From Sphingobium arseniciresistens (GTDB lineage Bacteria > Pseudomonadota > Alphaproteobacteria > Sphingomonadales > Sphingomonadaceae), in NCBI GenBank assembly GCA_029167225.1, contig JARFNK010000005.1, positions 186,001-250,000 of the forward strand: a stretch of DNA of 64,000 nt, read 5' to 3'. How positions within the stretch are numbered: the stretch's first letter is position 1; each line of letters opens with the position of its first letter. The notes under the pieces are model-generated. The model ran no database searches. It saw nothing but the letters and a program-made list of their open reading frames with translations, and had not been told where the DNA came from. Made by a program: the position numbers and the translations under genes. Below are positions 1-64,000 of the stretch, in pieces.

Positions 1-485
1 AGCAAAATAACTATAAGCAACTCATGTAGATGTAACCGCCCACCCCCTCTATCTTCCTCTTGCAGAAGCGCCTTACGGAGGTGAATTGGCGTGCAGTTTT
101 CCAAGTCTTGAACGTCTTTATCAGCAATTTCAAAAGCGAGGTCGTGGGCGATCTTATTTCGAAGGCCACTTATCTTACGAACAGGAATTACCAGTTCGTC
201 TGGCAATAGAGCCATTGCTACAACTAAATCGAGACGTTGGCTGAAGCCCATTCTCGACATTGAGATAGCCTCAGGCTTCGCAAGCGCTTCCTTAAGAAGT
301 TGAGCCACCACGTGTTCGAAGTATAGATGCGCTTGGATAAGCTGCTGCCAGCGATCTCCACTTTGCACCTTTTCTATGAAGTCATCATGGTTGAAGCAGA
401 ACACTTGATGCCGCTCCATTATAATATCATCAGGTGTTGATAGGAGTTCAAGCTCTTCAGAAGATGGGTTCCAAGTGTCGTTCAC
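1..485 (-). CDS. HEPN/MtlR-like protein, 3' end cut off by window edge
   Basis: An open frame of about 161 codons runs off the left end of the window. It starts at a GTG preceded by a GAGGA ribosome-binding site four bases upstream. The central part reads GFSQRLDLVVAMALLPDEL and then SGLRNKIAHDLAF. The R-x4-H core (RNKIAH) behind a long helix is the hallmark of HEPN-type helical domains, and the pattern GFS..(L/I)D...A..LL before it resembles the mannitol-repressor MtlR/DUF4145-like branch. Function is unknown: some HEPN proteins are toxin RNases, others are regulatory or scaffold proteins. No nucleotidyltransferase-type antitoxin partner lies upstream of the start; the downstream side is outside the window. 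Its AT content is higher than that of the neighbouring genes, which suggests foreign origin. Confidence 0.62.
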   Translation of the reverse strand, partial: MNDTWNPSSEELELLSTPDDIIMERHQVFCFNHDDFIEKVQSGDRWQQLIQAHLYFEHVVAQLLKEALAKPEAISMSRMGFSQRLDLVVAMALLPDELVIPVRKISGLRNKIAHDLAFEIADKDVQDLENCTPIHLRKALLQEEDRGGGRLHLHELLIVIL

Positions 486-807
486 TGTTTCCTCGCAGCG
501 GCAGTTGTACACCTCGTGCAAATACCTGTCTCTAACCAACCCTTATCGAATGCCATAGAGTGTAACCGTCGGGAGATGAGGGAGTGGTATCGAGGAGCTT
601 GCTTATCAACCGTCCGCTATCCACCCACCTTGGCCATTCAAGAATCTGGGCGGACGGGTACCAAGCGTCAGATTTTGACCTTTAGGGTCGTTCCGGTGCT
701 GATTGAACCGGCGCGATGCTAGGCAAGCCCTTGTTTTCCGCCTGCATGCTGGACAGATGATGTTCCGGCTCTATCGCGTGGTCGTTCTTTATGGTTAGCG
801 TTGGTCC
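486..807. other. Intergenic stretch, no gene supported
   Basis: About 320 bases separate the divergent HEPN-like gene and plsC. The only open frame (68 codons at 516-722, plus) has no family features and overlaps the promoter region expected for the minus-strand gene. Base composition changes from AT-richer on the left to GC-rich towards plsC, so this may be the edge of an acquired segment. Confidence 0.5.
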
Positions 808-1521
808 ATGATTTTCCTGCGTTCTCTTGCCTTTGCGATCATTTTCTACACCCTGACCCTGTTTTGGGTGCTGGTGGCGTTGCTCGCCGCGCTGGCGGGC
901 ACAAGGCCGCTTCAGGCGGTGGCGCGCTCGTGGAGTCGTTTCCATCGGCGATGCGCGTGGTTGCTGTTGGGGCAGAAGGTGCGGGTGGAGGGGGCTCTGC
1001 CTGACACGCCCTGCCTCTATGTCTTCAAGCATGAATCGATGTTCGAGACGATCGACCTGCTCTGCTTCTTCCGCACACCCGCCATTGCCGCCAAGCGCGA
1101 GCTTATCGACATCCCGCTGTGGGGCTGGGTGGCGAGCCGTTATGGCGTGATCCCGGTCGAGCGGACCGCAGGCGCGAAGGCGATGCGGTCGCTCCGCGCG
1201 GCGGCGAAAGCCGCATTGGCGCAGGATCGGCCGGTCTGCCTGTTTGCCGAGGGAACGCGCGTGCCCCATGGCGAGGCGCCGCCGCTGCGTGCGGGCTTTG
1301 CGGGGCTCTATGTGCTGCTGGGCGTGCCGGTGGTGCCTGTGGCGGTCAATAGCGGCCGGGTGGCGCCGCGCGGCAAGCTGCGCAAGCGGCCCGGCACGAT
1401 CACCTACCGCGTCGGAGAGACGATCCCGCCCGGCCTTCCACGCGCCGAGGCGGAAGCCCGCTGCCATGCCGCGATCAACGCGCTGAACGGGTCAAGCGCG
1501 CCCGTGACGGGCAACGGATAG
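808..1521 (+). CDS. plsC: 1-acyl-sn-glycerol-3-phosphate acyltransferase (PlsC family)
   Basis: A 237-residue inner-membrane acyltransferase that would acylate lysophosphatidate to phosphatidate in phospholipid synthesis. A hydrophobic N-terminal segment (about residues 4-30) is followed by block I, KHESMFET, with His75 and Glu80. This is the H-x4-E variant common in alphaproteobacterial PlsC instead of H-x4-D. Block III is FAEGTR (146-151), an Ala-for-Pro variant of FPEGTR, and block IV is VPVVPVAV. The length is typical of small PlsC proteins. It is monocistronic here, convergent with tyrC at 1564. Acyl-donor and acceptor preference cannot be read from sequence, and a lysophospholipid or ornithine-lipid acyltransferase role is possible. 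Confidence 0.85.
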   Translation: MIFLRSLAFAIIFYTLTLFWVLVALLAALAGTRPLQAVARSWSRFHRRCAWLLLGQKVRVEGALPDTPCLYVFKHESMFETIDLLCFFRTPAIAAKRELIDIPLWGWVASRYGVIPVERTAGAKAMRSLRAAAKAALAQDRPVCLFAEGTRVPHGEAPPLRAGFAGLYVLLGVPVVPVAVNSGRVAPRGKLRKRPGTITYRVGETIPPGLPRAEAEARCHAAINALNGSSAPVTGNG

Positions 1522-1563
1522 ACGGCCGCCGCGCAGGGCGAGACGTCTATCCGCACCTCCAGC

Positions 1564-2472
1564 CTATGTGTGGCTGCGGCCGAAATCGGGGGCGGGATCG
1601 TCCTGGCCCTCGTCGATGATCGCGCGGCGGATGGCGCGGGTGCGGGTGAACAGGTCGAACAGGGTGTCGCCATCGCCCCAGCGGATCGCGCGCTGCAGCA
1701 TCGACACATCCTCGGTCAGCCGCTGGAGGATTTCCAGCACGGCTTCGCGATTGTTGAGGAAGACGTCGCGCCACATGGTCGGGTCCGACGCGGCGATGCG
1801 GGTGAAGTCCCGAAAGCCGCCCGCCGAATATTTGATGACCTCGCTTTGCGTCACCTGCTCCAGGTCGGAGGCCGTGCCGACGATCGAATAGGCGATGAGG
1901 TGCGGGACATGGCTGGTGACGGCAAGGACGAGATCGTGATGCTCGGGCGACATCAGCTCGACATTGGCGCCCAGCGCTTCCCAGAAGGCAGACACGCGCG
2001 CGGTCGCCGCCTCGGGCGTCGCGCCGTCCGGGGTGAGGATGCACCAGCGGCCACGGAACAGGCTGGCGAAGCCCGATTCCGGCCCGCTATGCTCGGTGCC
2101 CGCCACCGGATGGCCGGGGACGATGGTGGCCCCCGGCAGCGCATCGCGCATCGCCTTGAACACGCTGGCCTTGGCGCCGCCGACGTCGCTGACGATCGCC
2201 TCGGCCGGCAGATCATCGGCAATGGCCGCCGCTGCTGCGCCGATCGCGCCGACCGGCACGCAGAGGATGACGAGGTCTGCGTCGATCACCGCCGTACCGG
2301 CCGTGTCGGCAATGTCGTCGCACAGGTCGATCCGGTCGGCGATCGCGCGGACCTCCGGATCGGCATCATAGCCGGTCACGCGGGCGGTGGGCATATAGGC
2401 CCGCATGCCGCGCGCGATGGACGAGCCGATAAGGCCCAGCCCGATGATGGTGACACGCGCGAAGGGCAGCAT
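1564..2472 (-). CDS. tyrC: Prephenate/arogenate dehydrogenase
   Basis: A 302-residue NAD(P)-dependent dehydrogenase of tyrosine biosynthesis, oxidising and decarboxylating prephenate or arogenate. The N-terminal Rossmann motif VTIIGLGLIGSSIARG is followed by the family blocks SDVGGAK and GHPVAGTEHSG, where the HPxxG..HSG segment binds substrate. The helical C-terminal domain contains LVLAVTSHVPHLIAY. The ATG was chosen because it overlaps the upstream hisC stop (TGATG) and starts directly before the Rossmann fold; longer versions of the frame run inside hisC. No ACT or chorismate mutase domain is present. Coupling to the preceding aminotransferase suggests co-translation for aromatic amino acid synthesis. 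Prephenate versus arogenate specificity is not decidable. Confidence 0.9.
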   Translation of the reverse strand: MLPFARVTIIGLGLIGSSIARGMRAYMPTARVTGYDADPEVRAIADRIDLCDDIADTAGTAVIDADLVILCVPVGAIGAAAAAIADDLPAEAIVSDVGGAKASVFKAMRDALPGATIVPGHPVAGTEHSGPESGFASLFRGRWCILTPDGATPEAATARVSAFWEALGANVELMSPEHHDLVLAVTSHVPHLIAYSIVGTASDLEQVTQSEVIKYSAGGFRDFTRIAASDPTMWRDVFLNNREAVLEILQRLTEDVSMLQRAIRWGDGDTLFDLFTRTRAIRRAIIDEGQDDPAPDFGRSHT

Positions 2473-3569
2473 CAGGCGGCCTCTGCCATCGCCCGCAGCT
2501 GGGCGGCGACGGCACGCATTTGTTCCTCGGTGCCGATGGTGATGCGCAGTGCGTTGGGCAGGCCCTGTCCGGGTAGCCAGCGGGTGGCATAGCCCTGTGC
2601 CTGCAGCCCCAGCATCGCCTGCTGCGCGGTGAGCGCACCTTCGAACAGGACCAGCAGGAAGTTCGCCTTGCTGGGCACGACGCGCAGGCCGTGATTGCCC
2701 AGCGCCTCGACCTGCTGGGCCAGCCATGCGCGCCAGGTGCTGTTATGGGCGCGGCTGGCGTCGATCCATTCATGGTCGGCGATGGCGGCGGCGGCGGCGG
2801 CCTGTCCCGCCGTCGTCACGTTGAACGGCGCGCGGATGCGGTGCAGCGCGTCGATCACCTCGGCGCTGGCATAGCCCCAGCCGATGCGCTCGGCAGCAAG
2901 GCCAAAGATCTTGGAGAAGGTGCGGGTGACGAAGACATTGGCGGCGGTCTTTGCCAGTTCCATGCCGCCGTCATCCTCATCCGCTTCCAGATATTCGGCA
3001 TAGGCCTGGTCGAGGACGAACAGGATGTCGGGGCGCAGGCCGGCGTGCAGCCGGGCGATCTCCGCGCGCGATGTCATCGTGCCGGTGGGATTGTTCGGGT
3101 TGGCGAGGAAGACGACCTTGGTCTTCTCCGTGACGCAGGCGAGCAGCGCGTCGACATCGGTCGCATAGTCCGCGTCCGGCGCCACCACCGGGGTCGCGCC
3201 CACGCGCCGCGCGGCGATGTCGTACACCGAAAAGCCGTAGCGGACGTAGAGCACCTCGTCGCCAGGCCCGGCATAGGCGCTGGCGGCGATGTGCAGCAGT
3301 TCGTCCGAACCCGTGCCGTAGATGACCCGTGCGGGATCGAGCCCATATTCGGCCGCGATCGCCTCCCGCAGGAGCGCCGCGCCGGGATCGGGATAGGTCG
3401 CAAGGTCCGCCGTCGCCGCGATCATCGCCGCGCGCGCCTTCGGGCTGGAGCCCAGCGCATTTTCATTGGCGGACAGCTTGATCAGCGGGCGACCGTCATC
3501 GGCGGCCGACTTGCCGGGCACATAGGGCGAAATGCCCAGGATCCAGTCCTTGGGAGCAGGCTTTGTCAT
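2472..3569 (-). CDS. hisC: Histidinol-phosphate aminotransferase family (HisC)
   Basis: A 365-residue PLP-dependent class I/II aminotransferase. Family features are [13 protein letters not shown] near the N-terminus, [17 protein letters not shown] for cofactor binding, and the Schiff-base lysine in [11 protein letters not shown] (Lys220). Terminal arginine-containing motifs are also present ([10 protein letters not shown]). The gene is immediately upstream of, and one base overlapping with, tyrC. In alphaproteobacteria such HisC proteins often serve both histidine synthesis and aromatic transamination of prephenate or 4-hydroxyphenylpyruvate, and the pairing with tyrC supports an aromatic role here. 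That dual role is inferred from context rather than visible in the active site. Confidence 0.9.
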
Positions 3570-3722
3570 GGCCCGCGCTTTAGCGGGATATGAGGCAAAG
3601 GCAAAGCCGCCGCGCGGTTTTCTAGCGCCGACAAATTTCAGTCGTGTCGCCCGGCAATCAGCACGAACGGCATGTTGCCCTCTTTTTCCCGCTATCGGCA
3701 GAACCGAAACTGATCACGCTGG

Positions 3723-4685
3723 CTAGACGACCGGCGTGGGCAGCGGCTGCCCGGCGAAATGCGCGTCCAGATTGGCAAGTACCAGATCGGCCATCGCCGC
3801 GCGCGTCGCCCGCGTGGCACTCGCCTGATGCGGCTGGAGAACGACGGTGTCGAGCGTGCGCAGGGCATGGGGCACATGTGGTTCATGGGCGAACACGTCC
3901 AGCCCGGCGCCGCCCAGCTGCCGCTCGACCAGCGCGGCGACCAGCGCGTCCTCATCGACCACGCTGCCGCGGCTGATGTTGATGAGCGTGCCTTCCGGCC
4001 CCAGAGCCTCGATCACGGCGGCATCCACCAGATGCCGCGCTTCCGGTCCGCCGGACGTCGCGACGATCATGACGTCACAGGCGCGGGCGAAATCTATTAT
4101 GTCGGGTACATAAGTGAAGCGGGGCGACGCATCGGCGGCGGGCTTGCGGTTGTGATAGAGGATCTCGCCCGCTGCCGGGGCGAGCCGGTCGGCAATCGCG
4201 CGGCCGATGCGGCCCAGCCCCAATATGCCGATCCTCGCGCCCGTCACCCGGCCGCAAAAGGCCGGCACCTCGCCGTCATCCCATTTGCCGGCGCGGACAT
4301 AGCGGTCGTTCGCGGAGATGTTGCGCACCGTGGCATAGACGAGGCCGACGGCGAGGTCGGCGACATCGTCGGTCAACACATCGGGCGTGTAGCTGACGCG
4401 AATGCCCTTTTCGCGGGCATGGGCGATATCCACCTTGTCATAGCCGACGGCGAACAGGCCGACGATCTCCAGCGCCGGCAGCCCATCCATGATCGCCGCC
4501 GAGGCGCCGACGCCGCCACTGGTGACGATGGCGCGCGCGCTGCGCATGGCAGGGGTGAATTCATCGGGGGTGATGCCGGCTGGCGCGACATGAACGTCGA
4601 ACCGGGCGTCGAGCCCTTCGTTCAGGCGGGGATGGAGCGGGCCAAGGGCGATGACGGGGATGGGGTCGGAATCTGTACGGGTCAT
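3723..4685 (-). CDS. D-isomer-specific 2-hydroxyacid dehydrogenase (glyoxylate/hydroxypyruvate reductase-like)
   Basis: A 320-residue cytosolic NAD(P)H dehydrogenase. The N-terminal catalytic lobe is followed by the dinucleotide motif GILGLGRIGRAI (about 153-164). The catalytic triad is visible as Arg239 (INISRGSVVDE), Glu268 (LDVFAHEP) and His286 (VVLQPHQAS). Length matches GhrA/GhrB-type reductases of glyoxylate, hydroxypyruvate or 2-ketogluconate. It stands alone: 153 bases separate it from hisC upstream of tyrC on one side, and metX is divergent on the other. The exact 2-oxoacid substrate is not determined. The ATG at 4685 lies directly before the folded domain. Confidence 0.85.
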   Translation of the reverse strand: MTRTDSDPIPVIALGPLHPRLNEGLDARFDVHVAPAGITPDEFTPAMRSARAIVTSGGVGASAAIMDGLPALEIVGLFAVGYDKVDIAHAREKGIRVSYTPDVLTDDVADLAVGLVYATVRNISANDRYVRAGKWDDGEVPAFCGRVTGARIGILGLGRIGRAIADRLAPAAGEILYHNRKPAADASPRFTYVPDIIDFARACDVMIVATSGGPEARHLVDAAVIEALGPEGTLINISRGSVVDEDALVAALVERQLGGAGLDVFAHEPHVPHALRTLDTVVLQPHQASATRATRAAMADLVLANLDAHFAGQPLPTPVV

Positions 4686-4823
4686 GGGGGTTCCATAGCA
4701 TGGCGGCGGGAGCGGGCCAGTGTTTGAGGGGCCGATGCTTCACCGTCTCCCCTCGTCAAGATGGGGGCGATCTCCCGGACTTTCCACCATCGCATCCTTG
4801 TTTTTGCCGCGAGTGCAGGTGAT

Positions 4824-4848
4824 GGGCCCTCGCCTTCGCGGGGTGACG
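4824..4848. repeat. Palindromic repeat, family A, degenerate copy
   Basis: The segment GGGCCCTCGCCTTCGCGGGG followed by TGACG forms a short hairpin around CGCCTTCGCG. Its complement begins CGTCACCCC.GCGAAGG, matching the repeats that bracket the GIY-YIG gene at 15350 and 15693. It is a single unpaired copy. Confidence 0.5.
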
Positions 4849-4961
4849 ATCAGAAAGCGACGATCGAAACGGGACGCCCGAACCTTCTGTTAACCTACCC
4901 GGCTTTCCAGCCTAACCCGAACGTCATGACGCCGTGCTGGACCTCCCGCTCACGCCGCTTG

Positions 4962-4990
4962 TTGACAGCCGCCGATGCCAGCCCTAGCCC
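4962..4990 (+). promoter_or_regulatory. Candidate metX promoter (possibly leaderless transcript)
   Basis: A perfect TTGACA (-35) is followed by 17 bases and TAGCCC (-10 position), and the metX ATG lies only 10 bases further on. No Shine-Dalgarno sequence is present before the ATG. If this promoter is used the mRNA would be leaderless or nearly so. The -10 match is weak, so this is a prediction only. Confidence 0.4.
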
Positions 4991-4999
4991 CGCTGCACC

Positions 5000-6136
5000 A
5001 TGGCGACCGTTCCCCAGACCGATGACAGCCGTTTCGGCCTTCGCCGGCAGGTCCGCCTGCCCGGACCGCTGGCGCTGACCGGCGGCGGCACGCTGGGGCC
5101 GGTCGATATCGCCTATGAAACCTATGGCACGCTGAACGCGGACCGCTCCAACGCGATCCTGATCTGCCACGCGCTGACCGGCGACCAATATGTCGCGTCG
5201 GACCATCCCATCACCGGCAAGGCGGGCTGGTGGACGCGCATGGTGGGGCCGGGCAAGCCAATCGACCCGCAGCGGCACTTCATCATCTGCTCCAACGTCA
5301 TCGGCAGCTGCCTTGGCTCCAGCGGCCCGGCGAGCATCGATCCGGCGACGAACCAGCCCTGGGCGATGCGCTTTCCCGTCATCACCATCGCCGACATGGT
5401 GCGGGCGCAGGCGCTGCTGGTCGATCATCTGGGCGTCGAACGCCTGTTCGCCGTTGTCGGCGGGTCGATGGGCGGGATGCAGGCGCTGACCTGGCCCACG
5501 CTGTTCCCCGATCGGGTGGAATCGGTGATCGTCATCGCCTCCACCGCCCGGCACAGCGCACAGAATATCGCGTTCCACGAGGTCGGGCGGCAGGCGATCA
5601 TGGCCGACCCGCACTGGCGCGGCGGCGATTATTATGCGGATAACGACGTGCCCGCCGCCGGCCTTGCCGTGGCGCGCATGGCCGCGCACATCACCTATCT
5701 GTCCGAAGCGGGGCTGACCGAGAAATTCGGCCGCCGCCTGCAGAGCCGCACCGCCAAGACCTTCGGCTTCGACGCCGATTTCCAGGTGGAAAGCTATTTG
5801 CGGCATCAGGGGATCAGCTTCGTGGAGCGGTTCGATGCCAACAGCTATCTCTACATCACCCGCGCCATGGACTATTATGACATTGCCGAGGATCATGAGG
5901 GCAGCCTGGCGCTGGCCTTCGCCAGGACGCGGGCGCGCTTCTGCCTCGTCAGCTTCGATACCGACTGGCTGTACCCGACGGCGGAATCGCGCGTGATCGT
6001 CCATGCATTGAACGCGGCGGGCGCGCAGGCGAGCTTCATGGAGCTTTCCAGCCCCTTCGGCCATGACGCCTTCCTGCTGGAAGCGCCGGAGCTGAATCGC
6101 GTGGTCGATGGCTTCCTGCGCGCGGGGCGGGCATGA
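5000..6136 (+). CDS. metX: Homoserine O-acyltransferase (MetX)
   Basis: A 378-residue alpha/beta-hydrolase-fold enzyme that acylates homoserine using acetyl-CoA or succinyl-CoA, the first committed step of methionine synthesis. The nucleophile elbow is GGSMGGMQ (Ser156), the acid lies in FDTDWLYPT and the base in [12 protein letters not shown]-terminal [10 protein letters not shown] supplies the oxyanion region. The length is typical of MetX. Some MetX-fold proteins use succinyl-CoA, so acetyl versus succinyl specificity is uncertain. It overlaps the next gene by four bases (ATGA), starting a three-gene operon with a GNAT gene and metW. No Shine-Dalgarno is seen at the start. Confidence 0.93.
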
Positions 6137-6591
6137 GCGACATAGGCATGCTCGAAGGCTATGAACTGTCCGACGATGTCGCGCGGCTGCAGCCGGCGGT
6201 GATCCACGCCTATCTGACGCGCAGCTACTGGTGCCCCGGCATCGGCTTGTCGCTGGTGGAACGGGCGATTGCCGGGTCGCACTGCGTGGGCATCTATCAT
6301 GAGGGCGCGCAGGTGGCCTTTGCCCGCGTCATCACCGATCATGCGACCTTCGCGCATCTTGCCGACGTCTATGTGCTGGAAGACCATCAGGGCCGCGGTC
6401 TCGCGTCCGCCATGCTGCGCTATTTCGATGCGCATCCCGGCCTTCAGCGGCTGCGGCGGTGGAACCTCAACACGCTGGACGCGCACACGCTGTATGAGCG
6501 CCATGGCTGGCATCGTGTGACGGACAGCATCATGCAGCGCCATGATCCCGATGCGTCGCGGGAAAGGGCGGAGGAAAGAACGGGGGCATGA
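6133..6591 (+). CDS. GNAT-family N-acetyltransferase
   Basis: A 152-residue single-domain acetyltransferase. The acetyl-CoA binding motif A is visible as [18 protein letters not shown] (Q/R-x-x-G-x-G/A pattern in HQGRGLAS), preceded by a beta-strand carrying VAFARVITD. The last strand has YERHGWH. The gene overlaps metX upstream and metW downstream, each by an ATGA junction, so all three are probably translated together. The acceptor substrate is unknown. A role tied to methionine synthesis, for example acetylation of a pathway intermediate or enzyme, is only suggested by position. Confidence 0.82.
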
Positions 6592-7184
6592 ACGACGAGC
6601 AACTGCGCCCCGACCTGGCACTGATCGCGCGCATGGTGAAGCAGAATGCCCGCGTGCTGGACGTCGGCTGCGGCGACGGCGCGCTGATGGCGGCGCTGCG
6701 CGACGCGGGCGGGGTGGATGCGCGCGGGCTGGAGATCGATCCGGCAAATGTCGCTTCGGCCGTGGGGCGGGGGCTTTCGGTCGTGCAGGGCGATGCCGAC
6801 ACGGACCTGCGCTATTATCCCGATCGCAGCTTCGACTATGCGATCCTCAGCCAGACCTTGCAGACCACGCGCCGGCCCGACCTGGTGGTGGAGGAACTGC
6901 TGCGCATCGGGGCGCAGGCCTTCGTCAGCTTCCCCAATTTCGCGCATTGGCGCGGGCGGATGTCGCTGCTGTTCGGCGGGCGGATGCCGGTGACTCGGCT
7001 GCTCCCCGACACATGGTATGACACGCTGAACATCCATCACCTGACCATCGACGATTTCCGTGCGCTGGTGAAGGATCGCGGCTGGTCGATCGACGGGCAG
7101 TGGTTCCTCAAGGGCGACCGCGAGACGACCCATGCGAACGCCAATCTGTTCGCCGAACATGCGGTGTTCCTGCTGCGCAAATAG
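6588..7184 (+). CDS. metW: MetW, partner of MetX in methionine biosynthesis
   Basis: A 198-residue protein with a class I SAM-methyltransferase fold. The SAM motif VLDVGCGDGALM is near residue 23 and is followed by GLEIDPANV and the MetW-typical SQTLQTTRRPD and FPNFAHWRGR segments. MetW is known to act with MetX, and in several proteobacteria it is required for full homoserine acyltransferase activity. Here it is separated from metX by an overlapping acetyltransferase gene, an arrangement worth noting. The start was set by the 4-base overlap with the previous gene. No own promoter is evident. Confidence 0.92.
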   Translation: MNDEQLRPDLALIARMVKQNARVLDVGCGDGALMAALRDAGGVDARGLEIDPANVASAVGRGLSVVQGDADTDLRYYPDRSFDYAILSQTLQTTRRPDLVVEELLRIGAQAFVSFPNFAHWRGRMSLLFGGRMPVTRLLPDTWYDTLNIHHLTIDDFRALVKDRGWSIDGQWFLKGDRETTHANANLFAEHAVFLLRK

Positions 7185-7239
7185 GGTGCGCCGGGGCGGG
7201 TAGAGGTTCGGCCCGGTTCAGATGAATGGCGCGCTGTTT

Positions 7240-7313
7240 GTGTTCCTGCGAACGCAGGAACCCAGGATGGTGAAGCTCCCCCTCGCCCTGGGTTCCTGCC
7301 TTCGCAGGAACAC
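7240..7313. repeat. Inverted pair of palindromic repeats, family B
   Basis: Two 27-base copies at 7240-7266 and 7287-7313 lie in opposite orientation with 20 bases between them. Each contains its own hairpin: TTCCTGCGAACGCAGGAA on the left, TTCCTGCCTTCGCAGGAA on the right. The copies differ at a single position when one is reverse-complemented. The pair sits downstream of metW and may end its transcript. Another copy is at 22019. The arrangement resembles the paired (REPIN/BIME-like) repeats of other bacteria. Confidence 0.7.
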
Positions 7314-7410
7314 GGTGAGGAATGTGGAAGGGCGGGGTTTCCCTCAGACTATCATTTTCGCCCGTAAGCTGAATGTCGATCAGCGCTGGAGTCGGTCCCG
7401 ACTGGCCGGA

Positions 7411-8025
7411 TCAACCCTCCTTCGGCGCGATCCCGTTGGCCAGCATCTCGTTGGCGATCGCGGCCACCGCGCTGATATCGCGGCTCTCGTCCCACACGCC
7501 GTAGCGCAGGCCGAGGAACACGTTGATGCCCATGATCGCCCAGGCATGGACCTCCTCGATATCCGGTCGCACCTCACCCCGCGCGGCGGCGGCGCGCAGG
7601 CGGGTGGTGATGCGGTCGGCCGTGCTTTCATAATGGGCGCGGTAGGCGGCGGCGTCGACGAATTCCGATTCGTCGATGATGCGGTAGATTTCCTTGTGCT
7701 CGCGGGCGAACTCCAGGAAGCTCAGCAGGCCCTGTTTCTCCGCCGCGATGCCGTCGGGCGCGCTCGCGATGCGGGGGCCGACATAGTCGCGCACCTGCGC
7801 CGACATGTCCTTCACCAGCGCACGGAACACATCGTCCTTGCTGTCGAAATAGGTGTAGAAGCTGCCGAGCGCGCAGCCCGCGCGGCGGGTGATGCCGCTG
7901 ATCGAGCCGTCGTGAAACCCTTTCTCGCCAAATTCCACGGCGGCCGCGTCCAGGATCGCGCGGCGGGTCCGCTCGCCGCGTGCGGTACGCGGCGCCTTGG
8001 CGTCACTGGCGGCCCCTTGCGTCAT
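7411..8025 (-). CDS. TetR/AcrR-family transcriptional regulator
   Basis: A 204-residue repressor-type regulator. The N-terminal TetR helix-turn-helix is clear: RRAILDAAAVEFGEKGFHD, then SGITRRAGCALGSFYTYF and DSKDDVFRAL. The remainder is the helical ligand-binding domain. The ATG at 8025 was chosen because AGGAG lies about nine bases upstream and the HTH begins soon after; the longer frame would run into the operator region. It diverges from a TonB-dependent receptor gene across 176 bases containing a perfect palindrome, so it probably controls that receptor and the MFS gene. The ligand is unknown. Confidence 0.88.
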   Translation of the reverse strand: MTQGAASDAKAPRTARGERTRRAILDAAAVEFGEKGFHDGSISGITRRAGCALGSFYTYFDSKDDVFRALVKDMSAQVRDYVGPRIASAPDGIAAEKQGLLSFLEFAREHKEIYRIIDESEFVDAAAYRAHYESTADRITTRLRAAAARGEVRPDIEEVHAWAIMGINVFLGLRYGVWDESRDISAVAAIANEMLANGIAPKEG

Positions 8026-8114
8026 TTCGTTCCTCTCCTGCCAATGCGCCGAGCAGTAGCCGTTCGTTGCTTTTTTGTCGCGATCCCGTCGCCACCGCCG
8101 GTCCAGCATTTTAT

Positions 8115-8136
8115 AAGTTGAAAGCTGGTTCAACTT
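8115..8136. promoter_or_regulatory. Candidate TetR operator (22-bp palindrome)
   Basis: A perfect inverted repeat AAGTTGAA-N6-TTCAACTT lies between the divergent TetR gene (start 8025) and the receptor gene (start 8202). Size and symmetry fit a TetR dimer site. Binding is inferred. Confidence 0.6.
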
Positions 8137-8201
8137 TCATTATCCAGATTCGCAAGATCACGCAACCCGATCAAACGGGTGCATCTTCAGGAGAGGACAT
8201 C

Positions 8202-10544
8202 ATGGCGTTTCGTCATTCCATTCGCGCGATTGCCCTTGCTTCGGCTGCCCTTGGCGGCCTGTCCGTCGTTCCGCTGCACGCGCAGGAGGCGGCGTCCGGC
8301 ACCGGCGCGGAGGCCGTGGACGACGGTGCGATCATCGTCACCGCCCGCCGCCGCGAGGAACGCCTGCTGGACGTGCCGATCGCCGTCACCGCCATTTCGG
8401 GCGATACGCTGGCGAAGACCGGCGCCATCGACATTACCGACGTGTCCAACAGCGCGCCCAATGTGACGCTGGAAAATTCGCGCGGCACCAATTCCACGCT
8501 CACCGCCTTCATCCGTGGCGTGGGCCAGCAGGATCCGGTGCCGGGGTTTGAGGCGGGCATCGGCATCTATCTGGACGATGTCTATCTCAACCGCCCGCAG
8601 GCCTCGGTGCTCGACATCTATGACGTGGAGCGGATCGAGGTGCTGCGCGGGCCGCAGGGCACGCTCTATGGCCGCAACACCATTGGCGGCGCGGTGAAAT
8701 ATGTGACCAAGCGCCTGCCGCGCGATTTCTCCCTGTCCGCGCGCGGCACCTATGGCAGCTATGATCAGGCCGACGGCATCCTGACGGTGAGCGCGCCGAT
8801 AACAGACCTGTTGCGGGTAGGCGGATCGGTCGCCCGGCTGTCTCGCGGCGGCTTCGGCGAGAATCTCGCCCAGCCGGGGGTCGAGAATTACAACAAGGAT
8901 GTCTGGGCGGGCCGTGCCAGCCTGGAGTTCGGCGGCTATGGCGCGCCGGTGTTCGTGCGCATCTCGGGTGACTATACCCGCGACAAATCCGATCCGCGCA
9001 ATGGCCACCGGCTGATCCCCGGCCGCCTTTCGGGGACGCCGGTGCTGGAGGATGTCTATGACACGCAGGCCGGCCTCGCGCGGCCGAAGCAGGATGTGAA
9101 GGCCTATGGCCTCGCGATGAACGCGACGGCGGAACTGACCGACACGTTCAGCATCAAGAGCATCAGCGCCTGGCGCAAGGATACCAGCTTCACCCCGATC
9201 GACTTCGATTCGCTGCCCTCCGTGGATGTCGACGTGCCGGCGGTCTATCGCAACGAGCAGGTGAGCCAGGAATTCCAGGCGCTGTATGAGGGCGATCGGC
9301 TGCAGGGGCTTGTCGGCTTCTATTATCTCGCGGCGAAGGCGGCGACCGAGTTCGACGTGATCCTGGGCACCACCGGCCCGCTGATCGGGCTGCCCGGCCT
9401 CAACAGCTATACCTCCGGCGACGTGCGCACCAACACATGGTCGGTGTTCGGCGACTTTACCTATGACGTGACGGACCAGATCGCCGTGTCGGTGGGCGGC
9501 CGCTTCACCAACGATCGGCGCAAGAGCCGCATCCTGAAGCAGACACGGATCGGCGGCACCTCACCGGTCTTCGGCGGCACCGCGATTCCCGTCGCCACCG
9601 CGACCGATTTCGTCGGCGCGAAGACCTTCAAGGAATTCACGCCCCGCGCCTCGATCAGCTTCAAGCCCACGCCCGACCATATGGTCTATGCCTCCTACTC
9701 CAAGGGCTTCAAGGGCGGCGGCTTCGATCCGCGCGGCAGCGGCACCTCCGCGCCCGACACGAACCGCGATGGCGTGCGCAGCTATCAGGAGATCTTCGAT
9801 TTCCTCTCCTTCGACCCGGAAAAGGTCGACAGCTATGAAATCGGCTGGAAGGGATCGATGCTCGATCGCCGCCTGAACATCGCGCTGACCGGCTTCTATG
9901 CGGACTATAAGGACGTGCAGGTGCCAGGCTCGATCGGCGTCGACGCGAATAATGACGGCATTTTCGAAACCTTCGTCGGCATCACCACCAATGCCGGCAA
10001 GGCGCGGATGAAGGGCATTGAGTTCGAGCTGGCGGGCACCATCGCCCGCGATTTCGCCGGCGATGGATCGGCCGTGACCTTCACCGGATCGCTGGGCTAT
10101 CTGGACGGCAAATATCTGCGCTTCATCGACGCCACCGGCACCGATGTCGCGAACCAGCGCGCCATCCAGAACACGCCGAAATGGACGAGCGCGGGCACGC
10201 TGGCGCTGGCCCTGCCGGCGATGGGGGGCAAGGTGGATGCCTCCACCACGCTCAGCTATCGCAGCCTGACCCACCAGTTCGAAACGCCCAACCCCTATCT
10301 GGACCAGCCGGGCTATGCCCTGTGGGATGCGAGCATCGTGTGGACCGCGCCGAGCGATCGCTGGTCGCTGGGCGTCCATGCGAAGAATATCGCCGACAAG
10401 CAGTATATCACCTCGGGCTACAACTTCGTTTCGATCAACCCGACCACGGGCGCGATCACCCCGACTCTGGGCCGCGAGGGCACGCTGACGGCCTTCTACG
10501 GCAATCCGCGGCAGGTGTTCGTGACCGGCACGGTCAAGTTCTGA
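8202..10544 (+). CDS. TonB-dependent outer-membrane receptor
   Basis: A 780-residue outer-membrane transporter. A signal peptide (about 1-27, ending LHAQEA) is followed by a TonB-box-like stretch DDGAIIVTARRREERL and a plug domain with VERIEVLRGPQGTLYGRN and GGAVKYVTKR. The beta-barrel ends with the aromatic terminus VFVTGTVKF expected for outer-membrane insertion. The ATG at 8202 is preceded by AGGAG. It belongs to the large sphingomonad class of receptors with a RGPQGTLYGRNTIGG plug rather than classic siderophore receptors. Divergent TetR and a downstream MFS permease suggest regulated uptake of a small organic substrate, not identified. Confidence 0.92.
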   Translation: MAFRHSIRAIALASAALGGLSVVPLHAQEAASGTGAEAVDDGAIIVTARRREERLLDVPIAVTAISGDTLAKTGAIDITDVSNSAPNVTLENSRGTNSTLTAFIRGVGQQDPVPGFEAGIGIYLDDVYLNRPQASVLDIYDVERIEVLRGPQGTLYGRNTIGGAVKYVTKRLPRDFSLSARGTYGSYDQADGILTVSAPITDLLRVGGSVARLSRGGFGENLAQPGVENYNKDVWAGRASLEFGGYGAPVFVRISGDYTRDKSDPRNGHRLIPGRLSGTPVLEDVYDTQAGLARPKQDVKAYGLAMNATAELTDTFSIKSISAWRKDTSFTPIDFDSLPSVDVDVPAVYRNEQVSQEFQALYEGDRLQGLVGFYYLAAKAATEFDVILGTTGPLIGLPGLNSYTSGDVRTNTWSVFGDFTYDVTDQIAVSVGGRFTNDRRKSRILKQTRIGGTSPVFGGTAIPVATATDFVGAKTFKEFTPRASISFKPTPDHMVYASYSKGFKGGGFDPRGSGTSAPDTNRDGVRSYQEIFDFLSFDPEKVDSYEIGWKGSMLDRRLNIALTGFYADYKDVQVPGSIGVDANNDGIFETFVGITTNAGKARMKGIEFELAGTIARDFAGDGSAVTFTGSLGYLDGKYLRFIDATGTDVANQRAIQNTPKWTSAGTLALALPAMGGKVDASTTLSYRSLTHQFETPNPYLDQPGYALWDASIVWTAPSDRWSLGVHAKNIADKQYITSGYNFVSINPTTGAITPTLGREGTLTAFYGNPRQVFVTGTVKF

Positions 10545-10685
10545 GGCCGCTGCATCGGCCAAGGGGGACGGGCCGGTGTGACGGGCATAAACCGCCCCAT
10601 CGGCCCGATCGTTGGCCCGAATATGTGATGACAGTCGCGGACTTGCCGATCGACGGATCGGCTCGGGTGGGCATAAGGGAATGAC

Positions 10686-11966
10686 ATGACAACGGCACAG
10701 TCCCGCTCCCCATCCGCCACGCAACCGGCTGAGCCCAGCCGCGCCTATCGCATCACCGTGCTGGGCATGTTGCTGCTGGTCTATACCTTCAACTTCCTCG
10801 ACCGGCAGATCCTGGGCATCCTCGCCGGCCCGATCAAGGCCGAGCTGGGACTGAGCGACACGCAGCTGGGCGCGCTGGGCGGGATTGCCTTTGCCTTGCT
10901 CTATTCCACGCTCGCCATTCCGCTGGCGATGCTGGCGGACCGCACCAGCCGCAGCTGGGTGATCACCGTGTCACTGGCGATCTGGAGCGGGTTCACCGCG
11001 CTGTGCGGCATAGCCGGCAGCTTTGGGCAGATGTTCCTGTTCCGCCTGGGCGTCGGCATTGGCGAGGCGGGGGGCGTCGCGCCCTCCTATGCGCTCATCA
11101 CCGATTATTTTCCCCAGAATGAGCGCGCGCGGGCGCTGTCCGTCTATTCGCTGGGTATCCCGCTGGGCTCGGCCGGCGGCGTATTGCTGGGCGGCTATAT
11201 CGCTTCCACCGTCGAATGGCGCAGCGCCTTCATCGCCGTGGGGATTGCGGGACTGGTGCTGGCGCCGCTGTTCCGGCTGGTGGTGCGCGAACCGGCGCGG
11301 GAAAAGGCCGCCGGGCCTGCCGTGCCGATCAGTGCCGCTTTCGGCATCCTGGCGAAGAAGCCCGCCTTCTGGCTGCTCGCGCTCGGCGCGGCGAGCAGTT
11401 CCATGTGCGGCTATGGCGTCGCCTTCTGGCTGCCCAGCCTGATGATGCGCAGCTTCGGGCTCGACCTGGTCGGGGCGGGGCAGTTTCTGGGCGCATTGCT
11501 GCTGATCGGCGGGGTGGCCGGGGTACTGCTGGGCGGATGGCTGGGCGACCGCATGGGGGCGGGGGACCGCGCCGCCTATGCCCGCGTGCCGGCGGTCTGC
11601 TATGCGCTGGGCATGCCGCTGTTCGTGGCAGGGGTGCTTTCGGGATCGGTGACGACGGCCTTCCTGCTGTTCCTGCTGCCACAGGCCTTGGTCTATGTGT
11701 GGCTGGCCCCGGTGCTGACCGCCGTGCAGCATCTCGTCCCCGCGCCGATGCGGGCGACGGCATCGGCGAGCTTCCTGCTGATCAACAATCTGGTCGGACT
11801 GGGCCTCGGCTCATGGGCGGTGGGCGCGCTGTCCGACGCCCTGACGCCGGCCTATGGCATCGAGGCGCTGCGCTATGCGATCGCGGCGGCGCTGTGCCTG
11901 TATCTGCTCGCGGCGCTGTTCATGGCGCTGGCGGCCAGGCATCTGCGCACCGACTGGGTGGGATAG
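10686..11966 (+). CDS. MFS transporter, spinster-like family
   Basis: A 426-residue inner-membrane permease with about 12 transmembrane segments. The N-terminal segment TFNFLDRQILGIL and AIPLAMLADRTSR match the MFS loop 2-3 signature, and FRLGVGIGEAGGVAPSYALITDYFP is typical of the spinster-like group often found beside TonB-dependent receptors in sphingomonads. It follows the receptor gene by 141 bases in the same direction and would carry the substrate across the inner membrane. The substrate is unknown. It is convergent with prfC, with seven bases between stops. Confidence 0.88.
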   Translation: MTTAQSRSPSATQPAEPSRAYRITVLGMLLLVYTFNFLDRQILGILAGPIKAELGLSDTQLGALGGIAFALLYSTLAIPLAMLADRTSRSWVITVSLAIWSGFTALCGIAGSFGQMFLFRLGVGIGEAGGVAPSYALITDYFPQNERARALSVYSLGIPLGSAGGVLLGGYIASTVEWRSAFIAVGIAGLVLAPLFRLVVREPAREKAAGPAVPISAAFGILAKKPAFWLLALGAASSSMCGYGVAFWLPSLMMRSFGLDLVGAGQFLGALLLIGGVAGVLLGGWLGDRMGAGDRAAYARVPAVCYALGMPLFVAGVLSGSVTTAFLLFLLPQALVYVWLAPVLTAVQHLVPAPMRATASASFLLINNLVGLGLGSWAVGALSDALTPAYGIEALRYAIAAALCLYLLAALFMALAARHLRTDWVG

Positions 11967-11973
11967 CCGCGGA

Positions 11974-13551
11974 TCAGCGCTCCTTGGTGGCGCTGAACTT
12001 CACGTCCGGGTTGCGTTCCTGCTGATAGCCCACGTCCCACGCGCTCTTCGCCATGAAGACGAGGTTGCCGTCGCGGTCGCGAGCCATGCTGGTGGCGTTG
12101 AACGCGACCAGATCCTTGATCGCCGCATCCGGCCCGGAAATCCAGCGGGCGGTATCATAGGGTGCGGGCTCCAGCCCGGCGGCGACCTTATACTCCGCCT
12201 CCAGCCGTGAGATCAGCACTTCCAGCTGCAGCTGGCCGACGACACCGACCACCCACTGGCTGCCGATTTCGGGATAGAAGACCTGGATGACGCCCTCTTC
12301 CGACAGGTCGTCCAGCGCCTTGCGCAGCTGCTTGGTCTTGGTGGGATCCTTCAGCGCCACGCGCCGCAAGATTTCCGGCGCGAAATTGGGCAGGCCGGTA
12401 AAGCGTACGTCGGCGCGCTCGCTCAACGTGTCGCCCACCCTCAGCGTGCCATGGTTGGGAATGCCGATGATATCGCCGGGAAAGGCCTCGTCCGCGATCT
12501 CGCGGTCCTGCGCGAAGAACAGGATGGGGGAGTGCACGGCGAGCGGCTTGCCCGATCCCGACGGAGTGAGTTTCATACCGCGCCGGAACTTGCCCGAGCA
12601 TAGCCGCATGAAGGCGATGCGGTCGCGATGCTGCGGATCCATGTTCGCCTGCACCTTGAAGATGAAGCCGGTGACTTCGCTGTCCTCGGGCTCCACCGGC
12701 GCGGGCTCGGCGGGCTGTGGGCGGGGCGGGGGGGCATGGGCGGCAAGCGCGTCGATCAGTTCGGTCACGCCGAAGAGCTTCAGCGCCGATCCGAAATAGA
12801 CCGGGGTCAGGTCGCCGTGGCGATAGGCGCCAAGATCGAAATGGGTATAGCCGCCCTGCGCCAGCTCGGCCTCCTCGCGCAGCCGGGCGAGCCCTTGCGC
12901 GGAGAGCACCTCGGCCAGCCTGGGATCGTCCAGGCCGGTGAAATGCTGCTCCTTGCCTTCAAACGCCTTGCTCGGTCCGGTGGGTTGGCGCAGGCGGTTG
13001 GTGGCGAAGTCGTAGATCCCCTCGAACTCGCCGCCCATGCCGACCGGCCAGCTCATCGGGGTGACGTCCAGCGCCAGCGCGTCCGCCACCTCGTCGATCA
13101 GCGAGAAGGCGTCGCGGCCCTCGCGGTCGACCTTGTTGACGAAGGTGATGATCGGCACGTTGCGCAGGCGGCAGACCTCGAACAGCTTGCGGGTCTGCGG
13201 CTCGATGCCCTTGGCGGCATCGATCACCATCACCGCGCTGTCGACGGCGGTCAGCGTGCGATAGGTATCTTCCGAGAAATCCTCATGCCCGGGCGTGTCG
13301 AGCAGGTTGAAGGTGATTGTCTCGCCATCGCGTGTCCGCTCGAACGTCATCACCGACGAGGTGACGGAAATGCCGCGCTGCTGCTCGATCTTCATCCAGT
13401 CGGAGCGGGCACGGCGGTTCGCGCCGCGCGCCTTCACCTCGCCGGCGAGATGGATGGCGCCGCCTTCCAGCAGCAGCTTTTCCGTCAGCGTGGTCTTGCC
13501 GGCGTCCGGGTGGGAAATGATCGCGAAGGTGCGGCGGGATGGAATGGTCAT
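11974..13551 (-). CDS. prfC: Peptide chain release factor 3 (RF3)
   Basis: A 525-residue translational GTPase that recycles RF1/RF2 after termination. G1 is SHPDAGKTTLTEKLL, G3 is DTPGHEDFSEDTYRTL and G4 is NKVDREGRD. The central insert and beta-barrel domains follow, including the C-terminal half KQLRKALDDLSEEGVIQVF typical of RF3 rather than EF-G. Length matches the family. It stands 186 bases downstream of the aldose-epimerase-like gene and is probably independently transcribed. Confidence 0.95.
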   Translation of the reverse strand: MTIPSRRTFAIISHPDAGKTTLTEKLLLEGGAIHLAGEVKARGANRRARSDWMKIEQQRGISVTSSVMTFERTRDGETITFNLLDTPGHEDFSEDTYRTLTAVDSAVMVIDAAKGIEPQTRKLFEVCRLRNVPIITFVNKVDREGRDAFSLIDEVADALALDVTPMSWPVGMGGEFEGIYDFATNRLRQPTGPSKAFEGKEQHFTGLDDPRLAEVLSAQGLARLREEAELAQGGYTHFDLGAYRHGDLTPVYFGSALKLFGVTELIDALAAHAPPPRPQPAEPAPVEPEDSEVTGFIFKVQANMDPQHRDRIAFMRLCSGKFRRGMKLTPSGSGKPLAVHSPILFFAQDREIADEAFPGDIIGIPNHGTLRVGDTLSERADVRFTGLPNFAPEILRRVALKDPTKTKQLRKALDDLSEEGVIQVFYPEIGSQWVVGVVGQLQLEVLISRLEAEYKVAAGLEPAPYDTARWISGPDAAIKDLVAFNATSMARDRDGNLVFMAKSAWDVGYQQERNPDVKFSATKER

Positions 13552-13737
13552 GGCGCGCCCATATAGGGATTTTTCGCGACAAGGCCAGCGAGGCGTGCGG
13601 CGCTATGTTCCGATGCAGCCGCGCAGCGCCGGCGCTTCATGCGTCCGCAACATCGGGATGGCGGGGAATGCGGCGATCATGGTGCAGCGGATCTTATGGT
13701 GTCGCGATCATCCGGCCGCTGCGCACCGCAGCATCGC

Positions 13738-14610
13738 TCATCCGTCCACCAGCGTCACATTCATGCGGAAGCTGCGTTCCTCGCCCGGCGGCAGGGCGAT
13801 GATGCCCGGCTTCTCCCACACGTCGCCCGTGAAGCCGACCGGATCGGCCATGCCGGCCCATGGCTCCACGCACAGATAATGCGCGCCCGGCTTCTGCCAT
13901 AGCCCCAGCCAAGGGGTGTCGGGGAAGTCGATGGCCAGGTGCGGGCGCCCCGGCACGCCCCAGAGCAGGCTGCGGCTGGCGAGATCGTCCCAGATCAGCG
14001 CGTCGCCCGCGAACATCGCATGGCTGGGCGCGAGCATGTCGCCCCGCACGGGGGAGGGGATGCTTTCCAGCGCGATCAGCCCCGGCTCGGTGCCGACCTT
14101 GCGGATCGGCGCGGGCTCGGGATGTTCGAAGAGGATGCGGTGTTCCTCCACCGCGCCGCCATAGGGCAGCGGCCAGGCGAAGGCGGGGTGATAGCCGAAG
14201 CTGAAGGGCATGGCGCTCTCCCCCCGGTTCACCACCGTCGCGGTCATGTAGAGGCTCGCCCCGTCCAGCGCGAAGGCCATGTCGAGCGCGAAGGCGAAGG
14301 GATAGGCGGCCAGCGTCTCTTCATCCGCCTCCAGCCGGAACAGCACGGATGATGCGCCACGCTCCACCACGGCAAAGGGCTTGCGGCGGGCGAAGCCATG
14401 CTGGGGCATCGGATATTCCTTGCCCCCGACACGATAGACGTCGCCGCGCGACCGGCCGACGAAGGGGAAGAGCAGCGGGGCATGGCCGGTCCACCATGTC
14501 GGATCGGCATCGGTCATCAGCTCGCGCCCGTGCGCATCGGTGATCGACCAGAGTTCGGCGCCCAGCGGATTGATGGCGGCGGAGAGGGTGGGGGAGGAGA
14601 TGGAGATCAT
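13738..14610 (-). CDS. Aldose 1-epimerase family protein
   Basis: A 290-residue galactose-mutarotase-fold protein. Motifs are NPLGAELWSI, PLLFPFVGRSRGD, PMPQHGFARRKPF (catalytic-type His), FSFGYHPAFAWPLP (second His) and CVEPWAGMADP. This is the LacX/YeaD-like branch of aldose epimerases that handle sugar anomers, possibly sugar phosphates, and not necessarily galactose. The ATG at 14610 was taken because it is directly before the folded domain; the frame extends further upstream but without family similarity. It is divergent from a small secreted protein gene. Confidence 0.82.
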   Translation of the reverse strand: MISISSPTLSAAINPLGAELWSITDAHGRELMTDADPTWWTGHAPLLFPFVGRSRGDVYRVGGKEYPMPQHGFARRKPFAVVERGASSVLFRLEADEETLAAYPFAFALDMAFALDGASLYMTATVVNRGESAMPFSFGYHPAFAWPLPYGGAVEEHRILFEHPEPAPIRKVGTEPGLIALESIPSPVRGDMLAPSHAMFAGDALIWDDLASRSLLWGVPGRPHLAIDFPDTPWLGLWQKPGAHYLCVEPWAGMADPVGFTGDVWEKPGIIALPPGEERSFRMNVTLVDG

Positions 14611-14778
14611 GTCTTCGGCCAAGGTCGGGCGCCTCCAGTTGGTCGGAATGGATCGAGCATAACGGCTCGGTTGGCGGCTGTCTCCGGTCGCTGAGAGGGC
14701 AATGCAGCATTTCCCGTGCAACTCTCGTCGCGGTCGATTGTTACGCTGATGCACCCCATGGTGCTTCCAGGAGACAGA

Positions 14779-15273
14779 ATGATGATCGTCAGGGCCGTGA
14801 TCGTGTCGCTATTGCTGATGTCCAGCGCCGCGATGGCACAGGAACAGGAAGAGAAGAAGAAGGACGACACGCTGGAGAAGGCGGGCGATATCGCGGTGCA
14901 GCCGGCCAAGGATGTCGGCATTGCCAGGACGAAGATCCCGCCCGTGCTGCAGCGCGCGGTGGAAGCGCCCTATGCGCTGCCCAAGGCGCGCAGTTGCAAG
15001 GCGATCAACGCGGACATCGCGGAGCTGACGGCGGCACTCGGCCCCGATTTCGCGACCGGCACGGAAAATAACGAGAATCGCACCGGCAAGATTCTGGAAG
15101 CGGGCGGCAAGACCATCGTCAACACCCTCATCCCCTTCCGCGGCCTCGTCCGCGAAGTGACCGGCGCCGCGCCTGCGCAGCGTCGACTCGAAGCGGCGAT
15201 CAGTACCGGCATGGCGCGGCGCGGCTTCCTGCGCGGCTATGGCAAGGCGAAGGGATGCAAAGCGCCGGCGTGA
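14779..15273 (+). CDS. Small secreted protein of unknown function
   Basis: A 164-residue protein starting at an ATG preceded by AGGAG. The first 22 residues form a signal peptide (VIVSLLLMSSAAMAQ cleavage region). The mature part begins with a charged EQEEKKKDDTLEKAGDIAVQP stretch, has two cysteines (in ARSCKAIN and AKGCKAP) that could pair, and a hydrophobic TIVNTLIPFRGLV segment. No known domain was recognised. The gene lies alone between the aldose-epimerase-like gene and the GIY-YIG unit. Periplasmic location is inferred. Confidence 0.68.
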   Translation: MMIVRAVIVSLLLMSSAAMAQEQEEKKKDDTLEKAGDIAVQPAKDVGIARTKIPPVLQRAVEAPYALPKARSCKAINADIAELTAALGPDFATGTENNENRTGKILEAGGKTIVNTLIPFRGLVREVTGAAPAQRRLEAAISTGMARRGFLRGYGKAKGCKAPA

Positions 15274-15349
15274 GGGGTGATTAGGCGTGGGGTGGGAAGC
15301 AGAAGGTCTGATTTTGGTCGGTGTTCCCGAAAAGCGAACAGAAGATCAT

Positions 15350-15384
15350 CCGTCATGCCAGCGAAGGCTGGCATCTCAGGCGGT
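15350..15384 (+). repeat. Family A palindromic repeat, left copy
   Basis: A hairpin with an 8-bp stem ATGCCAGC/GCTGGCAT around a GAAG loop, flanked by CCGTC on the left and CTCAGGCGGT on the right. It is 18 bases before the GIY-YIG start codon. Confidence 0.75.
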
Positions 15385-15402
15385 GGTGCGCAACGATAGG
15401 GC

Positions 15403-15693
15403 ATGGCGCGAGGCGGGTACACCTACATCATGACCAACAAGCCGAGAGGTGTCCTTTATATCGGCGTGACCGCCGATATTGGAGCACGCATCACTCAGCA
15501 TCGGAACGGTACAGGTTCTGCCTTTTGCAGGAAATATGGCCTGGCACGCCTCGTACTGATGGAACCGCATGATGATATCACACTGGCAATAAGTCGGGAA
15601 AAGGCGCTCAAGGCATGGAGACGCGAATGGAAAATCCGGCTCGTGGAGGACAGCAACCCCGACTGGCGCGATATTTCAGATGTCATTCTCTGA
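15403..15693 (+). CDS. GIY-YIG nuclease-domain protein
   Basis: A 96-residue single-domain protein. The name-giving motif is GGYTYIMTNKPRGVLYIGVT (about 4-23), followed by the catalytic arginine region DIGARITQHRNGTG and the metal-binding glutamate region SREKALKAWRREWKIRLVE. It belongs to the short stand-alone GIY-YIG class (UvrC N-terminal/YhbQ-like) common in alphaproteobacteria. It lies precisely between two inverted palindromic repeats, the second starting at its stop codon. A nuclease acting at the repeats is a possibility, not shown. Confidence 0.85.
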   Translation: MARGGYTYIMTNKPRGVLYIGVTADIGARITQHRNGTGSAFCRKYGLARLVLMEPHDDITLAISREKALKAWRREWKIRLVEDSNPDWRDISDVIL

Positions 15694-15727
15694 CCGCCTG
15701 AGACCCCAGCCTTCGCTGGGGTGACGG
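15693..15727 (-). repeat. Family A palindromic repeat, right copy
   Basis: An inverted copy of the repeat at 15350. The hairpin stem ACCCCAGC/GCTGGGGT carries compensated base changes relative to the left copy. It may also act as the transcription terminator of the GIY-YIG gene. Confidence 0.75.
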
Positions 15728-16004
15728 TGTGGAGACGGCGGCTCTCAGGCGACACGACTCTGCTCTTGGCAGTCCACAACTGGTTGCTGGCAGCCACCAA
15801 ATGCGGTTCGCACTGAGCCTGTCGAAGGTCTGCACTTGTCTCGACTATGCATATCAAAGGGAAGAACGGCCCTTCGACAGGCTCAGGGCGAACGGGGGAA
15901 AGAGCCAACTCTGCCCGACTCTGATCGCGTGACGGTCATGAAATCCGCTGAGCGGCGTGGCCGGCTGTGTTCCCCGCCGGCCAGTCGCCGCACTCGCGGG
16001 GGCA
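15694..16004. other. Intergenic region rich in palindromic repeats
   Basis: No gene is supported between the GIY-YIG stop and the pheT stop. The stretch contains the right family A repeat and an inverted pair of family C repeats. Confidence 0.6.
15803..15895. repeat. Inverted pair of palindromic repeats, family C
   Basis: The left copy (15803-15830) reads CGGTTCGCACTGAGCCTGTC then GAAGGTC. The right copy (15869-15895) is its inverse: GCCCTTCGACAGGCTCAGGG then CGAACGG. About 38 bases separate them. A second pair with the same core lies at 24023-24119. This core is a very common interspersed repeat in sphingomonad genomes. Confidence 0.75.
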
Positions 16005-18434
16005 TCACCCACGCAACGTGCCGCCCAGCTTTTCCGCTGCCTTCACCACTGCCGCACTGATCGCGTCCAGTTCTTCCTGCGAGAAGCTCTTCTCGCCCGG
16101 TTGCAGGGTCACTTCGATGGCAAGGGACTTCATGCCTTCGTCCACGCCTGGACCTGCGAAAAGGTCGAACAGGCGGGCGTCGACGATGTTCTTCTTGTCC
16201 GCGCCCCTTGCCGCGCGCACTAGCGCATCGGCTTCCACCGCTTCCGGCACGAGGAAGGCGAAGTCGCGCTTCACCGCCTGCAGCGCGGGCGGCGCATAGG
16301 GGGCACGCATGAAGCCGTTCCTGCGCTTGCCCGGAATGGCATCGAGGAAGATTTCCGCCGCGACGACCGTGCCGGACAGCCCGAACTGCTTGGCAAGGCT
16401 GGGGTGCAGCACGCCATATTCGGCGAGCACGACCCTCGGCCCCAGCCGCAGCGTGCCCGACTGGCCGGGATGATAGGCGCCCGATGCCTCGCCGAAGCTC
16501 TGAAGGTTCGCCACCGGCGCACCGGCGGCCGCGAGCAGTGCCAGCACCTCGGCCTTTGCGTCATGCGCGGCGAAGGGCTGGGCCTTGCCGACCTGCCAGC
16601 CGCGCGGTGCCTTTTCACCGGCCATCACGAAGCCGACGGTCGCCCGCTCCGTGCTCGCGCCATTGGCGCCCCGGAAATAGCGGCGGCCGATTTCGAACAG
16701 GCGGATGGCGCTCGCGCCCCGGTCCGCATTGCGGCGGGTGGCGGAGAGCAGGCCGGGCAGCAGCGATGGCCGCATGACCTTCATGTCTTCGGAAATCGGG
16801 TTGGCCAGCGTCCAGTCGCCGCCGCCCACGGCATCGGCTTCCTTCTGCGACAGGAACGACCAGTTGATCGCCTCGGCAAGGCCCCGCGCAGCGGCGGTGC
16901 GGCGCACGCGGCGTTCGACCATCTGCTCCTGTGTCGCCGTCGGCCGCGCGACGCCGGGCGTGCGGGGCAGGGGCGTAGAGGGCACATGGGCAAGACCATG
17001 GATACGCACGACTTCGGACACGAGATGCGCCGGCCCCTCGACGTCACGGCGCCATGTCGGCACGGTCACGCGCCACTGCGCCTCGACAGGGACGGGCACG
17101 CCATCCTGAATCTCGGTCGCGCCGCTCTCGATGGCGACGGCGAAACCCAGGCTTTCCAGGATGCGCTGCTGCTCGTTCTCGGCGACGGCGACGCCGGCGA
17201 GGGTGAGCGTGCGGGCGGGATCATAGCTGATCGTGCGCGCGGTGGCGGGCGGGGTGCCTGCCTGCGTTGCATCGCTGGGCGTGCCGCCGCACAGCCGCAC
17301 GACCATCTCGGTCGCGATCGACAGGCCGGTGTCGAGGAAGGCGGGATCGACGCCGCGCTCGAAGCGGGTGCGCGCGTCGCTGGTGAGCGACAGTGCCTGC
17401 CCGGTGACGGCGATCCGCTCCGGCGTGAAATAGGCGCATTCGATGAGCACGTCGGTCGTGCCCTCCTGCGCGCCCGAATGCTCGCCGCCCATGATGCCGC
17501 CAATGTCGTGGACGGACACATCGTCGGCGATCACCGTCATGCCCTCTGCCAGGGTATAGGTCTTGCCGTTCAGGGCCAGCGCCTGCTCGCCGGCCTTCGC
17601 CTGCCGCGCGACCAGCGGGCCCGACAGCGTCGCCATGTCATAGACGTGCAGCGGCCGGCCAAGGTCGATCATGACATAGTTGGTGATGTCGACCAGCGTG
17701 CTGATCGGGCGCTGGCCCACGGCCTTCAGCCGCTGTTGCAGCCAGTCGGGCGAGGGGCCGTTCTTCACGCCCTTCACCGTGCGCGCATAGAAGGCGGGGC
17801 AGCCTTCGGCGTCGTCGGTGCGCACGTCCGGTCCCGCGCCAATGCCCTCGATCGCGGGGATGGCGAGCGGCTTCAGCGTACCGATGCCGGCCGCCGCCAG
17901 ATCGCGCGCGATGCCGCGCACGCCCATGCAATCCTGCCGGTTCGGCGTGATGGAGACGTCGACCACCGGATCGTCGAGCCCGGCCCAGTCGGCATAGACG
18001 CGACCGACCGGCGCATCGGCGGGCAGCTCGATGATGCCGTCATGGTCCTCGCCCAGTTCCAGTTCGCGGGTCGAGCACATCATGCCGTTCGATTCGACAC
18101 CGCGGATCGCCGCGACCTTCAGCACCATGCCATTGGCCGGCACGATTGCGCCGGGCATGCCGAACACGCCGACAAGCCCCTCGCGCGCATTGGGCGCGCC
18201 GCACACGACCTGCAGCGGGCCGTCTCCGGCATCCACCGAGAGCACCTGCAGCTTGTCCGCCTGCGGATGCGGGGCGGCGCTCAGCACCCTGGCGATGCGG
18301 AATGCGCCCAGCTTCTCTGCCGGATTCTCGACGCCTTCGACCTCAAGGCCGATGTCGGTCAGGGCTTTGAGGATCGCGGGCAGCTCCGCCTGCGTCTCCA
18401 GATGCTCCTTGAGCCAGCTCAGGGTGAACTTCAT
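16005..18434 (-). CDS. pheT: Phenylalanyl-tRNA synthetase beta subunit
   Basis: An 809-residue beta subunit of the alpha2-beta2 enzyme that charges tRNA-Phe. The N-terminal EMAP/OB-like tRNA-binding domain has [14 protein letters not shown] and CGAPN. The B3/B4 editing domain has [17 protein letters not shown], the B5 domain follows, and the C-terminal anticodon-binding FDX domain has [17 protein letters not shown]. The ATG at 18434 overlaps the pheS stop by four bases, so the subunits are translationally coupled. The frame continues upstream inside pheS without family similarity. Confidence 0.96.
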
Positions 18435-19525
18435 GCGCCCACTCCTCCCGACAGCGTGGGTACGTCGAGCGCGGAGAAGCCATAATGTTTCAGCCAGCGC
18501 AGGTCGCCGTCGAAGAAAGCGCGCAAGTCGTTCATCCCATATTTGAGCATCGCCAGCCGGTCGACCCCGGTGCCGAAGGCGAAGCCCTGCCACTCATTCG
18601 GATCGAGCCCGCAGGCCTCGATCACCTTGGGGTGGACCATGCCGCTGCCCAGCACTTCCAGCCAGCCGCCATTGGCATCGTCGCCGCTGCCGCCGATCAC
18701 CCGCTGGCCGTTCACCAGCGTATAGCCGACATCGACCTCCACCGAAGGCTCGGTGAAGGGGAAATAGCTGGGGCGCAGGCGCAGCACGATGTCCTCGCGC
18801 TCGAAATAGGCCTTGAGGAAGGTCTCCAGCGTCCATTTGAGGTGGCCGAGCGTGATGCCCTTGTCGATCACCAGGCCTTCGATCTGGTGGAACATCGGCG
18901 TGTGCGTGGCGTCGCTGTCCGAACGGTAGACGCGACCCGGCGCGATGATGCGAATGGGCGGCGGCGTGTCGGTCATCGCGCGGATCTGCACCGGCGAGGT
19001 GTGGGTGCGCAGCAGCATGGAGCGGCCCTCGCCGTCCTTGTCCGGGAAGTAGAAGGTGTCGTGCATCGCCCGCGCCGGATGCGTCTCCGGGATGTTGAGC
19101 GCGGTGAAATTATGCCAGTCGTCCTCGATCTCCGGCCCGGTGGCGACGGAGAAGCCGAGGTCGGCGAAGATCTCCGCCAGCTCATCCATCACCTGGGATA
19201 CGGGATGGACGGAGCCGATGGGGCCAAGATCGGCCGGCAGGGTCATGTCGATCCGCTCGGACGCGAGGCGGGCGTCGAGCGCGGCCTGCTCCAGCGCGGC
19301 CTTCTTCGTGGCGATCGCGGCGGTCACACCCTCGCGCAGATCCTGGATCGGCGGGCCCTTAAGCAGCCGCTCCTCCGGGCTCATCCCGCCCAGCGTCTTG
19401 AGCAGCGCGGTGATCACCCCCTGTTTGCCCAGCGCCCCCACACGCAGCGCCTCCACGGCATCCAGCGTGTCGGCGGCGTCGATATCGGCGATCAGGCCGG
19501 CTTTCAGTGCGGTAATTTCGGTCAT
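18431..19525 (-). CDS. pheS: Phenylalanyl-tRNA synthetase alpha subunit
   Basis: A 364-residue catalytic subunit. The N-terminal coiled coil (about 1-95) is followed by class II motifs: [19 protein letters not shown], the [10 protein letters not shown] motif 2 region, [26 protein letters not shown] and the motif 3 region [17 protein letters not shown]. The length is typical. It is the first gene of the pheST pair and lies downstream of lysE, rplT and rpmI on the same strand, a partial version of the common infC-rpmI-rplT-pheST order. Confidence 0.96.
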
Positions 19526-19590
19526 GTCTTCTCAGCCAATGGCGGAATGGTCGGGGTGGCCTTAGCGGCGCGAACGGATCAAGAAAAGGG

Positions 19591-20214
19591 CTACACCCGG
19601 CTTCCCAGCAGCGCCCCGCCAAATCCCACGAACAGTGCGCCGGTCGCGCGGTTGAACAGGCGCTGGCGGTTGGCGGGTTCCAGCCAGCGGGCGAGCGAGC
19701 GGCCGCCCAGCGCATAGACGCAGTACCAGCCGCATTCGATCACCGCGAAGGTCGCCACCAGGATCGCGAGCTGCGGGGCGAACGGCGCCTTCGCGTCGAT
19801 GAACTGGGGGAAGAGCGCGGCGGCGAAGATGATGAGCTTGGGATTCGACAGGCCGATCAGCAATCCGCCCCGATAGAGCGAGGCGGCGGACTGCACCGGG
19901 CGGGGCGCGCCGGCCTCTCCGGGCGCGCTGACCGGCGCGCGCCACGCCTTGATCCCCAGCCACATCAGATAGGCCACGCCGCCATAGCGCAGCACGTCGA
20001 ACAGCCGCGGCTCCGCCTTCAGCAGCGCGCCGAGCCCGCCGGCCGAAGCGAGCAGGCACAGCAGCACGGCGGACAGGCATCCGGCCATGGCAAGGGTCGA
20101 TCGGCTGGCGCCCACCTGGATGCTGCGCGTCATCACATGCAGCATGTTCGGGCCGGGCGTGCCGGAAACCAGGAAGACCGCCGTGGCATAGAGCCACCAT
20201 GTGCTGAGCTGCAT
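19591..20214 (-). CDS. LysE/RhtB-family amino acid exporter
   Basis: A 207-residue inner-membrane protein with about six transmembrane segments. The N-terminal family signature is FLVSGTPGPNMLHVMTRS, then YLMWLGIKAW and GLLIGLSNPKLIIFAAALFPQF. The start at 20214 was preferred because AAGGA lies about eight bases before it; an alternative ATG at 20232 would add six residues. It sits between the rplT terminator and pheS on the same strand. Exported compound unknown; homoserine, threonine and lysine exporters belong to this family. Confidence 0.87.
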   Translation of the reverse strand: MQLSTWWLYATAVFLVSGTPGPNMLHVMTRSIQVGASRSTLAMAGCLSAVLLCLLASAGGLGALLKAEPRLFDVLRYGGVAYLMWLGIKAWRAPVSAPGEAGAPRPVQSAASLYRGGLLIGLSNPKLIIFAAALFPQFIDAKAPFAPQLAILVATFAVIECGWYCVYALGGRSLARWLEPANRQRLFNRATGALFVGFGGALLGSRV

Positions 20215-20274
20215 TGTGCTGATCCTTGCCATGATGCGCGAGGCGCCCCGACATGCGGGAAACGGATCGCGCGG

Positions 20275-20318
20275 ATAAAAGAAAAGGGCGCCGGAAGCAT
20301 GTGCCCCGGCGCCCTTTC
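20275..20318 (-). terminator. Rho-independent terminator after rplT
   Basis: On the minus strand AAAGGGCGCCGG pairs with CCGGCGCCCTTT around an 10-base loop, and the second arm runs into TTTTCTTTT. It lies about 25 bases downstream of the rplT stop. Confidence 0.85.
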
Positions 20319-20341
20319 GGTATTCTGTCCAGTCGGTTGCG

Positions 20342-20707
20342 TTATGCAGCCGCGGGCAGCGCCGCCTTCGCCTGGGCGATGATGGCGCTAAATGCCGCGC
20401 CTTCGTGCATCGCGATGTCGGCCAGGACCTTCCGGTCCAGATCGACGCCGGCGAGCTTCAGGCCGTGCATGAACTGGCCGTAGGTCAGGCCTTCCATGCG
20501 GACGGCAGCGTTGATGCGCTGGATCCACAGGGCGCGGAAGCTGCGCTTCTTAACCTTGCGGTCGCGATACGCATACTGACCGGCCTTTTCGACGGCCTGG
20601 CGGGCGATGCGGATGGTATTCTTGCGACGGCCATAATAGCCCTTCGCCTGTTCCAGAATCCGCTTGTGCTTAGCGCGGGTGGTTACACCCCGTTTTACGC
20701 GTGCCAT
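20342..20707 (-). CDS. rplT: 50S ribosomal protein L20
   Basis: A 121-residue very basic ribosomal protein needed for early 50S assembly. The start [18 protein letters not shown] and the segments [27 protein letters not shown] and [11 protein letters not shown] are characteristic of L20. It lies 14 bases downstream of rpmI and is followed by a strong terminator. L20 usually autoregulates the infC-rpmI-rplT transcript; infC is not adjacent here. Confidence 0.97.
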
Positions 20708-20720
20708 TGTCCTCTACTCC

Positions 20721-20924
20721 TTACTTCAGGCCGTAGGGTGCCCAGAGGCGGACGTGCGCGACGTCGGCATCGGACAGCACGGAAGTGCCACGGTTCTGGC
20801 GAATATACTTCGCGTTATGGCTGATCAGGCGGTGGCGCTTGCCAGCGACACCATGCTTGACCTTGCCGGTTGCGGTGAACTTGAAGCGCTTCTTCACACC
20901 GCTCTTGGTCTTGAGCTTGGGCAT
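20721..20924 (-). CDS. rpmI: 50S ribosomal protein L35
   Basis: A 67-residue basic ribosomal protein beginning [20 protein letters not shown] with the family segment [19 protein letters not shown]. The ATG at 20924 was taken from family length; the same frame continues 14 codons upstream. It is first in the rpmI-rplT pair. Translation-initiation factor gene infC, the usual upstream neighbour, is absent from the window side shown; the next upstream gene is a phosphatase. Confidence 0.96.
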
Positions 20925-21065
20925 TTTCGTCTCCTTCATATCAGCGCGACGATTACGGACAGCCACGGCAGCCCTCGTTAGCCGGGCAGTCCTTCCGAAT
21001 ATCGCGAACGGCGCGCTTAGTCGGGATAGTGCAGGAAAGCAAGCGATTCGGGGCCTGCATGCGCT

Positions 21066-21881
21066 TCAATGATGATGGTCATGCCCATCATGCGCGCTCG
21101 CCAGCGCTTCGAGCACATCGTCCATCCGTGCGGGATCGCCCAGTGCCAGCACATGGCCGTCGCTCTCGGCGCTGAGCGGATCGCCGTTCCAGTCGCACAT
21201 GCGGCCGCCCGCGCCCTCGACCACCGGCACCAACGCGGCGAAATCATAGGATTGCAGGCCTGATTCGACGACGATGTCGAGGAAGCCGGAAGCGAGCAGG
21301 CCGTAATTATAGCAGTCCCCGCCATAGACCGGCCCCTGCCGCGGCGATCCGCCGGAGACCGCCGCGACCAGCGCCAGATAATGCGGCACGTCGCCATCGG
21401 CGAACAGATGCGGGCTGGTGGTGGCGATGCCAGCGCCTTCCAGCGCGCGGCAGGCGCGGGTGGACACAGGCTTGCCGTTGAAGGTGGTGGGCTCGCCGAT
21501 CCTCCCGGCCCAGCGCTCGCGGCCGATCGGCTGGTCGATGATGCCGATGGTCGGCCAGCCCGCCTGCGTCAGCGCGATCAGAGTGCCGAAGATCGGCCGG
21601 CCGGCGATGAAGCTGCGCGTGCCGTCGATGGGGTCGAGGATCCACACCCGCTCGGCATCCTCTCGGATCGATCCATATTCCTCGCCGATAATGCCGTCGC
21701 CGGGGCGTTCCTTCTCCAGGATCGCGCGGATGGCGGCCTCGGCGGCGCGATCGGCCTCCGTCACCGGCGATTTGTCGGCCTTCAGCTCGCTTTCGTAGCG
21801 GGCACGGAAGAAGGGGCGAATGGCCTCGCCGGCCGCATCGGCAAGGCGATGGGCAAGGGCTAGATCGTCTCGGCTGCTCAT
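21066..21881 (-). CDS. hisN: Inositol monophosphatase-family phosphatase, HisN-like (histidinol phosphatase)
   Basis: A 271-residue Mg-dependent phosphatase. The metal-binding motifs are IIGEEYGS, ILDPIDGTRSFIAGRP and, near the C-terminus, SYDFAALVPVVEGAGG. The GTRSFI and YNYGLLASG segments favour the HisN-type histidinol-phosphate phosphatase branch found in Alphaproteobacteria and Actinobacteria over generic SuhB. The protein ends in an unusual His/Asp tail (HDGHDHHH) that might bind metal. The ATG at 21881 directly precedes the domain; a longer frame upstream lacks similarity. No other his genes are adjacent. Confidence 0.8.
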   Translation of the reverse strand: MSSRDDLALAHRLADAAGEAIRPFFRARYESELKADKSPVTEADRAAEAAIRAILEKERPGDGIIGEEYGSIREDAERVWILDPIDGTRSFIAGRPIFGTLIALTQAGWPTIGIIDQPIGRERWAGRIGEPTTFNGKPVSTRACRALEGAGIATTSPHLFADGDVPHYLALVAAVSGGSPRQGPVYGGDCYNYGLLASGFLDIVVESGLQSYDFAALVPVVEGAGGRMCDWNGDPLSAESDGHVLALGDPARMDDVLEALASAHDGHDHHH

Positions 21882-21975
21882 GGCGTTCGCGTAGCGCGAT
21901 TGGCGGGCGGTGGCTAGGCGGCGTGGATAAATTCGGGGTGTGGGGGAGTGATCGGTTCCAGGCGTCGCTTGGCTG

Positions 21976-22047
21976 GGATCGTGCTCCTGGGAGCCAAGGG
22001 TGAGAAGGCACCTGTCTCCCCTGGGTTCCTGCTTCCACAGGAACACG
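21976..22047. repeat. Family B palindromic repeat with degraded partner
   Basis: An intact copy at 22019-22046 (CCTGGGTTCCTGCTTCCACA followed by GGAACACG) matches the repeats at 7240. A partly deleted inverted partner may remain at 21976-21998 (GTGCTCCTGGGAGCCAAGG). The pair lies upstream of the hisN-like gene. Confidence 0.5.
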
Positions 22048-22155
22048 CGCTATTGCTGGCTGATTGGAATGGAGCATTTGCGGACGTTGAGGCTGGTCGT
22101 ATCGCGCGCCAATTGCGGACGTTGCGAAATCAGGGCTTCAATGTAGTTTGAAAAA

Positions 22156-22575
22156 ATGAGTCCTCGAAATAGTCCCAAGAAACGAGATGCTCTTTGGAAG
22201 CGGTATTGGTCGATCAAAGACGAACATAGCTGTGGCCTGTGCGAGCCGATTTTATGGCATCTCGCCTTGGGTCGAGATTTTTCCGCCATGACCACCCTAG
22301 CCGACACTTTCACTACCGAAGGACGGATTTCCGATCCGTTCAGCAGGGCTGGCCTGTATTATCGAGCGCATAAAGGCGGCTACGAATATGCCGCCCAGCA
22401 CCTCGCTATGGATGCTTTCAATCGTGGCGACCTTGGATCCTACAGATATTGGTTGCGACGTGCGGTTCGCTTTGACCCGGACCACCTGCGGCAACTCAAA
22501 AGGTTTGAAACTCGGCTGCCTCATCAAACCGCTCGCGAGAAAGGTCGAGGCCGTCCCTACCGTCGATATGACTGA
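22156..22575 (+). CDS. Hypothetical protein, possibly Sel1/TPR-like
   Basis: A 139-residue soluble protein with no signal peptide. The N-terminus is basic and has a CGLCEPILWH pair of cysteines. The middle contains AAQHLAMDAFNRGDLGSYRYWLRRAVRFDPD, whose A-x6-G-x-Y pattern looks like one or two helical repeat units of the Sel1/TPR kind. The C-terminus is basic. Codons are AT-richer than the neighbours. No partner gene or operon is evident. Function unknown. Confidence 0.55.
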   Translation: MSPRNSPKKRDALWKRYWSIKDEHSCGLCEPILWHLALGRDFSAMTTLADTFTTEGRISDPFSRAGLYYRAHKGGYEYAAQHLAMDAFNRGDLGSYRYWLRRAVRFDPDHLRQLKRFETRLPHQTAREKGRGRPYRRYD

Positions 22576-22671
22576 GCGGCTTTCCTAAAGCGGGGTTTTG
22601 CTACCTACCCAACGGGACTCATCATTCCCTGAATTTGTTCGCGTCTAAGCCGGAGAACTGTCTCTGAAAGC

Positions 22672-24009
22672 CTAACCCGCCGCCGCCCTGAGCCGCGCGA
22701 GGGCGCTTTCCCTGCCGATCAGTGGCAGCATCCCCGCCATGTCCGGGCCATGCTCGCGTCCCGTGAGGGCCAGGCGCAGCGGCAGGAACAGTGCCTTGCC
22801 TTTGCGTCCCGTCGCGTCCTTGAGCGCGCCGGTCAGTGCTTTCCAGACATCGGCGCCGAAGGGCAGGCCTTCCAGCAGCGTCGCTGCCTCGCCGGCGAAG
22901 GCGCGGTCGTCATCGGACAGCGCGGGAACCACAGGGGCCTGCGTCACCACGCTCCACCAGTCCGCCGCATCGGAAACCCTGGCGAGGTTCGGCCGGATCA
23001 CCTCCCATGCCGCCGCGCCCATGCCTTCGGGCAGTCGGTCGGCCACCGCCGCATGATCCAGCAGATGCACGATCTTCTGGTTGAGGCTGGCCAGCTCCGC
23101 ATCGTCGAAGCGCGCGGGGGCACGGCCGAAATGGGCGAAGGCGAATCCGGCGATCAGCGGGGCCATGTCGGTGACGGGCTCCACCGGATCGCTTGTGCCG
23201 ATGCGGGCGAGCAGGGCGGCGATGGCGATCGGCTCGATCCCTTCCTCCCGGAATGTGGACACGCCCAGCGAGCCCAGACGCTTCGACAGCTTGCCCTCGG
23301 CCCCCGTCAGCAGCGCCATGTGCGCGAAGGCGGGCAGGGAGGCGCCGAGCGCGGTGAACATCTGGATCTGGGTCGCGGTGTTCGACACATGATCCTCGCC
23401 GCGCATCACATGGGTGACGCCCATGTCGATATCGTCGATCACCGAGGGGAGCATATAGAGCCAGCTGCCATCGGCGCGGCGGATGACCGGATCGGAGAGC
23501 AGCGCGGGATCGAAGCGCTGGGGGCCGCGCACCAGATCGTCCCAGACGATCGGGGCGGCATGGTCCAGCTTGAAGCGCCAATGGGGCGTGCGGCCCTCCG
23601 CTTCATAGGCCGCGACCTGATCCGGCGTGAGGGCGAGGGCGGCGCGATCATAGACCGGCGGCAGGCCGCGCCCCAGCAGCACCTTGCGGCGCAGGTCCAG
23701 CTCCTGCGCGCTTTCATAGGCCGGATAGACATGGCCCGAGGCGCGCAGCTGATCGAAGCGGGCCTGGTACAGCGCGAACCGGTCGGACTGGCGGGTCTCG
23801 CTGTCCGGGGTCAGCCCCAGCCAGTCGAGATCGGCGCGGATCGCCTGCGCAAATTCCGGGGTGGAGCGCTCCAGGTCGGTATCGTCCATGCGCAGCAGGA
23901 AACGGCCGCCGGCTTTCCGGGCGAACAGCCAGTTATGGAGCGCCGCGCGGATATTGCCGACATGCAGCGTGCCGGTGGGCGAGGGGGCGAAGCGGGTGAC
24001 GACTGTCAT
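22672..24009 (-). CDS. gltX: Glutamyl-tRNA synthetase
   Basis: A 445-residue class I synthetase that attaches glutamate to tRNA. The HIGH motif is FAPSPTGTLHVGNIRAALHN (HVGN) and the KMSKS motif is GKLSKRLGSLGV. The segments VTHVMRGEDHVSNTATQIQ and FLLRMDDTDLERS are characteristic. The C-terminal anticodon-binding half is shorter than in longer GluRS forms. Many alphaproteobacteria carry two GluRS genes, one of which charges tRNA-Gln for amidation; which one this is cannot be decided. Downstream of nadE and separated from it by a family C repeat pair. Confidence 0.95.
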   Translation of the reverse strand: MTVVTRFAPSPTGTLHVGNIRAALHNWLFARKAGGRFLLRMDDTDLERSTPEFAQAIRADLDWLGLTPDSETRQSDRFALYQARFDQLRASGHVYPAYESAQELDLRRKVLLGRGLPPVYDRAALALTPDQVAAYEAEGRTPHWRFKLDHAAPIVWDDLVRGPQRFDPALLSDPVIRRADGSWLYMLPSVIDDIDMGVTHVMRGEDHVSNTATQIQMFTALGASLPAFAHMALLTGAEGKLSKRLGSLGVSTFREEGIEPIAIAALLARIGTSDPVEPVTDMAPLIAGFAFAHFGRAPARFDDAELASLNQKIVHLLDHAAVADRLPEGMGAAAWEVIRPNLARVSDAADWWSVVTQAPVVPALSDDDRAFAGEAATLLEGLPFGADVWKALTGALKDATGRKGKALFLPLRLALTGREHGPDMAGMLPLIGRESALARLRAAAG

Positions 24010-24022
24010 GATATGTACCTGA

Positions 24023-24119
24023 ACCGTTCGGGCTGGGCTTGTCGAAGCCCCGTTTTTTCTGGAAAGCCGTTCATTTCTGAAAAGGAATTGCAGCCCTTCG
24101 ACACGCTCGGGGCGAACGG
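24023..24119. repeat. Inverted pair of palindromic repeats, family C
   Basis: The left copy (24023-24051) reads CCGTTCGGGCTGGGCTTGTC then GAAGCCCC. The right copy (24092-24119) is the inverse: GCCCTTCGACACGCTCGGGG then CGAACGG. They fill the gap between nadE and gltX and may form a transcription barrier. Confidence 0.7.
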
Positions 24120-24139
24120 GCGTTTGATCCTGGGGCTCT

Positions 24140-25795
24140 TTACGTCGTGCGGAAGGCGTTGGTGATCGGATAGCGGCGGTCGCGGCCGAAATTGCGCACG
24201 CCCAGCTTCACGCCGGGAGGCGCCTGACGCCGCTTATATTCCGCGACATAGAGCAGCCGCTCGATGCGGGCGACGGTTTCATGGTCGAAGCCGCGCGCCA
24301 CCAGCTGCTCGACCGACAGCTCCTCCTCGACCAGTCCGTAGAGAATGGGGTCCAGCACCTCATAGGGGGGCAGGCTGTCCTCGTCCTTCTGGTTCTCGCG
24401 CAGTTCGGCCGTCGGCGGCTTGGTGATGACCCGCTCGGGCATGACCGGGCCGGACGGGCCGAGGCCGAGCACGGGGACGTTCTCGTTGCGCCAGCGCGAC
24501 AGGTCGAACACCGTCGTCTTGTACGCATCCTTCAGCACCGAATAGCCGCCGGCCATGTCGCCATAGATGGTGGCATAGCCGACCGACATCTCGCTCTTGT
24601 TGCCGGTGGTCAGCACCATATGGCCGAACTTGTTGCTGATGCCCATCAGGGTGACGCCGCGGATGCGCGACTGGATATTCTCCTCGGTCAGGTCGCGGGC
24701 GCGGCCGGCGAAGACGTCGCCCAGCATCGCGTCGAACGCCTCGACCGCCGGCTCGATGCCGATGCTGTCGAGCCGCACGCCAAGCATCCGCGCGCATGCG
24801 GCGGCATCCTCAAGGCTTTCGGTGCCGGTGAAGCGCGACGGCATCATCACGCACCACACCCGCTCGGCGCCCAGCGCGTCGACGGCGACTGCGGCGGACA
24901 GCGCCGAATCGATGCCGCCCGACAGGCCCAGGACGACGCCGGGGAAGCGGTTGCGGTTCACATAGTCGCGCAGGCCCAGCACCATGGCGTTATAGACGTC
25001 CGCCGGATAGGGATCGCCCCGCGTCTGCGCGCCCGGCTGGCACTGCCAGCGGCCGTCCACCTTTTCCCAGCGGGTGAGGACCAGCTGCTCGGACCATTCG
25101 GGCAATTGATGCGCGACGCTCATGTCGCCGTTCAGCACGAAGGAGGCGCCGTCGAACACCAGCTCGTCCTGCCCGCCGACGCGGTTGAGGTAGATGATCG
25201 GCAGGCCGGTTTCCTGCACGCGGGCGGCGGCGACGCTCCGCAGGCGCTTGTCGTCCTTGCCGATCTCATAGGGGCTGCCATTGGGGCTGATCAGGATCTG
25301 CGCGCCCTCGGCTGCCAGATGGGCGGTGACGAAGGGGAACCAGATGTCCTCGCAGATCGGCAGGCCCAGCTTCACGCCGCGAAATTCGACCGGCGCGGGC
25401 AGCGGGCCGGGCGCGAACAGGCGCTTCTCGTCGAATGTCCCATAATTGGGCAGCTCGCGCTTCTGGCGGATCGCCACGATCTCGCCGCCGTCGAGCAGCG
25501 CCAGGACGTTGAACAGCACGCCCTGCGCCGCGATCACGGTGCCCACCAGCATCGCCGGGCCGCCATCGGAGGTGGCCCGTGCCAGCCGCAACAGCTCGTC
25601 CCCGGCGCGCTCCACGAAGGCGGGCTTCAGCACCAGATCCTCTGGCGGATAGCCGATCAGCTGCAGTTCCGGGAAGACGATCAGGTCCGCCTCGCGTGCC
25701 TGATCGCGCCAGGCGAGCATCGCGTCGGCGTTGGCTGAAAGGTCGCCCACGGACTGGGTCGTCTGGGCGATGGCGATGGTGAGCGCGGTTGTCAT
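24140..25795 (-). CDS. nadE: Glutamine-dependent NAD+ synthetase
   Basis: A 551-residue two-domain enzyme that makes NAD from nicotinate adenine dinucleotide using glutamine-derived ammonia. The N-terminal nitrilase-like glutaminase shows the Glu43 ([10 protein letters not shown]), Lys112 ([15 protein letters not shown]) and Cys148 ([10 protein letters not shown]) triad. The C-terminal synthetase has the PP-loop [10 protein letters not shown] (291-300) and [12 protein letters not shown]. The start [11 protein letters not shown] at 25795 matches the family N-terminus. It is divergent from prs, which supplies PRPP also used in NAD synthesis. Confidence 0.95.
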
Positions 25796-25926
25796 GGTCC
25801 GGGCCGATAGAGCATTTTGTATCACCGGGCAAAAGCACCTTTCCGATTCGCGCGACCGTCGCTAAAGGGGCCGCGACTTTCGGAGTCACCAAAACGTCAC
25901 GGCATTTCCTCGCGGGGGTTCGTTCC

Positions 25927-26862
<936 letters not shown>

Positions 26863-26889
26863 TCGGCAAAGAAGAAGTGTCGGCGTGCG

Positions 26890-26910
26890 AGTCGCGCCGC
26901 GCGACTTTCG
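26890..26910 (+). terminator. Candidate terminator after prs
   Basis: AGTCGC and GCGACT pair around a 5-base loop and are followed by TTCGTGCG, without a long U-run. It lies 28 bases after the prs stop. A weak candidate. Confidence 0.4.
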
Positions 26911-26930
26911 TGCGTTTGCGCCCGGCCCTT

Positions 26931-27188
26931 TCAGGGGCGCAGCAGCACCAGCGGCAGCGACAGGATCAGCGCCAGTCCGGCGACAAGCCTCGGCTTTCGT
27001 GAAAGGCCAAAGGGCGCATCCGTCCAGAAGGGCGGGAAGCTGAGCAGCGCCAGGCCGAACAGCATCATCGCGACCTGATCGGCATGCACGAACAGCGGCT
27101 GCTGCCACAGCGCGAGCCCGCCAAGCAGCGCCAGGGTGCTGATGATCCATCCGATGATCGCCAAAGTCCGTTTCCCCGCACCATCCAT
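26931..27188 (-). CDS. Small integral membrane protein, unknown function
   Basis: An 85-residue protein with three predicted membrane spans at about 8-28, 36-54 and 66-84, connected by short loops (LWQQPLFVHADQ and WTDAPFGLSRKPR). No domain was recognised. It is convergent with prs and stands alone. The ATG at 27188 leaves a short basic N-terminus (MDGAGKR). Codon choice is like the neighbours, which supports a real gene. Confidence 0.6.
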   Translation of the reverse strand: MDGAGKRTLAIIGWIISTLALLGGLALWQQPLFVHADQVAMMLFGLALLSFPPFWTDAPFGLSRKPRLVAGLALILSLPLVLLRP

Positions 27189-27260
27189 GCGCCGCCAGCC
27201 CGTCTGGATCGCCGTCCATAGAACGGCAGGATGCCCGTGTGATTAATCGCGCCAGGCCAT

Positions 27261-27292
27261 AAAAAAGCCCGGCGACATCGCTGCCGCCGGGC
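27261..27292 (-). terminator. Rho-independent terminator
   Basis: A perfect 8-bp GC stem (GCCCGGCG with CGCCGGGC, 10-base loop) followed by TTTTTT on the minus strand. It terminates the candidate small RNA. Confidence 0.8.
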
Positions 27293-27430
27293 CAGGAAGC
27301 AGACTCCCCCGCCGAAAAACTAAGGGAGCCCACCGGGTCGCGTTGCCGCTATGAAGGTTAACGGCAGGTGAAACAGTGATCCTCATCACGCCAGCGGCAT
27401 AAAAGCCCGACGGCCCGTTTGTTTCCTGCA
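27261..27430 (-). ncRNA. Candidate structured small RNA with terminator
   Basis: On the minus strand a chain of stems ends in a perfect terminator: an 8-bp stem GCCCGGCG/CGCCGGGC followed by six U. Upstream stems are GTGAT-GAGG-ATCAC (27376-27389), TGCCG/CGGCA near 27346-27366, GGCUCCC/GGGAGUC near 27304-27332, and a possible closing pair CAGGAA (27428-27423) with TTCCTG (27298-27293). No minus-strand protein gene ends here to explain the terminator. No known RNA family was recognised; a 6S-like RNA was considered but not supported. The 5' end is uncertain. Confidence 0.4.
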
Positions 27431-27451
27431 TGATAAAATTGCCCGGGAATC

Positions 27452-27481
27452 TTGTGTCCGGTCAATAATGTTATATCATTA
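27452..27481 (+). promoter_or_regulatory. Candidate tonB promoter with overlapping palindrome
   Basis: TTGTGT (-35), 16 bases, TATCAT (-10). The -10 lies inside a near-palindrome TAATG-N6-CATTA (27466-27481). A repressor such as Fur could bind there, since TAATG..CATTA half-sites resemble Fur boxes, although the centre is one base longer than usual. Prediction only. Confidence 0.4.
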
Positions 27482-27573
27482 CATATAGCGATGGATTCAG
27501 CCGTCGCAGGAGAGGAGAGCCGGACCCGATGCGGCACGTCCGCGAGGGGCGGTGGAGCAAGAAGGAACAGCGC

Positions 27574-28257
27574 ATGGGAATGACGATGACGTCGCAAACC
27601 GGCTATGCATCGGGTGGGCGTTCACGGGTGGGACTGGTCGGCGCCATCGCGGTCCATGCCGTTGCCGTGGGCGCGATCATGCTGATGCCGGCCGAGATCA
27701 TCACCCGCATCACCGACGGGCCATTGATCACCTATAATGATCCGCTGCCCAAGCCGCCGCCCATCACGCCGGAACCCGCGCCGCCCGAACATGCCCCCCA
27801 TCATGCCACGGTGCAGAGCACGACCCCCGAACCCAAGCCCTTTGCTGCGCCGGACACGGTTTTTCAGGGCAGCGGTCCCGTAATCGGGAGCACGGACATC
27901 GACCCGTTCATCCTGCCGGGTGGTGACGGCGCAGGCGCGGAGACCCGTGTCGAGCCTACGCATGATCCGGTCTTCACCGACGCGGGGATCGACCAGCGCT
28001 TCGCCCGCAATTTCCAGCCCGCCTATCCGCCCGCGATGCAGCGGCTGAACGAGGAAGGAAAGGTCGTGGTCCGCGTCCGCATCGGCACCGATGGCCGGGT
28101 GGTTTCGGTCGAGCGGGTCTCGGCCAGCAGCGACGCCTTCTGGGAAGCGACCCAGCGGCAGGCGTTGCGGGCATGGCGGTTCCGCCCCGCCACGCGCGAC
28201 GGCGTTCCGGTGGAAAGCGTCAAGGTGATGGTGGTCCACTTCCAGCTTCAGGCCTGA
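27574..28257 (+). CDS. tonB: Energy transducer TonB
   Basis: A 227-residue protein that couples ExbBD proton-motive energy to outer-membrane receptors. The N-terminal membrane anchor is VGLVGAIAVHAVAVGAIMLM (about 19-38). A Pro-rich periplasmic spacer follows (PLPKPPPITPEPAPPEH). The C-terminal TonB domain contains FQPAYPPAMQRLNEEGKVVV, then RVRIGTDGRVVSV and WRFRPATRDGVPV. The ATG at 27574 has AAGGA about eight bases upstream; the frame extends 15 codons further without support. No exbB/exbD lies beside it. It probably serves the receptors at 8202 and 50074 among others. Confidence 0.92.
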   Translation: MGMTMTSQTGYASGGRSRVGLVGAIAVHAVAVGAIMLMPAEIITRITDGPLITYNDPLPKPPPITPEPAPPEHAPHHATVQSTTPEPKPFAAPDTVFQGSGPVIGSTDIDPFILPGGDGAGAETRVEPTHDPVFTDAGIDQRFARNFQPAYPPAMQRLNEEGKVVVRVRIGTDGRVVSVERVSASSDAFWEATQRQALRAWRFRPATRDGVPVESVKVMVVHFQLQA

Positions 28258-28277
28258 GAGCGGCAGGACGCCAGCAG

Positions 28278-28311
28278 GGTGTCTGCGCGGTCATTGCGCC
28301 GCGCGGACACC
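28278..28311 (+). terminator. Long hairpin after tonB
   Basis: A 13-bp stem, GGTGTCTGCGCGG with CCGCGCGGACACC, contains one G-U-type mismatch and an 8-base loop. It begins 20 bases after the tonB stop. There is no U-run, so termination is inferred from stem strength. Confidence 0.5.
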
Positions 28312-28514
28312 TCGCCCATCAGGGCCGATCGACATTCAGCTCATACGGGCCTGCAAATGGCGATTTCCCGCGCTTCCGGTGCTCACGTGCCCTGAGCACG
28401 CTGCGCGCCGGGTCACGTCAAATCACCATTTTCGGTTCCATCTGAACTGATCGGCCGTAGGCCGGTTTGCGACCCGACTTTGCATCGGCGCGGGAACGGG
28501 ACTATATCGCGACT

Positions 28515-28976
28515 ATGGCTATCTTCCCCCGTCCCGTGTCTCCCAAAAGCGCTCTTGGCGATTTCTGGACCTATGTCTCCGAAAGCCGCGCGCATAAATG
28601 GCCGCTTCTGGGGCTTTCCGTCGCCTTTACCTGGGTGATCGTCTGGGCCTTCGTGATCGACGGCAACACGAACACCATGCCGCGACAGAACAAGATCATC
28701 TATTTCCAGAACTGGAATGCCGACCGGTCGGACGCAGCGATCATCGTGCAGCAGAAGATCGACCTTGCCCGGCGCGAAGCCGCGATCGAGAAGAAGCAGA
28801 AGGAAATGCAGCATGTCGCGGACATGTTCGGCGTTGAGTGGCGCGAGGATGAGGCGCGCAACTCCGCCCGGCGCCGGGAAGCACTGAAACAGATCAACGC
28901 GCAACTCGACGAGCGGCTGGCCAAGGCGGAATCCTCGGCCCCGAGCAGCGCAGCCACCCCGCGCCCCGCCCCCTGA
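28515..28976 (+). CDS. Hypothetical single-span membrane protein
   Basis: A 153-residue protein. One membrane helix (about 30-49, LLGLSVAFTWVIVWAFVIDG) is followed by a charged, Ala/Glu/Lys-rich region with a likely coiled coil at about 75-130 (VQQKIDLARREAAIEKKQKE). The tail is Ser/Ala/Pro-rich. It ends three bases before ribD and is probably first in the riboflavin operon transcript. Similar proteins are found next to ribD in sphingomonads (recalled, not searched). Function unknown; no flavin motif is seen. Confidence 0.7.
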   Translation: MAIFPRPVSPKSALGDFWTYVSESRAHKWPLLGLSVAFTWVIVWAFVIDGNTNTMPRQNKIIYFQNWNADRSDAAIIVQQKIDLARREAAIEKKQKEMQHVADMFGVEWREDEARNSARRREALKQINAQLDERLAKAESSAPSSAATPRPAP

Positions 28977-28978
28977 AC

Positions 28979-29980
28979 ATGCCGCTGACCATGACGGCGG
29001 ATCAGGCGGCGCTCGACCGGCGCTTCATGGCCGCGGCGATCGCCCTGTCGCGTCGTGGACAAGGGCTGTCGGCGCCGAATCCCTCCGTCGGATGCGTCAT
29101 CGTGCGGGACGGCCATGTCGTCGGGCGCGGCTGGACGCAGAAGGGCGGGCGCCCCCATGCCGAGGCGCAGGCGCTCGCGCAGGCGGTCGATCTGGCACGG
29201 GGCGCCACGGCCTATGTGACATTGGAGCCCTGCTTCCACCTGTCGCCGCGCGGGCCGCGCTGTGCCGACCTGCTGGCACGGGCGGGTATCGCCCGACTCG
29301 TGATCGCCGCGCGCGACCCCGACCCGCGCACCGACGGGCAGGGCGCCGCGTTTGTCGCCGAGCATGGCATCATGGTCGAAACCGGACTGCTGGAGCGTGA
29401 CGCGCGCGACGCGATGGCGGGTTTCTTCCTGCGGCAGACGGTCGGGCGGCCCTTCGTCACGCTGAAGCTCGCGCTGTCGCTGGACGGGCGGATCGCCATG
29501 GCGGATGGATCGAGCCGTTGGATCACCGGCGCCGCGGCACGCGCGCATACCCATCTGGAGCGGGCGCGCCATGACGCGATACTGGTCGGCGCGGGCACGG
29601 TAAGGGCGGATGCGCCGGGGCTCGACGTGCGCCTGCCCGGCCTGGAGGATCGCTCGCCCTTGCGGGTGATGCTGGGCAGCGGGCCGGCGCCCGAGGGCTG
29701 GACCCAGATCGTTGCGCCGCGCGACATTGCCGAACTGCCGGAGGTCGCGGCGGTGATGGTGGAAGGGGGCGCGGGGACCGCCGCCGCCTTCCTGCGCGAG
29801 GATCTGGTCGACCGGCTGCTGCTGTATCGCGCGCCGATCATCCTGGGGGCCGGCCGCGCGGGCATAGACGATATCGGCCTTGTCGATCTGGCGCAGGCGC
29901 ACGGGCGCTGGGCACTGGTCGATCGCCGGCGTTTCGGCCCCGACGGGCTGGAGGTTTACGCGCGGCGGCGCGAGCGATAA
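28979..29980 (+). CDS. ribD: Riboflavin biosynthesis bifunctional deaminase/reductase
   Basis: A 333-residue enzyme for two consecutive riboflavin steps: deamination of the diaminopyrimidine and reduction of its ribosyl side chain. The zinc deaminase motifs are GGRPHAEAQAL and LEPCFHLSPRGPRCADLL. The C-terminal reductase shows RPFVTLKLALSLDGRIAM and VEGGAGTAAAFLRED. It is a little shorter than the E. coli enzyme, mainly in loops. The ATG at 28979 is three bases after the upstream stop. First recognised gene of ribD-ribE-ribBX-ribH. Confidence 0.95.
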   Translation: MPLTMTADQAALDRRFMAAAIALSRRGQGLSAPNPSVGCVIVRDGHVVGRGWTQKGGRPHAEAQALAQAVDLARGATAYVTLEPCFHLSPRGPRCADLLARAGIARLVIAARDPDPRTDGQGAAFVAEHGIMVETGLLERDARDAMAGFFLRQTVGRPFVTLKLALSLDGRIAMADGSSRWITGAAARAHTHLERARHDAILVGAGTVRADAPGLDVRLPGLEDRSPLRVMLGSGPAPEGWTQIVAPRDIAELPEVAAVMVEGGAGTAAAFLREDLVDRLLLYRAPIILGAGRAGIDDIGLVDLAQAHGRWALVDRRRFGPDGLEVYARRRER

Positions 29981-29989
29981 GGACGGCGC

Positions 29990-30598
29990 ATGTTTACCGG
30001 CATCATCACCGACATTGGCACCGTGCGCTCGGCCGAGCAGCGCGGCGACCTGCACCTCGTCATCGGCTGTTCCTATGAGTTGGGGGGGGTGGCCATCGGC
30101 GCGTCCATCGCCTGTTCCGGGGCCTGCCTGACGGTGGTGGAAAAGGGCGATGACTGGTTCGCGGTCGATCTTTCGGCGGAAACCGTGGCGCGGACGGCCA
30201 GCGGGCTGTGGAACGAAGGCGGTCGCCTCAATCTGGAGCGTGCGCTCAAGGTCGGCGACGAACTGGGTGGCCATATCGTCACCGGCCATGTCGATGGCGT
30301 CGGGACGATTGTGTCGGCGACGCCGGAGGGCGATTCGATCCGCCTCGTCATCGCTGCGCCGGCGGAACTGGCGCCAAGCCTGGCGGCCAAGGGGTCGATC
30401 ACCGTGGACGGCATTTCGCTGACCGTGAACAGCGTGGACGATCAGGCGGATGGCACATGCCATTTCGGCCTCAACATCATTCCCCACACCGCGCAGGTCA
30501 CGACGCTGGATAAACTTGCCGAGGGCAGGCACGTCAATCTGGAGATCGACATTCTGGCGCGTTACCTCGCCAGGATGGAAAAACTCAAGGCAATGTGA
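29990..30598 (+). CDS. ribE: Riboflavin synthase alpha chain
   Basis: A 202-residue enzyme that dismutates two 6,7-dimethyl-8-ribityllumazine molecules to riboflavin. The protein has the two tandem lumazine-binding barrels: repeat 1 starts MFTGIITDIGTV and includes ACLTVVEKG; repeat 2 includes GHIVTGHVDGVGTI and GISLTVNSVDD. The family length is 200-215. It follows ribD by nine bases. Its stop codon overlaps the first arm of an inverted repeat that precedes ribBX. Confidence 0.95.
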   Translation: MFTGIITDIGTVRSAEQRGDLHLVIGCSYELGGVAIGASIACSGACLTVVEKGDDWFAVDLSAETVARTASGLWNEGGRLNLERALKVGDELGGHIVTGHVDGVGTIVSATPEGDSIRLVIAAPAELAPSLAAKGSITVDGISLTVNSVDDQADGTCHFGLNIIPHTAQVTTLDKLAEGRHVNLEIDILARYLARMEKLKAM

Positions 30599-30632
30599 TT
30601 TCTCACTTGAAATTATCACATTGCAGTGTGAT
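30592..30632. promoter_or_regulatory. Nested inverted repeats upstream of ribBX, candidate operator
   Basis: Three half-sites with the core TGTGAT or ATCACA are arranged as AATGTGAT-N15-ATCACATT (30592-30622) and ATCACA-N6-TGTGAT (30615-30632). The first overlaps the ribE stop. The position before a gene encoding an N-terminal helix-turn-helix domain suggests autoregulation; binding is inferred. Confidence 0.5.
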
Positions 30633-30682
30633 TTACCGGGTGCGAGCCGTGTGAGGCCGCGTAGATATCAAGGCCCGGCACC

Positions 30683-31969
30683 ATGACGACCGCTCTTATC
30701 GATTCCGTCCGTACCCTCGTCACCGACGGGGGCATGTCGCGTTCCGGCCTCGCGCGCGCGGCCGGGCTCCACGCCAATTCGCTACGCAAGCTGGGCGAGC
30801 CGGACTGGAACCCGACCGCCGACACGCTGAGCAAGCTGGAAACCTACCTGCTCAAGCGCGAGGGCGGTACGGCGCTGGCCAGCCCCGAGGAAATCATCAA
30901 CGAAGCCCGCAATGGCCGCATGTTCATCCTGGTCGATGACGAGGACCGCGAGAATGAGGGCGATCTGGTCATCCCCGCCCAGATGGCAACCCCCGACGCG
31001 ATCAATTTCATGGCGACGCACGGCCGCGGCCTGATCTGCCTGGCGCTCACCAAGACGCGGGTCGACCAGCTCGGCCTGGACCTGATGAGCCGCAACAACG
31101 GCACTCGCCACGAAACCGCCTTCACCGTCTCTATCGAGGCGCGCGAAGGCGTGACGACCGGGATCAGTGCCGCCGACCGCGCCCGCACCATTTCCGTCGC
31201 GATCGACGGCGGCAAGGACAAGGGCGACATCGTCAGCCCCGGCCATGTCTTCCCGCTGGTCGCCAAGGACGGCGGCGTCCTGGTGCGCACCGGCCATACC
31301 GAGGCGGCGGTAGACGTCGCGCGGCTCGCCGGGCTCAACCCTTCGGGCGTCATCTGCGAGGTGATGAAGGACGACGGGACGATGGCGCGCCTCGACGACC
31401 TCATCCCCTTTGCCGCCAAGCACAAGATGAAGATCGGCACGATCCGCGACCTCATCGCCTATCGCCGCCGTCACGATCATATGGTCGTGCGCCGTGCCGA
31501 GGCGACCTTCACCAGCCGCTGGGGCGGCCAGTGGAAAGCGATCACCTTCTACAACAAGGCGACCCAGACCGAGCAGATCGTGCTGCAGAAGGGGCATATC
31601 GAGGCCGACAAGCCCACGCTCGTTCGCATGCACCAGATGTCGCCGCTCAACGACATGTTCGGGCTGGAGGGGCCGCGCGGCGACCTGCTCGCCAAGTCGA
31701 TGGAGATCATCGGCCGCGAGGGCGCCGGCATCGTCGTCATTCTGGCCAACAGGACCGACGACAACGACATGCTCTCCCGCCTGTTGCAGCATCATGCCGG
31801 TGCGCCCGACAGCGGCATGGACGAGCTGCGCGATTATGGCGTAGGCGCGCAGATCCTGGCCGAACTCGGCGTGCACGACATGGTGCTGCTCAGCAACAGC
31901 CACCACAGCCTGATCGCGCTGGACGGATATGACCTGGCCGTCGTCGGCCACCAGACCATCGAATTGTGA
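30683..31969 (+). CDS. ribB: 3,4-dihydroxy-2-butanone-4-phosphate synthase with N-terminal HTH and RibX-type C-terminal domain
   Basis: A 428-residue three-part protein. Residues about 8-57 form a Cro/phage-type helix-turn-helix ([20 protein letters not shown], then [12 protein letters not shown]). Residues about 65-265 are DHBP synthase, with the acidic metal motif [10 protein letters not shown] (85-94) and [20 protein letters not shown] (188-207). Residues about 285-428 align with GTP cyclohydrolase II but lack its three zinc cysteines; the site reads [19 protein letters not shown] (316-334). This corresponds to the RibBX form reported in proteobacteria, in which the second domain does not replace RibA. 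The HTH is an unusual addition and suggests the enzyme may also regulate its operon. Confidence 0.9.
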
Positions 31970-31980
31970 GAGGAACAGAC

Positions 31981-32400
31981 GTGGCCAAATTCCTGATCGT
32001 CGAAGCGCGCTTCTATGACCATCTGAACGACCTGCTGATCGAGGGCGCTTCGGCCGTGCTGGATGACGCCGGCCATAAATATGACGTGATTACCGTGCCT
32101 GGCGCGCTCGAAATTCCCGGCGCCATCGCGCTGGCGGCGGAAAGCGGGCGCTATGACGGCTTCGTCGCCATCGGCGTGGTGATTCGCGGCGAGACCTATC
32201 ATTTCGAGGTGGTCTCGAACGAGAGCGCGCGCGGCCTGATGGCGCTCAGCATGGACGGCATCGCCATCGGCAACGGCATCCTGACGGTCGAGAACGAGGC
32301 GCAGGCGCTCACCCGCGCGCGCATGACCGAGAAGGACAAGGGCGGCGAGGCGGCCAAGGCCGCCATCGCCATGCTGGACATCCGCCAGCGCTTTTCCTGA
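31981..32400 (+). CDS. ribH: 6,7-dimethyl-8-ribityllumazine synthase
   Basis: A 139-residue enzyme that condenses the RibB product with the RibD-pathway pyrimidine. Motifs are [26 protein letters not shown] with the catalytic His, and [13 protein letters not shown]. The start was set at GTG 31981, preceded by GAGAGGAA; an alternative in-frame GTG at 31966 overlaps the ribB stop. It is the last gene of the riboflavin operon and is followed by a strong hairpin. The nusB gene that often follows ribH is absent. Confidence 0.95.
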
Positions 32401-32409
32401 TCATGTTTC

Positions 32410-32439
32410 TGCCGGGGGGCAATATATCGCCCTCCGGCA
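32410..32439. terminator. Hairpin terminator between ribH and the flavin oxidoreductase
   Basis: TGCCGGGGGGC pairs with GCCCTCCGGCA with one mismatch and an 8-base loop. It lies between two convergent genes and could end both transcripts. Confidence 0.6.
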
Positions 32440-32444
32440 AGAAC

Positions 32445-33533
32445 TCAGGCCGCCTCGCTCGCAAGCGCGGGGTAGTCGATATAGCCTTCCGGTCCCTGCG
32501 AATAGAAGGTCGCCATGTCCGCCTGATTGAGCGGCGCATCCTGCGCCAGCCGGGTCACGAGATCCGGGTTGGCAAGGAAGGGTCGGCCGAAGCTGACCGC
32601 ATCGGCAAGCCCGCTGGCGAGGTCGGCTTGCGCCCGCTGCTTGTCATAATCGCTGTTGAGCACCAGCACGCCCTTGAAATTCTGGCGGATCAGCGGCGAC
32701 AGCCGGGGTTCCTCGGTGCGGCCGAAGGTGCCGTCCGGCCCGGGTTCGCGCAGTTCCAGGAAGGCGATGCCGAGTTCGTCCAGCACCTTGGCGGCATGGG
32801 CGAAGAGCGGCTCGGGATTGCTGTCGACCACGCCCTGCGAATCGCCATTGGGGGAGAGACGGACGGAGACGCGGTCTGCCCCGGCGACGGCGATCAGCCG
32901 CTGCGTGACTTCGCGGAGCAGGCGCACGCGGTTCTCGGGCGATCCGCCATAGGCGTCGCTGCGATGATTGGCGCCGTCGCGCAGGAACTGGTCGATCAGA
33001 TAGCCGTTCGCGGCATGCAACTGAACGCCGTCGAAACCGGCGGCGAGCGCATTGCGCGCGGAAAGCTCATAATCGTCGAGAAGCCGGGGAATCTCGGCAA
33101 TGTCCAGCGGCCGGGCCGCGACATAGAGCTGCTTGCCCACATAGGTGTGGGCGTGGCCCGGCGCGCTCGTGGCGCTGGACGAGACCGGCAAGGCGCCGTC
33201 CAGGAAGCTCGGGTGAACGATCCGTCCCATATGCCAGAGCTGGGCATGGATCCGCCCGCCGGCCGCATGTACCGCGTCCACGATCGTCTTCCAGCCCGCC
33301 ACCTGCTCGGGGGTCCACAGGCCGGTGGCATAGGGCCAGCCAAGGCCTTCGCGTGAAATGCCGATACCTTCGCTGATGATGACCCCGGCGCCCGCGCGCT
33401 GGCGATAATAGTCGGTCATCATCGGCGTGGGCAGATGATCCTGTGTGCCCCGGCCGCGGGTGAGCGGCGCCATGAAGATGCGGTTGGGGGCGGTGATGCT
33501 TCCCACGGTAACAGGATCGAACAGGCTCGACAT
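32445..33533 (-). CDS. NADH:flavin oxidoreductase, Old Yellow Enzyme family
   Basis: A 362-residue FMN-dependent ene-reductase of the NemA/XenB/Oye group. The start SLFDPVTVGSITAPNRIFMAPLTRGR is typical, with HAQLWHMGRIVHP, the active-site pair in FDGVQLHAANGYLIDQFL (His..Asn), and RVRLLREVTQRL. The C-terminal FMN-phosphate region is LVLNSDYDKQ and VSFGRPFLANPDL. Such enzymes reduce activated alkenes, nitrate esters and nitroaromatics. The physiological substrate is unknown. It is convergent with ribH and divergent from a DMT permease. Confidence 0.92.
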   Translation of the reverse strand: MSSLFDPVTVGSITAPNRIFMAPLTRGRGTQDHLPTPMMTDYYRQRAGAGVIISEGIGISREGLGWPYATGLWTPEQVAGWKTIVDAVHAAGGRIHAQLWHMGRIVHPSFLDGALPVSSSATSAPGHAHTYVGKQLYVAARPLDIAEIPRLLDDYELSARNALAAGFDGVQLHAANGYLIDQFLRDGANHRSDAYGGSPENRVRLLREVTQRLIAVAGADRVSVRLSPNGDSQGVVDSNPEPLFAHAAKVLDELGIAFLELREPGPDGTFGRTEEPRLSPLIRQNFKGVLVLNSDYDKQRAQADLASGLADAVSFGRPFLANPDLVTRLAQDAPLNQADMATFYSQGPEGYIDYPALASEAA

Positions 33534-33592
33534 AAGTGCTCCTTATAAACAGTTGCAAATCGCAACGAGACTTTTGCTCGCCCGGCAGTTAG

Positions 33593-34552
33593 GTGCAGGT
33601 GGTGAGCGTTTCAACCCCTCCCTCCGCTGCGCCGTTGCCCCTGCGCCATGATGGCCCGGACGACGGGCGCGCGCTCGTTGCGCCGCCGGAGGCTGGCGCC
33701 CGCCCGCATCTGGCCTTTGCTGCCCTGGTCGGCGCGAATGTGATGCTGGCCTTTGGCCCGCTGCTGGTGCGCCTGGCCGATACTGGTCCGGTCTCGTCCG
33801 GCTTCTGGCGGCTTTTCCTGGCGACGCCGATCTTGTTCCTCATCATGCGCTGGCGGGGGCAATCGCTGTCGGGGATGCGGCCGGCGCTATGGGGCGTCAT
33901 CCTGCTGGGCGGGCTGTTCTTCGCCACCGATCTTGCGGCATGGCATCTGGGCATCCTGCGCACGAAGGTCGCCAATGCCGCCCTGTTCGGCAATTCGACG
34001 AGCCTGCTGCTGCCGCTGTGGAGCATGGTGGTGCTGCGGGAGCGGCCGGCAAAGGTGCAGGTCGCGGCGCTGATCATGGCAGCGGCGGGCGCCGTGCTGC
34101 TGATGGGCAACAGTTATGAGCTGTCGCCCCGCTATGTGGAGGGCGACCTGCTCTGCCTGCTCGCGGGGCTGCTCTACACCGGCTTTCTCATTTCGATGCA
34201 GCATGTGCGCGGGGTGCTGGGAAGCTGGGCGGCGCTTGCTGCCTCCACGGCAGCGAGCGCGCTGCCCGTCCTGCTCATAGCGTTGCTGCTCGGTGAAGAT
34301 GTGATCCCCCATGATTGGACGCCGCTGGTAATCCTGGCGTTTTCCAGCCAGATCGCGGGGCAGGGGCTTCTCATCTTCGCGCTGCCATGGTTCAGCCCTC
34401 TGGTCGTCGGCCTGACCCTGTTGTCGCAGCTGGTGATCGGATCGCTGATTGGCTGGCTGGTGTTCGGCGAGACGATGAGCCTGAGCGACAGCCTTGGCGC
34501 GCTGGCCATCGCGGTTGCGCTGGCGCTCGTTCGCCTGCCGGAGAGAGGATAG
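33593..34552 (+). CDS. EamA/DMT-family permease
   Basis: A 319-residue inner-membrane protein with about ten transmembrane segments forming two EamA repeats. The first repeat includes FAALVGANVMLAFGPLLVRLADTG and SSGFWRLFLATPILF. The second ends with LGALAIAVALALVRLP. Drug/metabolite exporters have this layout. The start is uncertain: GTG codons at 33593, 33599 and 33602 are all possible and no ATG is available before the first span. Exported compound unknown. It is 59 bases from the divergent flavin oxidoreductase. Confidence 0.82.
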   Translation: MQVVSVSTPPSAAPLPLRHDGPDDGRALVAPPEAGARPHLAFAALVGANVMLAFGPLLVRLADTGPVSSGFWRLFLATPILFLIMRWRGQSLSGMRPALWGVILLGGLFFATDLAAWHLGILRTKVANAALFGNSTSLLLPLWSMVVLRERPAKVQVAALIMAAAGAVLLMGNSYELSPRYVEGDLLCLLAGLLYTGFLISMQHVRGVLGSWAALAASTAASALPVLLIALLLGEDVIPHDWTPLVILAFSSQIAGQGLLIFALPWFSPLVVGLTLLSQLVIGSLIGWLVFGETMSLSDSLGALAIAVALALVRLPERG

Positions 34553-34612
34553 CCGTGCCGCGCGGCAATGACCGCTTCACACGCCTTCCGAAAATGCTCT
34601 AGAAGGGCGGCC

Positions 34613-35275
34613 ATGACCACGCTCCCTGCCGATCCGACGCTGGACGAGCTGCGCGACGCGCTTGCCCCGCTGCTCCCCCGCAACGCCGCCTTTGACGGGT
34701 GGAACGATGCCGCTGTCGATGCGACGGCGCGGGGCGTGGGCGTCGATCCCGACATCGCGCGCCTGGCCTTTGCCGGCGGGGCGACGGCGATGATCGACGC
34801 CTGGTTCGCCAGCATCGACCGGGGCATGGCGGAGGCACTGCCCGCGGAGGTGCTGGCGGGTATGAAGATCAACGAGCGGATCAGGGCGTTGGTCGAGGCG
34901 CGGTTGGATTTGCTGGCGCGGGACCGGGAGGCGTTGCGCCGGGCCTTGTCGATCCTTGCGCTGCCGCAGAATCTGGGGCTGGCGACGCGGCTTGGCTGGC
35001 GCGCGGCCGACAGGATGTGGCGGCTCGCTGGTGATACTGCGACCGATTATAATCACTATACCAAGCGGACCATCCTGTCGGGGGTCTATGCCGCGACGAT
35101 CGTGGTGTTCCTGGACGACGAGAGCGAAGGGCAGGCGGATACCCGGGCGTTCCTTGCCCGGCGCATCGCGGGGATCATGCGGTTCGAAAAGGCCAAGGCC
35201 CGGCTGACGCGCAACGACGACCGCTATTTCAGCCTGTCGCGTTTCGTCGGGCGGCTACGCTACCCCGCACTTTGA
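34613..35275 (+). CDS. COQ9-family protein (ubiquinone biosynthesis)
   Basis: A 220-residue protein of the COQ9 family, which in alphaproteobacteria and mitochondria binds lipids and helps late ubiquinone steps. The TetR-like fold without a DNA-binding function is indicated by LDELRDALAPLLPRNAAFDGW near the N-terminus and by the family core LATRLGWRAADRMWRLAGD followed by TATDYNHYTKRTILSGVYAA. The ATG at 34613 precedes the domain; upstream frame sequence has no similarity. It is followed 100 bases later by feoAB. No coq genes are adjacent. Confidence 0.88.
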   Translation: MTTLPADPTLDELRDALAPLLPRNAAFDGWNDAAVDATARGVGVDPDIARLAFAGGATAMIDAWFASIDRGMAEALPAEVLAGMKINERIRALVEARLDLLARDREALRRALSILALPQNLGLATRLGWRAADRMWRLAGDTATDYNHYTKRTILSGVYAATIVVFLDDESEGQADTRAFLARRIAGIMRFEKAKARLTRNDDRYFSLSRFVGRLRYPAL

Positions 35276-35324
35276 CGGACGCGGGACACGGCGATAAATC
35301 CGTGCTGGCGCTCTTGAGCGCATA

Positions 35325-35340
35325 TTGATAATCACTCGCA
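35325..35340. promoter_or_regulatory. Fur-box-like sequence upstream of feoA
   Basis: TTGATAATCACTCGCA, whose complement is TGCGAGTGATTATCAA, is a commonly seen form of the Fur binding site. It lies 39 bases before the proposed feoA start and fits iron-repressed transcription of feoAB. A computed match to a sphingomonad Fur matrix would be needed. Confidence 0.6.
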
Positions 35341-35378
35341 GCATTTTGCTTTTCAAATCCGTTGTCGAGTCCTCCGCG

Positions 35379-35666
35379 TTGCGCCTTACCGAGCTTCCCC
35401 TGCGCCAGCCCGCCTATGTCGATACCATAGATTGGCCCAGTCTTTCCGCGACCGAGGCCCAGCGCCTGCGGGAATTCGGCCTGTGTGAGGGCGCGAGCGT
35501 GGAAGCGCTGCACCATGGCGGATTGTTCGGGCGCGGGCCGATCGCCTGCCGCATCGGCCGGATGACCATCGCCATGCGCAGGCATCATGCCGCCGCCGTG
35601 GTCGTGCGTGTCGGCGCCGAGCCGTTCGGGCCGCGGGCGGCACGGGACCGGGATATCGCCGCATGA
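35379..35666 (+). CDS. feoA: Ferrous iron transport protein A
   Basis: A small SH3-like protein of about 95 residues (if it starts at TTG 35379) that supports FeoB. The core LTELPLRQPAYVDTIDW and LREFGLCEGASVEALHH...GPIACRIGRMTIAMRR match FeoA. No ATG exists; an earlier TTG at 35325 would add 18 residues but lies inside the Fur-like box, so the later TTG was chosen. It overlaps feoB by four bases (ATGA). Confidence 0.82.
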   Translation: MRLTELPLRQPAYVDTIDWPSLSATEAQRLREFGLCEGASVEALHHGGLFGRGPIACRIGRMTIAMRRHHAAAVVVRVGAEPFGPRAARDRDIAA

Positions 35667-37525
35667 ACGCCACGCCGCTGGTCGCGCTGGTCGGCAATCC
35701 CAATGCCGGCAAGAGCGCGCTGTTTAACGCGCTCACCGGCGCGCGGCAGAAGCTCGGCAATTATCCCGGCGTCACGGTGGAGCGCAAATCCGGCCGGCTG
35801 GCGCTGACCGATGGGCGGCCAGTGGAACTGGTCGACCTGCCCGGCACCTACAGCCTCGACCCCACCAGTCCCGACGAGCAGGTGACGCGCGACGTGATCC
35901 TGGGGCGGCAGTCGGGAGAAAGATTGCCCGACGCGCTGGTGATCGTGGTCGATGCCTCCAATCTCGACAATCACCTGCGTTTCGCGCTGGAACTGATCGG
36001 GCTTGGACTGCCGACGATCCTGGCGCTCAACATGGTTGACCTCGCCACGCGCGATGGGCTGGAACTCGATGCCGCCGTGCTCGGGCGCGAGCTGGGCGTG
36101 CCGGTGATCCCCACGGTGGCGGTCCGCAAGCGCGGGCTGGATCATCTGCGCGAGGCGTTGCAGGGGATGCTGGGCGAGAGCGGCGTGAAGGCGTTGCGGC
36201 CATCCGCCCCCTCGATCGATTTCGACACGCGCCGGCGTGAAGCGCAGCGGATCGCCCGCGCCGCCATCGTCCGCGAGACCGCGTCGCGCCGGCTGACCTC
36301 CATGGTCGACAGGGTGGCGCTGCATCCGCTTTTCGGCCTCGTCATCCTGCTCGCATTGCTGTTCGTCATGTTCCAGGCGGTGTTCGCCTGGTCGGAGGCG
36401 CCGATCGCCATGATCGAGGGCTGGGTGCAGGCGATCAGCGATTTCGTCTCGTCGGAACTGCCCGACGGGATGCTGCGATCCTTCCTGGTCGACGGCGTCA
36501 TCAACGGCGTGGGATCGGTGGTGGTGTTCCTGCCGCAGATCCTGATCCTGTTCTTCTTCATCCTGATGCTGGAGGCGACCGGCTACATGGTCCGCGCCGC
36601 CTTCATGATGGACGGGCTGATGGCGCGGGTCGGGCTTTCTGGGCGGGCGTTCATCCCGCTGCTGTCCTCCTTTGCCTGCGCGGTGCCGGGCATCATGGCG
36701 ACGCGCACGATCGCCGATCCCAAGGACCGGCTGACGACCATCCTCATCGCGCCGTTGATGACCTGTTCAGCGCGGCTGCCGGTCTATGCGGTCATCATCG
36801 GCGCCTTCATCCCGGCGCGCACGGTGGGGCCGGGCATCGGCCTTCAGGGGCTGGTGCTCTTCACCCTCTATGTGCTGGGCGTGGTCGGCGCGATGCTCGC
36901 GGCGCTCGCGCTACGGCTCACCGTCACGCGGGGGACGAGCAGCGGCTTCCTGATGGAAATGCCCAAATATCAGTGGCCGCGCCCGCGCGACATCCTGCTC
37001 GGCCTGTGGCAGCGGGCGGTGATCTTTCTCAAGCGGGCGGGCACCATCATCTTCACCTCGACGGTGATCCTGTGGGTGCTGCTCAGCTATCCCAAGCCGC
37101 CGCAGGGCAGCACGACATCGCCCATCGACTACAGCATCGCCGGGCGGATCGCGGGCGGCCTGAACGTCGTGATGGAGCCCATCGGCTTCAACCGCGACAT
37201 TTCGCTGGCGCTGATTCCGGCGATGGCGGCGCGCGAAGTGGCCGTGTCGGCGCTCGCCACCGTCTATTCGATCGAGGAAAGCGACGACGAGGCGGTGCTG
37301 GAGCGCAGCGTCGGCGATCGGCTGAAGGGGCGCTGGTCGCTGCCGACAGCGCTCGCCTTCCTCGCCTGGTTCGTGTTCGCGCCGCAGTGCATCTCCACCA
37401 TCGCCGTGACCCGGCGCGAGACCAATGGCTGGAAATGGCCGGTGTTCATGGTGAGCTATCTGTTCGTGCTTGCCTATGTGGCGGCGGGCATTACCTTCTG
37501 GAGCGCGACCGCGCTGGGTCTCTAG
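35663..37525 (+). CDS. feoB: Ferrous iron transporter FeoB
   Basis: A 620-residue inner-membrane Fe(II) permease. The N-terminal G-protein domain has G1 GNPNAGKSALFNAL, switch I GNYPGVTVERKSG, G3 DLPGTYSLDP and G4 LNMVDLA. It is followed by the helical spacer and two Gate segments (LLSSFACAVPGIMATRTI and AMAAREVAVSALATVY). It is shorter than the 770-residue E. coli protein, as in many alphaproteobacteria. FeoC is not present. It is cotranscribed with feoA, likely under Fur. Confidence 0.95.
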   Translation: MNATPLVALVGNPNAGKSALFNALTGARQKLGNYPGVTVERKSGRLALTDGRPVELVDLPGTYSLDPTSPDEQVTRDVILGRQSGERLPDALVIVVDASNLDNHLRFALELIGLGLPTILALNMVDLATRDGLELDAAVLGRELGVPVIPTVAVRKRGLDHLREALQGMLGESGVKALRPSAPSIDFDTRRREAQRIARAAIVRETASRRLTSMVDRVALHPLFGLVILLALLFVMFQAVFAWSEAPIAMIEGWVQAISDFVSSELPDGMLRSFLVDGVINGVGSVVVFLPQILILFFFILMLEATGYMVRAAFMMDGLMARVGLSGRAFIPLLSSFACAVPGIMATRTIADPKDRLTTILIAPLMTCSARLPVYAVIIGAFIPARTVGPGIGLQGLVLFTLYVLGVVGAMLAALALRLTVTRGTSSGFLMEMPKYQWPRPRDILLGLWQRAVIFLKRAGTIIFTSTVILWVLLSYPKPPQGSTTSPIDYSIAGRIAGGLNVVMEPIGFNRDISLALIPAMAAREVAVSALATVYSIEESDDEAVLERSVGDRLKGRWSLPTALAFLAWFVFAPQCISTIAVTRRETNGWKWPVFMVSYLFVLAYVAAGITFWSATALGL

Positions 37526-37576
37526 ACGTGCGCGAGCCCCGGCCTATAAGGGCCGCTTTCACGCTTCGGAGGGATC

Positions 37577-38176
37577 ATGGCAGGCTCGGTTAACAAGGTC
37601 ATTCTGGTTGGCAATCTGGGTGCCGACCCGGAGGTCAAAAGCTTCCAGAATGGCGGCAAGGTCTGCAACCTGCGCATCGCCACGTCGGAAAGCTGGAAGG
37701 ATCGCATGTCCGGCGAGCGCAAGGAGCGCACCGAATGGCATAGCGTCTCCATCTTTTCCGAAGGCCTGGCCGGCGTTGCGGAACGCTTCCTGCGCAAGGG
37801 CAGCAAGGTCTATGTCGAGGGCCAGCTGCGGACCCGCAAGTGGCAGGACCAGTCGGGCAATGATCGCTATACGACCGAAGTCGTGCTGCAGGGCCCCGGC
37901 GCGGTGCTGACGATGCTCGACGGCGCGCCCGGCGGCGGCGGTGGCCAGGGCGGCGGCGGATATGGCGGCGGCCGTTCGTCGGGCGCCCCGTCTGGCGGCG
38001 GCGGTGACTGGTCGGGCGGCAGCAGCGGCTTTGGCGGCGGCGACTATGATGATTTCGGCGGCGGTGGCAGCAGCTTTGGTGGCAGCAGCAGCGGCGGTGG
38101 TCGCTCGGCCGGCGGCAGCGCCGGCCGCAGCAGCCCGAATTTCGACAATGACCTGGACGATGAAGTGCCGTTCTGA
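37577..38176 (+). CDS. ssb: Single-stranded DNA-binding protein
   Basis: A 199-residue protein for replication, recombination and repair. The OB-fold N-terminus [20 protein letters not shown], with [22 protein letters not shown] and [16 protein letters not shown], matches SSB. A long Gly/Ser-rich linker (about 117-185) precedes the acidic interaction tip DLDDEVPF. It is 51 bases after feoB and has its own start with GGAGGG upstream (TCGGAGGGATC ATG). A terminator follows. Confidence 0.96.
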
Positions 38177-38206
38177 ACGGCCCCTTGGTCTGCAATCGCC
38201 TTACGC

Positions 38207-38240
38207 AAAAGGGGCTCCGCTACAAGGCGGCGCCCCTTTT
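38207..38240. terminator. Bidirectional terminator after ssb
   Basis: AAAAGGGGC pairs with GCCCCTTTT around a 16-base loop, giving a U-run in both directions. It separates ssb from the convergent SIMPL-domain gene. Confidence 0.8.
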
Positions 38241-38267
38241 TGCTGCTCGCCCGAAAATTCGCTGGGA

Positions 38268-38972
38268 TCAGTCCAGATAGAAATCGACGGTCGTGACCAC
38301 GCGAACCTTCTTGTAGGGCGTGTCGCCGCCGCTGCCGGAGGAATCGCCGTCGCGCGCGTCGATCGAGAAATAGCCCTGGGTCGCGCTCTTGATTCCGCCC
38401 ACGCCGGCGCCGCTGTCCTTGGCGAACTGCTCGGCCGACTTGCGCGCATCCTTCGTCGCTTCGGCGACCATCGGTGCCTTGACGTCGTTGAGCTTCGTGA
38501 AGCTGTAGACCATGCCGGAGCCTTCCTGCAGCGTCACGCCGCGCCGCACGAGATCGAACTGGCGGGCAACGGCCCGCTGCGCGCGGGCGATGTCGCGGGT
38601 GCGCAGTTGCATCCGCTGGGTGATGGTGATGTTGGGCGTGCCGTTGTTGATCCACTGGTTGACGCCGGCGCCGGTCGGGCGAAGATCCTCTGGCCTGAAG
38701 CCCAGTTCGCGAAAATAGTCCTGCAGCGCCTTGGTATTGCCGTCGATCTCCGCGCGCACGCTCGGCAGGTCGAAGCCGGTGGCTGAATAGGCGATGGTCC
38801 AGGTCGCAAGGTCTGCGGTCACGTCCTTCTCCGCAAGGCCGCGCACCGTGACCGAGCGATCGGCCGCCTTGGCGCGCGTCAGCCCATCGCCCAGCAGGTA
38901 GCCGCCCACGATCATGCCCAAGGTCAGCAAGCCCGCGCTGGCCAGCATCATGAGATTGCGATTGTCCGGCAT
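38268..38972 (-). CDS. SIMPL-domain (DUF541) protein
   Basis: A 234-residue protein with an N-terminal hydrophobic anchor (about 7-26, LMMLASAGLLTLGMIVGGYL) and a periplasmic SIMPL domain. The domain shows SVTVRGLAEKDVTADLATWTI and then the family segment TKLNDVKAPMVAEATKDARKSAEQFAKDSG. It ends with RVVTTVDFYLD. The start at 38972 was chosen because the anchor begins there. The family includes E. coli YggE, linked to oxidative stress; the biochemical role is unknown. Confidence 0.85.
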   Translation of the reverse strand: MPDNRNLMMLASAGLLTLGMIVGGYLLGDGLTRAKAADRSVTVRGLAEKDVTADLATWTIAYSATGFDLPSVRAEIDGNTKALQDYFRELGFRPEDLRPTGAGVNQWINNGTPNITITQRMQLRTRDIARAQRAVARQFDLVRRGVTLQEGSGMVYSFTKLNDVKAPMVAEATKDARKSAEQFAKDSGAGVGGIKSATQGYFSIDARDGDSSGSGGDTPYKKVRVVTTVDFYLD

Positions 38973-39090
38973 CGTCTCTTTTCCTCTCCAGCCCTTCACG
39001 CGGCGCAAAAGGCGCCTTATTTTCGCAGCACGGCTTTTGCCATCCCATAGATGAACCGTTGCTGACGGGCGACGAACGGAGTTTATCCCC

Positions 39091-39507
39091 ATGCCCAAAT
39101 ATCTCCATACCATGATCCGCGTGACCGATGTCGACGACAGCATCCGCTTCTTCACCCTGCTGGGTCTTGAGGAAGTCAGGCGGTTCGACAGCGAGCAGGG
39201 GCGTTTCACCCTGGTCTATCTGGCCGCGCCCGGCGACGAGGATGCGCAGGTGGAGCTGACCTATAACTGGGATCCCGAAAGTTATGATGGCGGGCGCAAT
39301 TTCGGCCATATCGCCTATCAGGTCGAGAATATCTATGAGACGTGCCAGCGGCTGATGGACGCCGGCGTCACGATCAACCGGCCCCCGCGCGACGGGCACA
39401 TGGCCTTCATTCGCACGCCCGACAATATCTCGATCGAGCTGTTGCAGGATGGCCGTCTGGAGCCTGCCGAACCCTGGCTATCGATGCCCAATATCGGTGT
39501 CTGGTAA
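39091..39507 (+). CDS. gloA: Lactoylglutathione lyase (glyoxalase I)
   Basis: A 138-residue metalloenzyme converting the methylglyoxal-glutathione hemithioacetal to lactoylglutathione. The metal ligands His6, Glu55, His73 and Glu116 are all visible ([30 protein letters not shown]). The length and lack of the eukaryotic insertion fit the Ni-dependent bacterial form. It is 13 bases upstream of gloB, so the two glyoxalase steps are encoded together. Confidence 0.93.
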
Positions 39508-39520
39508 GGGAGGGCCGAGG

Positions 39521-40252
39521 ATGACCACCGCGCTCGAGATCGTCCGCATCCCCGTGCTGTCGGACAATTATGTCTGGCTGATCCATGACGGGGAGAGCGA
39601 GGAGACGGTGGTCGTCGATCCTGCGGTCGCCGGGCCGGTGATGGAGGCGGCGGCTGCGCACGGCTGGACCATCGGCCAGATCTGGAACACCCACTGGCAC
39701 CCGGACCACACCGGCGGCAACCAGGAGATCAAGGCCGCGACCGGATGCGTCATCACCGGCCCGGCGGCGGAAACCGGCAAGATCCCGACGCTCGACCGGC
39801 TGGTGGGCGAGGGCGACGTCGTGCGGATCGGCGCGCATGAAGCGCAGGTGATGGCGGTGCCTGCGCACACGGCCGGGCATATTGCCTATCATCTGGCAGA
39901 AGACGGCACGATCTTCGTCGGCGACACGTTGTTCGCCATGGGATGCGGCCGCCTGTTCGAGGGGACGGCGGCCCAGATGTTCGCCAACATGCGGCGCTTT
40001 GCCGCGCTGCCCGGCGACACGGCGGTCTATTGCGCGCATGAATATACGCAGGGCAACGCGCGCTTCGCCCATGCCATGGCGCCCGATGACGCGGCGATCG
40101 CTGCCCGGCTCGCGCGGGTGGACGCGGCCCGCGCGCAGGGCGAGGCGACGGTGCCGACGACGATCGCGCTGGAGCAGGCGACCAATCTCTTCATGCGCGC
40201 ACCGACGGTGGAGGCGCTCGCCGCCCTGCGCGCCGCGAAGGACGCCGCCTGA
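39521..40252 (+). CDS. gloB: Hydroxyacylglutathione hydrolase (glyoxalase II)
   Basis: A 243-residue metallo-beta-lactamase-fold enzyme that hydrolyses lactoylglutathione to lactate. The binuclear metal motif THWHPDHTGG gives His58, His60, Asp62 and His63. Later ligands are in PAHTAGHI, VGDTLFAMGCGRLFEG and YCAHEYT. The glutathione-binding C-terminus is VPTTIALEQATNLFMR. The ATG at 39521 is preceded by GAGG. It forms a unit with gloA. Confidence 0.95.
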   Translation: MTTALEIVRIPVLSDNYVWLIHDGESEETVVVDPAVAGPVMEAAAAHGWTIGQIWNTHWHPDHTGGNQEIKAATGCVITGPAAETGKIPTLDRLVGEGDVVRIGAHEAQVMAVPAHTAGHIAYHLAEDGTIFVGDTLFAMGCGRLFEGTAAQMFANMRRFAALPGDTAVYCAHEYTQGNARFAHAMAPDDAAIAARLARVDAARAQGEATVPTTIALEQATNLFMRAPTVEALAALRAAKDAA

Positions 40253-40360
40253 CGGAAATGGCGCCTTGCTGCCGTTATCATGATATGCTGGGCATCAACC
40301 CAAGCGGGGGCGGGATAGGCGCCGATCCAGCGCAGGCGCCGTACGAGACTGGAGACGATC

Positions 40361-40780
40361 ATGCGTGCCACCTCCCTCTTCCTGCTCATGCCGTTTGCGC
40401 TGCTGGCCGCATGCGCCGCGCAGGCCGTGCAGGAACCCAAGCTCACCGATCGGCAGGCAGCCGATCTGGACAAGGCGCTCGCCGGCAAGGTCGCCGGCGA
40501 GAAGACCAGTTGCATCGACAGGTTTCCCTCCACCAACATGCGGGTCATCAGCAATGAGGTGCTGCTTTACGAGGCGGGCCGGAACCTGACCTATGTCAAC
40601 AAGGTCATCGGCCGCTGCTCGGGGCTGACCTTCGGCAATACGCTCGTCATCCGCAGTTTCGGGTCGCAATATTGCCGTGGCGACATCGCCAGCGTCGTTG
40701 ATCTCCAGACCGGCATCGACCATGGCGCCTGCGCGCTGGGCGACTTCGTGCCGTACAGGACGCCCGCCGCGAAGAAGTAA
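40361..40780 (+). CDS. Putative lipoprotein of unknown function
   Basis: A 139-residue protein with a lipoprotein signal: MRATSLFLLMPFALLAAC, where Cys18 in LLAAC is the expected lipidation site. The mature part begins AQAVQEPKLTDRQAADLDKAL and contains three cysteines (in TSCIDRF, GRCSGLT and QYCRGDI) plus a fourth in GACALG, enough for disulfides. No domain was recognised. Similar small cysteine-bearing lipoproteins occur widely in sphingomonads (recollection). Convergent with the Trm112 gene. Confidence 0.68.
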   Translation: MRATSLFLLMPFALLAACAAQAVQEPKLTDRQAADLDKALAGKVAGEKTSCIDRFPSTNMRVISNEVLLYEAGRNLTYVNKVIGRCSGLTFGNTLVIRSFGSQYCRGDIASVVDLQTGIDHGACALGDFVPYRTPAAKK

Positions 40781-40813
40781 GCGGGAGCCTTGGGGCTGAA
40801 TGTCGATTGATCC

Positions 40814-40999
40814 TTAGCCGTCCAGCGGGATCGCCACATGCGCCACGAGCATGGGCACGCCATCGCGAATCGGAAAGGCGAGGCCGGCGGCGTCGGAGAC
40901 CAGGAGGCTCTTCTCGGCATCCAACCTGAGCGGGGTGCGCGTGACCGGGCAGACCAGCCGTGCGAGCAGCGCGGGGTCGGGAAGGGGGGCGGTGGTCAT
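40814..40999 (-). CDS. Trm112/UPF0434-family protein
   Basis: A 61-residue protein of the YcaR/Trm112p-like family, the start of which reads LLARLVCPVTRTPLRLD and which ends FPIRDGVPMLVA. Most members have four zinc cysteines; here only Cys17 remains, so it probably does not bind zinc. Bacterial function is unclear; the archaeal and eukaryotic Trm112 activates methyltransferases. It overlaps the LON-domain gene by four bases and is last in a three-gene operon. Confidence 0.82.
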   Translation of the reverse strand: MTTAPLPDPALLARLVCPVTRTPLRLDAEKSLLVSDAAGLAFPIRDGVPMLVAHVAIPLDG

Positions 41000-41613
41000 T
41001 GCAATGTGGTTCCGCTGTCGTCATCGGTATGGCCGAAGAACTGCATGAGCTGGATCGTCCGTTCGGCACGCTCGCGCAGGGAAGGCGCTTCCAGCAGCAC
41101 CTGTTTGGAGGCGGTGTCGAACGGCACGACCTGCGCGATGCCGTTGACCAGCGCGGCGTCGTCCAGCCGGGACACCGCGTTCCAATCCACCATATAGCCC
41201 TGTCGCTCCGCGAAACGGCGTGATTCCAGCTCCAGCGCGGCACGCTCGGCAATGGCCAGCGGTTCTTCCGAATCGCCGGCCTCTTCCTGCAACTCCGCTT
41301 CCACCTGACGGAAGGGGGTAGTCACGTCGAGTTCGCGCAGGATGGAGAAGCGGGCAATGCCGGTCAGCACGATGTTGAACCGGCCGTCGTCCAGCGCCTC
41401 GAACTCCGCGATATGGCCAAGGCACCCGATGGAATAGAGCGTGGGAATAGCGGCTTCGTCCCGCGGCTGGACCATGCCGATCCGCCGGTCTCGGGCCAGC
41501 GCATCGCGCACCAGCGCGCGATAGCGTGGCTCGAAGATGTGCAGCGGCAGCGGCATGCCCGGAAACAGCAGCGCACCCGCGAGGGGGAAAATCGAGATGC
41601 GCTGCGCGGACAT
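40996..41613 (-). CDS. LON substrate-binding-domain protein
   Basis: A 205-residue protein consisting only of the N-terminal domain of Lon protease. The start RISIFPLAGALLFPGMPLPLHIFEPRY and the YSIGCLGHIAEFEALDDGRFNIVLTG block are characteristic. No ATPase or protease domain follows. It lies between the CnoX-like gene and the Trm112 gene, a conserved alphaproteobacterial arrangement (recollection). Role unknown, possibly protein-quality related given the neighbour. ATG at 41613 chosen from the domain boundary. Confidence 0.85.
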   Translation of the reverse strand: MSAQRISIFPLAGALLFPGMPLPLHIFEPRYRALVRDALARDRRIGMVQPRDEAAIPTLYSIGCLGHIAEFEALDDGRFNIVLTGIARFSILRELDVTTPFRQVEAELQEEAGDSEEPLAIAERAALELESRRFAERQGYMVDWNAVSRLDDAALVNGIAQVVPFDTASKQVLLEAPSLRERAERTIQLMQFFGHTDDDSGTTLQ

Positions 41614-41633
41614 GGCGTCGGGGTTCGCGCTGC

Positions 41634-42551
41634 TCAGCCGAAGAGAATGGCGGAGAGGCGACGCCGCTGGGCCGAAACCCAGGGGTCTTCCAGCCCGACC
41701 ACTTCGAACAGCTTGAGCAGTTGCTGGCGGGCCGCGCCCTCTTTCCATTCGCGGTCGCGGGCGATGATATCGAGCAAGGCATCCGCCGCGCCCTGACGAT
41801 CGCCATTGGCCATGAGCCCGCCGGACAGTTCGAATCGGGCCTCATGATCATCCGGGTTGGCGGCAAGGCGAGATTCGAGCCCGGACAGGTCCGATACCGG
41901 CTGCGCCGTGCGGGCGAGCGAGAGCGCCGCGCGGGCGCGCTCTATCGCCTGGTCGCCGGCGATCTCCGCAGGCACGCCGTCCAGCATCGCCTGCGCTTCG
42001 TCGAGCAGGCCCAGCGCCACCAGCGCCCGCGCCTGACCGGCAAGCGGTTCGGCTTCGTCCGGCGCCATCTCGACGATCTGCTGGAAGATGGACAGGGCGC
42101 GCTCGGCATCACCCGAAGCCAGCGTCTCCTCGCCCATGGCGATCAGCGGTGCGATCTCCTGCTCCAGCGCCTTCTCCTCGGACTGCACGGGCAGGCGCGA
42201 GAGGATCTGGTCGAGCATCTGCTTGAGCTGCCCCTCGGTCCGCGCCTGGCTGAGGTCGGCGACGGGCTGCCCCTGGAACACCGCATAGACGGTGGGGATG
42301 GACTGGACCCGGAACTGGCTGGCGATGAAACCGTTCTCGTCGACATTCACCTTCACCAGCTTCACGCCCTTGGTGGCATAGTCGGCCGCGACCTTCTCGA
42401 TGATCGGGGTCAGCTGCTTGCAGGGGCCGCACCATTCCGCCCAGAAATCGACCAGCACGAGCGCGCCCATGGAGGGCTCCACCACATCGCGGCGGAATGC
42501 TTCCACCGCCTGCTTCTCGGTTTCCGTGAGGCCAAGGGTCGCCAACGTCAT
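41634..42551 (-). CDS. Thioredoxin-TPR co-chaperone, CnoX/YbbN-like
   Basis: A 305-residue protein. The N-terminal thioredoxin domain (about 1-115) has a full WCGPC active site in DFWAEWCGPCKQL, followed by helical TPR-like repeats to the C-terminus (GDAERALSIFQQIVEMAPDEAEPL; ANGDRQGAADALLDIIARDREW). E. coli YbbN has lost one cysteine, whereas CnoX of other proteobacteria keeps both and can reduce substrates. The presence of both cysteines therefore favours redox activity combined with chaperone holding. First gene of the CnoX-LON-Trm112 operon. Confidence 0.88.
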   Translation of the reverse strand: MTLATLGLTETEKQAVEAFRRDVVEPSMGALVLVDFWAEWCGPCKQLTPIIEKVAADYATKGVKLVKVNVDENGFIASQFRVQSIPTVYAVFQGQPVADLSQARTEGQLKQMLDQILSRLPVQSEEKALEQEIAPLIAMGEETLASGDAERALSIFQQIVEMAPDEAEPLAGQARALVALGLLDEAQAMLDGVPAEIAGDQAIERARAALSLARTAQPVSDLSGLESRLAANPDDHEARFELSGGLMANGDRQGAADALLDIIARDREWKEGAARQQLLKLFEVVGLEDPWVSAQRRRLSAILFG

Positions 42552-42728
42552 TCTCCTGTCGATGCGCGCATGCGCGAAATCATGCTGCATTATGTGGGCG
42601 GGAGGGGGGCTTTCGCAAGGCTGGCAGGAAAGTTTGCTTTTTTGCCAATTACCCCCTTGCCGACCATGAAAACCGCTGCTAGTTGCCACGCCTCACCCGC
42701 CGGAAGGACTTGTTCCCCGGCCGCCAGA

Positions 42729-42803
42729 GCGGGCGTAGCTCAGGGGTAGAGCACAACCTTGCCAAGGTTGGGGTCGAGGGTTCGAATCCCTTCGCCCGCT
42801 CCA
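42729..42803 (+). tRNA. tRNA-Gly (anticodon GCC)
   Basis: The acceptor stem GCGGGCG pairs with CGCCCGC, and the gene encodes its own CCA (42801-42803). The D-arm contains GCTCAGGGGTAGAGC, the anticodon arm is CAACCTTGCCAAGGTTG with anticodon GCC, and the T-arm contains GAGGGTTCGAATCCCTT. The gene marks the junction between housekeeping genes and the accessory block to its right; tRNA 3' ends are common integration sites. Confidence 0.97.
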
Positions 42804-43054
42804 GATTTTCCAGCAAAATAGAATATGTTACGAAACGCCCTAGGGCGTCGGCGATGCTTACATTCGTCTTCCGAGTGACGACTGTAAGCAGGGTGTAAGC
42901 AAGGCGAACCGTTTTCCTGATGCGCTGAATTGCTTTGCGCGCCCTTCTTTCTTCCTGATGAATTCGCACTCCGTCAAACCTTGGAAATGGGCCTTCCTCG
43001 AAAGCCTGTTAGCACAACCCTCTTGTGTCGTTTTGCAGCCTCGGCTGATCTGCA

Positions 43055-43204
43055 ATGACGATGAGCCCGTTCTCGGAACTCGAACTGCTCTCCGGCATCA
43101 AGGTTGGCGACAAGGTGGGCTTCGAAGTTACCTGGGGCCACAACGCCGGAATGGTTGCGATGATCGCGAAGTCGGGCTGGACTGGCGGAAGTGGCAATCG
43201 ATGA
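43055..43204 (+). pseudogene. CusF/CopB-type copper-binding domain remnant
   Basis: A 49-codon frame reads MTMSPFSELELLSGIKVGDK, then VGFEVTWGHNAGMVAMIAKSG. The order MTM.F...LL..IK.GDKV.F.V matches the C-terminal half of the CusF periplasmic copper-binding fold, in which MTM supplies metal-binding methionines. The N-terminal half and signal peptide are missing, so it is probably a truncated gene or domain left from a copper-efflux locus. Confidence 0.5.
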
Positions 43205-43499
43205 TCGGCAGGAGTCGGTTGATGTCGAGCGCGGCGCGTGTCGAAATTCTTACGCGCTAACAAGGTGCGCGAGCAGCGCTCCCGGGGGCGTAAAGGGCGA
43301 CCGGATGAACCGCGAACGGGACAAAGCCGAGATGCGACTCAATCCCTTCGTCACCCAAAACCTTCTCCCAAGCTACAGAAAATTGATGATCTGCAATCCC
43401 TGCGATTTGCTCGAACAATTATTTTCTAATGGCCTCGCAAAAGGTCTGGAAATACGATCAGCATCAAAACCTGCGTATTAAATTGTGCGTAGGAAATTG

Positions 43500-43518
43500 T
43501 ACATCGATGATAATTATC
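43500..43518. promoter_or_regulatory. TACATCGAT motif with adjoining palindrome
   Basis: TACATCGAT (43500-43508) is followed at once by the perfect palindrome GATAATTATC (43509-43518). The same 9-mer recurs at 49915 and, inverted, at 55549. No gene start is nearby, so this may be a stranded regulatory fragment. Confidence 0.4.
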
Positions 43519-43738
43519 TCATGACGTAATTACATTGCTCTGGTGGGCCGCGGTCCCTCACGACTGCAGGATAGCATCAACGCCCGAGAACCGATCTTCC
43601 CGCGCATCAAGGACAACCGAAAATATACGAGTGGAATCGATTGGACTTCATAGTCATGCGCGATCACGCGCGTTGACTTTGATGGGTCCGACGCAGGTTG
43701 CCGAGATTCGTTTTCTTGAAACGGGTCGCGATAAGTTA

Positions 43739-44296
43739 CTATTTGTCGGTGGCGTCAGGAGCACTCTGCGCGCGGGAATAGGTCGCAACTACTCGCGCGC
43801 TTTCTTCATACATACCAGTGAGCATGGTCAGCATCCGAGTCACACTGGATATCTTTGTCGTGAAGTCCGAGAGTTCGTCAATTTGGCTGGAGAGCACTTC
43901 CTTTTTAATGGATACGTACAGGTCAGTGATGCGCTCACCCTCATCGGTTACCTGGTAGTTGATGTTCTTGCTTCCCTTTTCCTTGATACCGGAAATTAGG
44001 TTCATGTTGGCGAGCTTGCGCAGCGAATAATGGATATTGGGAATGTCGTCGCGATTGAGCATTCGCGCGATCCAAGCCGCGCCGGTGGGCATGGCTTGCA
44101 TTCTGATCGTGTGCATAACGCAAAGTTCTGCAAAGTTCAGGTCCACACCCGATGACATGCGCGTGGCTTGGAGCACGAAATGCTCGAACGCTTCCCTGAA
44201 GCGAATCGAAGCGAATTCGAATTCGGTCAGTTCCGCCCCGCCTTCGAGCTGAGCCAGATGCCAAGTGCGGTGATATGTGTCTCTTTCGTCCAGCAT
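43739..44296 (-). CDS. MarR-family winged-helix regulator
   Basis: A 185-residue regulator. The winged-helix core runs from FAELCVMHTIRMQAMPTGAAWIARML to DIPNIHYSLRKLANMNLISG, followed by the wing EKGSKNINYQVTDEGERI and a C-terminal dimerisation helix (SDFTTKISSVTRMLTMLTGM). This longer MarR type is frequent beside aromatic-catabolism genes in sphingomonads. The ATG at 44296 was chosen with AGGAT just upstream; the frame extends further without similarity. It is divergent from the CoA-transferase operon, which it probably controls. Confidence 0.82.
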   Translation of the reverse strand: MLDERDTYHRTWHLAQLEGGAELTEFEFASIRFREAFEHFVLQATRMSSGVDLNFAELCVMHTIRMQAMPTGAAWIARMLNRDDIPNIHYSLRKLANMNLISGIKEKGSKNINYQVTDEGERITDLYVSIKKEVLSSQIDELSDFTTKISSVTRMLTMLTGMYEESARVVATYSRAQSAPDATDK

Positions 44297-44606
44297 ATCC
44301 TGCTTTCTCAGGGGCGCGGGAGCGCGGTCTGGATCCGGCGCAGTGCTTGGACATCGCCCGTGCGAGCGACGAGGCGCGGCACTTGCAACTGCACCGATTT
44401 CTCCGCCACTCTGGCCCAATTCAGGTTTTATATCAACCGATAATCCGTCAATATTCCGGCGGCAAAGGGTGCTTCCGGACAGCCTGAAACGGTCTTCCGA
44501 CGGCCCGTGGGGCCGGTCTGCGCTTCAGCTCTTATTGCGCAACGGGCAAGGCAGCGGTGCCCAACCGGCATTCGACGCGGTCCGCAGAATCGCCGAGTGA
44601 GTGCGG
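44297..44606. other. Divergent regulatory region between MarR and CoA-transferase genes
   Basis: No gene is supported here. A short inverted repeat TATC-AACC-GATA is at 44431-44442, within an AT-rich island that could hold the promoters. The repeat is too short to assign to MarR with confidence. Confidence 0.45.
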
Positions 44607-45848
44607 ATGGAAACTGCCGACGCACAAAACAACTGTCTTTCCCAACCACTCGAAGGACTCAGAGTTCTGGAACTCGGCCATTTCATCGCCGCGCCGTTTT
44701 GCACCCGGTTGCTGGGCGATCTCGGGGCGGACATCGTCAAGGTCGAGCCTCTGGGCGGCGACCCTGTGCGAAAATGGGGCGAGGCGATCGACGGGAACTC
44801 GCTGTGGTGGTCGATCCACGGACGTAACAAGCGCAGCGTGGCGCTTGATTTGAAGCGCGAGGAAGCGCGGGGCATCGTGCTCCGGCTTGTTGAGCAGTGC
44901 GATGTGGTGGTCGAGAATTTTAGGCCCGGCCAGCTTGCGGCGATGGGGCTGGGGGCCGAACATCTGCGTGCGGCCAATCCCGACTTGGTGATCGCGCAGA
45001 TCTCGGGCTTCGGACAGGATGGGCCCTATCGCGATCGCGCCGCCTTCGGCGTGATCGGCGAGGCGGTCGGCGGCCTCAGATATCTGACCAATCACCCGCC
45101 CGGCACGACTGACCTGCCGCCGGTGCGCGTCGGGGTGAGCATCGGGGATTCGATTGCGGGCCTTTACGCTGCGTTCGGGATCATGGTGGCGCTGTGGCGG
45201 CGCGATCGCAGGGGCGGCGACGGCGGCGGACGCACGGTCGATGTCGCGCTGACGGAATCGATCCTCAGCATGATGGAAGGGATGCTCCCCGAATATGGAG
45301 CGCTCGGCAAGATCAAGCAGCCCACCGGCGGTGCGATCGCGACTGCGACGCCATCGAACGCCTATCCGACATCCGAAGGCCAATGGGTGCTGGTCGCGGC
45401 GAATTCCGATCCCCTATTCGCGCGGTTGATGACGCTGCTGGGGCGGCCGGAACTGATCGAGGATATGCGTTATTGCGACAATCCTCAGCGCGTCCGCCAT
45501 GCGAGCGACCTCGATGCCATCATCGGCGGATGGACGCGCCGCCACTCGTCGGATGCGATTATCGCTCAGCTCGAGGCGGCCGATATTCCCTGTTGCAAGG
45601 CCTACACTGCTGCCGATTGCGCCGCAGATCCCCAATATCGCCACCGCGGCATGGTCCGGGAAGTCGAGGATCCGCTTCTGGGGAAAGTCCTGCACACAGG
45701 CATTGTTCCGCATTTGCCCGAAAGTCCGGGCGCGATCCGCTGGGCCGGGCCTTCCATCGGACAGCACACCGACGAGGTACTTGCCGAGTTGGCCGGATTG
45801 ACCGAGCAGGAGCTGGTGTCCCTCAGGCACGCGGGGGTGGTCCGATGA
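44607..45848 (+). CDS. Class III CoA-transferase (CaiB/BaiF family)
   Basis: A 413-residue enzyme that moves CoA between carboxylic acids. It begins GLRVLELGHFIAAPFCTRLL and GDLGADIVKVEPLGGDPVR, with DLKREEARGIVLRL, VVVENFRPGQLAAMGLG and the catalytic aspartate region (G-D-S-I-A-G-L-Y follows RVGVSIGDS) typical of the family. A GTG at 44601 is an alternative start. The gene overlaps the next by four bases. With the lyase and LeuCD-like genes it fits activation of citramalate, mesaconate or a related diacid with succinyl-CoA. Substrate is inferred from context only. Confidence 0.88.
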   Translation: METADAQNNCLSQPLEGLRVLELGHFIAAPFCTRLLGDLGADIVKVEPLGGDPVRKWGEAIDGNSLWWSIHGRNKRSVALDLKREEARGIVLRLVEQCDVVVENFRPGQLAAMGLGAEHLRAANPDLVIAQISGFGQDGPYRDRAAFGVIGEAVGGLRYLTNHPPGTTDLPPVRVGVSIGDSIAGLYAAFGIMVALWRRDRRGGDGGGRTVDVALTESILSMMEGMLPEYGALGKIKQPTGGAIATATPSNAYPTSEGQWVLVAANSDPLFARLMTLLGRPELIEDMRYCDNPQRVRHASDLDAIIGGWTRRHSSDAIIAQLEAADIPCCKAYTAADCAADPQYRHRGMVREVEDPLLGKVLHTGIVPHLPESPGAIRWAGPSIGQHTDEVLAELAGLTEQELVSLRHAGVVR

Positions 45849-46777
45849 TTCGGCTGCCTACCGCCATAGAACTGGTCGAGGTGGGGCCGCGCGACGGGCT
45901 CCAATCGGTACGGGAATTCGTTCCCACGGCCACCAAGATCGAGCTGATCCGGCAACTTTATGACGCCGGCATCCGGCGGATGGAAGTCACGTCCTTCGTC
46001 AGCGAAGCCGCGCTACCCCAGATGGCCGACGCGGCGGAGATCGTTGCCGTGGCAAATGCCCTGGCGGGGCTTGACGCTTGCGCGCTCGTTCCCACGGTTA
46101 GGCATGCGGAGCGTGCGCTGGTAGCCGGCACCCGACATCTTGCATTCGTCCTGTCCGCCTCGGAAGCGCACAACCGCAGCAATGTGCGGCGCAGTCCGCT
46201 GGAATCGGCCGATGAGTTCGCCCGGCTCGTGGAGACGATCCCGGACGGCACCCGGCTGCGTGTCAATGTGGCGACGGCGTTCGACTGTCCGATGACGGGC
46301 AGGGTCGAGGCGGAAACGGTGCTGCAACTGCTGGCGGGATTGATCGAGATCGCCCCCGGCGCCGAACTGGCGCTGTGCGACACGACCGGCCGCGCTTCGC
46401 CCCTGCAGGTCGCGAGCCTGTTCGAGGCGGCCAAGGTTCGCTTTCCTGCGGCCGATCGGTGGGCCTTTCATGGCCATGACACTTATGGCGCCGGTGCCGC
46501 GAACGTCTTCGCCGCGCTGCTGGCAGGGGTGCGCGTGATCGATGCGGCCTGCGCCGGGCTGGGTGGCTGCCCCTTCGCTCCTGGAGCGACCGGCAATGTC
46601 GCCACCGAAGACGTGGTCTGGATGCTCGATGGCATGGGTATCGCGACCGGAATCCGGCTTGCCGATCTGTGTCGCGCAGCCGAGAGGATCGCGCTCGTTC
46701 CAGGCGCGCAGACCGGCGGGCGCGTGCGGATCGCGCTCGCTTCGCGCGCATGCCTGCAACCGGAGCTGACGGCATGA
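45845..46777 (+). CDS. HMG-CoA lyase-family aldolase (candidate citramalyl-CoA lyase)
   Basis: A 310-residue TIM-barrel lyase. Catalytic features of HMG-CoA lyases are present: VGPRDGLQ (Arg16, Asp17), [12 protein letters not shown] (His209, His211), and the cysteine loop [20 protein letters not shown] (Cys242, Asn251). This family also contains (R)-citramalyl-CoA lyases, known from Chloroflexus, which release acetyl-CoA and pyruvate. With a class III CoA-transferase upstream and LeuCD-like subunits downstream, a citramalyl-CoA lyase role is more likely than leucine degradation, which would need isovaleryl- and methylcrotonyl-CoA genes. Both junctions overlap by four bases. Confidence 0.87.
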
Positions 46778-48189
46778 ACGCGCCGCACCCGCGAACGCTC
46801 TACGAGAAGATCTGGGACGATCATGTCGTTGCAGACCTTGGGGAAGGGCTGGCACTGCTCTACGTCGACCTCCACCTCGTCAACGAAGTGACGAGCCCGC
46901 AGGCGTTTTCCGGTCTGCGTGGCGCGGGCCGGAAAGTCCGCCGGCCCGACCGCACCATCGCGGTGGCCGATCACAATGTACCCACGACCGATCGCCTCAT
47001 GGGCATCTCCGACCCGGAGAGCCGGATGCAGGTCGAAGCACTGGAGCGCAATGTTGTGGAATTCGGCGTTCCCTATGTCGACCTGCTCGGCGAGCATCAG
47101 GGGATCGTCCACGTGATCGGCCCGGAACTGGGGCTGACGCTCCCAGGTACGACGATCGTTTGCGGTGACAGCCATACTTCCACTCATGGCGCCTTCGGTG
47201 CGCTCGCGTTCGGGATCGGAACTTCGGAAGTCGAGCACGTTCTGGCGACCCAGGCGCTTCCCCAACAGAAGTCGCGCAGCATGCTGATCCGCGTGGTCGG
47301 AGCGCCGCCTCGAGGCGTCTCGGCCAAGGACATGATCCTGCACATCATCGGCCGGATTGGCACTGCAGGTGCGACGGGCCACGTCATCGAATATGCGGGG
47401 ATGGCGATCGAGGCGCTGGACATGGCCGGGCGCATGACGATCTGCAACATGTCGATAGAAGCCGGCGCCCGGGCGGGACTCGTGGCGCCGGACGACGTGA
47501 CGTTCGCCTATCTCCGGGGCCGGCTACGGGCGCCCAGAGGGTCCGACTTCGAACTGGCGGTTGCCAGGTGGCGGGAACTTCGCAGCGATCCGGGGGCCCG
47601 CTTCGACAAGGTTGTCGAACTGGACGTCTCCGCCATTGCGCCGATGGTGACATGGGGCACCAGCCCCCAGGCAGTCGTCTCCATCGACGGGTGCGCGCCG
47701 GATCCCGCCGGCCTCGCCGATCCGGCTGAGCAGGACCAGGCGCGAGAGATGCTGCGCTACATGGCGCTGGAGCCGGGCCAGGCAGTCCGCGGCATCGCTC
47801 TCGATACGGCCTTCATCGGAAGCTGCACCAATGGTCGGCTCGAAGACCTGCGCGCCGCGGCGGCTGTCCTTAAGGGGCGCAAGGTCGCGCCGGGCATGCG
47901 CGCGCTTGCAGTTCCGGGCTCGACGATGGTCAAGCATCTGGCGGAAGCGGAGGGGCTCGACCGGGTCTTCCTCGATGCCGGTTTCGAATGGCGCGAGGCA
48001 GGCTGTTCGATGTGCCTGGGGATGAACCCTGACAGGCTCGCGCTTGGCGAGCGCTGCGCATCCACTTCGAACCGGAACTTCGAAGGCCGCCAGGGGCCGG
48101 GCGGTCGGACCCATCTGATGTCGCCCGCCATGGTCGCCGCCGCGGCGATCGAAGGCTGCATCGCGGATGCCCGGGAATATCTGCGGTGA
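46774..48189 (+). CDS. Aconitase-family hydro-lyase large subunit (LeuC-like)
   Basis: A 471-residue [4Fe-4S] hydro-lyase subunit. It begins [27 protein letters not shown] as LeuC proteins do. The cluster cysteines are in IGSCTNGR and in [43 protein letters not shown] is typical. LeuC/LeuD-type enzymes include isopropylmalate isomerase, citraconate hydratase, mesaconase and dimethylmaleate hydratase. The catabolic setting favours a methylmaleate/mesaconate hydratase over leucine biosynthesis. It forms a heterodimer with the next gene product. Confidence 0.9.
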
Positions 48190-48809
48190 AGCCGTTCAGC
48201 CGCATCGAAGGGATCGCCGCCCCGCTGCCCATGGCAAATGTCGACACGGACAAGATTCTGCCAGCCAGATATCTCAAGACGACCGAGCGGGAAGGGCTGG
48301 GCCAGGCCCTGTTCGCAAGTTTGCGGTGCGATGCGGATGGTCGCGAGGTGCCCGGCTTCATTCTCAACCGCCAGGAATATCGCGAGGCGCGGATTCTGAT
48401 CGCGCTTGAGAATTTCGGATGCGGATCGAGCCGGGAACATGCGCCTTGGGCGCTGGCGGATTTCGGCATCCGTTGCGTCGTGGCGCCGGGTTTCGCGGAA
48501 ATTTTCTACAATAATTGCATCAAGAACGGGATCCTGCCCGTGGTCCTGCCGCGCGATGAAGTCGACCGATTGCTGGTTCTCGCCGGGGACCCGGCCACCG
48601 CGCGAATGAGCGTGGACCTTGAGCGCCAGATTATTGAAGCGGCGGAAGAACGCTTCGCCTTCGAAATTGAGCCCGGCGCGAAACGACGCCTGCTCGAAGG
48701 GCTGGACGAAATCGTTCTGACACTTGAGCACGAGGGCGAACTCGGCGCGTTCGAAGGGCAGCACGCAAGCCAGCCCTTCCTCTGGCAACGGGTGCCCCTC
48801 AAGCCATGA
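48186..48809 (+). CDS. Aconitase-family hydro-lyase small subunit (LeuD-like)
   Basis: A 207-residue swivel-domain subunit starting at GTG, which overlaps the LeuC-like stop (GTGA). The family motifs are [18 protein letters not shown] near the N-terminus and [16 protein letters not shown] for the substrate-binding loop. [17 protein letters not shown] follows. Length agrees with LeuD. Its 3' end overlaps the convergent LysR gene by 11 bases. The substrate is as discussed for the large subunit. Confidence 0.92.
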
Positions 48810-49797
48810 CCGCCGTACTCGCCTCCGCAAAGAAATCGAGCGCCCTGCGCGCCGCTGCAGACAGCAAGGCAGGCTCGCGATGACACAGCGCCGTATTTCT
48901 TTTTGCCCACGGCTCCTGAAGCCGTACGATGGCGACGTTGCGCCGCGCGCCGGCAGCAAAGGCTTCGGGCAATATCGATATGCCCAGACCCGCCTCGACC
49001 AGCAACAACACGCTCTCGAAGCTTGCCATGTAAGCGCATGGGAGAAACTGCCGCTGCTCCTCGCGGGCGGCTTTTTCGAAGAGCGAGCACAACGCACTGT
49101 TGCGTTGCATGGCGATGAACGGGAAATCGAGGGCATCCCGCAAGGCAAGGCGCTCAATGCTGGCCAGCGGGTGCGAGGGGTGAACGACTGCAACCAGTTC
49201 GTCGCTAATCCATGGGCGCGAACTGAGGCCTGCCATGTCGATCGTGCCGGACACGAAACCCAGATCGGCACGGCCGCCGTGAATGTCGTCGACCACTTCG
49301 GTGCTCGTCCGTTCTTCAATCAGGAGCACGATGTCGGGGGCCCGTTCGCGGAATTCCCGGATCGCCCTCGCCAAGTGGGGAGTGATCGACGACATGTGCG
49401 CATGGATGTGCACGATCCCCGCCGCGCCGTTCTTCAGGGCATCGAACTTGCGCGTGGTTTTCTCGATCGTCGACAAAACATCTTGGGCGCAACCGAGCAG
49501 TTCGAGTCCTTCGGGCGTGGGGCGTACACCCCGGTCGGTTCGGTCGAGCAGCCGCACGCCAAGCCGTGCCTCAAGCGCCGCGATGCGGCGGCTGATCGCC
49601 GAAGGAGTGATGTTTTCGCTCTCGGCCGCGCGGGCCATGTTGCCCTCTGTGACGACAGTAGAAAACAGCTTCAGCGTAACGAGATCAAAAGTGCGGGTCG
49701 TAAGTCCAGGAAAGAGCCCATGCCCGGCTTGGCAGCGGCTCTCTTGGGGTGGGCTCACGATCTCCTTGTTCGCTCCACCAGCACATTGATCCGTCAC
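48799..49797 (-). CDS. LysR-family transcriptional regulator
   Basis: A 332-residue activator-type regulator. The N-terminal winged helix is VTLKLFSTVVTEGNMARAAE and then ENITPSAISRRIAALEARLGVRLLDRTDRGVRPT. The effector-binding domain follows, with ISDELVAVVHPSHPLAS and SVLLLVEAGLGISILPE. The start was set at GTG 49797, preceded by AGGAG; a GTG at 49815 is possible. It is divergent from the TonB-dependent receptor and probably responds to a pathway intermediate. An unusually long stretch of about 35 residues lies before the helix-turn-helix. Confidence 0.88.
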   Translation of the reverse strand: MTDQCAGGANKEIVSPPQESRCQAGHGLFPGLTTRTFDLVTLKLFSTVVTEGNMARAAESENITPSAISRRIAALEARLGVRLLDRTDRGVRPTPEGLELLGCAQDVLSTIEKTTRKFDALKNGAAGIVHIHAHMSSITPHLARAIREFRERAPDIVLLIEERTSTEVVDDIHGGRADLGFVSGTIDMAGLSSRPWISDELVAVVHPSHPLASIERLALRDALDFPFIAMQRNSALCSLFEKAAREEQRQFLPCAYMASFESVLLLVEAGLGISILPEAFAAGARRNVAIVRLQEPWAKRNTALCHREPALLSAAARRALDFFAEASTAVMA

Positions 49798-49913
49798 TGC
49801 GTGACTCCTTTGCACATGTTCAGATCAGAATGCGGGCGGCATTCCGTAGGTGGTAAGAAACGGCTTTTTCGCTTGCCTCGCACCCGAAGCGGTAAATTCC
49901 AAATGCATCAAAT

Positions 49914-49934
49914 ATACATCGATCTTGTATCGAT
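49914..49934. promoter_or_regulatory. Candidate regulator-binding site between LysR and receptor genes
   Basis: ATACATCGAT (49914-49923) is followed by CTTGT and a second ATCGAT (49929-49934), giving ATCGAT-N5-ATCGAT. The 10-mer ATACATCGAT recurs in inverted form at 55549-55558 before the hydrolase operon. Shared control by one regulator is inferred. Confidence 0.45.
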
Positions 49935-50073
49935 AGACAATATAAATTATGCGCCTCACCGACGAGGTGGGATGGCGAACTGCCCGCACCACAGGCGAGC
50001 CTCGGCGGGGCAAAGAAAACTGAATGGCGCACTGGTGTTTGGCCAGCGTGTCCAACCTTGAAAGGGAGAGGAA

Positions 50074-52512
50074 ATGATCAAGAAGTCCACAATCCGTTCG
50101 CTATGCTGCGGAACGGCCTTTGTTCTTTCGGCATTGCCGTTCGCCGCAAATCAAGCTTTGGCCCAAGATGTGCCAGCAAGCGATCAGCAGGCAGGCAGCC
50201 AACCTGCCAGCGATTTCGGGCAGGAAATTGTCGTTACTGCGAACAAGCGTGAGCAGTCGATCAACAAAGTCGGCTTGGCCATTACGGCACTGAGTGGTGA
50301 CGATCTAAAGTCGCAGGGCGTGGTATCGCTTGGAGATCTGGCAAACGCTGTCCCAGGCTTGAGCTTTACGCCTTCGGCCACACAGACTCCTGTCTTTACT
50401 GTGCGCGGCGTCGGCTTTTATGAAAGCTCGCTCGCTGCTTATCCGACTACAAGTGTCTATATGGACCAGGTGCCGCTGGCATTTCCGGCCTTGAGCACGC
50501 ACGCTAATTTCGACATTGAACGCGTCGAGGTTATAAAGGGGCCACAAGGCACATTATTCGGCCAGAATTCCACCGGTGGCGCAATCAACTTCATTGCCGC
50601 CAAGCCGACTTCGAGTTTTGAGGCAGGCGGTGACATCACCGTTGGGCGCTTCAATCGCGCCGAAGGCACTGCCTATGTCAGTGGTCCTCTTTCAGACACG
50701 GTCCGAGCGCGGATCGCGGTGACCGGAGCGCGGGCGGACGACTGGCAGAAGAGCTACACGCGCGCCGATACGCTGGGCGAGGTCGGCTATTATGGCGGTC
50801 GCATCATCATCGATTGGAGGCCCAGTGATATCGTTGATTTCGAGTTGAATCTGAACGGCTGGCGCGACAAGAGCGATCCGCAGGCACCCCAGTATCAGAC
50901 GCTTCTGTCGCAATTTTCTCCGGGTACTGATCCGGCACTTGTCGCCTATCCGTTTGCGCCCTTCCAGCCACGTGCAGCGGACTGGACTCCGTCGACCCGT
51001 CCCCACGCCAACAACAGGCTGTACCAAGGCTCTTTGCGGGGCAACTGGGAGATCGCGGACGGCGTTGTGCTGACCTCGATTAGCTCATATGTCGATTATC
51101 GACCGGACCAAGGGTTCGAGTCCGACGGAACCGCGCTGGCGAACGATGACTTCTTTATTGACCGAGGTTACATCAAGTCATTTAATCAAGAACTCCGGCT
51201 TGCCAATGATGGTGGAGCACCTTTTCGCTGGGTGGTCGGCGCAAACTATGAAAAGAGCCATGTTTACGAATATCAGCTGCAAGACTTTGGAACGCTGAGT
51301 ACCGTTCCGCTCTTTGGCTACACCGGTGCCTATGTCTACTCCGATCAGCACATGCGGAATTACGCGTTTTTCGCGAATTTGGAATATGATCTTGGGAGCG
51401 AAGTCACCGTCAAGGCCGGCGCTCGTTACACGAATGCCCGGCGTAATGCTGCAGTTTGCACCGGAGATCCTGGCGATGGCTCTTTCTCAGCCGCATTCGA
51501 AGAGTTGGCCAATGCGATCCAGCTTGGCTTCTTTCCGGTCGATGGTTTCACGCCTACAGGCATCCCAGTTCCGCCTATAGGTGCTGGCTGCGGGCCGCTG
51601 GACAATACAACGCTTGACGGAACTCCGGCGACCTATCTTCCAGGCGAGTTTAGGGGAACGCTTAGCGAAGATAACATCTCGTGGCGGGCAGGCATCGATT
51701 ACAAACCGTTTGATGGTCTCCTGGTTTATGCGAACGTCACGAAGGGATACAAAGCGGGCAGTTATCCGTTGGCTTCGGGTGCGACTTTCGAGCAGTTCCT
51801 CCCGGTTACTCAGGAATCGCTACTCTCGATCGAAGGTGGTTTCAAGTTCCGGACTGACGACCGGATATTGCAGATCAGCGGCGCTGGCTTCTATTACGAC
51901 TACCAGGACAAGCAGCTGCGTTCTAAGATCGTCGATCCGATCTTCGGTATCCTCGATGCGCTTACCAACGTTCCGAAATCGCGCATGTTCGGTGTCGAAC
52001 TGGATGCCACGCTCGCCCCGATCCCGGGCCTTTCGATTACCGCGTCGGGCAGCTACCTCGATAGCAAAATCACGAAATTTGTCGGTCCGAATACCGCAGG
52101 GATCGATACGGACTATTCGGGCTCGGTCATTCCATACACGCCAAAATTTCAAGCCCGGATTGCTGCGGAGTACAGATGGCGCACGGGTAATGCGGAGCCC
52201 TTCGTGGGCGTGGTCTTTTCGACTCGCAGCAAAGCCCTGGCGAATATCGGCGGCGACAAGGGCCTGGTGCTGACGCCAGACTTCGCCTCTTCGGTTCCTC
52301 CGTCGGATACCTATACGATCGACGGCTATTCGACGGTCGATGCTCGCATCGGCGCCTCATTCAACGATGGCAGGTACACAGTGACGCTGTTCGGCAAGAA
52401 CATCTTCAACAAATACTACGTCACCAACATTTTCACCAATTACGACACGATTAGTCGCTACGCAGCGCCCCCGGCGACCTACGGGGTGACGCTGGCATTC
52501 AAGTTCGACTGA
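50074..52512 (+). CDS. TonB-dependent outer-membrane receptor
   Basis: An 812-residue outer-membrane transporter. A signal peptide (about 1-30, ending NQALAQDV) precedes a TonB-box region EIVVTANKREQSINKVGLAI and a plug with VERVEVIKGPQGTLFGQNSTGG-like sequence (here IERVEVIKGPQGTLFGQN). The barrel ends YGVTLAFKFD. GGGAG is upstream of the ATG. Codons are AT-richer than in the genes around it, suggesting separate origin. It is divergent from LysR and upstream of the molybdenum hydroxylase genes, so it probably imports the parent aromatic compound. Confidence 0.92.
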   Translation: MIKKSTIRSLCCGTAFVLSALPFAANQALAQDVPASDQQAGSQPASDFGQEIVVTANKREQSINKVGLAITALSGDDLKSQGVVSLGDLANAVPGLSFTPSATQTPVFTVRGVGFYESSLAAYPTTSVYMDQVPLAFPALSTHANFDIERVEVIKGPQGTLFGQNSTGGAINFIAAKPTSSFEAGGDITVGRFNRAEGTAYVSGPLSDTVRARIAVTGARADDWQKSYTRADTLGEVGYYGGRIIIDWRPSDIVDFELNLNGWRDKSDPQAPQYQTLLSQFSPGTDPALVAYPFAPFQPRAADWTPSTRPHANNRLYQGSLRGNWEIADGVVLTSISSYVDYRPDQGFESDGTALANDDFFIDRGYIKSFNQELRLANDGGAPFRWVVGANYEKSHVYEYQLQDFGTLSTVPLFGYTGAYVYSDQHMRNYAFFANLEYDLGSEVTVKAGARYTNARRNAAVCTGDPGDGSFSAAFEELANAIQLGFFPVDGFTPTGIPVPPIGAGCGPLDNTTLDGTPATYLPGEFRGTLSEDNISWRAGIDYKPFDGLLVYANVTKGYKAGSYPLASGATFEQFLPVTQESLLSIEGGFKFRTDDRILQISGAGFYYDYQDKQLRSKIVDPIFGILDALTNVPKSRMFGVELDATLAPIPGLSITASGSYLDSKITKFVGPNTAGIDTDYSGSVIPYTPKFQARIAAEYRWRTGNAEPFVGVVFSTRSKALANIGGDKGLVLTPDFASSVPPSDTYTIDGYSTVDARIGASFNDGRYTVTLFGKNIFNKYYVTNIFTNYDTISRYAAPPATYGVTLAFKFD

Positions 52513-52683
52513 GGCAATGCGCGTGCCGGTCTCTCACCTGATGAAATCGAGCGTGGGCCAGGAATTGGTGCGACGGTGGTGGGGTGGCGATTTTGTCGCC
52601 GCCCAGTTTGCCTCGATGCATGGCTTGGTCGGCGGGTGCCGGTTGGGCGTGCATGAGTGTGAACGGGCCGGAGGGTTCATACC

Positions 52684-54864
52684 ATGACCGAGCGAGTCAG
52701 AATCAGCCGGCGCGGGCTGCTTGGCGCGGGCGCGCTCGGGAGTGTCGGCCTTCTCGTCGGCTTCCGCTACCTGGGCGGCGACGGCTCGCCCGCCGGCAAG
52801 GCGGCGAAGGCATTTTCGCCCAATGCCTATCTCCGGATCGGCGAGGACGACCGGGTCACGGCGATCATCGGCGCCACCGAAATGGGCCAGGGTATCTTCA
52901 CCTCGCTGGCCATGGTGTTAGCCGACGAGCTCGGCGCCCGCTGGGACAGCATCGAAGTGGAGGCGGCCCCGGTCGATCCTGCGTTCGGCAATGTGATCTT
53001 CGGCGGCCTCCAGGCGACTGCGGCCAGCACCAGTATCGTCGCCTTCTATAAGACGACCCGGGAAGCAGCCGCCGCGGCAAGGATGATGCTGATCCGCGCC
53101 GCGAGCGAGCGCTGGAAGGTGCCCGCCGAAGCCTGTACGGCGCGCGAGGGCCGGATCGAAGGGCCCGAGGGACGCGAAGCGAGCTTCGGTTCGCTGGTCG
53201 CCGAGGCCAAGAAGCTGGATCCGCCTACCAAGGAGAAGATCGTCCTCAAGGACGAGAAGGATTTCGCGCTGGTCGGGCGTCCGACCCGGCGGCTCGAAAC
53301 TCCGGCGATCGTGCGCGGAAAGCTACCCTATGGCGTGGATTTCGAAGTCCCCGGCATGCTGATCGCAACGGTCGCGCGGGCGCCAAGCCGCGATGCGAAA
53401 TTGCGCCGCTACGATGCGGGCAAAGCTTCGACCGTTCCCGGCGTTCAGGCGGTGGTTGATATTCCGAACGGCGTGGCGGTGATTGCCGACGGCTATTGGG
53501 CGGCCTTATCCGGCAGGAACCTGTTGGAACTTGAATGGGACGAGCCCGCACCGGGGCGCTCCTCTTCCGCCGGGCTGTTGGCGGACTATCAGCGACTTGC
53601 CCGCACTCCCGGTCCGGTGGCGGCTGAGCGGGGGCAAATCGCGCGGGGTGGCGGTACGGTCGCTGCCGAATATGCCGTGCCCTATCTCGCCCACGCGCCG
53701 ATGGAGCCGCTCAATTGCACCATCGGCACGTCGCGTGACGGTTGCGATGTCTGGGTCGGTACGCAATATCAAAGCCTCGACCGCAAGCAGGTCGCGCGCA
53801 TTCTCGGCTATTCCGAAACGGCGGTGCGAATTCACACGCTCTATATGGGGGGCGGGTTCGGCAGACGCGCCAGTCCGACCGAAGATGTGGTGGTCGAGAC
53901 GGCCGAGATCGTGAAGGCGGCCAGTGCCCTTGGCGGGGACGTCGCCGGGCGTCCAATCAAGAACATGTGGGCGCGCGAAGACGATATCCAGGGCGGGTAC
54001 TACCGTCCGATGGCCCACAATCGGCTGGAGGCCGTGCTGGGCGAAGACGGATATCCGACGAGCTGGCTCCACCGGATCGTGTCGCAGTCCTCGGCCAAGG
54101 GGAACGAATTCGAATTCCTGATCGCCAAGGGCATCGATACGACCTGCGTCGCAGGCGCCAGCGACATGCCCTATCGGGTTCCCGGCTTCCGGGTGGAACT
54201 CCATACGCCAGAGCGCGGACCGATCGTCCAGTGGATGCGCTCGGTTGGTAACGTGAACACCTGCCTTGCGGTCGAATGCTTCGTTGATGAGCTCGCGCAT
54301 CGGGCGGGGAAGGATCCGCTCGAATATCGCCGCGCGCTGCTGGCCGATGCGCCGGAGAACGCGCGGCTGCTCAGGACGCTCGATCTCGTGGCCGAGATGT
54401 CGGGTTGGTCACACCCGCCCCCCAAGGGGCATGGCCGGGGCGTGGCAATCCAGGACTATTGGGGAACCAAGATCTCGCAAGTCGCCGAAGTCTCGATCGA
54501 TGGTGATGCGCTGAAAGTGGAGCGCGTCTACTGTGCAGTCGATTGCGGCCTGGTCGTGAATCCGCTGGGTGCCGCGGCGCAGATCCAGGGCGGCATTCTG
54601 TTCGGCCTTTCAGCCGCGCTTTACGGCGAGATTACGCTCGAAGGTGGGCGAACGTTGCAGTCCAATTTCCACGACTATCCCATCCTGCGCATGCCGCAGG
54701 CGCCGCAAGTCTCGGTCGAGTTCGTGCAGAGTGATGCGGAACCGGTGGGAGTGGGGGAAGCTGCCGTGCCGCATATCGCGGCGGCGGTTTGCAATGCGAT
54801 CTTCGCCGCCTCCGGCCGCCGGGCCAGGGCGCTGCCGCTCGTTGCTGCGGGTTTCGAAGCATGA
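52684..54864 (+). CDS. Molybdenum hydroxylase large subunit (IorB-like), Tat-exported
   Basis: A 726-residue xanthine-oxidase-family subunit that binds the molybdopterin-cytosine cofactor. The N-terminus [20 protein letters not shown] is a twin-arginine signal, so the mature enzyme is periplasmic. [20 protein letters not shown] and [21 protein letters not shown] are family cofactor segments, and [19 protein letters not shown] contains the catalytic Glu. This two-subunit type without an FAD subunit includes isoquinoline 1-oxidoreductase and nicotinate dehydrogenase as well as aldehyde dehydrogenases. N-heterocycle hydroxylation is favoured by the neighbours. Electrons would go to a cytochrome or quinone. 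Confidence 0.87.
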
Positions 54865-54916
54865 GGGGTGGTGCCCGCGTCGCCGGCGTCGCGGTACGCA
54901 AACGGAGCATTTTGCG

Positions 54917-55381
54917 ATGACCTACAGCCTGTCCGTCAATGGCGTTCGTCATGAGCTGGACGTGACTTCGGACACGCCGCTACTGTGGGCATTGCGCGAG
55001 AAGCTGGGGATCAAGGGTCCGAAATTCGGCTGCGGAATGGGCTTGTGCGGCTGTTGCACCGTACATCTCGACGGTAGGCCGATCCGTTCCTGTTCGATTG
55101 CGGTGGCAGATGTCGATGGCGAGATCACGACGATCGAAGGCGCCGCCGACGATGTGGCGGAGGCCTTGCGGGATGCCTGGACGGATCTCGACGTGCCGCA
55201 ATGCGGCTATTGCCAGGCGGGACAGCTGATGAGCGCGATTGCGTTGCTCCGTGAAACGCCTCGCCCCGACGACAAGGCTATCGATGCTGCGATGGCGGGC
55301 AATCTGTGCCGGTGCGGCACCTATAACCGGATCAGGGCCGCGATCCACCATGCCGCGCGCGCGATCGGCGGCGAAGACTGA
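54917..55381 (+). CDS. Molybdenum hydroxylase small [2Fe-2S] subunit (IorA-like)
   Basis: A 154-residue subunit with two [2Fe-2S] clusters. The plant-ferredoxin-type cluster ligands are Cys39, Cys44, Cys47 and Cys59 ([14 protein letters not shown]...SCSIA). The second cluster uses Cys96, Cys99, Cys131 and Cys133 (CGYCQAGQ...[12 protein letters not shown]). It follows the large subunit by 52 bases; in many systems the order is reversed. The protein has no signal, so it is probably exported together with the Tat-tagged large subunit. Confidence 0.92.
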
Positions 55382-55522
55382 ACGGAGGGCTGCGGCACGG
55401 CGGCCGCGGTTGCTGATGCGGTCGAGCGCCGCCGCGAGAAGGCGCGTTCGCCCGCGCTCCAGGCCGGATAGCTTCAACCTTCGCCATGCAGAATCTCTCA
55501 GGCAGGAGCGCGAATCCGGTTT

Positions 55523-55562
55523 GATAATACATTGACGATCAATCGATAATCGATGTATTATC
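55523..55562. promoter_or_regulatory. Long inverted repeat before the ring-cleavage operon
   Basis: GATAATACAT (55523-55532) and ATGTATTATC (55553-55562) are a perfect 10-bp inverted repeat with 20 bases between. ATCGATGTAT at 55549-55558 is the inverse of the motif at 49914. A further palindrome CGATTAATCG lies at 55580-55589. This fits an operator for a dimeric regulator, but the protein is not known. Confidence 0.55.
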
Positions 55563-55642
55563 TTGGCGAATCGTTTTTACGATTAATCGAAGCTCAAAAT
55601 CGTGCTGCGCGGCGCCTTGGCGTTGAAGCGCTTGGAGGAACA

Positions 55643-56524
55643 ATGACGATCCATATCGACCTGTTGGGTACCGAAACGCGCTTCATCGATACAGGGAAGT
55701 ACCGTTCGCGCTGCATCTCCGCGCCAGGGACGGGCGAACCCCTGTTCCTACTGCATGGCGGCGGGGGGCACGCAGAAACCTATGCGCGCAACCTCAACCG
55801 CCTGGCGCAATCCTGCCAGCCCTATGCGTTCGATTTCATCTGGCACGGCATGTCCTCGCGCCCGCCATTTTCAGATGCCCCGCCCACGGCGCCGAACCAT
55901 TGGCTGGCGCAGTTCACCGACCAGTTGCTCGATCTCATGGACCATCTCGGCATCGAGAAGGCGGCGGTGGAAGGGGAATCGCTGGGCGGCTGGATCGCCT
56001 TCGACATGGCGATCAATCATCCCGACCGCACCTCGAAGATCATCCTGAACACCTCGTGGGGCATGGAGCTTGATCCGGCGCATGTGCACCAGGGCGATAG
56101 CGACCTCGATTCCCTGCGCGCCACTTCGCTCAACGCCTTGCTCAACCCGACGCCCGAACTGCTCAGGAAGCGTCTCGAATGGTTGATGCCGCTGGGCGGC
56201 GTGACCGACGAACTTGTCGATCTGCGCCGGGCGCTGTGGACGATTCCGCAGACGCAGGCGGCGCTGGTGGATTACTACAATCTCCTGTTCGCGCCGAATA
56301 TCGCCGACTTCTATTGGCGCGAAGACGATATCCGAAAAATCAGCTGCCCCACCCTGGTGCTCTGGACCGACCAGAATCCGATCCACGGACCCGACGCTGC
56401 CGACCGGCTCGAAGCGATCATCCCGGGGGCGCAGAAACATATCATGAAAGGCTGTGCGCACTGGCCGCAATGGGAGCGGCCTGAGGAGCACGATGAAGTC
56501 GTCGGCGCCTTCATGCGGGCATAA
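55643..56524 (+). CDS. Meta-cleavage product hydrolase (alpha/beta hydrolase)
   Basis: A 293-residue hydrolase. The triad is Ser113 in EGESLGGWIAF, Asp243 in LWTDQNPIHG and His273 in CAHWPQWERPEE. The oxyanion region is LFLLHGGGGHAE. The family splits carbon-carbon bonds of meta-cleavage products (BphD, CarC, MhpC), and position in an operon with an extradiol dioxygenase and pentadienoate hydratase supports this. The start has GGAGG six bases upstream; an earlier ATG at 55553 lies inside the operator region. First gene of the ring-cleavage operon. Confidence 0.85.
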   Translation: MTIHIDLLGTETRFIDTGKYRSRCISAPGTGEPLFLLHGGGGHAETYARNLNRLAQSCQPYAFDFIWHGMSSRPPFSDAPPTAPNHWLAQFTDQLLDLMDHLGIEKAAVEGESLGGWIAFDMAINHPDRTSKIILNTSWGMELDPAHVHQGDSDLDSLRATSLNALLNPTPELLRKRLEWLMPLGGVTDELVDLRRALWTIPQTQAALVDYYNLLFAPNIADFYWREDDIRKISCPTLVLWTDQNPIHGPDAADRLEAIIPGAQKHIMKGCAHWPQWERPEEHDEVVGAFMRA

Positions 56525-56549
56525 CCAGCTTTGAGAAGGAGAACGAAAG

Positions 56550-57884
56550 ATGACTGACAAGACCCCTGTCCGCCGCGTGAGCCGCATCAACGTCGCCAGT
56601 GACCGGCGTACGAATGACGAGCGCACGCAGAGCCAGTACCAGCCTTACAAGGACGCGGCCTGGGGCTTCGTCAATCACTGGTATCCCGCGCTGTTCAGCG
56701 AAGAGCTGCCCGAAGACGGCGTTGAGGGTGTCCAGATCTGCGGCGTGCAGATCCTGCTGCGACGCACCAAATTGGGGGTGAAGGCGATCAAGGATCGGTG
56801 CCTGCATCGCGGGGTCCGCCTGTCGGCCAAGCCGACTTGCTTCAACGAGCGAACGATCACCTGCTGGTATCACGGCTTCACCTTCGATCTCGACGACGGG
56901 AAGCTCACCACAATCGTGGGCAATCCGGAAGATCCGCTGATCGGCACCACGGGCCTGACGACTTATCCGGTTCAGGAAGTTGCGGGCATGATCTTCGTCT
57001 TCGTGCGAGAAGACGATTTCCCCGACGAGGACGTGCCTCCGCTGGCACATGATCTGCCGGTTCGCTTCCCGCAAAGTTCGGAACGTTTCCCGCATCCACT
57101 CTGGCCGGCGGCGCCGAGCCTACTGGACGAAGGCGCCGTGTGCCTGGGCATCCACCGCACCGGCGAGGCCGACTGGCGGCTCGCTTGCGAGAACGGTTTC
57201 GATAACGCCCATATCCTCGTCCACAAGGACGCTTCCTACATCCATGTGCAGAACTGGATTCTCCCGCTCGGCCTGCGGCCGATGGGCGACGACTGCATCG
57301 CGCCGATCGAGGATGAGGATGGCCCCAAGGGGCTGATGCAGTGGCTGTTCACCGACAAGTGGGAGCCGATTGTCGAGAACAAGGAACTGGGAATCAAGGT
57401 TTCGGGCCTCAATGGCCATTTCTACCGCACGTCAGTGGTGCTGCCCGGCGTGCTGATGGTCGAGAACTGGCCCGACGAGCATGTCTGCCAGCTCGAATGG
57501 TACGTACCGATTACCGACGGCACCTACGAATATTGGGAAGTGCTCGTGCGGGTATGCAAGACGGATGAGGAGCGCGAGGCGTTCCGTTACCGTTTCGAGC
57601 GGGTCTACAAGCCGTTGTGCCTCGAAGGGTTCAACGACGCGGACGTTTACGCGCGCGAAGCGATGCAGGAATTCTATGCAGACGGCACCGGCTGGGATGA
57701 AGAGCAGCTGGTGGCTACCGATGTTTCGCCGATCACCTGGCGCAAGCTCGCCTCGCGCCACAATCGGGGCATCGCGAAGCCGGGGCGGGGCGTGGAAGGT
57801 GCAACGAAGACCTCCAGCATCCGCATGCGGCGGCTCGCCCAGGGCAAGAAGCCGGGCTATTTCGTCGAGAAGATCAGAGGCTAG
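56550..57884 (+). CDS. Rieske non-heme iron oxygenase, CarAa/OMO-like terminal subunit
   Basis: A 444-residue ring-hydroxylating oxygenase. The Rieske ligands are Cys84 and His86 (CLHRG), Cys105 and His108 (CWYHG). The mononuclear iron site has His221 and His225 in GFDNAHILVHKD, with bridging Asp218, and an aspartate in FNDAD (363 or 365). Strong similarity along the length to carbazole 1,9a-dioxygenase CarAa is visible, e.g. NHWYPALFS near the start and LEGFNDADVYAREAMQEFYA near the end. 2-oxoquinoline 8-monooxygenase is the other known relative. The protein has about 35 extra N-terminal and about 35 extra C-terminal residues compared with CarAa. Substrate unknown. Confidence 0.9.
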   Translation: MTDKTPVRRVSRINVASDRRTNDERTQSQYQPYKDAAWGFVNHWYPALFSEELPEDGVEGVQICGVQILLRRTKLGVKAIKDRCLHRGVRLSAKPTCFNERTITCWYHGFTFDLDDGKLTTIVGNPEDPLIGTTGLTTYPVQEVAGMIFVFVREDDFPDEDVPPLAHDLPVRFPQSSERFPHPLWPAAPSLLDEGAVCLGIHRTGEADWRLACENGFDNAHILVHKDASYIHVQNWILPLGLRPMGDDCIAPIEDEDGPKGLMQWLFTDKWEPIVENKELGIKVSGLNGHFYRTSVVLPGVLMVENWPDEHVCQLEWYVPITDGTYEYWEVLVRVCKTDEEREAFRYRFERVYKPLCLEGFNDADVYAREAMQEFYADGTGWDEEQLVATDVSPITWRKLASRHNRGIAKPGRGVEGATKTSSIRMRRLAQGKKPGYFVEKIRG

Positions 57885-57886
57885 TC

Positions 57887-58915
57887 GTGGGCATCGCCGA
57901 ATGTCCCCACCCCAGCGTCTGGCTATCCTTCAGCGACGGCAGCAAGGTCAGCTTGCCGGTTGAACCCGGCGAGACTGTGCTGGACGCTGCGCTGAAGGCG
58001 GGTGCGCCCGTCCTCTACCAATGCCGCAGCGGGGCCTGCTCCACCTGCGTCGCCCAGCTCGTGGAAGGCAGCGCGGAGATGCAGAGCGGCACTTCGAGCG
58101 CCCTGCTCCAATCCGAAGTCGCCGAGGGGCAAAGGCTGCTTTGCCGCACGCAGGTGAGCGCAGACTGCGGTTTCTCGCTCGGCTATGACAGCACCGCGGG
58201 CAGCGGCAAGCCGCGCAAGGTTCTTGCCTTTATCGATGCGGTCGAGCGGATCGCCGAAGACGCGGTGCGGCTCGTGCTGGAACTGGCCGAAGGGGAAAAC
58301 CTCCCCTTCAAGTCGGGGCAGTATGTGCAGGTGACGGTGCCCGGCACCGATCAGAAGCGTAGCTATTCGATCGCCAGCCCGCCATCGGCCCTGCCGCGCC
58401 TTGAAATGCTGATCCGGCTTCTGCCGGGTGGGGTAATGTCGTCGTGGCTGACCGGCGCGGCCAAGCGCGACGACGTGCTGGAGATCGAAGGCGCGTTCGG
58501 TTCGTTCTTCCTGGCCGAGAAGGACCCGCGTCCGCACGTGATGGTGGCTGGCGGCACCGGTCTCGCTCCGATGATGGCGATGATCGACACGATCCGCGAA
58601 CGGCCGGGGCGAAAGCCGCCCATCCTTCTGAGTTTCGGCTGCGCGAGTGAACGGGGGCTGTTCTTCCGGGAAGCGATCGAATTGCGAGAATTCTGGCTTC
58701 CTAGCCTCGATGCGCGGATTTCCATCGAGCGCGGCGAGCCAGGCGAAGGTGTGCACATGGGTAATCCGGTCGAAGCGCTCGACGCGGTGGATCCTGCCAG
58801 CGTCGCTTATCTGTGTGGGCCGGCCGGTCTGATCGAGGCGGCGCGCGTTCGGCTCGAGAGCTTCGGTGTGAGCCCGGAAAACATTCACTCGGAACAATTC
58901 GTAGCAAGCGAATAG
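57887..58915 (+). CDS. Ferredoxin-type oxygenase reductase ([2Fe-2S]-FAD-NADH)
   Basis: A 342-residue class IB-type reductase that passes electrons from NADH to the Rieske oxygenase. The N-terminal plant-ferredoxin cluster has Cys46, Cys51, Cys54 and Cys86 (QCRSGACSTCVAQL...LLCRTQ). FAD binding is seen in KRSYSIASPPS and NADH binding in VAGGTGLAPMMAMI, ending with YLCGPAGLIEAA. It starts at GTG directly after the oxygenase stop. A separate ferredoxin is not encoded, so the system should have two components, unlike three-component CarA. Confidence 0.92.
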   Translation: MGIAECPHPSVWLSFSDGSKVSLPVEPGETVLDAALKAGAPVLYQCRSGACSTCVAQLVEGSAEMQSGTSSALLQSEVAEGQRLLCRTQVSADCGFSLGYDSTAGSGKPRKVLAFIDAVERIAEDAVRLVLELAEGENLPFKSGQYVQVTVPGTDQKRSYSIASPPSALPRLEMLIRLLPGGVMSSWLTGAAKRDDVLEIEGAFGSFFLAEKDPRPHVMVAGGTGLAPMMAMIDTIRERPGRKPPILLSFGCASERGLFFREAIELREFWLPSLDARISIERGEPGEGVHMGNPVEALDAVDPASVAYLCGPAGLIEAARVRLESFGVSPENIHSEQFVASE

Positions 58916-58931
58916 CAGCAGGAGAGCGGGC

Positions 58932-59804
58932 ATGGCCGTCAGCAATTTGGGATATCTTGCCTTTGACGTTAGCAATCTGGAGCGGTGGCAGGTTCTGCTC
59001 GAGGAGGTGTTTGGCCTCGAGCCGGTCCTCGGTCCGTCATCCGACGCGCTCCACTTCCGGATGGATGCCCATCACCACCGGATTTCGCTTTATTGCTCCG
59101 CGGAGGACAGCGTTCGCGCGCTGGGCTGGGAAGTGAAGACGCTGGAAGGGTTAGAAGCGCTCGCTGGGCGCCTGACCGATCTGGGAATTCCCGCCGAGCC
59201 CGGTAGTTCAGCTTTGTGTTCTGAGCGGAAAGTCAAGGCGCTCTTCAGCTACATCGATCCCTATCTGCAGCAGCGGTGCGAGATCTTCTACGGTCCGCTC
59301 GTCACTAATACGGCCTTTGCTCCGCGTAACGGCATGAGCGGGTTCAAGACAGGCGACATGGGCCTGGGCCACCTCGCCTATTGGGTTGAGGACATGCAGG
59401 AGGCCGAGAAGTTCTATCGGGACGTGATGGGCTTCAGCATCTCCGATTACATCGCTTGGGACGATAACGATGCCGTGTTCATGCACTGCAACCGCCGGCA
59501 CCACACGCTGGCCCTGATTGCGGAGGCGCCCGACCGACCGGCCGGCACCCTGATGCACATCATGCTCGAAGCCAATTCGATCGACGATGTCGGCTATGCC
59601 TACGATCGCATCCGCGACCTGCGGTTCCCGGTGAAGCTCGAGCCGGGCAAGCACTCCAACGATCACATGCATGGCTTCTACATCGAATCCCCCTCGGGCT
59701 TCTGGCTCGAATTCGGCACCGAGGCACGGGAGATCGATGAGCATTGGGAGGTCAAGACCTATGACGCCCCGATGCTCTGGGGGCATCGCCCGGGTAGCGC
59801 GTGA
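58932..59804 (+). CDS. BphC-type extradiol ring-cleavage dioxygenase
   Basis: A 290-residue type I extradiol dioxygenase with two vicinal-oxygen-chelate modules. The Fe(II) ligands are His147 (GLGHLAYWV), His209 (LMHIMLEA) and Glu260 (FWLEFGTEA), in the same places as in 2,3-dihydroxybiphenyl 1,2-dioxygenase (His146, His210, Glu260). The active-site His241 and Tyr250 and the CNRRHHTLAL segment are also conserved. It would open a catechol ring next to a hydroxyl. The bicyclic-preferring BphC type fits a fused or biaryl intermediate. Confidence 0.92.
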   Translation: MAVSNLGYLAFDVSNLERWQVLLEEVFGLEPVLGPSSDALHFRMDAHHHRISLYCSAEDSVRALGWEVKTLEGLEALAGRLTDLGIPAEPGSSALCSERKVKALFSYIDPYLQQRCEIFYGPLVTNTAFAPRNGMSGFKTGDMGLGHLAYWVEDMQEAEKFYRDVMGFSISDYIAWDDNDAVFMHCNRRHHTLALIAEAPDRPAGTLMHIMLEANSIDDVGYAYDRIRDLRFPVKLEPGKHSNDHMHGFYIESPSGFWLEFGTEAREIDEHWEVKTYDAPMLWGHRPGSA

Positions 59805-60991
59805 CCGTGTCCACGCCAAAGCCGACATTCACAGAGATCGCCGCGCGCGACCGGCTCATCCGGGGCTGGGCGCATCTTTCGCCGCAGCAGCCCGAGCGGC
59901 ACGGCCCGCTCGAAGGAGTGACGGTCGGCGTCAAGGACGTGATCGACGTAGCCGGCATGCCGACTACGCATGGTTCGCCGGTATTCCGGGACAATATCGC
60001 ATCATACGATGCGGAGGCGGTGCGGCGGTTGCGCGCGGCAGGTGCGGTGATCCTGGGCAAGACGGTGACCGCCGAATTCGCGGCCTATTCCCCGGGCCCC
60101 ACCGTCAATCCGCGCGATCCCGCCCGCACGCCTGGGGGATCATCGAGCGGCTCCGCGGCGGTCATCGCGGACGGCCAGGCCGATCTGGCGCTGGGTACGC
60201 AGACGGCAGGATCGATCATCCGTCCGGCGAGCTATTGCGGTGTACTGGGCTTCAAGCCCAGCTTCGGACGCTACCCGCTTGAAGGCGTGCTCACGACCGC
60301 GCCGAGCCTCGACACGCTCGGGCTTTTCGCCCGTTCCCTCGATCTGCTGATCGCGGCCGACGCGGTGTTGTCAGACGAAGCGGCGTTGCCGCCGGCCGCA
60401 AAACATCCGGTGATCGGCCTGTGTCGAAGCCCGGCCTGGCCGCTGGCCGAAGAAAACATGCGGCAGGCCCTGTTCAATTTTGCCGACCGCCTTCGGATGG
60501 CAGGCTTCACCGTGATCGAGCATGAGCTTCCCGCAGCAATCGGCGGGGTGGCCGAGGCGCAAAAGCTGATCCATCGGCGCGAAGCTTGGATTGAGTTCGG
60601 GAAGGTTCGACAGGAGTACCCCGATCTCGTCAGCGATGTTTTTCGCGATTTCATTGACGCCGGAGCGGCCGATACGCCGGAGGCCTATCGCGCTGCGCTT
60701 GCCTTACAGCGGGATTGCGTCGCGTTGCTGCCGCAGCTGTTTTCCTCGGTCGACCTACTGTTGGTTCCGGCGGCCATCGGCGTCGCCCCGCTGGGCCTTG
60801 GTGCGACCGGCGATCCCGCGTTCCAGCGGATATGGACCGCGCTCGGCGTCCCCTGCCTCGCCTTTCCGGCCCGCTGGACGAACGGGGGGCTGCCGCTGGG
60901 GTTGCAACTCATCGGGTTGCGGGGCGACGACCGCCAGCTTCTCGCGAACGCAGCCACCATCCTGGCGCAAACATCATTAGCGGAGGCCTGA
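59801..60991 (+). CDS. Amidase-signature-family hydrolase
   Basis: A 396-residue amidase with the Ser-cisSer-Lys mechanism. Lys45 is in VTVGVKDVIDVAG, the serine-rich loop is TPGGSSSGSAA (114-118) and the nucleophile is Ser138 in TQTAGSIIRPAS. The family acts on aryl or alkyl amides, including lactam-type bonds. The start is GTG, overlapping the dioxygenase stop (GTGA). Within the operon it could open an amide or lactam formed from the nitrogen heterocycle. It lacks a signal peptide. Confidence 0.9.
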   Translation: MTVSTPKPTFTEIAARDRLIRGWAHLSPQQPERHGPLEGVTVGVKDVIDVAGMPTTHGSPVFRDNIASYDAEAVRRLRAAGAVILGKTVTAEFAAYSPGPTVNPRDPARTPGGSSSGSAAVIADGQADLALGTQTAGSIIRPASYCGVLGFKPSFGRYPLEGVLTTAPSLDTLGLFARSLDLLIAADAVLSDEAALPPAAKHPVIGLCRSPAWPLAEENMRQALFNFADRLRMAGFTVIEHELPAAIGGVAEAQKLIHRREAWIEFGKVRQEYPDLVSDVFRDFIDAGAADTPEAYRAALALQRDCVALLPQLFSSVDLLLVPAAIGVAPLGLGATGDPAFQRIWTALGVPCLAFPARWTNGGLPLGLQLIGLRGDDRQLLANAATILAQTSLAEA

Positions 60992-62320
60992 ATGGCAACG
61001 AACGGAGAATTTGCCGGTCTCGGCGATGTCCAGCTCGAGGCTTACGCGCGGGCCTGCGCGAAGATCGATCCTGAACGAATCAAGCAACTTCTATTCGACC
61101 TCACTGACCTCCATTCGCCGACAGGCGACACCGGCGCCATCGTCGATTTCCTGGACTCCCGCCTCAAGAAGATTGGCCTGCGCACGCGGATCGACCGCAT
61201 GTCCGAAATCTCGGGCAATGTGCTGGGCGAACGCAGAGGCTCCGGTGGAGGAGCTTCGCTTCTGCTCTATTCGCCGATCGATACACATTTGGAAGCTGAC
61301 GAGCGAGATCGTCCTTGGGCGGGCGAGGAAGATTTCGTCGATCTGAAGCCGAAGGCCCGGATGGTGGACGATTGGGTCTACGGTCTCGGGTCCTCGAATC
61401 CTAAGGCCATGATCGCCAGCATGCTGGAAGTGGCGGCGGTGCTGATCGAAGCGGATGTGCCGATCCTCGGTGATCTCATGGTCGGCCTGTGCGACGGCGG
61501 CATGCCCACGACCATCCCCGAGCGGAACAATGCCGGCATGAGCAACGGCCTTCAGCATTTGCTGCATCGTGGCATGGCGCCGGACTTTGCGGTCATCATG
61601 AAACCGTGGAACTGGGTCTTCAACGAAGAGCCTGGGATGGGGTGGTTCAAGGTGCGGATCAAAGGCACGCTTGGCTATGCGGGAATTCCGCGCGGCGTCC
61701 CCGGTTTCCGCAGTTCGATCCTGCCGGCCGCGACGATGATCCCGGAGCTTGAGCAATGGATCATCGACTATGCCGAGCGCAACCGCTCGGGAAACGTCTA
61801 TCCGCATGGCTGGATTTCCGGTGTCCGGGCGGGCTGGCCCGAAAAGCCGGCCTTCCCGAGCGCCGAGACCGAGCTGTGGTTCGATGTCAGGATCAGCCCG
61901 CGGACCACGCCGGCCGACGTCAAGGCGCAGTTCGCGCAATTCATGGCCGGCTTCAATGCCCGCCATCCCGAAATCGAAACCGACTGGGAAATGTATGGTT
62001 CGGTTCCAGGTGGAACCACCGATCCGGAAAACTGGATCATCAAATCGGCGCTGCGCAGCTGGGAACATGTCGAAGGCCGGCCTCATGGCGTGCCCGATCC
62101 GTTGGGCGGGCAGACCGACGGGGCGGCGTTGCGCCGTCTCGGCATCCCGACTGCTCGGATCGGCTGGACTTGGCCGGCAGAGAACTCGCCCGAACCAGTT
62201 TCGGAAGGGTTGGGGGGAATGGGCGCGACCTATATCCCCGATCTCCTGCCCTGCATCCGCAAGATCCTGCTGTGCAGCATCGACACGCTCACGCGCGAGC
62301 GCGCCGCCGTGGGGCTGTGA
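60992..62320 (+). CDS. M20-family-like protein with non-canonical metal site
   Basis: A 442-residue protein with the M20 peptidase/deacylase layout, including a central dimerisation domain (KVRIKGTLGYAGIPRGVPGF). The usual zinc ligands are changed. Where M20 enzymes have GHxD, this protein has SPIDTH (94-99), so the order is reversed. The bridging Asp position is Asn136 in GLGSSNPKA. The DEE catalytic pair is DGG (168-170). The later Glu is Lys204. It may have lost hydrolase activity or use a different site. It follows the amidase, which suggests a joint role in nitrogen-substrate opening. Confidence 0.75.
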   Translation: MATNGEFAGLGDVQLEAYARACAKIDPERIKQLLFDLTDLHSPTGDTGAIVDFLDSRLKKIGLRTRIDRMSEISGNVLGERRGSGGGASLLLYSPIDTHLEADERDRPWAGEEDFVDLKPKARMVDDWVYGLGSSNPKAMIASMLEVAAVLIEADVPILGDLMVGLCDGGMPTTIPERNNAGMSNGLQHLLHRGMAPDFAVIMKPWNWVFNEEPGMGWFKVRIKGTLGYAGIPRGVPGFRSSILPAATMIPELEQWIIDYAERNRSGNVYPHGWISGVRAGWPEKPAFPSAETELWFDVRISPRTTPADVKAQFAQFMAGFNARHPEIETDWEMYGSVPGGTTDPENWIIKSALRSWEHVEGRPHGVPDPLGGQTDGAALRRLGIPTARIGWTWPAENSPEPVSEGLGGMGATYIPDLLPCIRKILLCSIDTLTRERAAVGL

Positions 62321-62419
62321 ATTAATACAATCGCAGTTCGATCTCCCGGAAGCCAAGTGACGAAGTAGTCTCGAGCAAATGGACTGGGCGTTCGTCCCCG
62401 GAACCGTAAGGAAATACCC

Positions 62420-63211
62420 ATGCCGCACAAAGATAGTAGCAATCCCGAACAACTTGCCGCGCGCTTGCGCCACGCCTATTCGGGCGGCGCGGTTGCGCCG
62501 CTGCGCGACGGCCTGGACCCCGGCGACGGCGTAAGCGCCTATCGCGTTCAGGATATCAATACGCGCCATTGGGTCGAGCAGGGCCGCCGCATCGTCGGCC
62601 GCAAGATCGGACTCACCGCCAAGGCCGTACAGGCGCAGCTCGGCGTCGACCAACCTGATTATGGCGTGTTGTTCGCGGATATGGAAGTCGCCGACGGCGG
62701 CGTGCTTTCCATTTCTCGGACTCTTCAGCCCAAGGCGGAAGCCGAGGTCGCGCTCATTCTGAAATCGGACATCACTGCGTCCGATCCGGGCCGGGGAGAT
62801 GTGCTGGGCGCGGCCGATTGCGCGGTTGCCGCGATCGAGATCGTCGACAGCCGTATCTCCGACTGGAAGATCGGCTTCGCCGATACGGTGGCCGATAACG
62901 GTTCGTCCGCCTTTTTCGTCCTGGGCAAGGAACGCAAGGCTCTCGACGGGCTCGACCTGTTCACTTGTGGCATGGTGTTGGAACTCAATGGCGAGATTGC
63001 CTCGCTCGGCGCGGGCGCTGCGTGCCTGGGCCATCCGCTCGATGCGGCGGCATGGCTGGCAAAGGTCATGGTCGCCAACGGCACGCCGCTGCGCGCGGGC
63101 GACATCGTGCTGACAGGAGCTCTCGGCCCGATGGTGCCGGTTACGCGCAACGATCGCGTCACCGCGACGATCGGTGGTCTGGGTTCGGTTTCGTTCTCGG
63201 TGGGAGCCTGA
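62420..63211 (+). CDS. mhpD: 2-oxopent-4-enoate hydratase (2-hydroxypentadienoate hydratase)
   Basis: A 263-residue enzyme of the fumarylacetoacetate-hydrolase superfamily. It adds water to 2-hydroxypenta-2,4-dienoate to give 4-hydroxy-2-oxovalerate. Motifs include GRKIGLTAKAVQAQLGVDQPDYGVLFADM, KAEAEVALIL and AIEIVDSRISDWKIGFADTVADN, typical of MhpD/BphH. The two acidic clusters bind the divalent metal. The gene follows the M20-like gene by 99 bases and precedes acetaldehyde dehydrogenase by three bases. The aldolase that should act between them is not yet seen and is likely just beyond the window. Confidence 0.93.
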   Translation: MPHKDSSNPEQLAARLRHAYSGGAVAPLRDGLDPGDGVSAYRVQDINTRHWVEQGRRIVGRKIGLTAKAVQAQLGVDQPDYGVLFADMEVADGGVLSISRTLQPKAEAEVALILKSDITASDPGRGDVLGAADCAVAAIEIVDSRISDWKIGFADTVADNGSSAFFVLGKERKALDGLDLFTCGMVLELNGEIASLGAGAACLGHPLDAAAWLAKVMVANGTPLRAGDIVLTGALGPMVPVTRNDRVTATIGGLGSVSFSVGA

Positions 63212-63214
63212 GCA

Positions 63215-64000
63215 ATGGCGAAAGTGAAGGTGGCGATCATCGGATCGGGCAACATCGGGACCGACCTGATGATCAAGGTGATGCGTCTGTCTGATGTGCT
63301 GGAAATGGGCGTGATGGTGGGGATCGACCCGGCCTCCGACGGCCTTGCCCGGGCTAGCCGCATGGGCGTTGCTACCACGCACGAAGGGATCGACGGGCTG
63401 ATCGCCATGCCCGAGTTTGCGGACGTCGAAATCGTGTTCGACGCCACCAGCGCGGGCGCGCACAAGCGCAACAGCGAACTTGTGCTCGCCGCCGGCAAGC
63501 GGATGATCGACCTCACCCCGGCCGCGATCGGGCCCTATGTGATCCCGCCGGTCAACGGCGAGACCTGCCTCGATGCCAAGAACGTCAACATGGTGACCTG
63601 CGGCGGCCAGGCGACGATCCCGATCGTCGCGGCGGTCAACCGCGTGTCCAAGGTATTTTATGGCGAGATCGTCGCCTCGATCGCATCGAAGAGCGCCGGC
63701 CCCGGCACCCGGGCCAACATCGACGAGTTCACCGAAACCACTTCGCAGGCGATCATGGACGTCGGCGGGGCGACGCGCGGCAAGGCGATCATCGTGCTCA
63801 ATCCGGCCGAACCGCCGCTGATCATGCGCGACACCGTCTATTGCCTGTGCGACGATGCCGACCAGGACGCGATCCGCAAGTCGGTGCACGACATGGTTGC
63901 CGAAGTGCAGAGCTATGTCCCTGGCTACCGGCTCAAGCAAGCGGTGCAGTTCGAGCATATCGGCTCCAACCGCCCGCTGCGCATCCCGGAAATGGACGGC
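63215..64000 (+). CDS. mhpF: Acetaldehyde dehydrogenase (acylating), 3' end cut off by window edge
   Basis: The first 262 codons of an acylating acetaldehyde dehydrogenase, which turns acetaldehyde into acetyl-CoA. The N-terminus [20 protein letters not shown] holds the Rossmann motif. The nucleophile cysteine is in [36 protein letters not shown] and [17 protein letters not shown] are typical of MhpF/BphJ. The partner aldolase (MhpE/BphI) normally follows and forms a channel complex with it, so it is expected to the right of the window. Only the N-terminal part is visible. Confidence 0.93.

Follow-up and report, generated by a model that had tools for sequence, protein, structure and literature searches.

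A candidate quinoline-type catabolic island in Sphingobium arseniciresistens with an OxoO-type oxygenase and an M20-fold partner gene

The closest described route is the 8-hydroxycoumarin pathway of quinoline degradation in Pseudomonas putida 86, which employs Qor, OxoO/OxoR and XenA. Passages of one report describe the reduction of 8-hydroxycoumarin by XenA in quinoline degradation (PMC5519977), and in portions of two further quinoline papers the step that frees the nitrogen appears without a gene or is assigned to a dioxygenase (PMC9029321, PMC11945285). The locus described here lies in a 64,000-nucleotide stretch of S. arseniciresistens DNA (the window; contig JARFNK010000005.1, positions 186,001 to 250,000) and shares with that route an OxoO-type oxygenase with its adjoining reductase, as well as pentadienoate hydratase, aldolase and acetaldehyde dehydrogenase. 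It differs in having an IorAB/aldehyde dehydrogenase (ALDH)-type molybdenum enzyme with a twin-arginine N-terminus in place of Qor, and BphC and a hydrolase in place of coumarin reduction; in addition, an M20-fold protein is here recognised as a near-constant partner.

Other systems resemble parts of the locus. The carbazole 1,9a-dioxygenase (CarAa) pathway likewise combines a PF11723-type oxygenase (a domain found in CarAa as well as OxoO), an extradiol enzyme and a meta-cleavage hydrolase, but the carbazole extradiol enzyme is of the CarB type and that of the window is of the BphC type. Isoquinoline 1-oxidoreductase, IorAB, has two subunits, a twin-arginine molybdenum large subunit and, in iorAB, the small-subunit gene first; the window enzyme matches it in its subunits, including a [2Fe-2S]2 small subunit, and in that an FAD subunit was not found, whereas its large-subunit gene comes first. 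The M20 family contributes 5-nitroanthranilate aminohydrolase, an enzyme that takes the amino group off an aromatic ring by hydrolysis and to which one protein of the locus is related. Finally, lumichrome degradation (LumJ, LumA-D, LumE), as set out in sections of PMC12746152, also joins molybdenum hydroxylation, Rieske attack on a benzo-fused N-heterocycle and extradiol cleavage, but there the Rieske enzyme consists of alpha and beta subunits, ferredoxin and reductase, and the substrate is a quinoxalinedione.

Gene content and borders of the island

Pfam and NCBIfam profile scans of the window region recovered every gene listed in the initial annotation: receptor, molybdenum enzyme, Rieske oxygenase with reductase, BphC-type enzyme, hydrolase, amidase, hydratase and acetaldehyde dehydrogenase. 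The features, in window coordinates, are as follows.

42729..42803, +, tRNA-Gly(GCC), abutting the island (ARAGORN)
43739..44419, -, MarR-type regulator (PF13463)
44601..45848, +, CoA-transferase family III (PF02515)
45845..46777, +, hydroxymethylglutaryl-CoA-lyase-like enzyme (NF004283, 277 bits, passing the cut-off of 246)
46774..48189, +, LeuC-like hydratase large subunit (NF004016/TIGR00170, cut-off passed)
48186..48809, +, LeuD-like hydratase small subunit (NF002458/TIGR00171, cut-off passed)
48799..49815, -, LysR-type regulator (PF00126/PF03466)
50074..52512, +, TonB-dependent receptor (Pfam/NCBIfam scan; identity to receptors of QorSL-OxoO clusters)
52684..54864, +, molybdenum-binding large subunit, IorB/ALDH type (MoCoBD domains; best solved relative 8gy3_C)
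54917..55381, +, [2Fe-2S]2 small subunit, IorA type (PF01799/PF00111)
55553..56524, +, meta-cleavage-product hydrolase-like alpha/beta hydrolase (HsaD/BphD-like, below cut-off)
56550..57884, +, OxoO-type Rieske oxygenase (PF11723; PDB 1z01, 792 bits)
57887..58915, +, NADH:ferredoxin-type reductase in the OxoR position (Fer2, FAD and NAD domains)
58932..59804, +, BphC-type extradiol dioxygenase (PF22632/PF00903)
59801..60991, +, amidase-signature hydrolase (PF01425)
60992..62320, +, M20-fold, 5-nitroanthranilate-aminohydrolase-like protein, proposed to release nitrogen (sequence and fold comparison)
62420..63211, +, 2-hydroxypenta-2,4-dienoate hydratase (PF01557; MhpD/DmpE-like, below cut-offs)
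63215..64000, +, acetylating acetaldehyde dehydrogenase (PF09290), running to window-equivalent 64156, with the aldolase next

Upstream of the tRNA, genes have housekeeping-like N-termini by eye (the one at 41637-42689 was scanned), and GC content drops to 0.569 at 42-44 kb. Downstream of the window (L009) lie 4-hydroxy-2-oxovalerate aldolase, pyruvate carboxylase, a LysR gene and then conjugation genes. A repeat of the tRNA end, sought as an island boundary, was not found, and contig C66 gave no match to tyrosine recombinases (PF00589), serine integrases being outside this search. The same genome carries, on contig C53, a second and diverged copy of the stretch from TonB receptor to aldolase, with the order kept and 58-91% protein identity (the TonB match spanning 623 of 812 residues), and the gene set is therefore not a chance assembly.

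We compared the locus with OxoO relatives elsewhere, of which 207 were confirmed; counts refer to the best 80. The receptor is 70-77% identical to those adjoining five QorSL-OxoO clusters, and the MarR regulator, 34-45% identical to the MarR of many oxoO operons, has a homologue at 31 of the best 80 loci.

The function of the CoA-transferase/lyase/LeuCD operon can only be speculated upon: it might serve to remove maleate, or else citraconate formed from a methylquinoline. Solved relatives of the CoA-transferase include succinate-hydroxymethylglutarate CoA-transferase. A Rhizorhabdus genome (L119) was the sole one seen with all four genes at such similarity (58-71%), on a contig other than that of its oxoO, and we left the citraconate idea as speculation; genome G407 (loci L046 and L125) has a weaker set of relatives together, at 31-48%. 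When 43 OxoO genomes were searched for LeuC, 40 had homologues, most of them about 60% identical, as would be expected for ordinary LeuC. We also considered a maleate isomerase, but no such model matched, and Asp/Glu-racemase and Amdase-family genes were not found around the window operon; among the best 80 OxoO loci a racemase relative is present at 36 (with ADH and cupin genes in 13) and an Amdase-family gene at 5.

The oxygenase and the molybdenum enzyme

The initial annotation had likened the oxygenase to both CarAa and 2-oxoquinoline monooxygenase. The second likeness stands: in a full-length match to OxoO (1z01; residues 2-443), 318 of 442 positions are identical (72%), compared with 39.6-41.2% for CarAa-type plasmid records, and we therefore assign the protein to OxoO and reject CarAa. 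Its Rieske motif (C84-x-H86/C105-xx-H108) and 2-His iron site (H221-x3-H225) are conserved with 1z01, and no clustering with a non-heterocycle oxygenase was seen. It is a close OxoO relative, for which homology predicts 8-hydroxylation of 2-oxoquinoline.

The molybdenum large subunit has a twin-arginine-type N-terminus, judged by eye, and a GVGE motif, and two [2Fe-2S] motif sets are present. Its best solved relative is the aldehyde dehydrogenase 8gy3, a result that speaks against the earlier placement of the enzyme with IorAB. Identity as Qor was considered and set aside, as the match to QorL (1t3q_B) is partial at 62 bits and none of the window genes that were scanned encodes an FAD subunit. 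A two-subunit make-up without such a subunit and the twin-arginine N-terminus agree with the architecture of IorAB, and "IorAB-type" is used here as an architectural label only. The tree of large subunits contains no characterised N-heterocycle hydroxylase to which it could be linked, and its nearest OxoO-linked relative (L061) is distant.

This enzyme stands where two alphaproteobacterial gene sets of nearly the same composition have QorSL: L041 and L076, near relatives of the window set, combine genuine QorSL with nearly the same oxoO genes and the same receptor type. A molybdenum hydroxylase of either type sought was found at only 5 of the best 80 OxoO loci (3 QorL, 2 IorB), and the usual natural substrate of OxoO may therefore be something other than quinoline.

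An M20-fold partner of OxoO

The gene at 60992..62320 was absent from the list in the initial annotation. Among the structures listed for comparison, where families absent from the list remain possible relatives, the closest to its product in both sequence and fold is 5-nitroanthranilate aminohydrolase, at 22% identity in the structural alignment. Opposite the H, E and E of the predicted metal site, which we take to be metal ligands, the M20 protein has P95, G170 and K204, invariant in 40 sequences, and it shares D97 and N136. Arg289 of the aminohydrolase, whose R289A variant is named in the title of 5k8p, aligns with an alanine. These three metal-site replacements and the loss of Arg289 stand against a role in nitrogen release.

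The M20 gene is present in 77 of the best 80 OxoO genomes, and none of the 397 further genomes sampled has it. At 65 of the 80 loci (64 if 70% coverage is required) it and oxoO are less than 10 kb apart, and the reductase gene is no more than 400 bp from it at 48 of 64; at 11 of the 15 loci lacking it, the flank is ended by a contig end. The M20 protein, perhaps with the amidase, may carry out the nitrogen-releasing step. We tentatively propose, as possible rather than probable, that it is the enzyme of that step in the quinoline/8-hydroxycoumarin route. It would then be a metal-independent branch of the aromatic-amine hydrolases, near-obligatory as a partner of OxoO across the Proteobacteria, and would replace the ring nitrogen with a hydroxyl by nucleophilic aromatic substitution.

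A proposed route and its alternatives

The extradiol enzyme carries the iron-ligand motifs GHLA, LMHIM and LEFGT but scores 272 bits against TIGR03213, below the cut-off of 366, and by sequence is classed as BphC-like only. The hydrolase has the motif GESLGG, with a homologue of at least 60% identity at 17 of the best 80 OxoO loci. ADH and cupin genes, present at 39 of those 80, are absent from the window island, where BphC stands instead. Window-type BphC occurs at 21 loci at a threshold of at least 40% identity, or 20 at 42%; BphC of two other types occurs at 23, 11 of which also have ADH and cupin, and of the 39 ADH loci just 5 have a LigB enzyme within the flanks covered. Common descent confounds the mutual exclusion of ADH and BphC, and the division into two branches is blurred. 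With Qor replaced, ADH and cupin absent and BphC in their stead, the earlier remark that every known pathway has just some of these genes is to that extent correct.

Our best reading is a variant quinoline-type route, with a Tat-signal molybdenum enzyme in Qor's place and direct cleavage by BphC. Following presumed TonB-dependent uptake, the putatively exported molybdenum enzyme would, as its place suggests, hydroxylate C2 to give 2-oxo-1,2-dihydroquinoline, from which OxoO and its reductase are predicted by homology to form 8-hydroxy-2-oxoquinoline. The M20 protein, probably with the amidase, might then open the lactam and expel ammonia, yielding 8-hydroxycoumarin/(Z)-2,3-dihydroxycinnamate. 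BphC would cleave this unreduced catechol and the hydrolase release a cis C4 diacid and 2-hydroxypentadienoate, a step that would replace the presumed coumarin reduction by ADH and cupin at other OxoO loci; hydratase, aldolase and acetaldehyde dehydrogenase would, again by homology, lead to pyruvate and acetyl-CoA.

Alternatively, OxoO might act as an angular dioxygenase, attacking C8 and C8a like CarAa, with which it shares PF11723; the hemiaminal would open spontaneously to 2,3-dihydroxycinnamamide and the island's amidase would free ammonia before or after ring cleavage, leaving M20 as an accessory. There is a precedent in lumichrome degradation, for which parts of PMC12746152 describe a molybdenum hydroxylase, then Rieske ring-opening of an N-aryl lactam and extradiol cleavage of the catechol. 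The characterised OxoO, however, is named an 8-monooxygenase in its PDB entry, and angular attack gives no role to an OxoO-M20 pairing found in so many of the 80 genomes; we consider it unlikely. We are similarly sceptical that the island serves a different benzo-fused N-lactam or the parent of one (of the oxindole/indole type, or a natural quinolone), with the OxoO family acting as general N-aryl-lactam oxygenases in environmental bacteria. The 207 relatives show how common the family is, and 10 of the best 80 loci have a styrene-monooxygenase-like gene, none of the ten with QorL, but a search of 40 kb around the window operon (from position 40001 to window-equivalent 80000) brought up no such homologue, and the near kin L041 and L076 have QorSL.

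A tricyclic substrate, with phenanthridine converted to phenanthridinone and attacked by angular dioxygenation before BphC cleaves the product to phthalamate and the amidase yields phthalate, would on chemical reasoning employ every listed gene including the amidase. Attractive as this chemistry is, we dropped it as unsupported and judge it very improbable: the oxygenase is OxoO rather than CarAa, quinoline 2-oxidoreductase accompanies a closely matching gene set elsewhere, phthalate genes were not seen among the subset of ORFs scanned, and the M20 gene is left unexplained. The earlier suggestion of an island for a fused-ring N-heteroaromatic compound is thus well supported, with a quinoline type favoured and phenanthridine, acridine, isoquinoline or an alkaloid unsupported.

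For the quinoline-type route we estimate a probability of about 65% that the island was acquired horizontally and serves the catabolism of quinoline or a simple alkylquinoline, which we infer as its substrate. Quinolines are common and toxic pollutants from coal tar. The comparisons suggest that the first enzyme (Qor or an exported IorAB type) and the lower branch (ADH and cupin or window-type BphC) can be exchanged around a near-constant core of OxoO, reductase and M20 protein, and the presence of a gene akin to aromatic-amine hydrolases in nearly all of the best 80 OxoO genomes makes the nitrogen-release step directly testable.

Layout of the catabolic island

Domain and family scans located every gene class where the initial annotation had placed it in a proposed N-heteroaromatic catabolic island (43739-64000), and the island is real and well formed. 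From the TonB receptor gene (50074) to a 4-hydroxy-2-oxovalerate aldolase gene just beyond the window (locus L009), the genes run in one direction, separated by short gaps or overlapping. To the left of this run are a MarR gene, an operon encoding CoA-transferase III, HMG-CoA-lyase-like, LeuC-like and LeuD-like proteins, and a LysR gene. To its right, a pyruvate carboxylase gene and a LysR gene precede a block of conjugation genes (TrbI, CagX, VirB8, TrbL, a TrbE/VirB4-like ATPase and a T2SSE ATPase).

42729-42803, tRNA-Gly, at the island edge
44601-48809, CoA-transferase III, HMG-CoA-lyase-like and LeuCD-like operon, inside the island
65218-68664 (window-equivalent; 5218-8664 of L009), full-length pyruvate carboxylase, past the catabolic operon and before the conjugation genes

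Genes for a TraG-type coupling protein, a DUF3363 protein and a RepA-like protein follow ~23-31 kb beyond the window end (locus L010). Because this set and the conjugation genes lie to the right of the island, with the tRNA-Gly gene at its edge, the island is likely an integrative conjugative element. Its far end was not found on the window's contig; contig C66 of this genome gave no tyrosine recombinase, and no repeat of the tRNA-Gly end was found.

A second copy is present on contig C53 of the same genome, in the order TonB-IorB-IorA-hydrolase-oxoO-reductase-bphC-amidase-M20-hydratase-acetaldehyde dehydrogenase-aldolase, as in the window, at 58-91% protein identity.

The oxygenase and the first step

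The initial description of the Rieske oxygenase (oxoO, 56550-57884) as CarAa/2-oxoquinoline-monooxygenase-like holds in its second half: the closest solved relative is OxoO (PDB 1z01, from Pseudomonas putida 86; 792 bits, 318 of 442 residues identical), whereas identity to CarAa-type records is ~40-41%. When 86 rows were placed in a tree, 1z01 fell with Pseudomonas sequences; the window oxygenase and its C53 copy grouped with uncultured gammaproteobacterial rows and, in a wider circle, with sphingomonad ones (SH-aLRT 91-93). One relative (L036), from a metagenome-assembled genome (MAG) whose Klebsiella pneumoniae title is probably wrong, also groups with uncultured gammaproteobacterial sequences. 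A scan of 84,980 species, one genome each, yielded 207 confirmed oxoO relatives, and every count out of 80 loci given here rests on the best 80 of these.

The Mo large subunit of the window has the two-subunit IorB/ALDH architecture and a twin-arginine N-terminus (SRRGLL); among solved structures it matches an aldehyde dehydrogenase large subunit best (236 bits), with quinoline 2-oxidoreductase (Qor) at 62 bits. The initial annotation had proposed looking for the same gene order elsewhere; gene sets much like the window's occur in two alphaproteobacterial MAGs (L041, L076), with QorSL as the Mo enzyme. There QorSL adjoins a window-type TonB receptor (73% and 70%, respectively), and this part is divergent from a window-like run of alpha/beta hydrolase, oxoO, reductase, bphC and amidase genes; in L076 the amidase is followed by M20, hydratase, acetaldehyde dehydrogenase and aldolase genes, and the L041 sequence stops within the amidase. 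Three further loci (L055, L138, L139) have the order TonB-QorSL-MarR-oxoO-reductase-M20-ADH-cupin, and in L138, from the same genus, the Mo gene is a full-length QorL (1058 bits). Since either QorSL or an IorB-type enzyme accompanies the same core genes in different loci, the Mo slot appears, from gene order, to be swapped around a constant core. The swap with QorSL is the strongest support for quinoline as the substrate, but it is positional.

An IorB-type gene (40-43%) was near oxoO in 2/80 loci (L061, L068) and QorL in 3/80 (L041, L055, L076), with neither type in the covered flanks of the other 75. Given so few Mo hydroxylases near other oxoO genes, the module's usual substrate may enter as a lactam, or may be another compound. 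For the window's island, a quinoline-type substrate is favoured. A styrene-monooxygenase-like gene, suggested as an alternative first step, was observed in ten oxoO neighbourhoods (L038, L039, L042, L045, L049, L062, L067, L094, L096, L103), several of which also carry flavin reductase, AraC or FadL-type porin genes.

Lower branches and the adjacent operon

Window-type BphC was present in 20/80 loci and a zinc-ADH gene in 39/80, always with a cupin gene (39/39), yet this BphC type and the ADH-cupin pair never occurred together (0/80; hypergeometric 8e-8, a value that ignores shared ancestry). Another 21 had neither, several of them ending at contig ends. This two-branch picture is not clean: two further BphC types turn up in 23 loci, 11 of which carry the pair, and a LigB-type dioxygenase in 11, of which 5 carry it. 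In 7-hydroxycoumarin degradation, as described in PMC7913881, the coumarin double bond is reduced by the ADH-type HcdE, with the cupin-like HcdF encoded alongside. Because of this precedent, likened at the level of family and not of sequence, we infer that the ADH-cupin loci may represent a reductive 8-hydroxycoumarin branch. In the window branch, BphC and the alpha/beta hydrolase would instead cleave the unreduced catechol.

Maleate, citraconate or another cis diacid might be hydrated by the LeuCD-like proteins; citramalate could be finished by the CoA-transferase and the HMG-CoA-lyase-like protein. The MarR beside this operon resembles that of oxoO operons (31/80 loci). CoA-transferase relatives (41-52%) were near oxoO in 4/80 loci, with no lyase or LeuCD match in the DNA covered around those four, and no CoA-transferase, LeuC or LeuD homologue was found across the 34 kb of contig C53. 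Relatives of all four operon genes sit together in Rhizorhabdus (L119).

The M20 protein

In the M20-fold protein (60992-62320), P95, G170 and K204 replace the H, E and E of 5-nitroanthranilate aminohydrolase at the M20 metal positions (40 of 40 aligned sequences), and Ala aligns with Arg289 of that enzyme; D97 and N136 are common to both proteins. These replacements count against the proposal that the protein releases the ring nitrogen; it would either work without the usual metal or not be a hydrolase. Many polar residues, including D97, N136, K138, K204, E212, E213, D298, R300 and D376, stay unchanged in sequences as distant as 35% identity; such conservation speaks against a dead scaffold.

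An M20 relative (~35% identity) also lies beside a Rieske gene (~28% to OxoO) and two alpha/beta hydrolase genes in two genomes of the same genus and one of the same family (at ~7-11 kb of L141 and L143 and 9-13 kb of L142). These genes may encode a sister pathway that acts on a different N-heterocycle.

We regard the island as a variant, not described before, of a known pathway, plus one conserved gene of unusual interest, that of the M20 protein.
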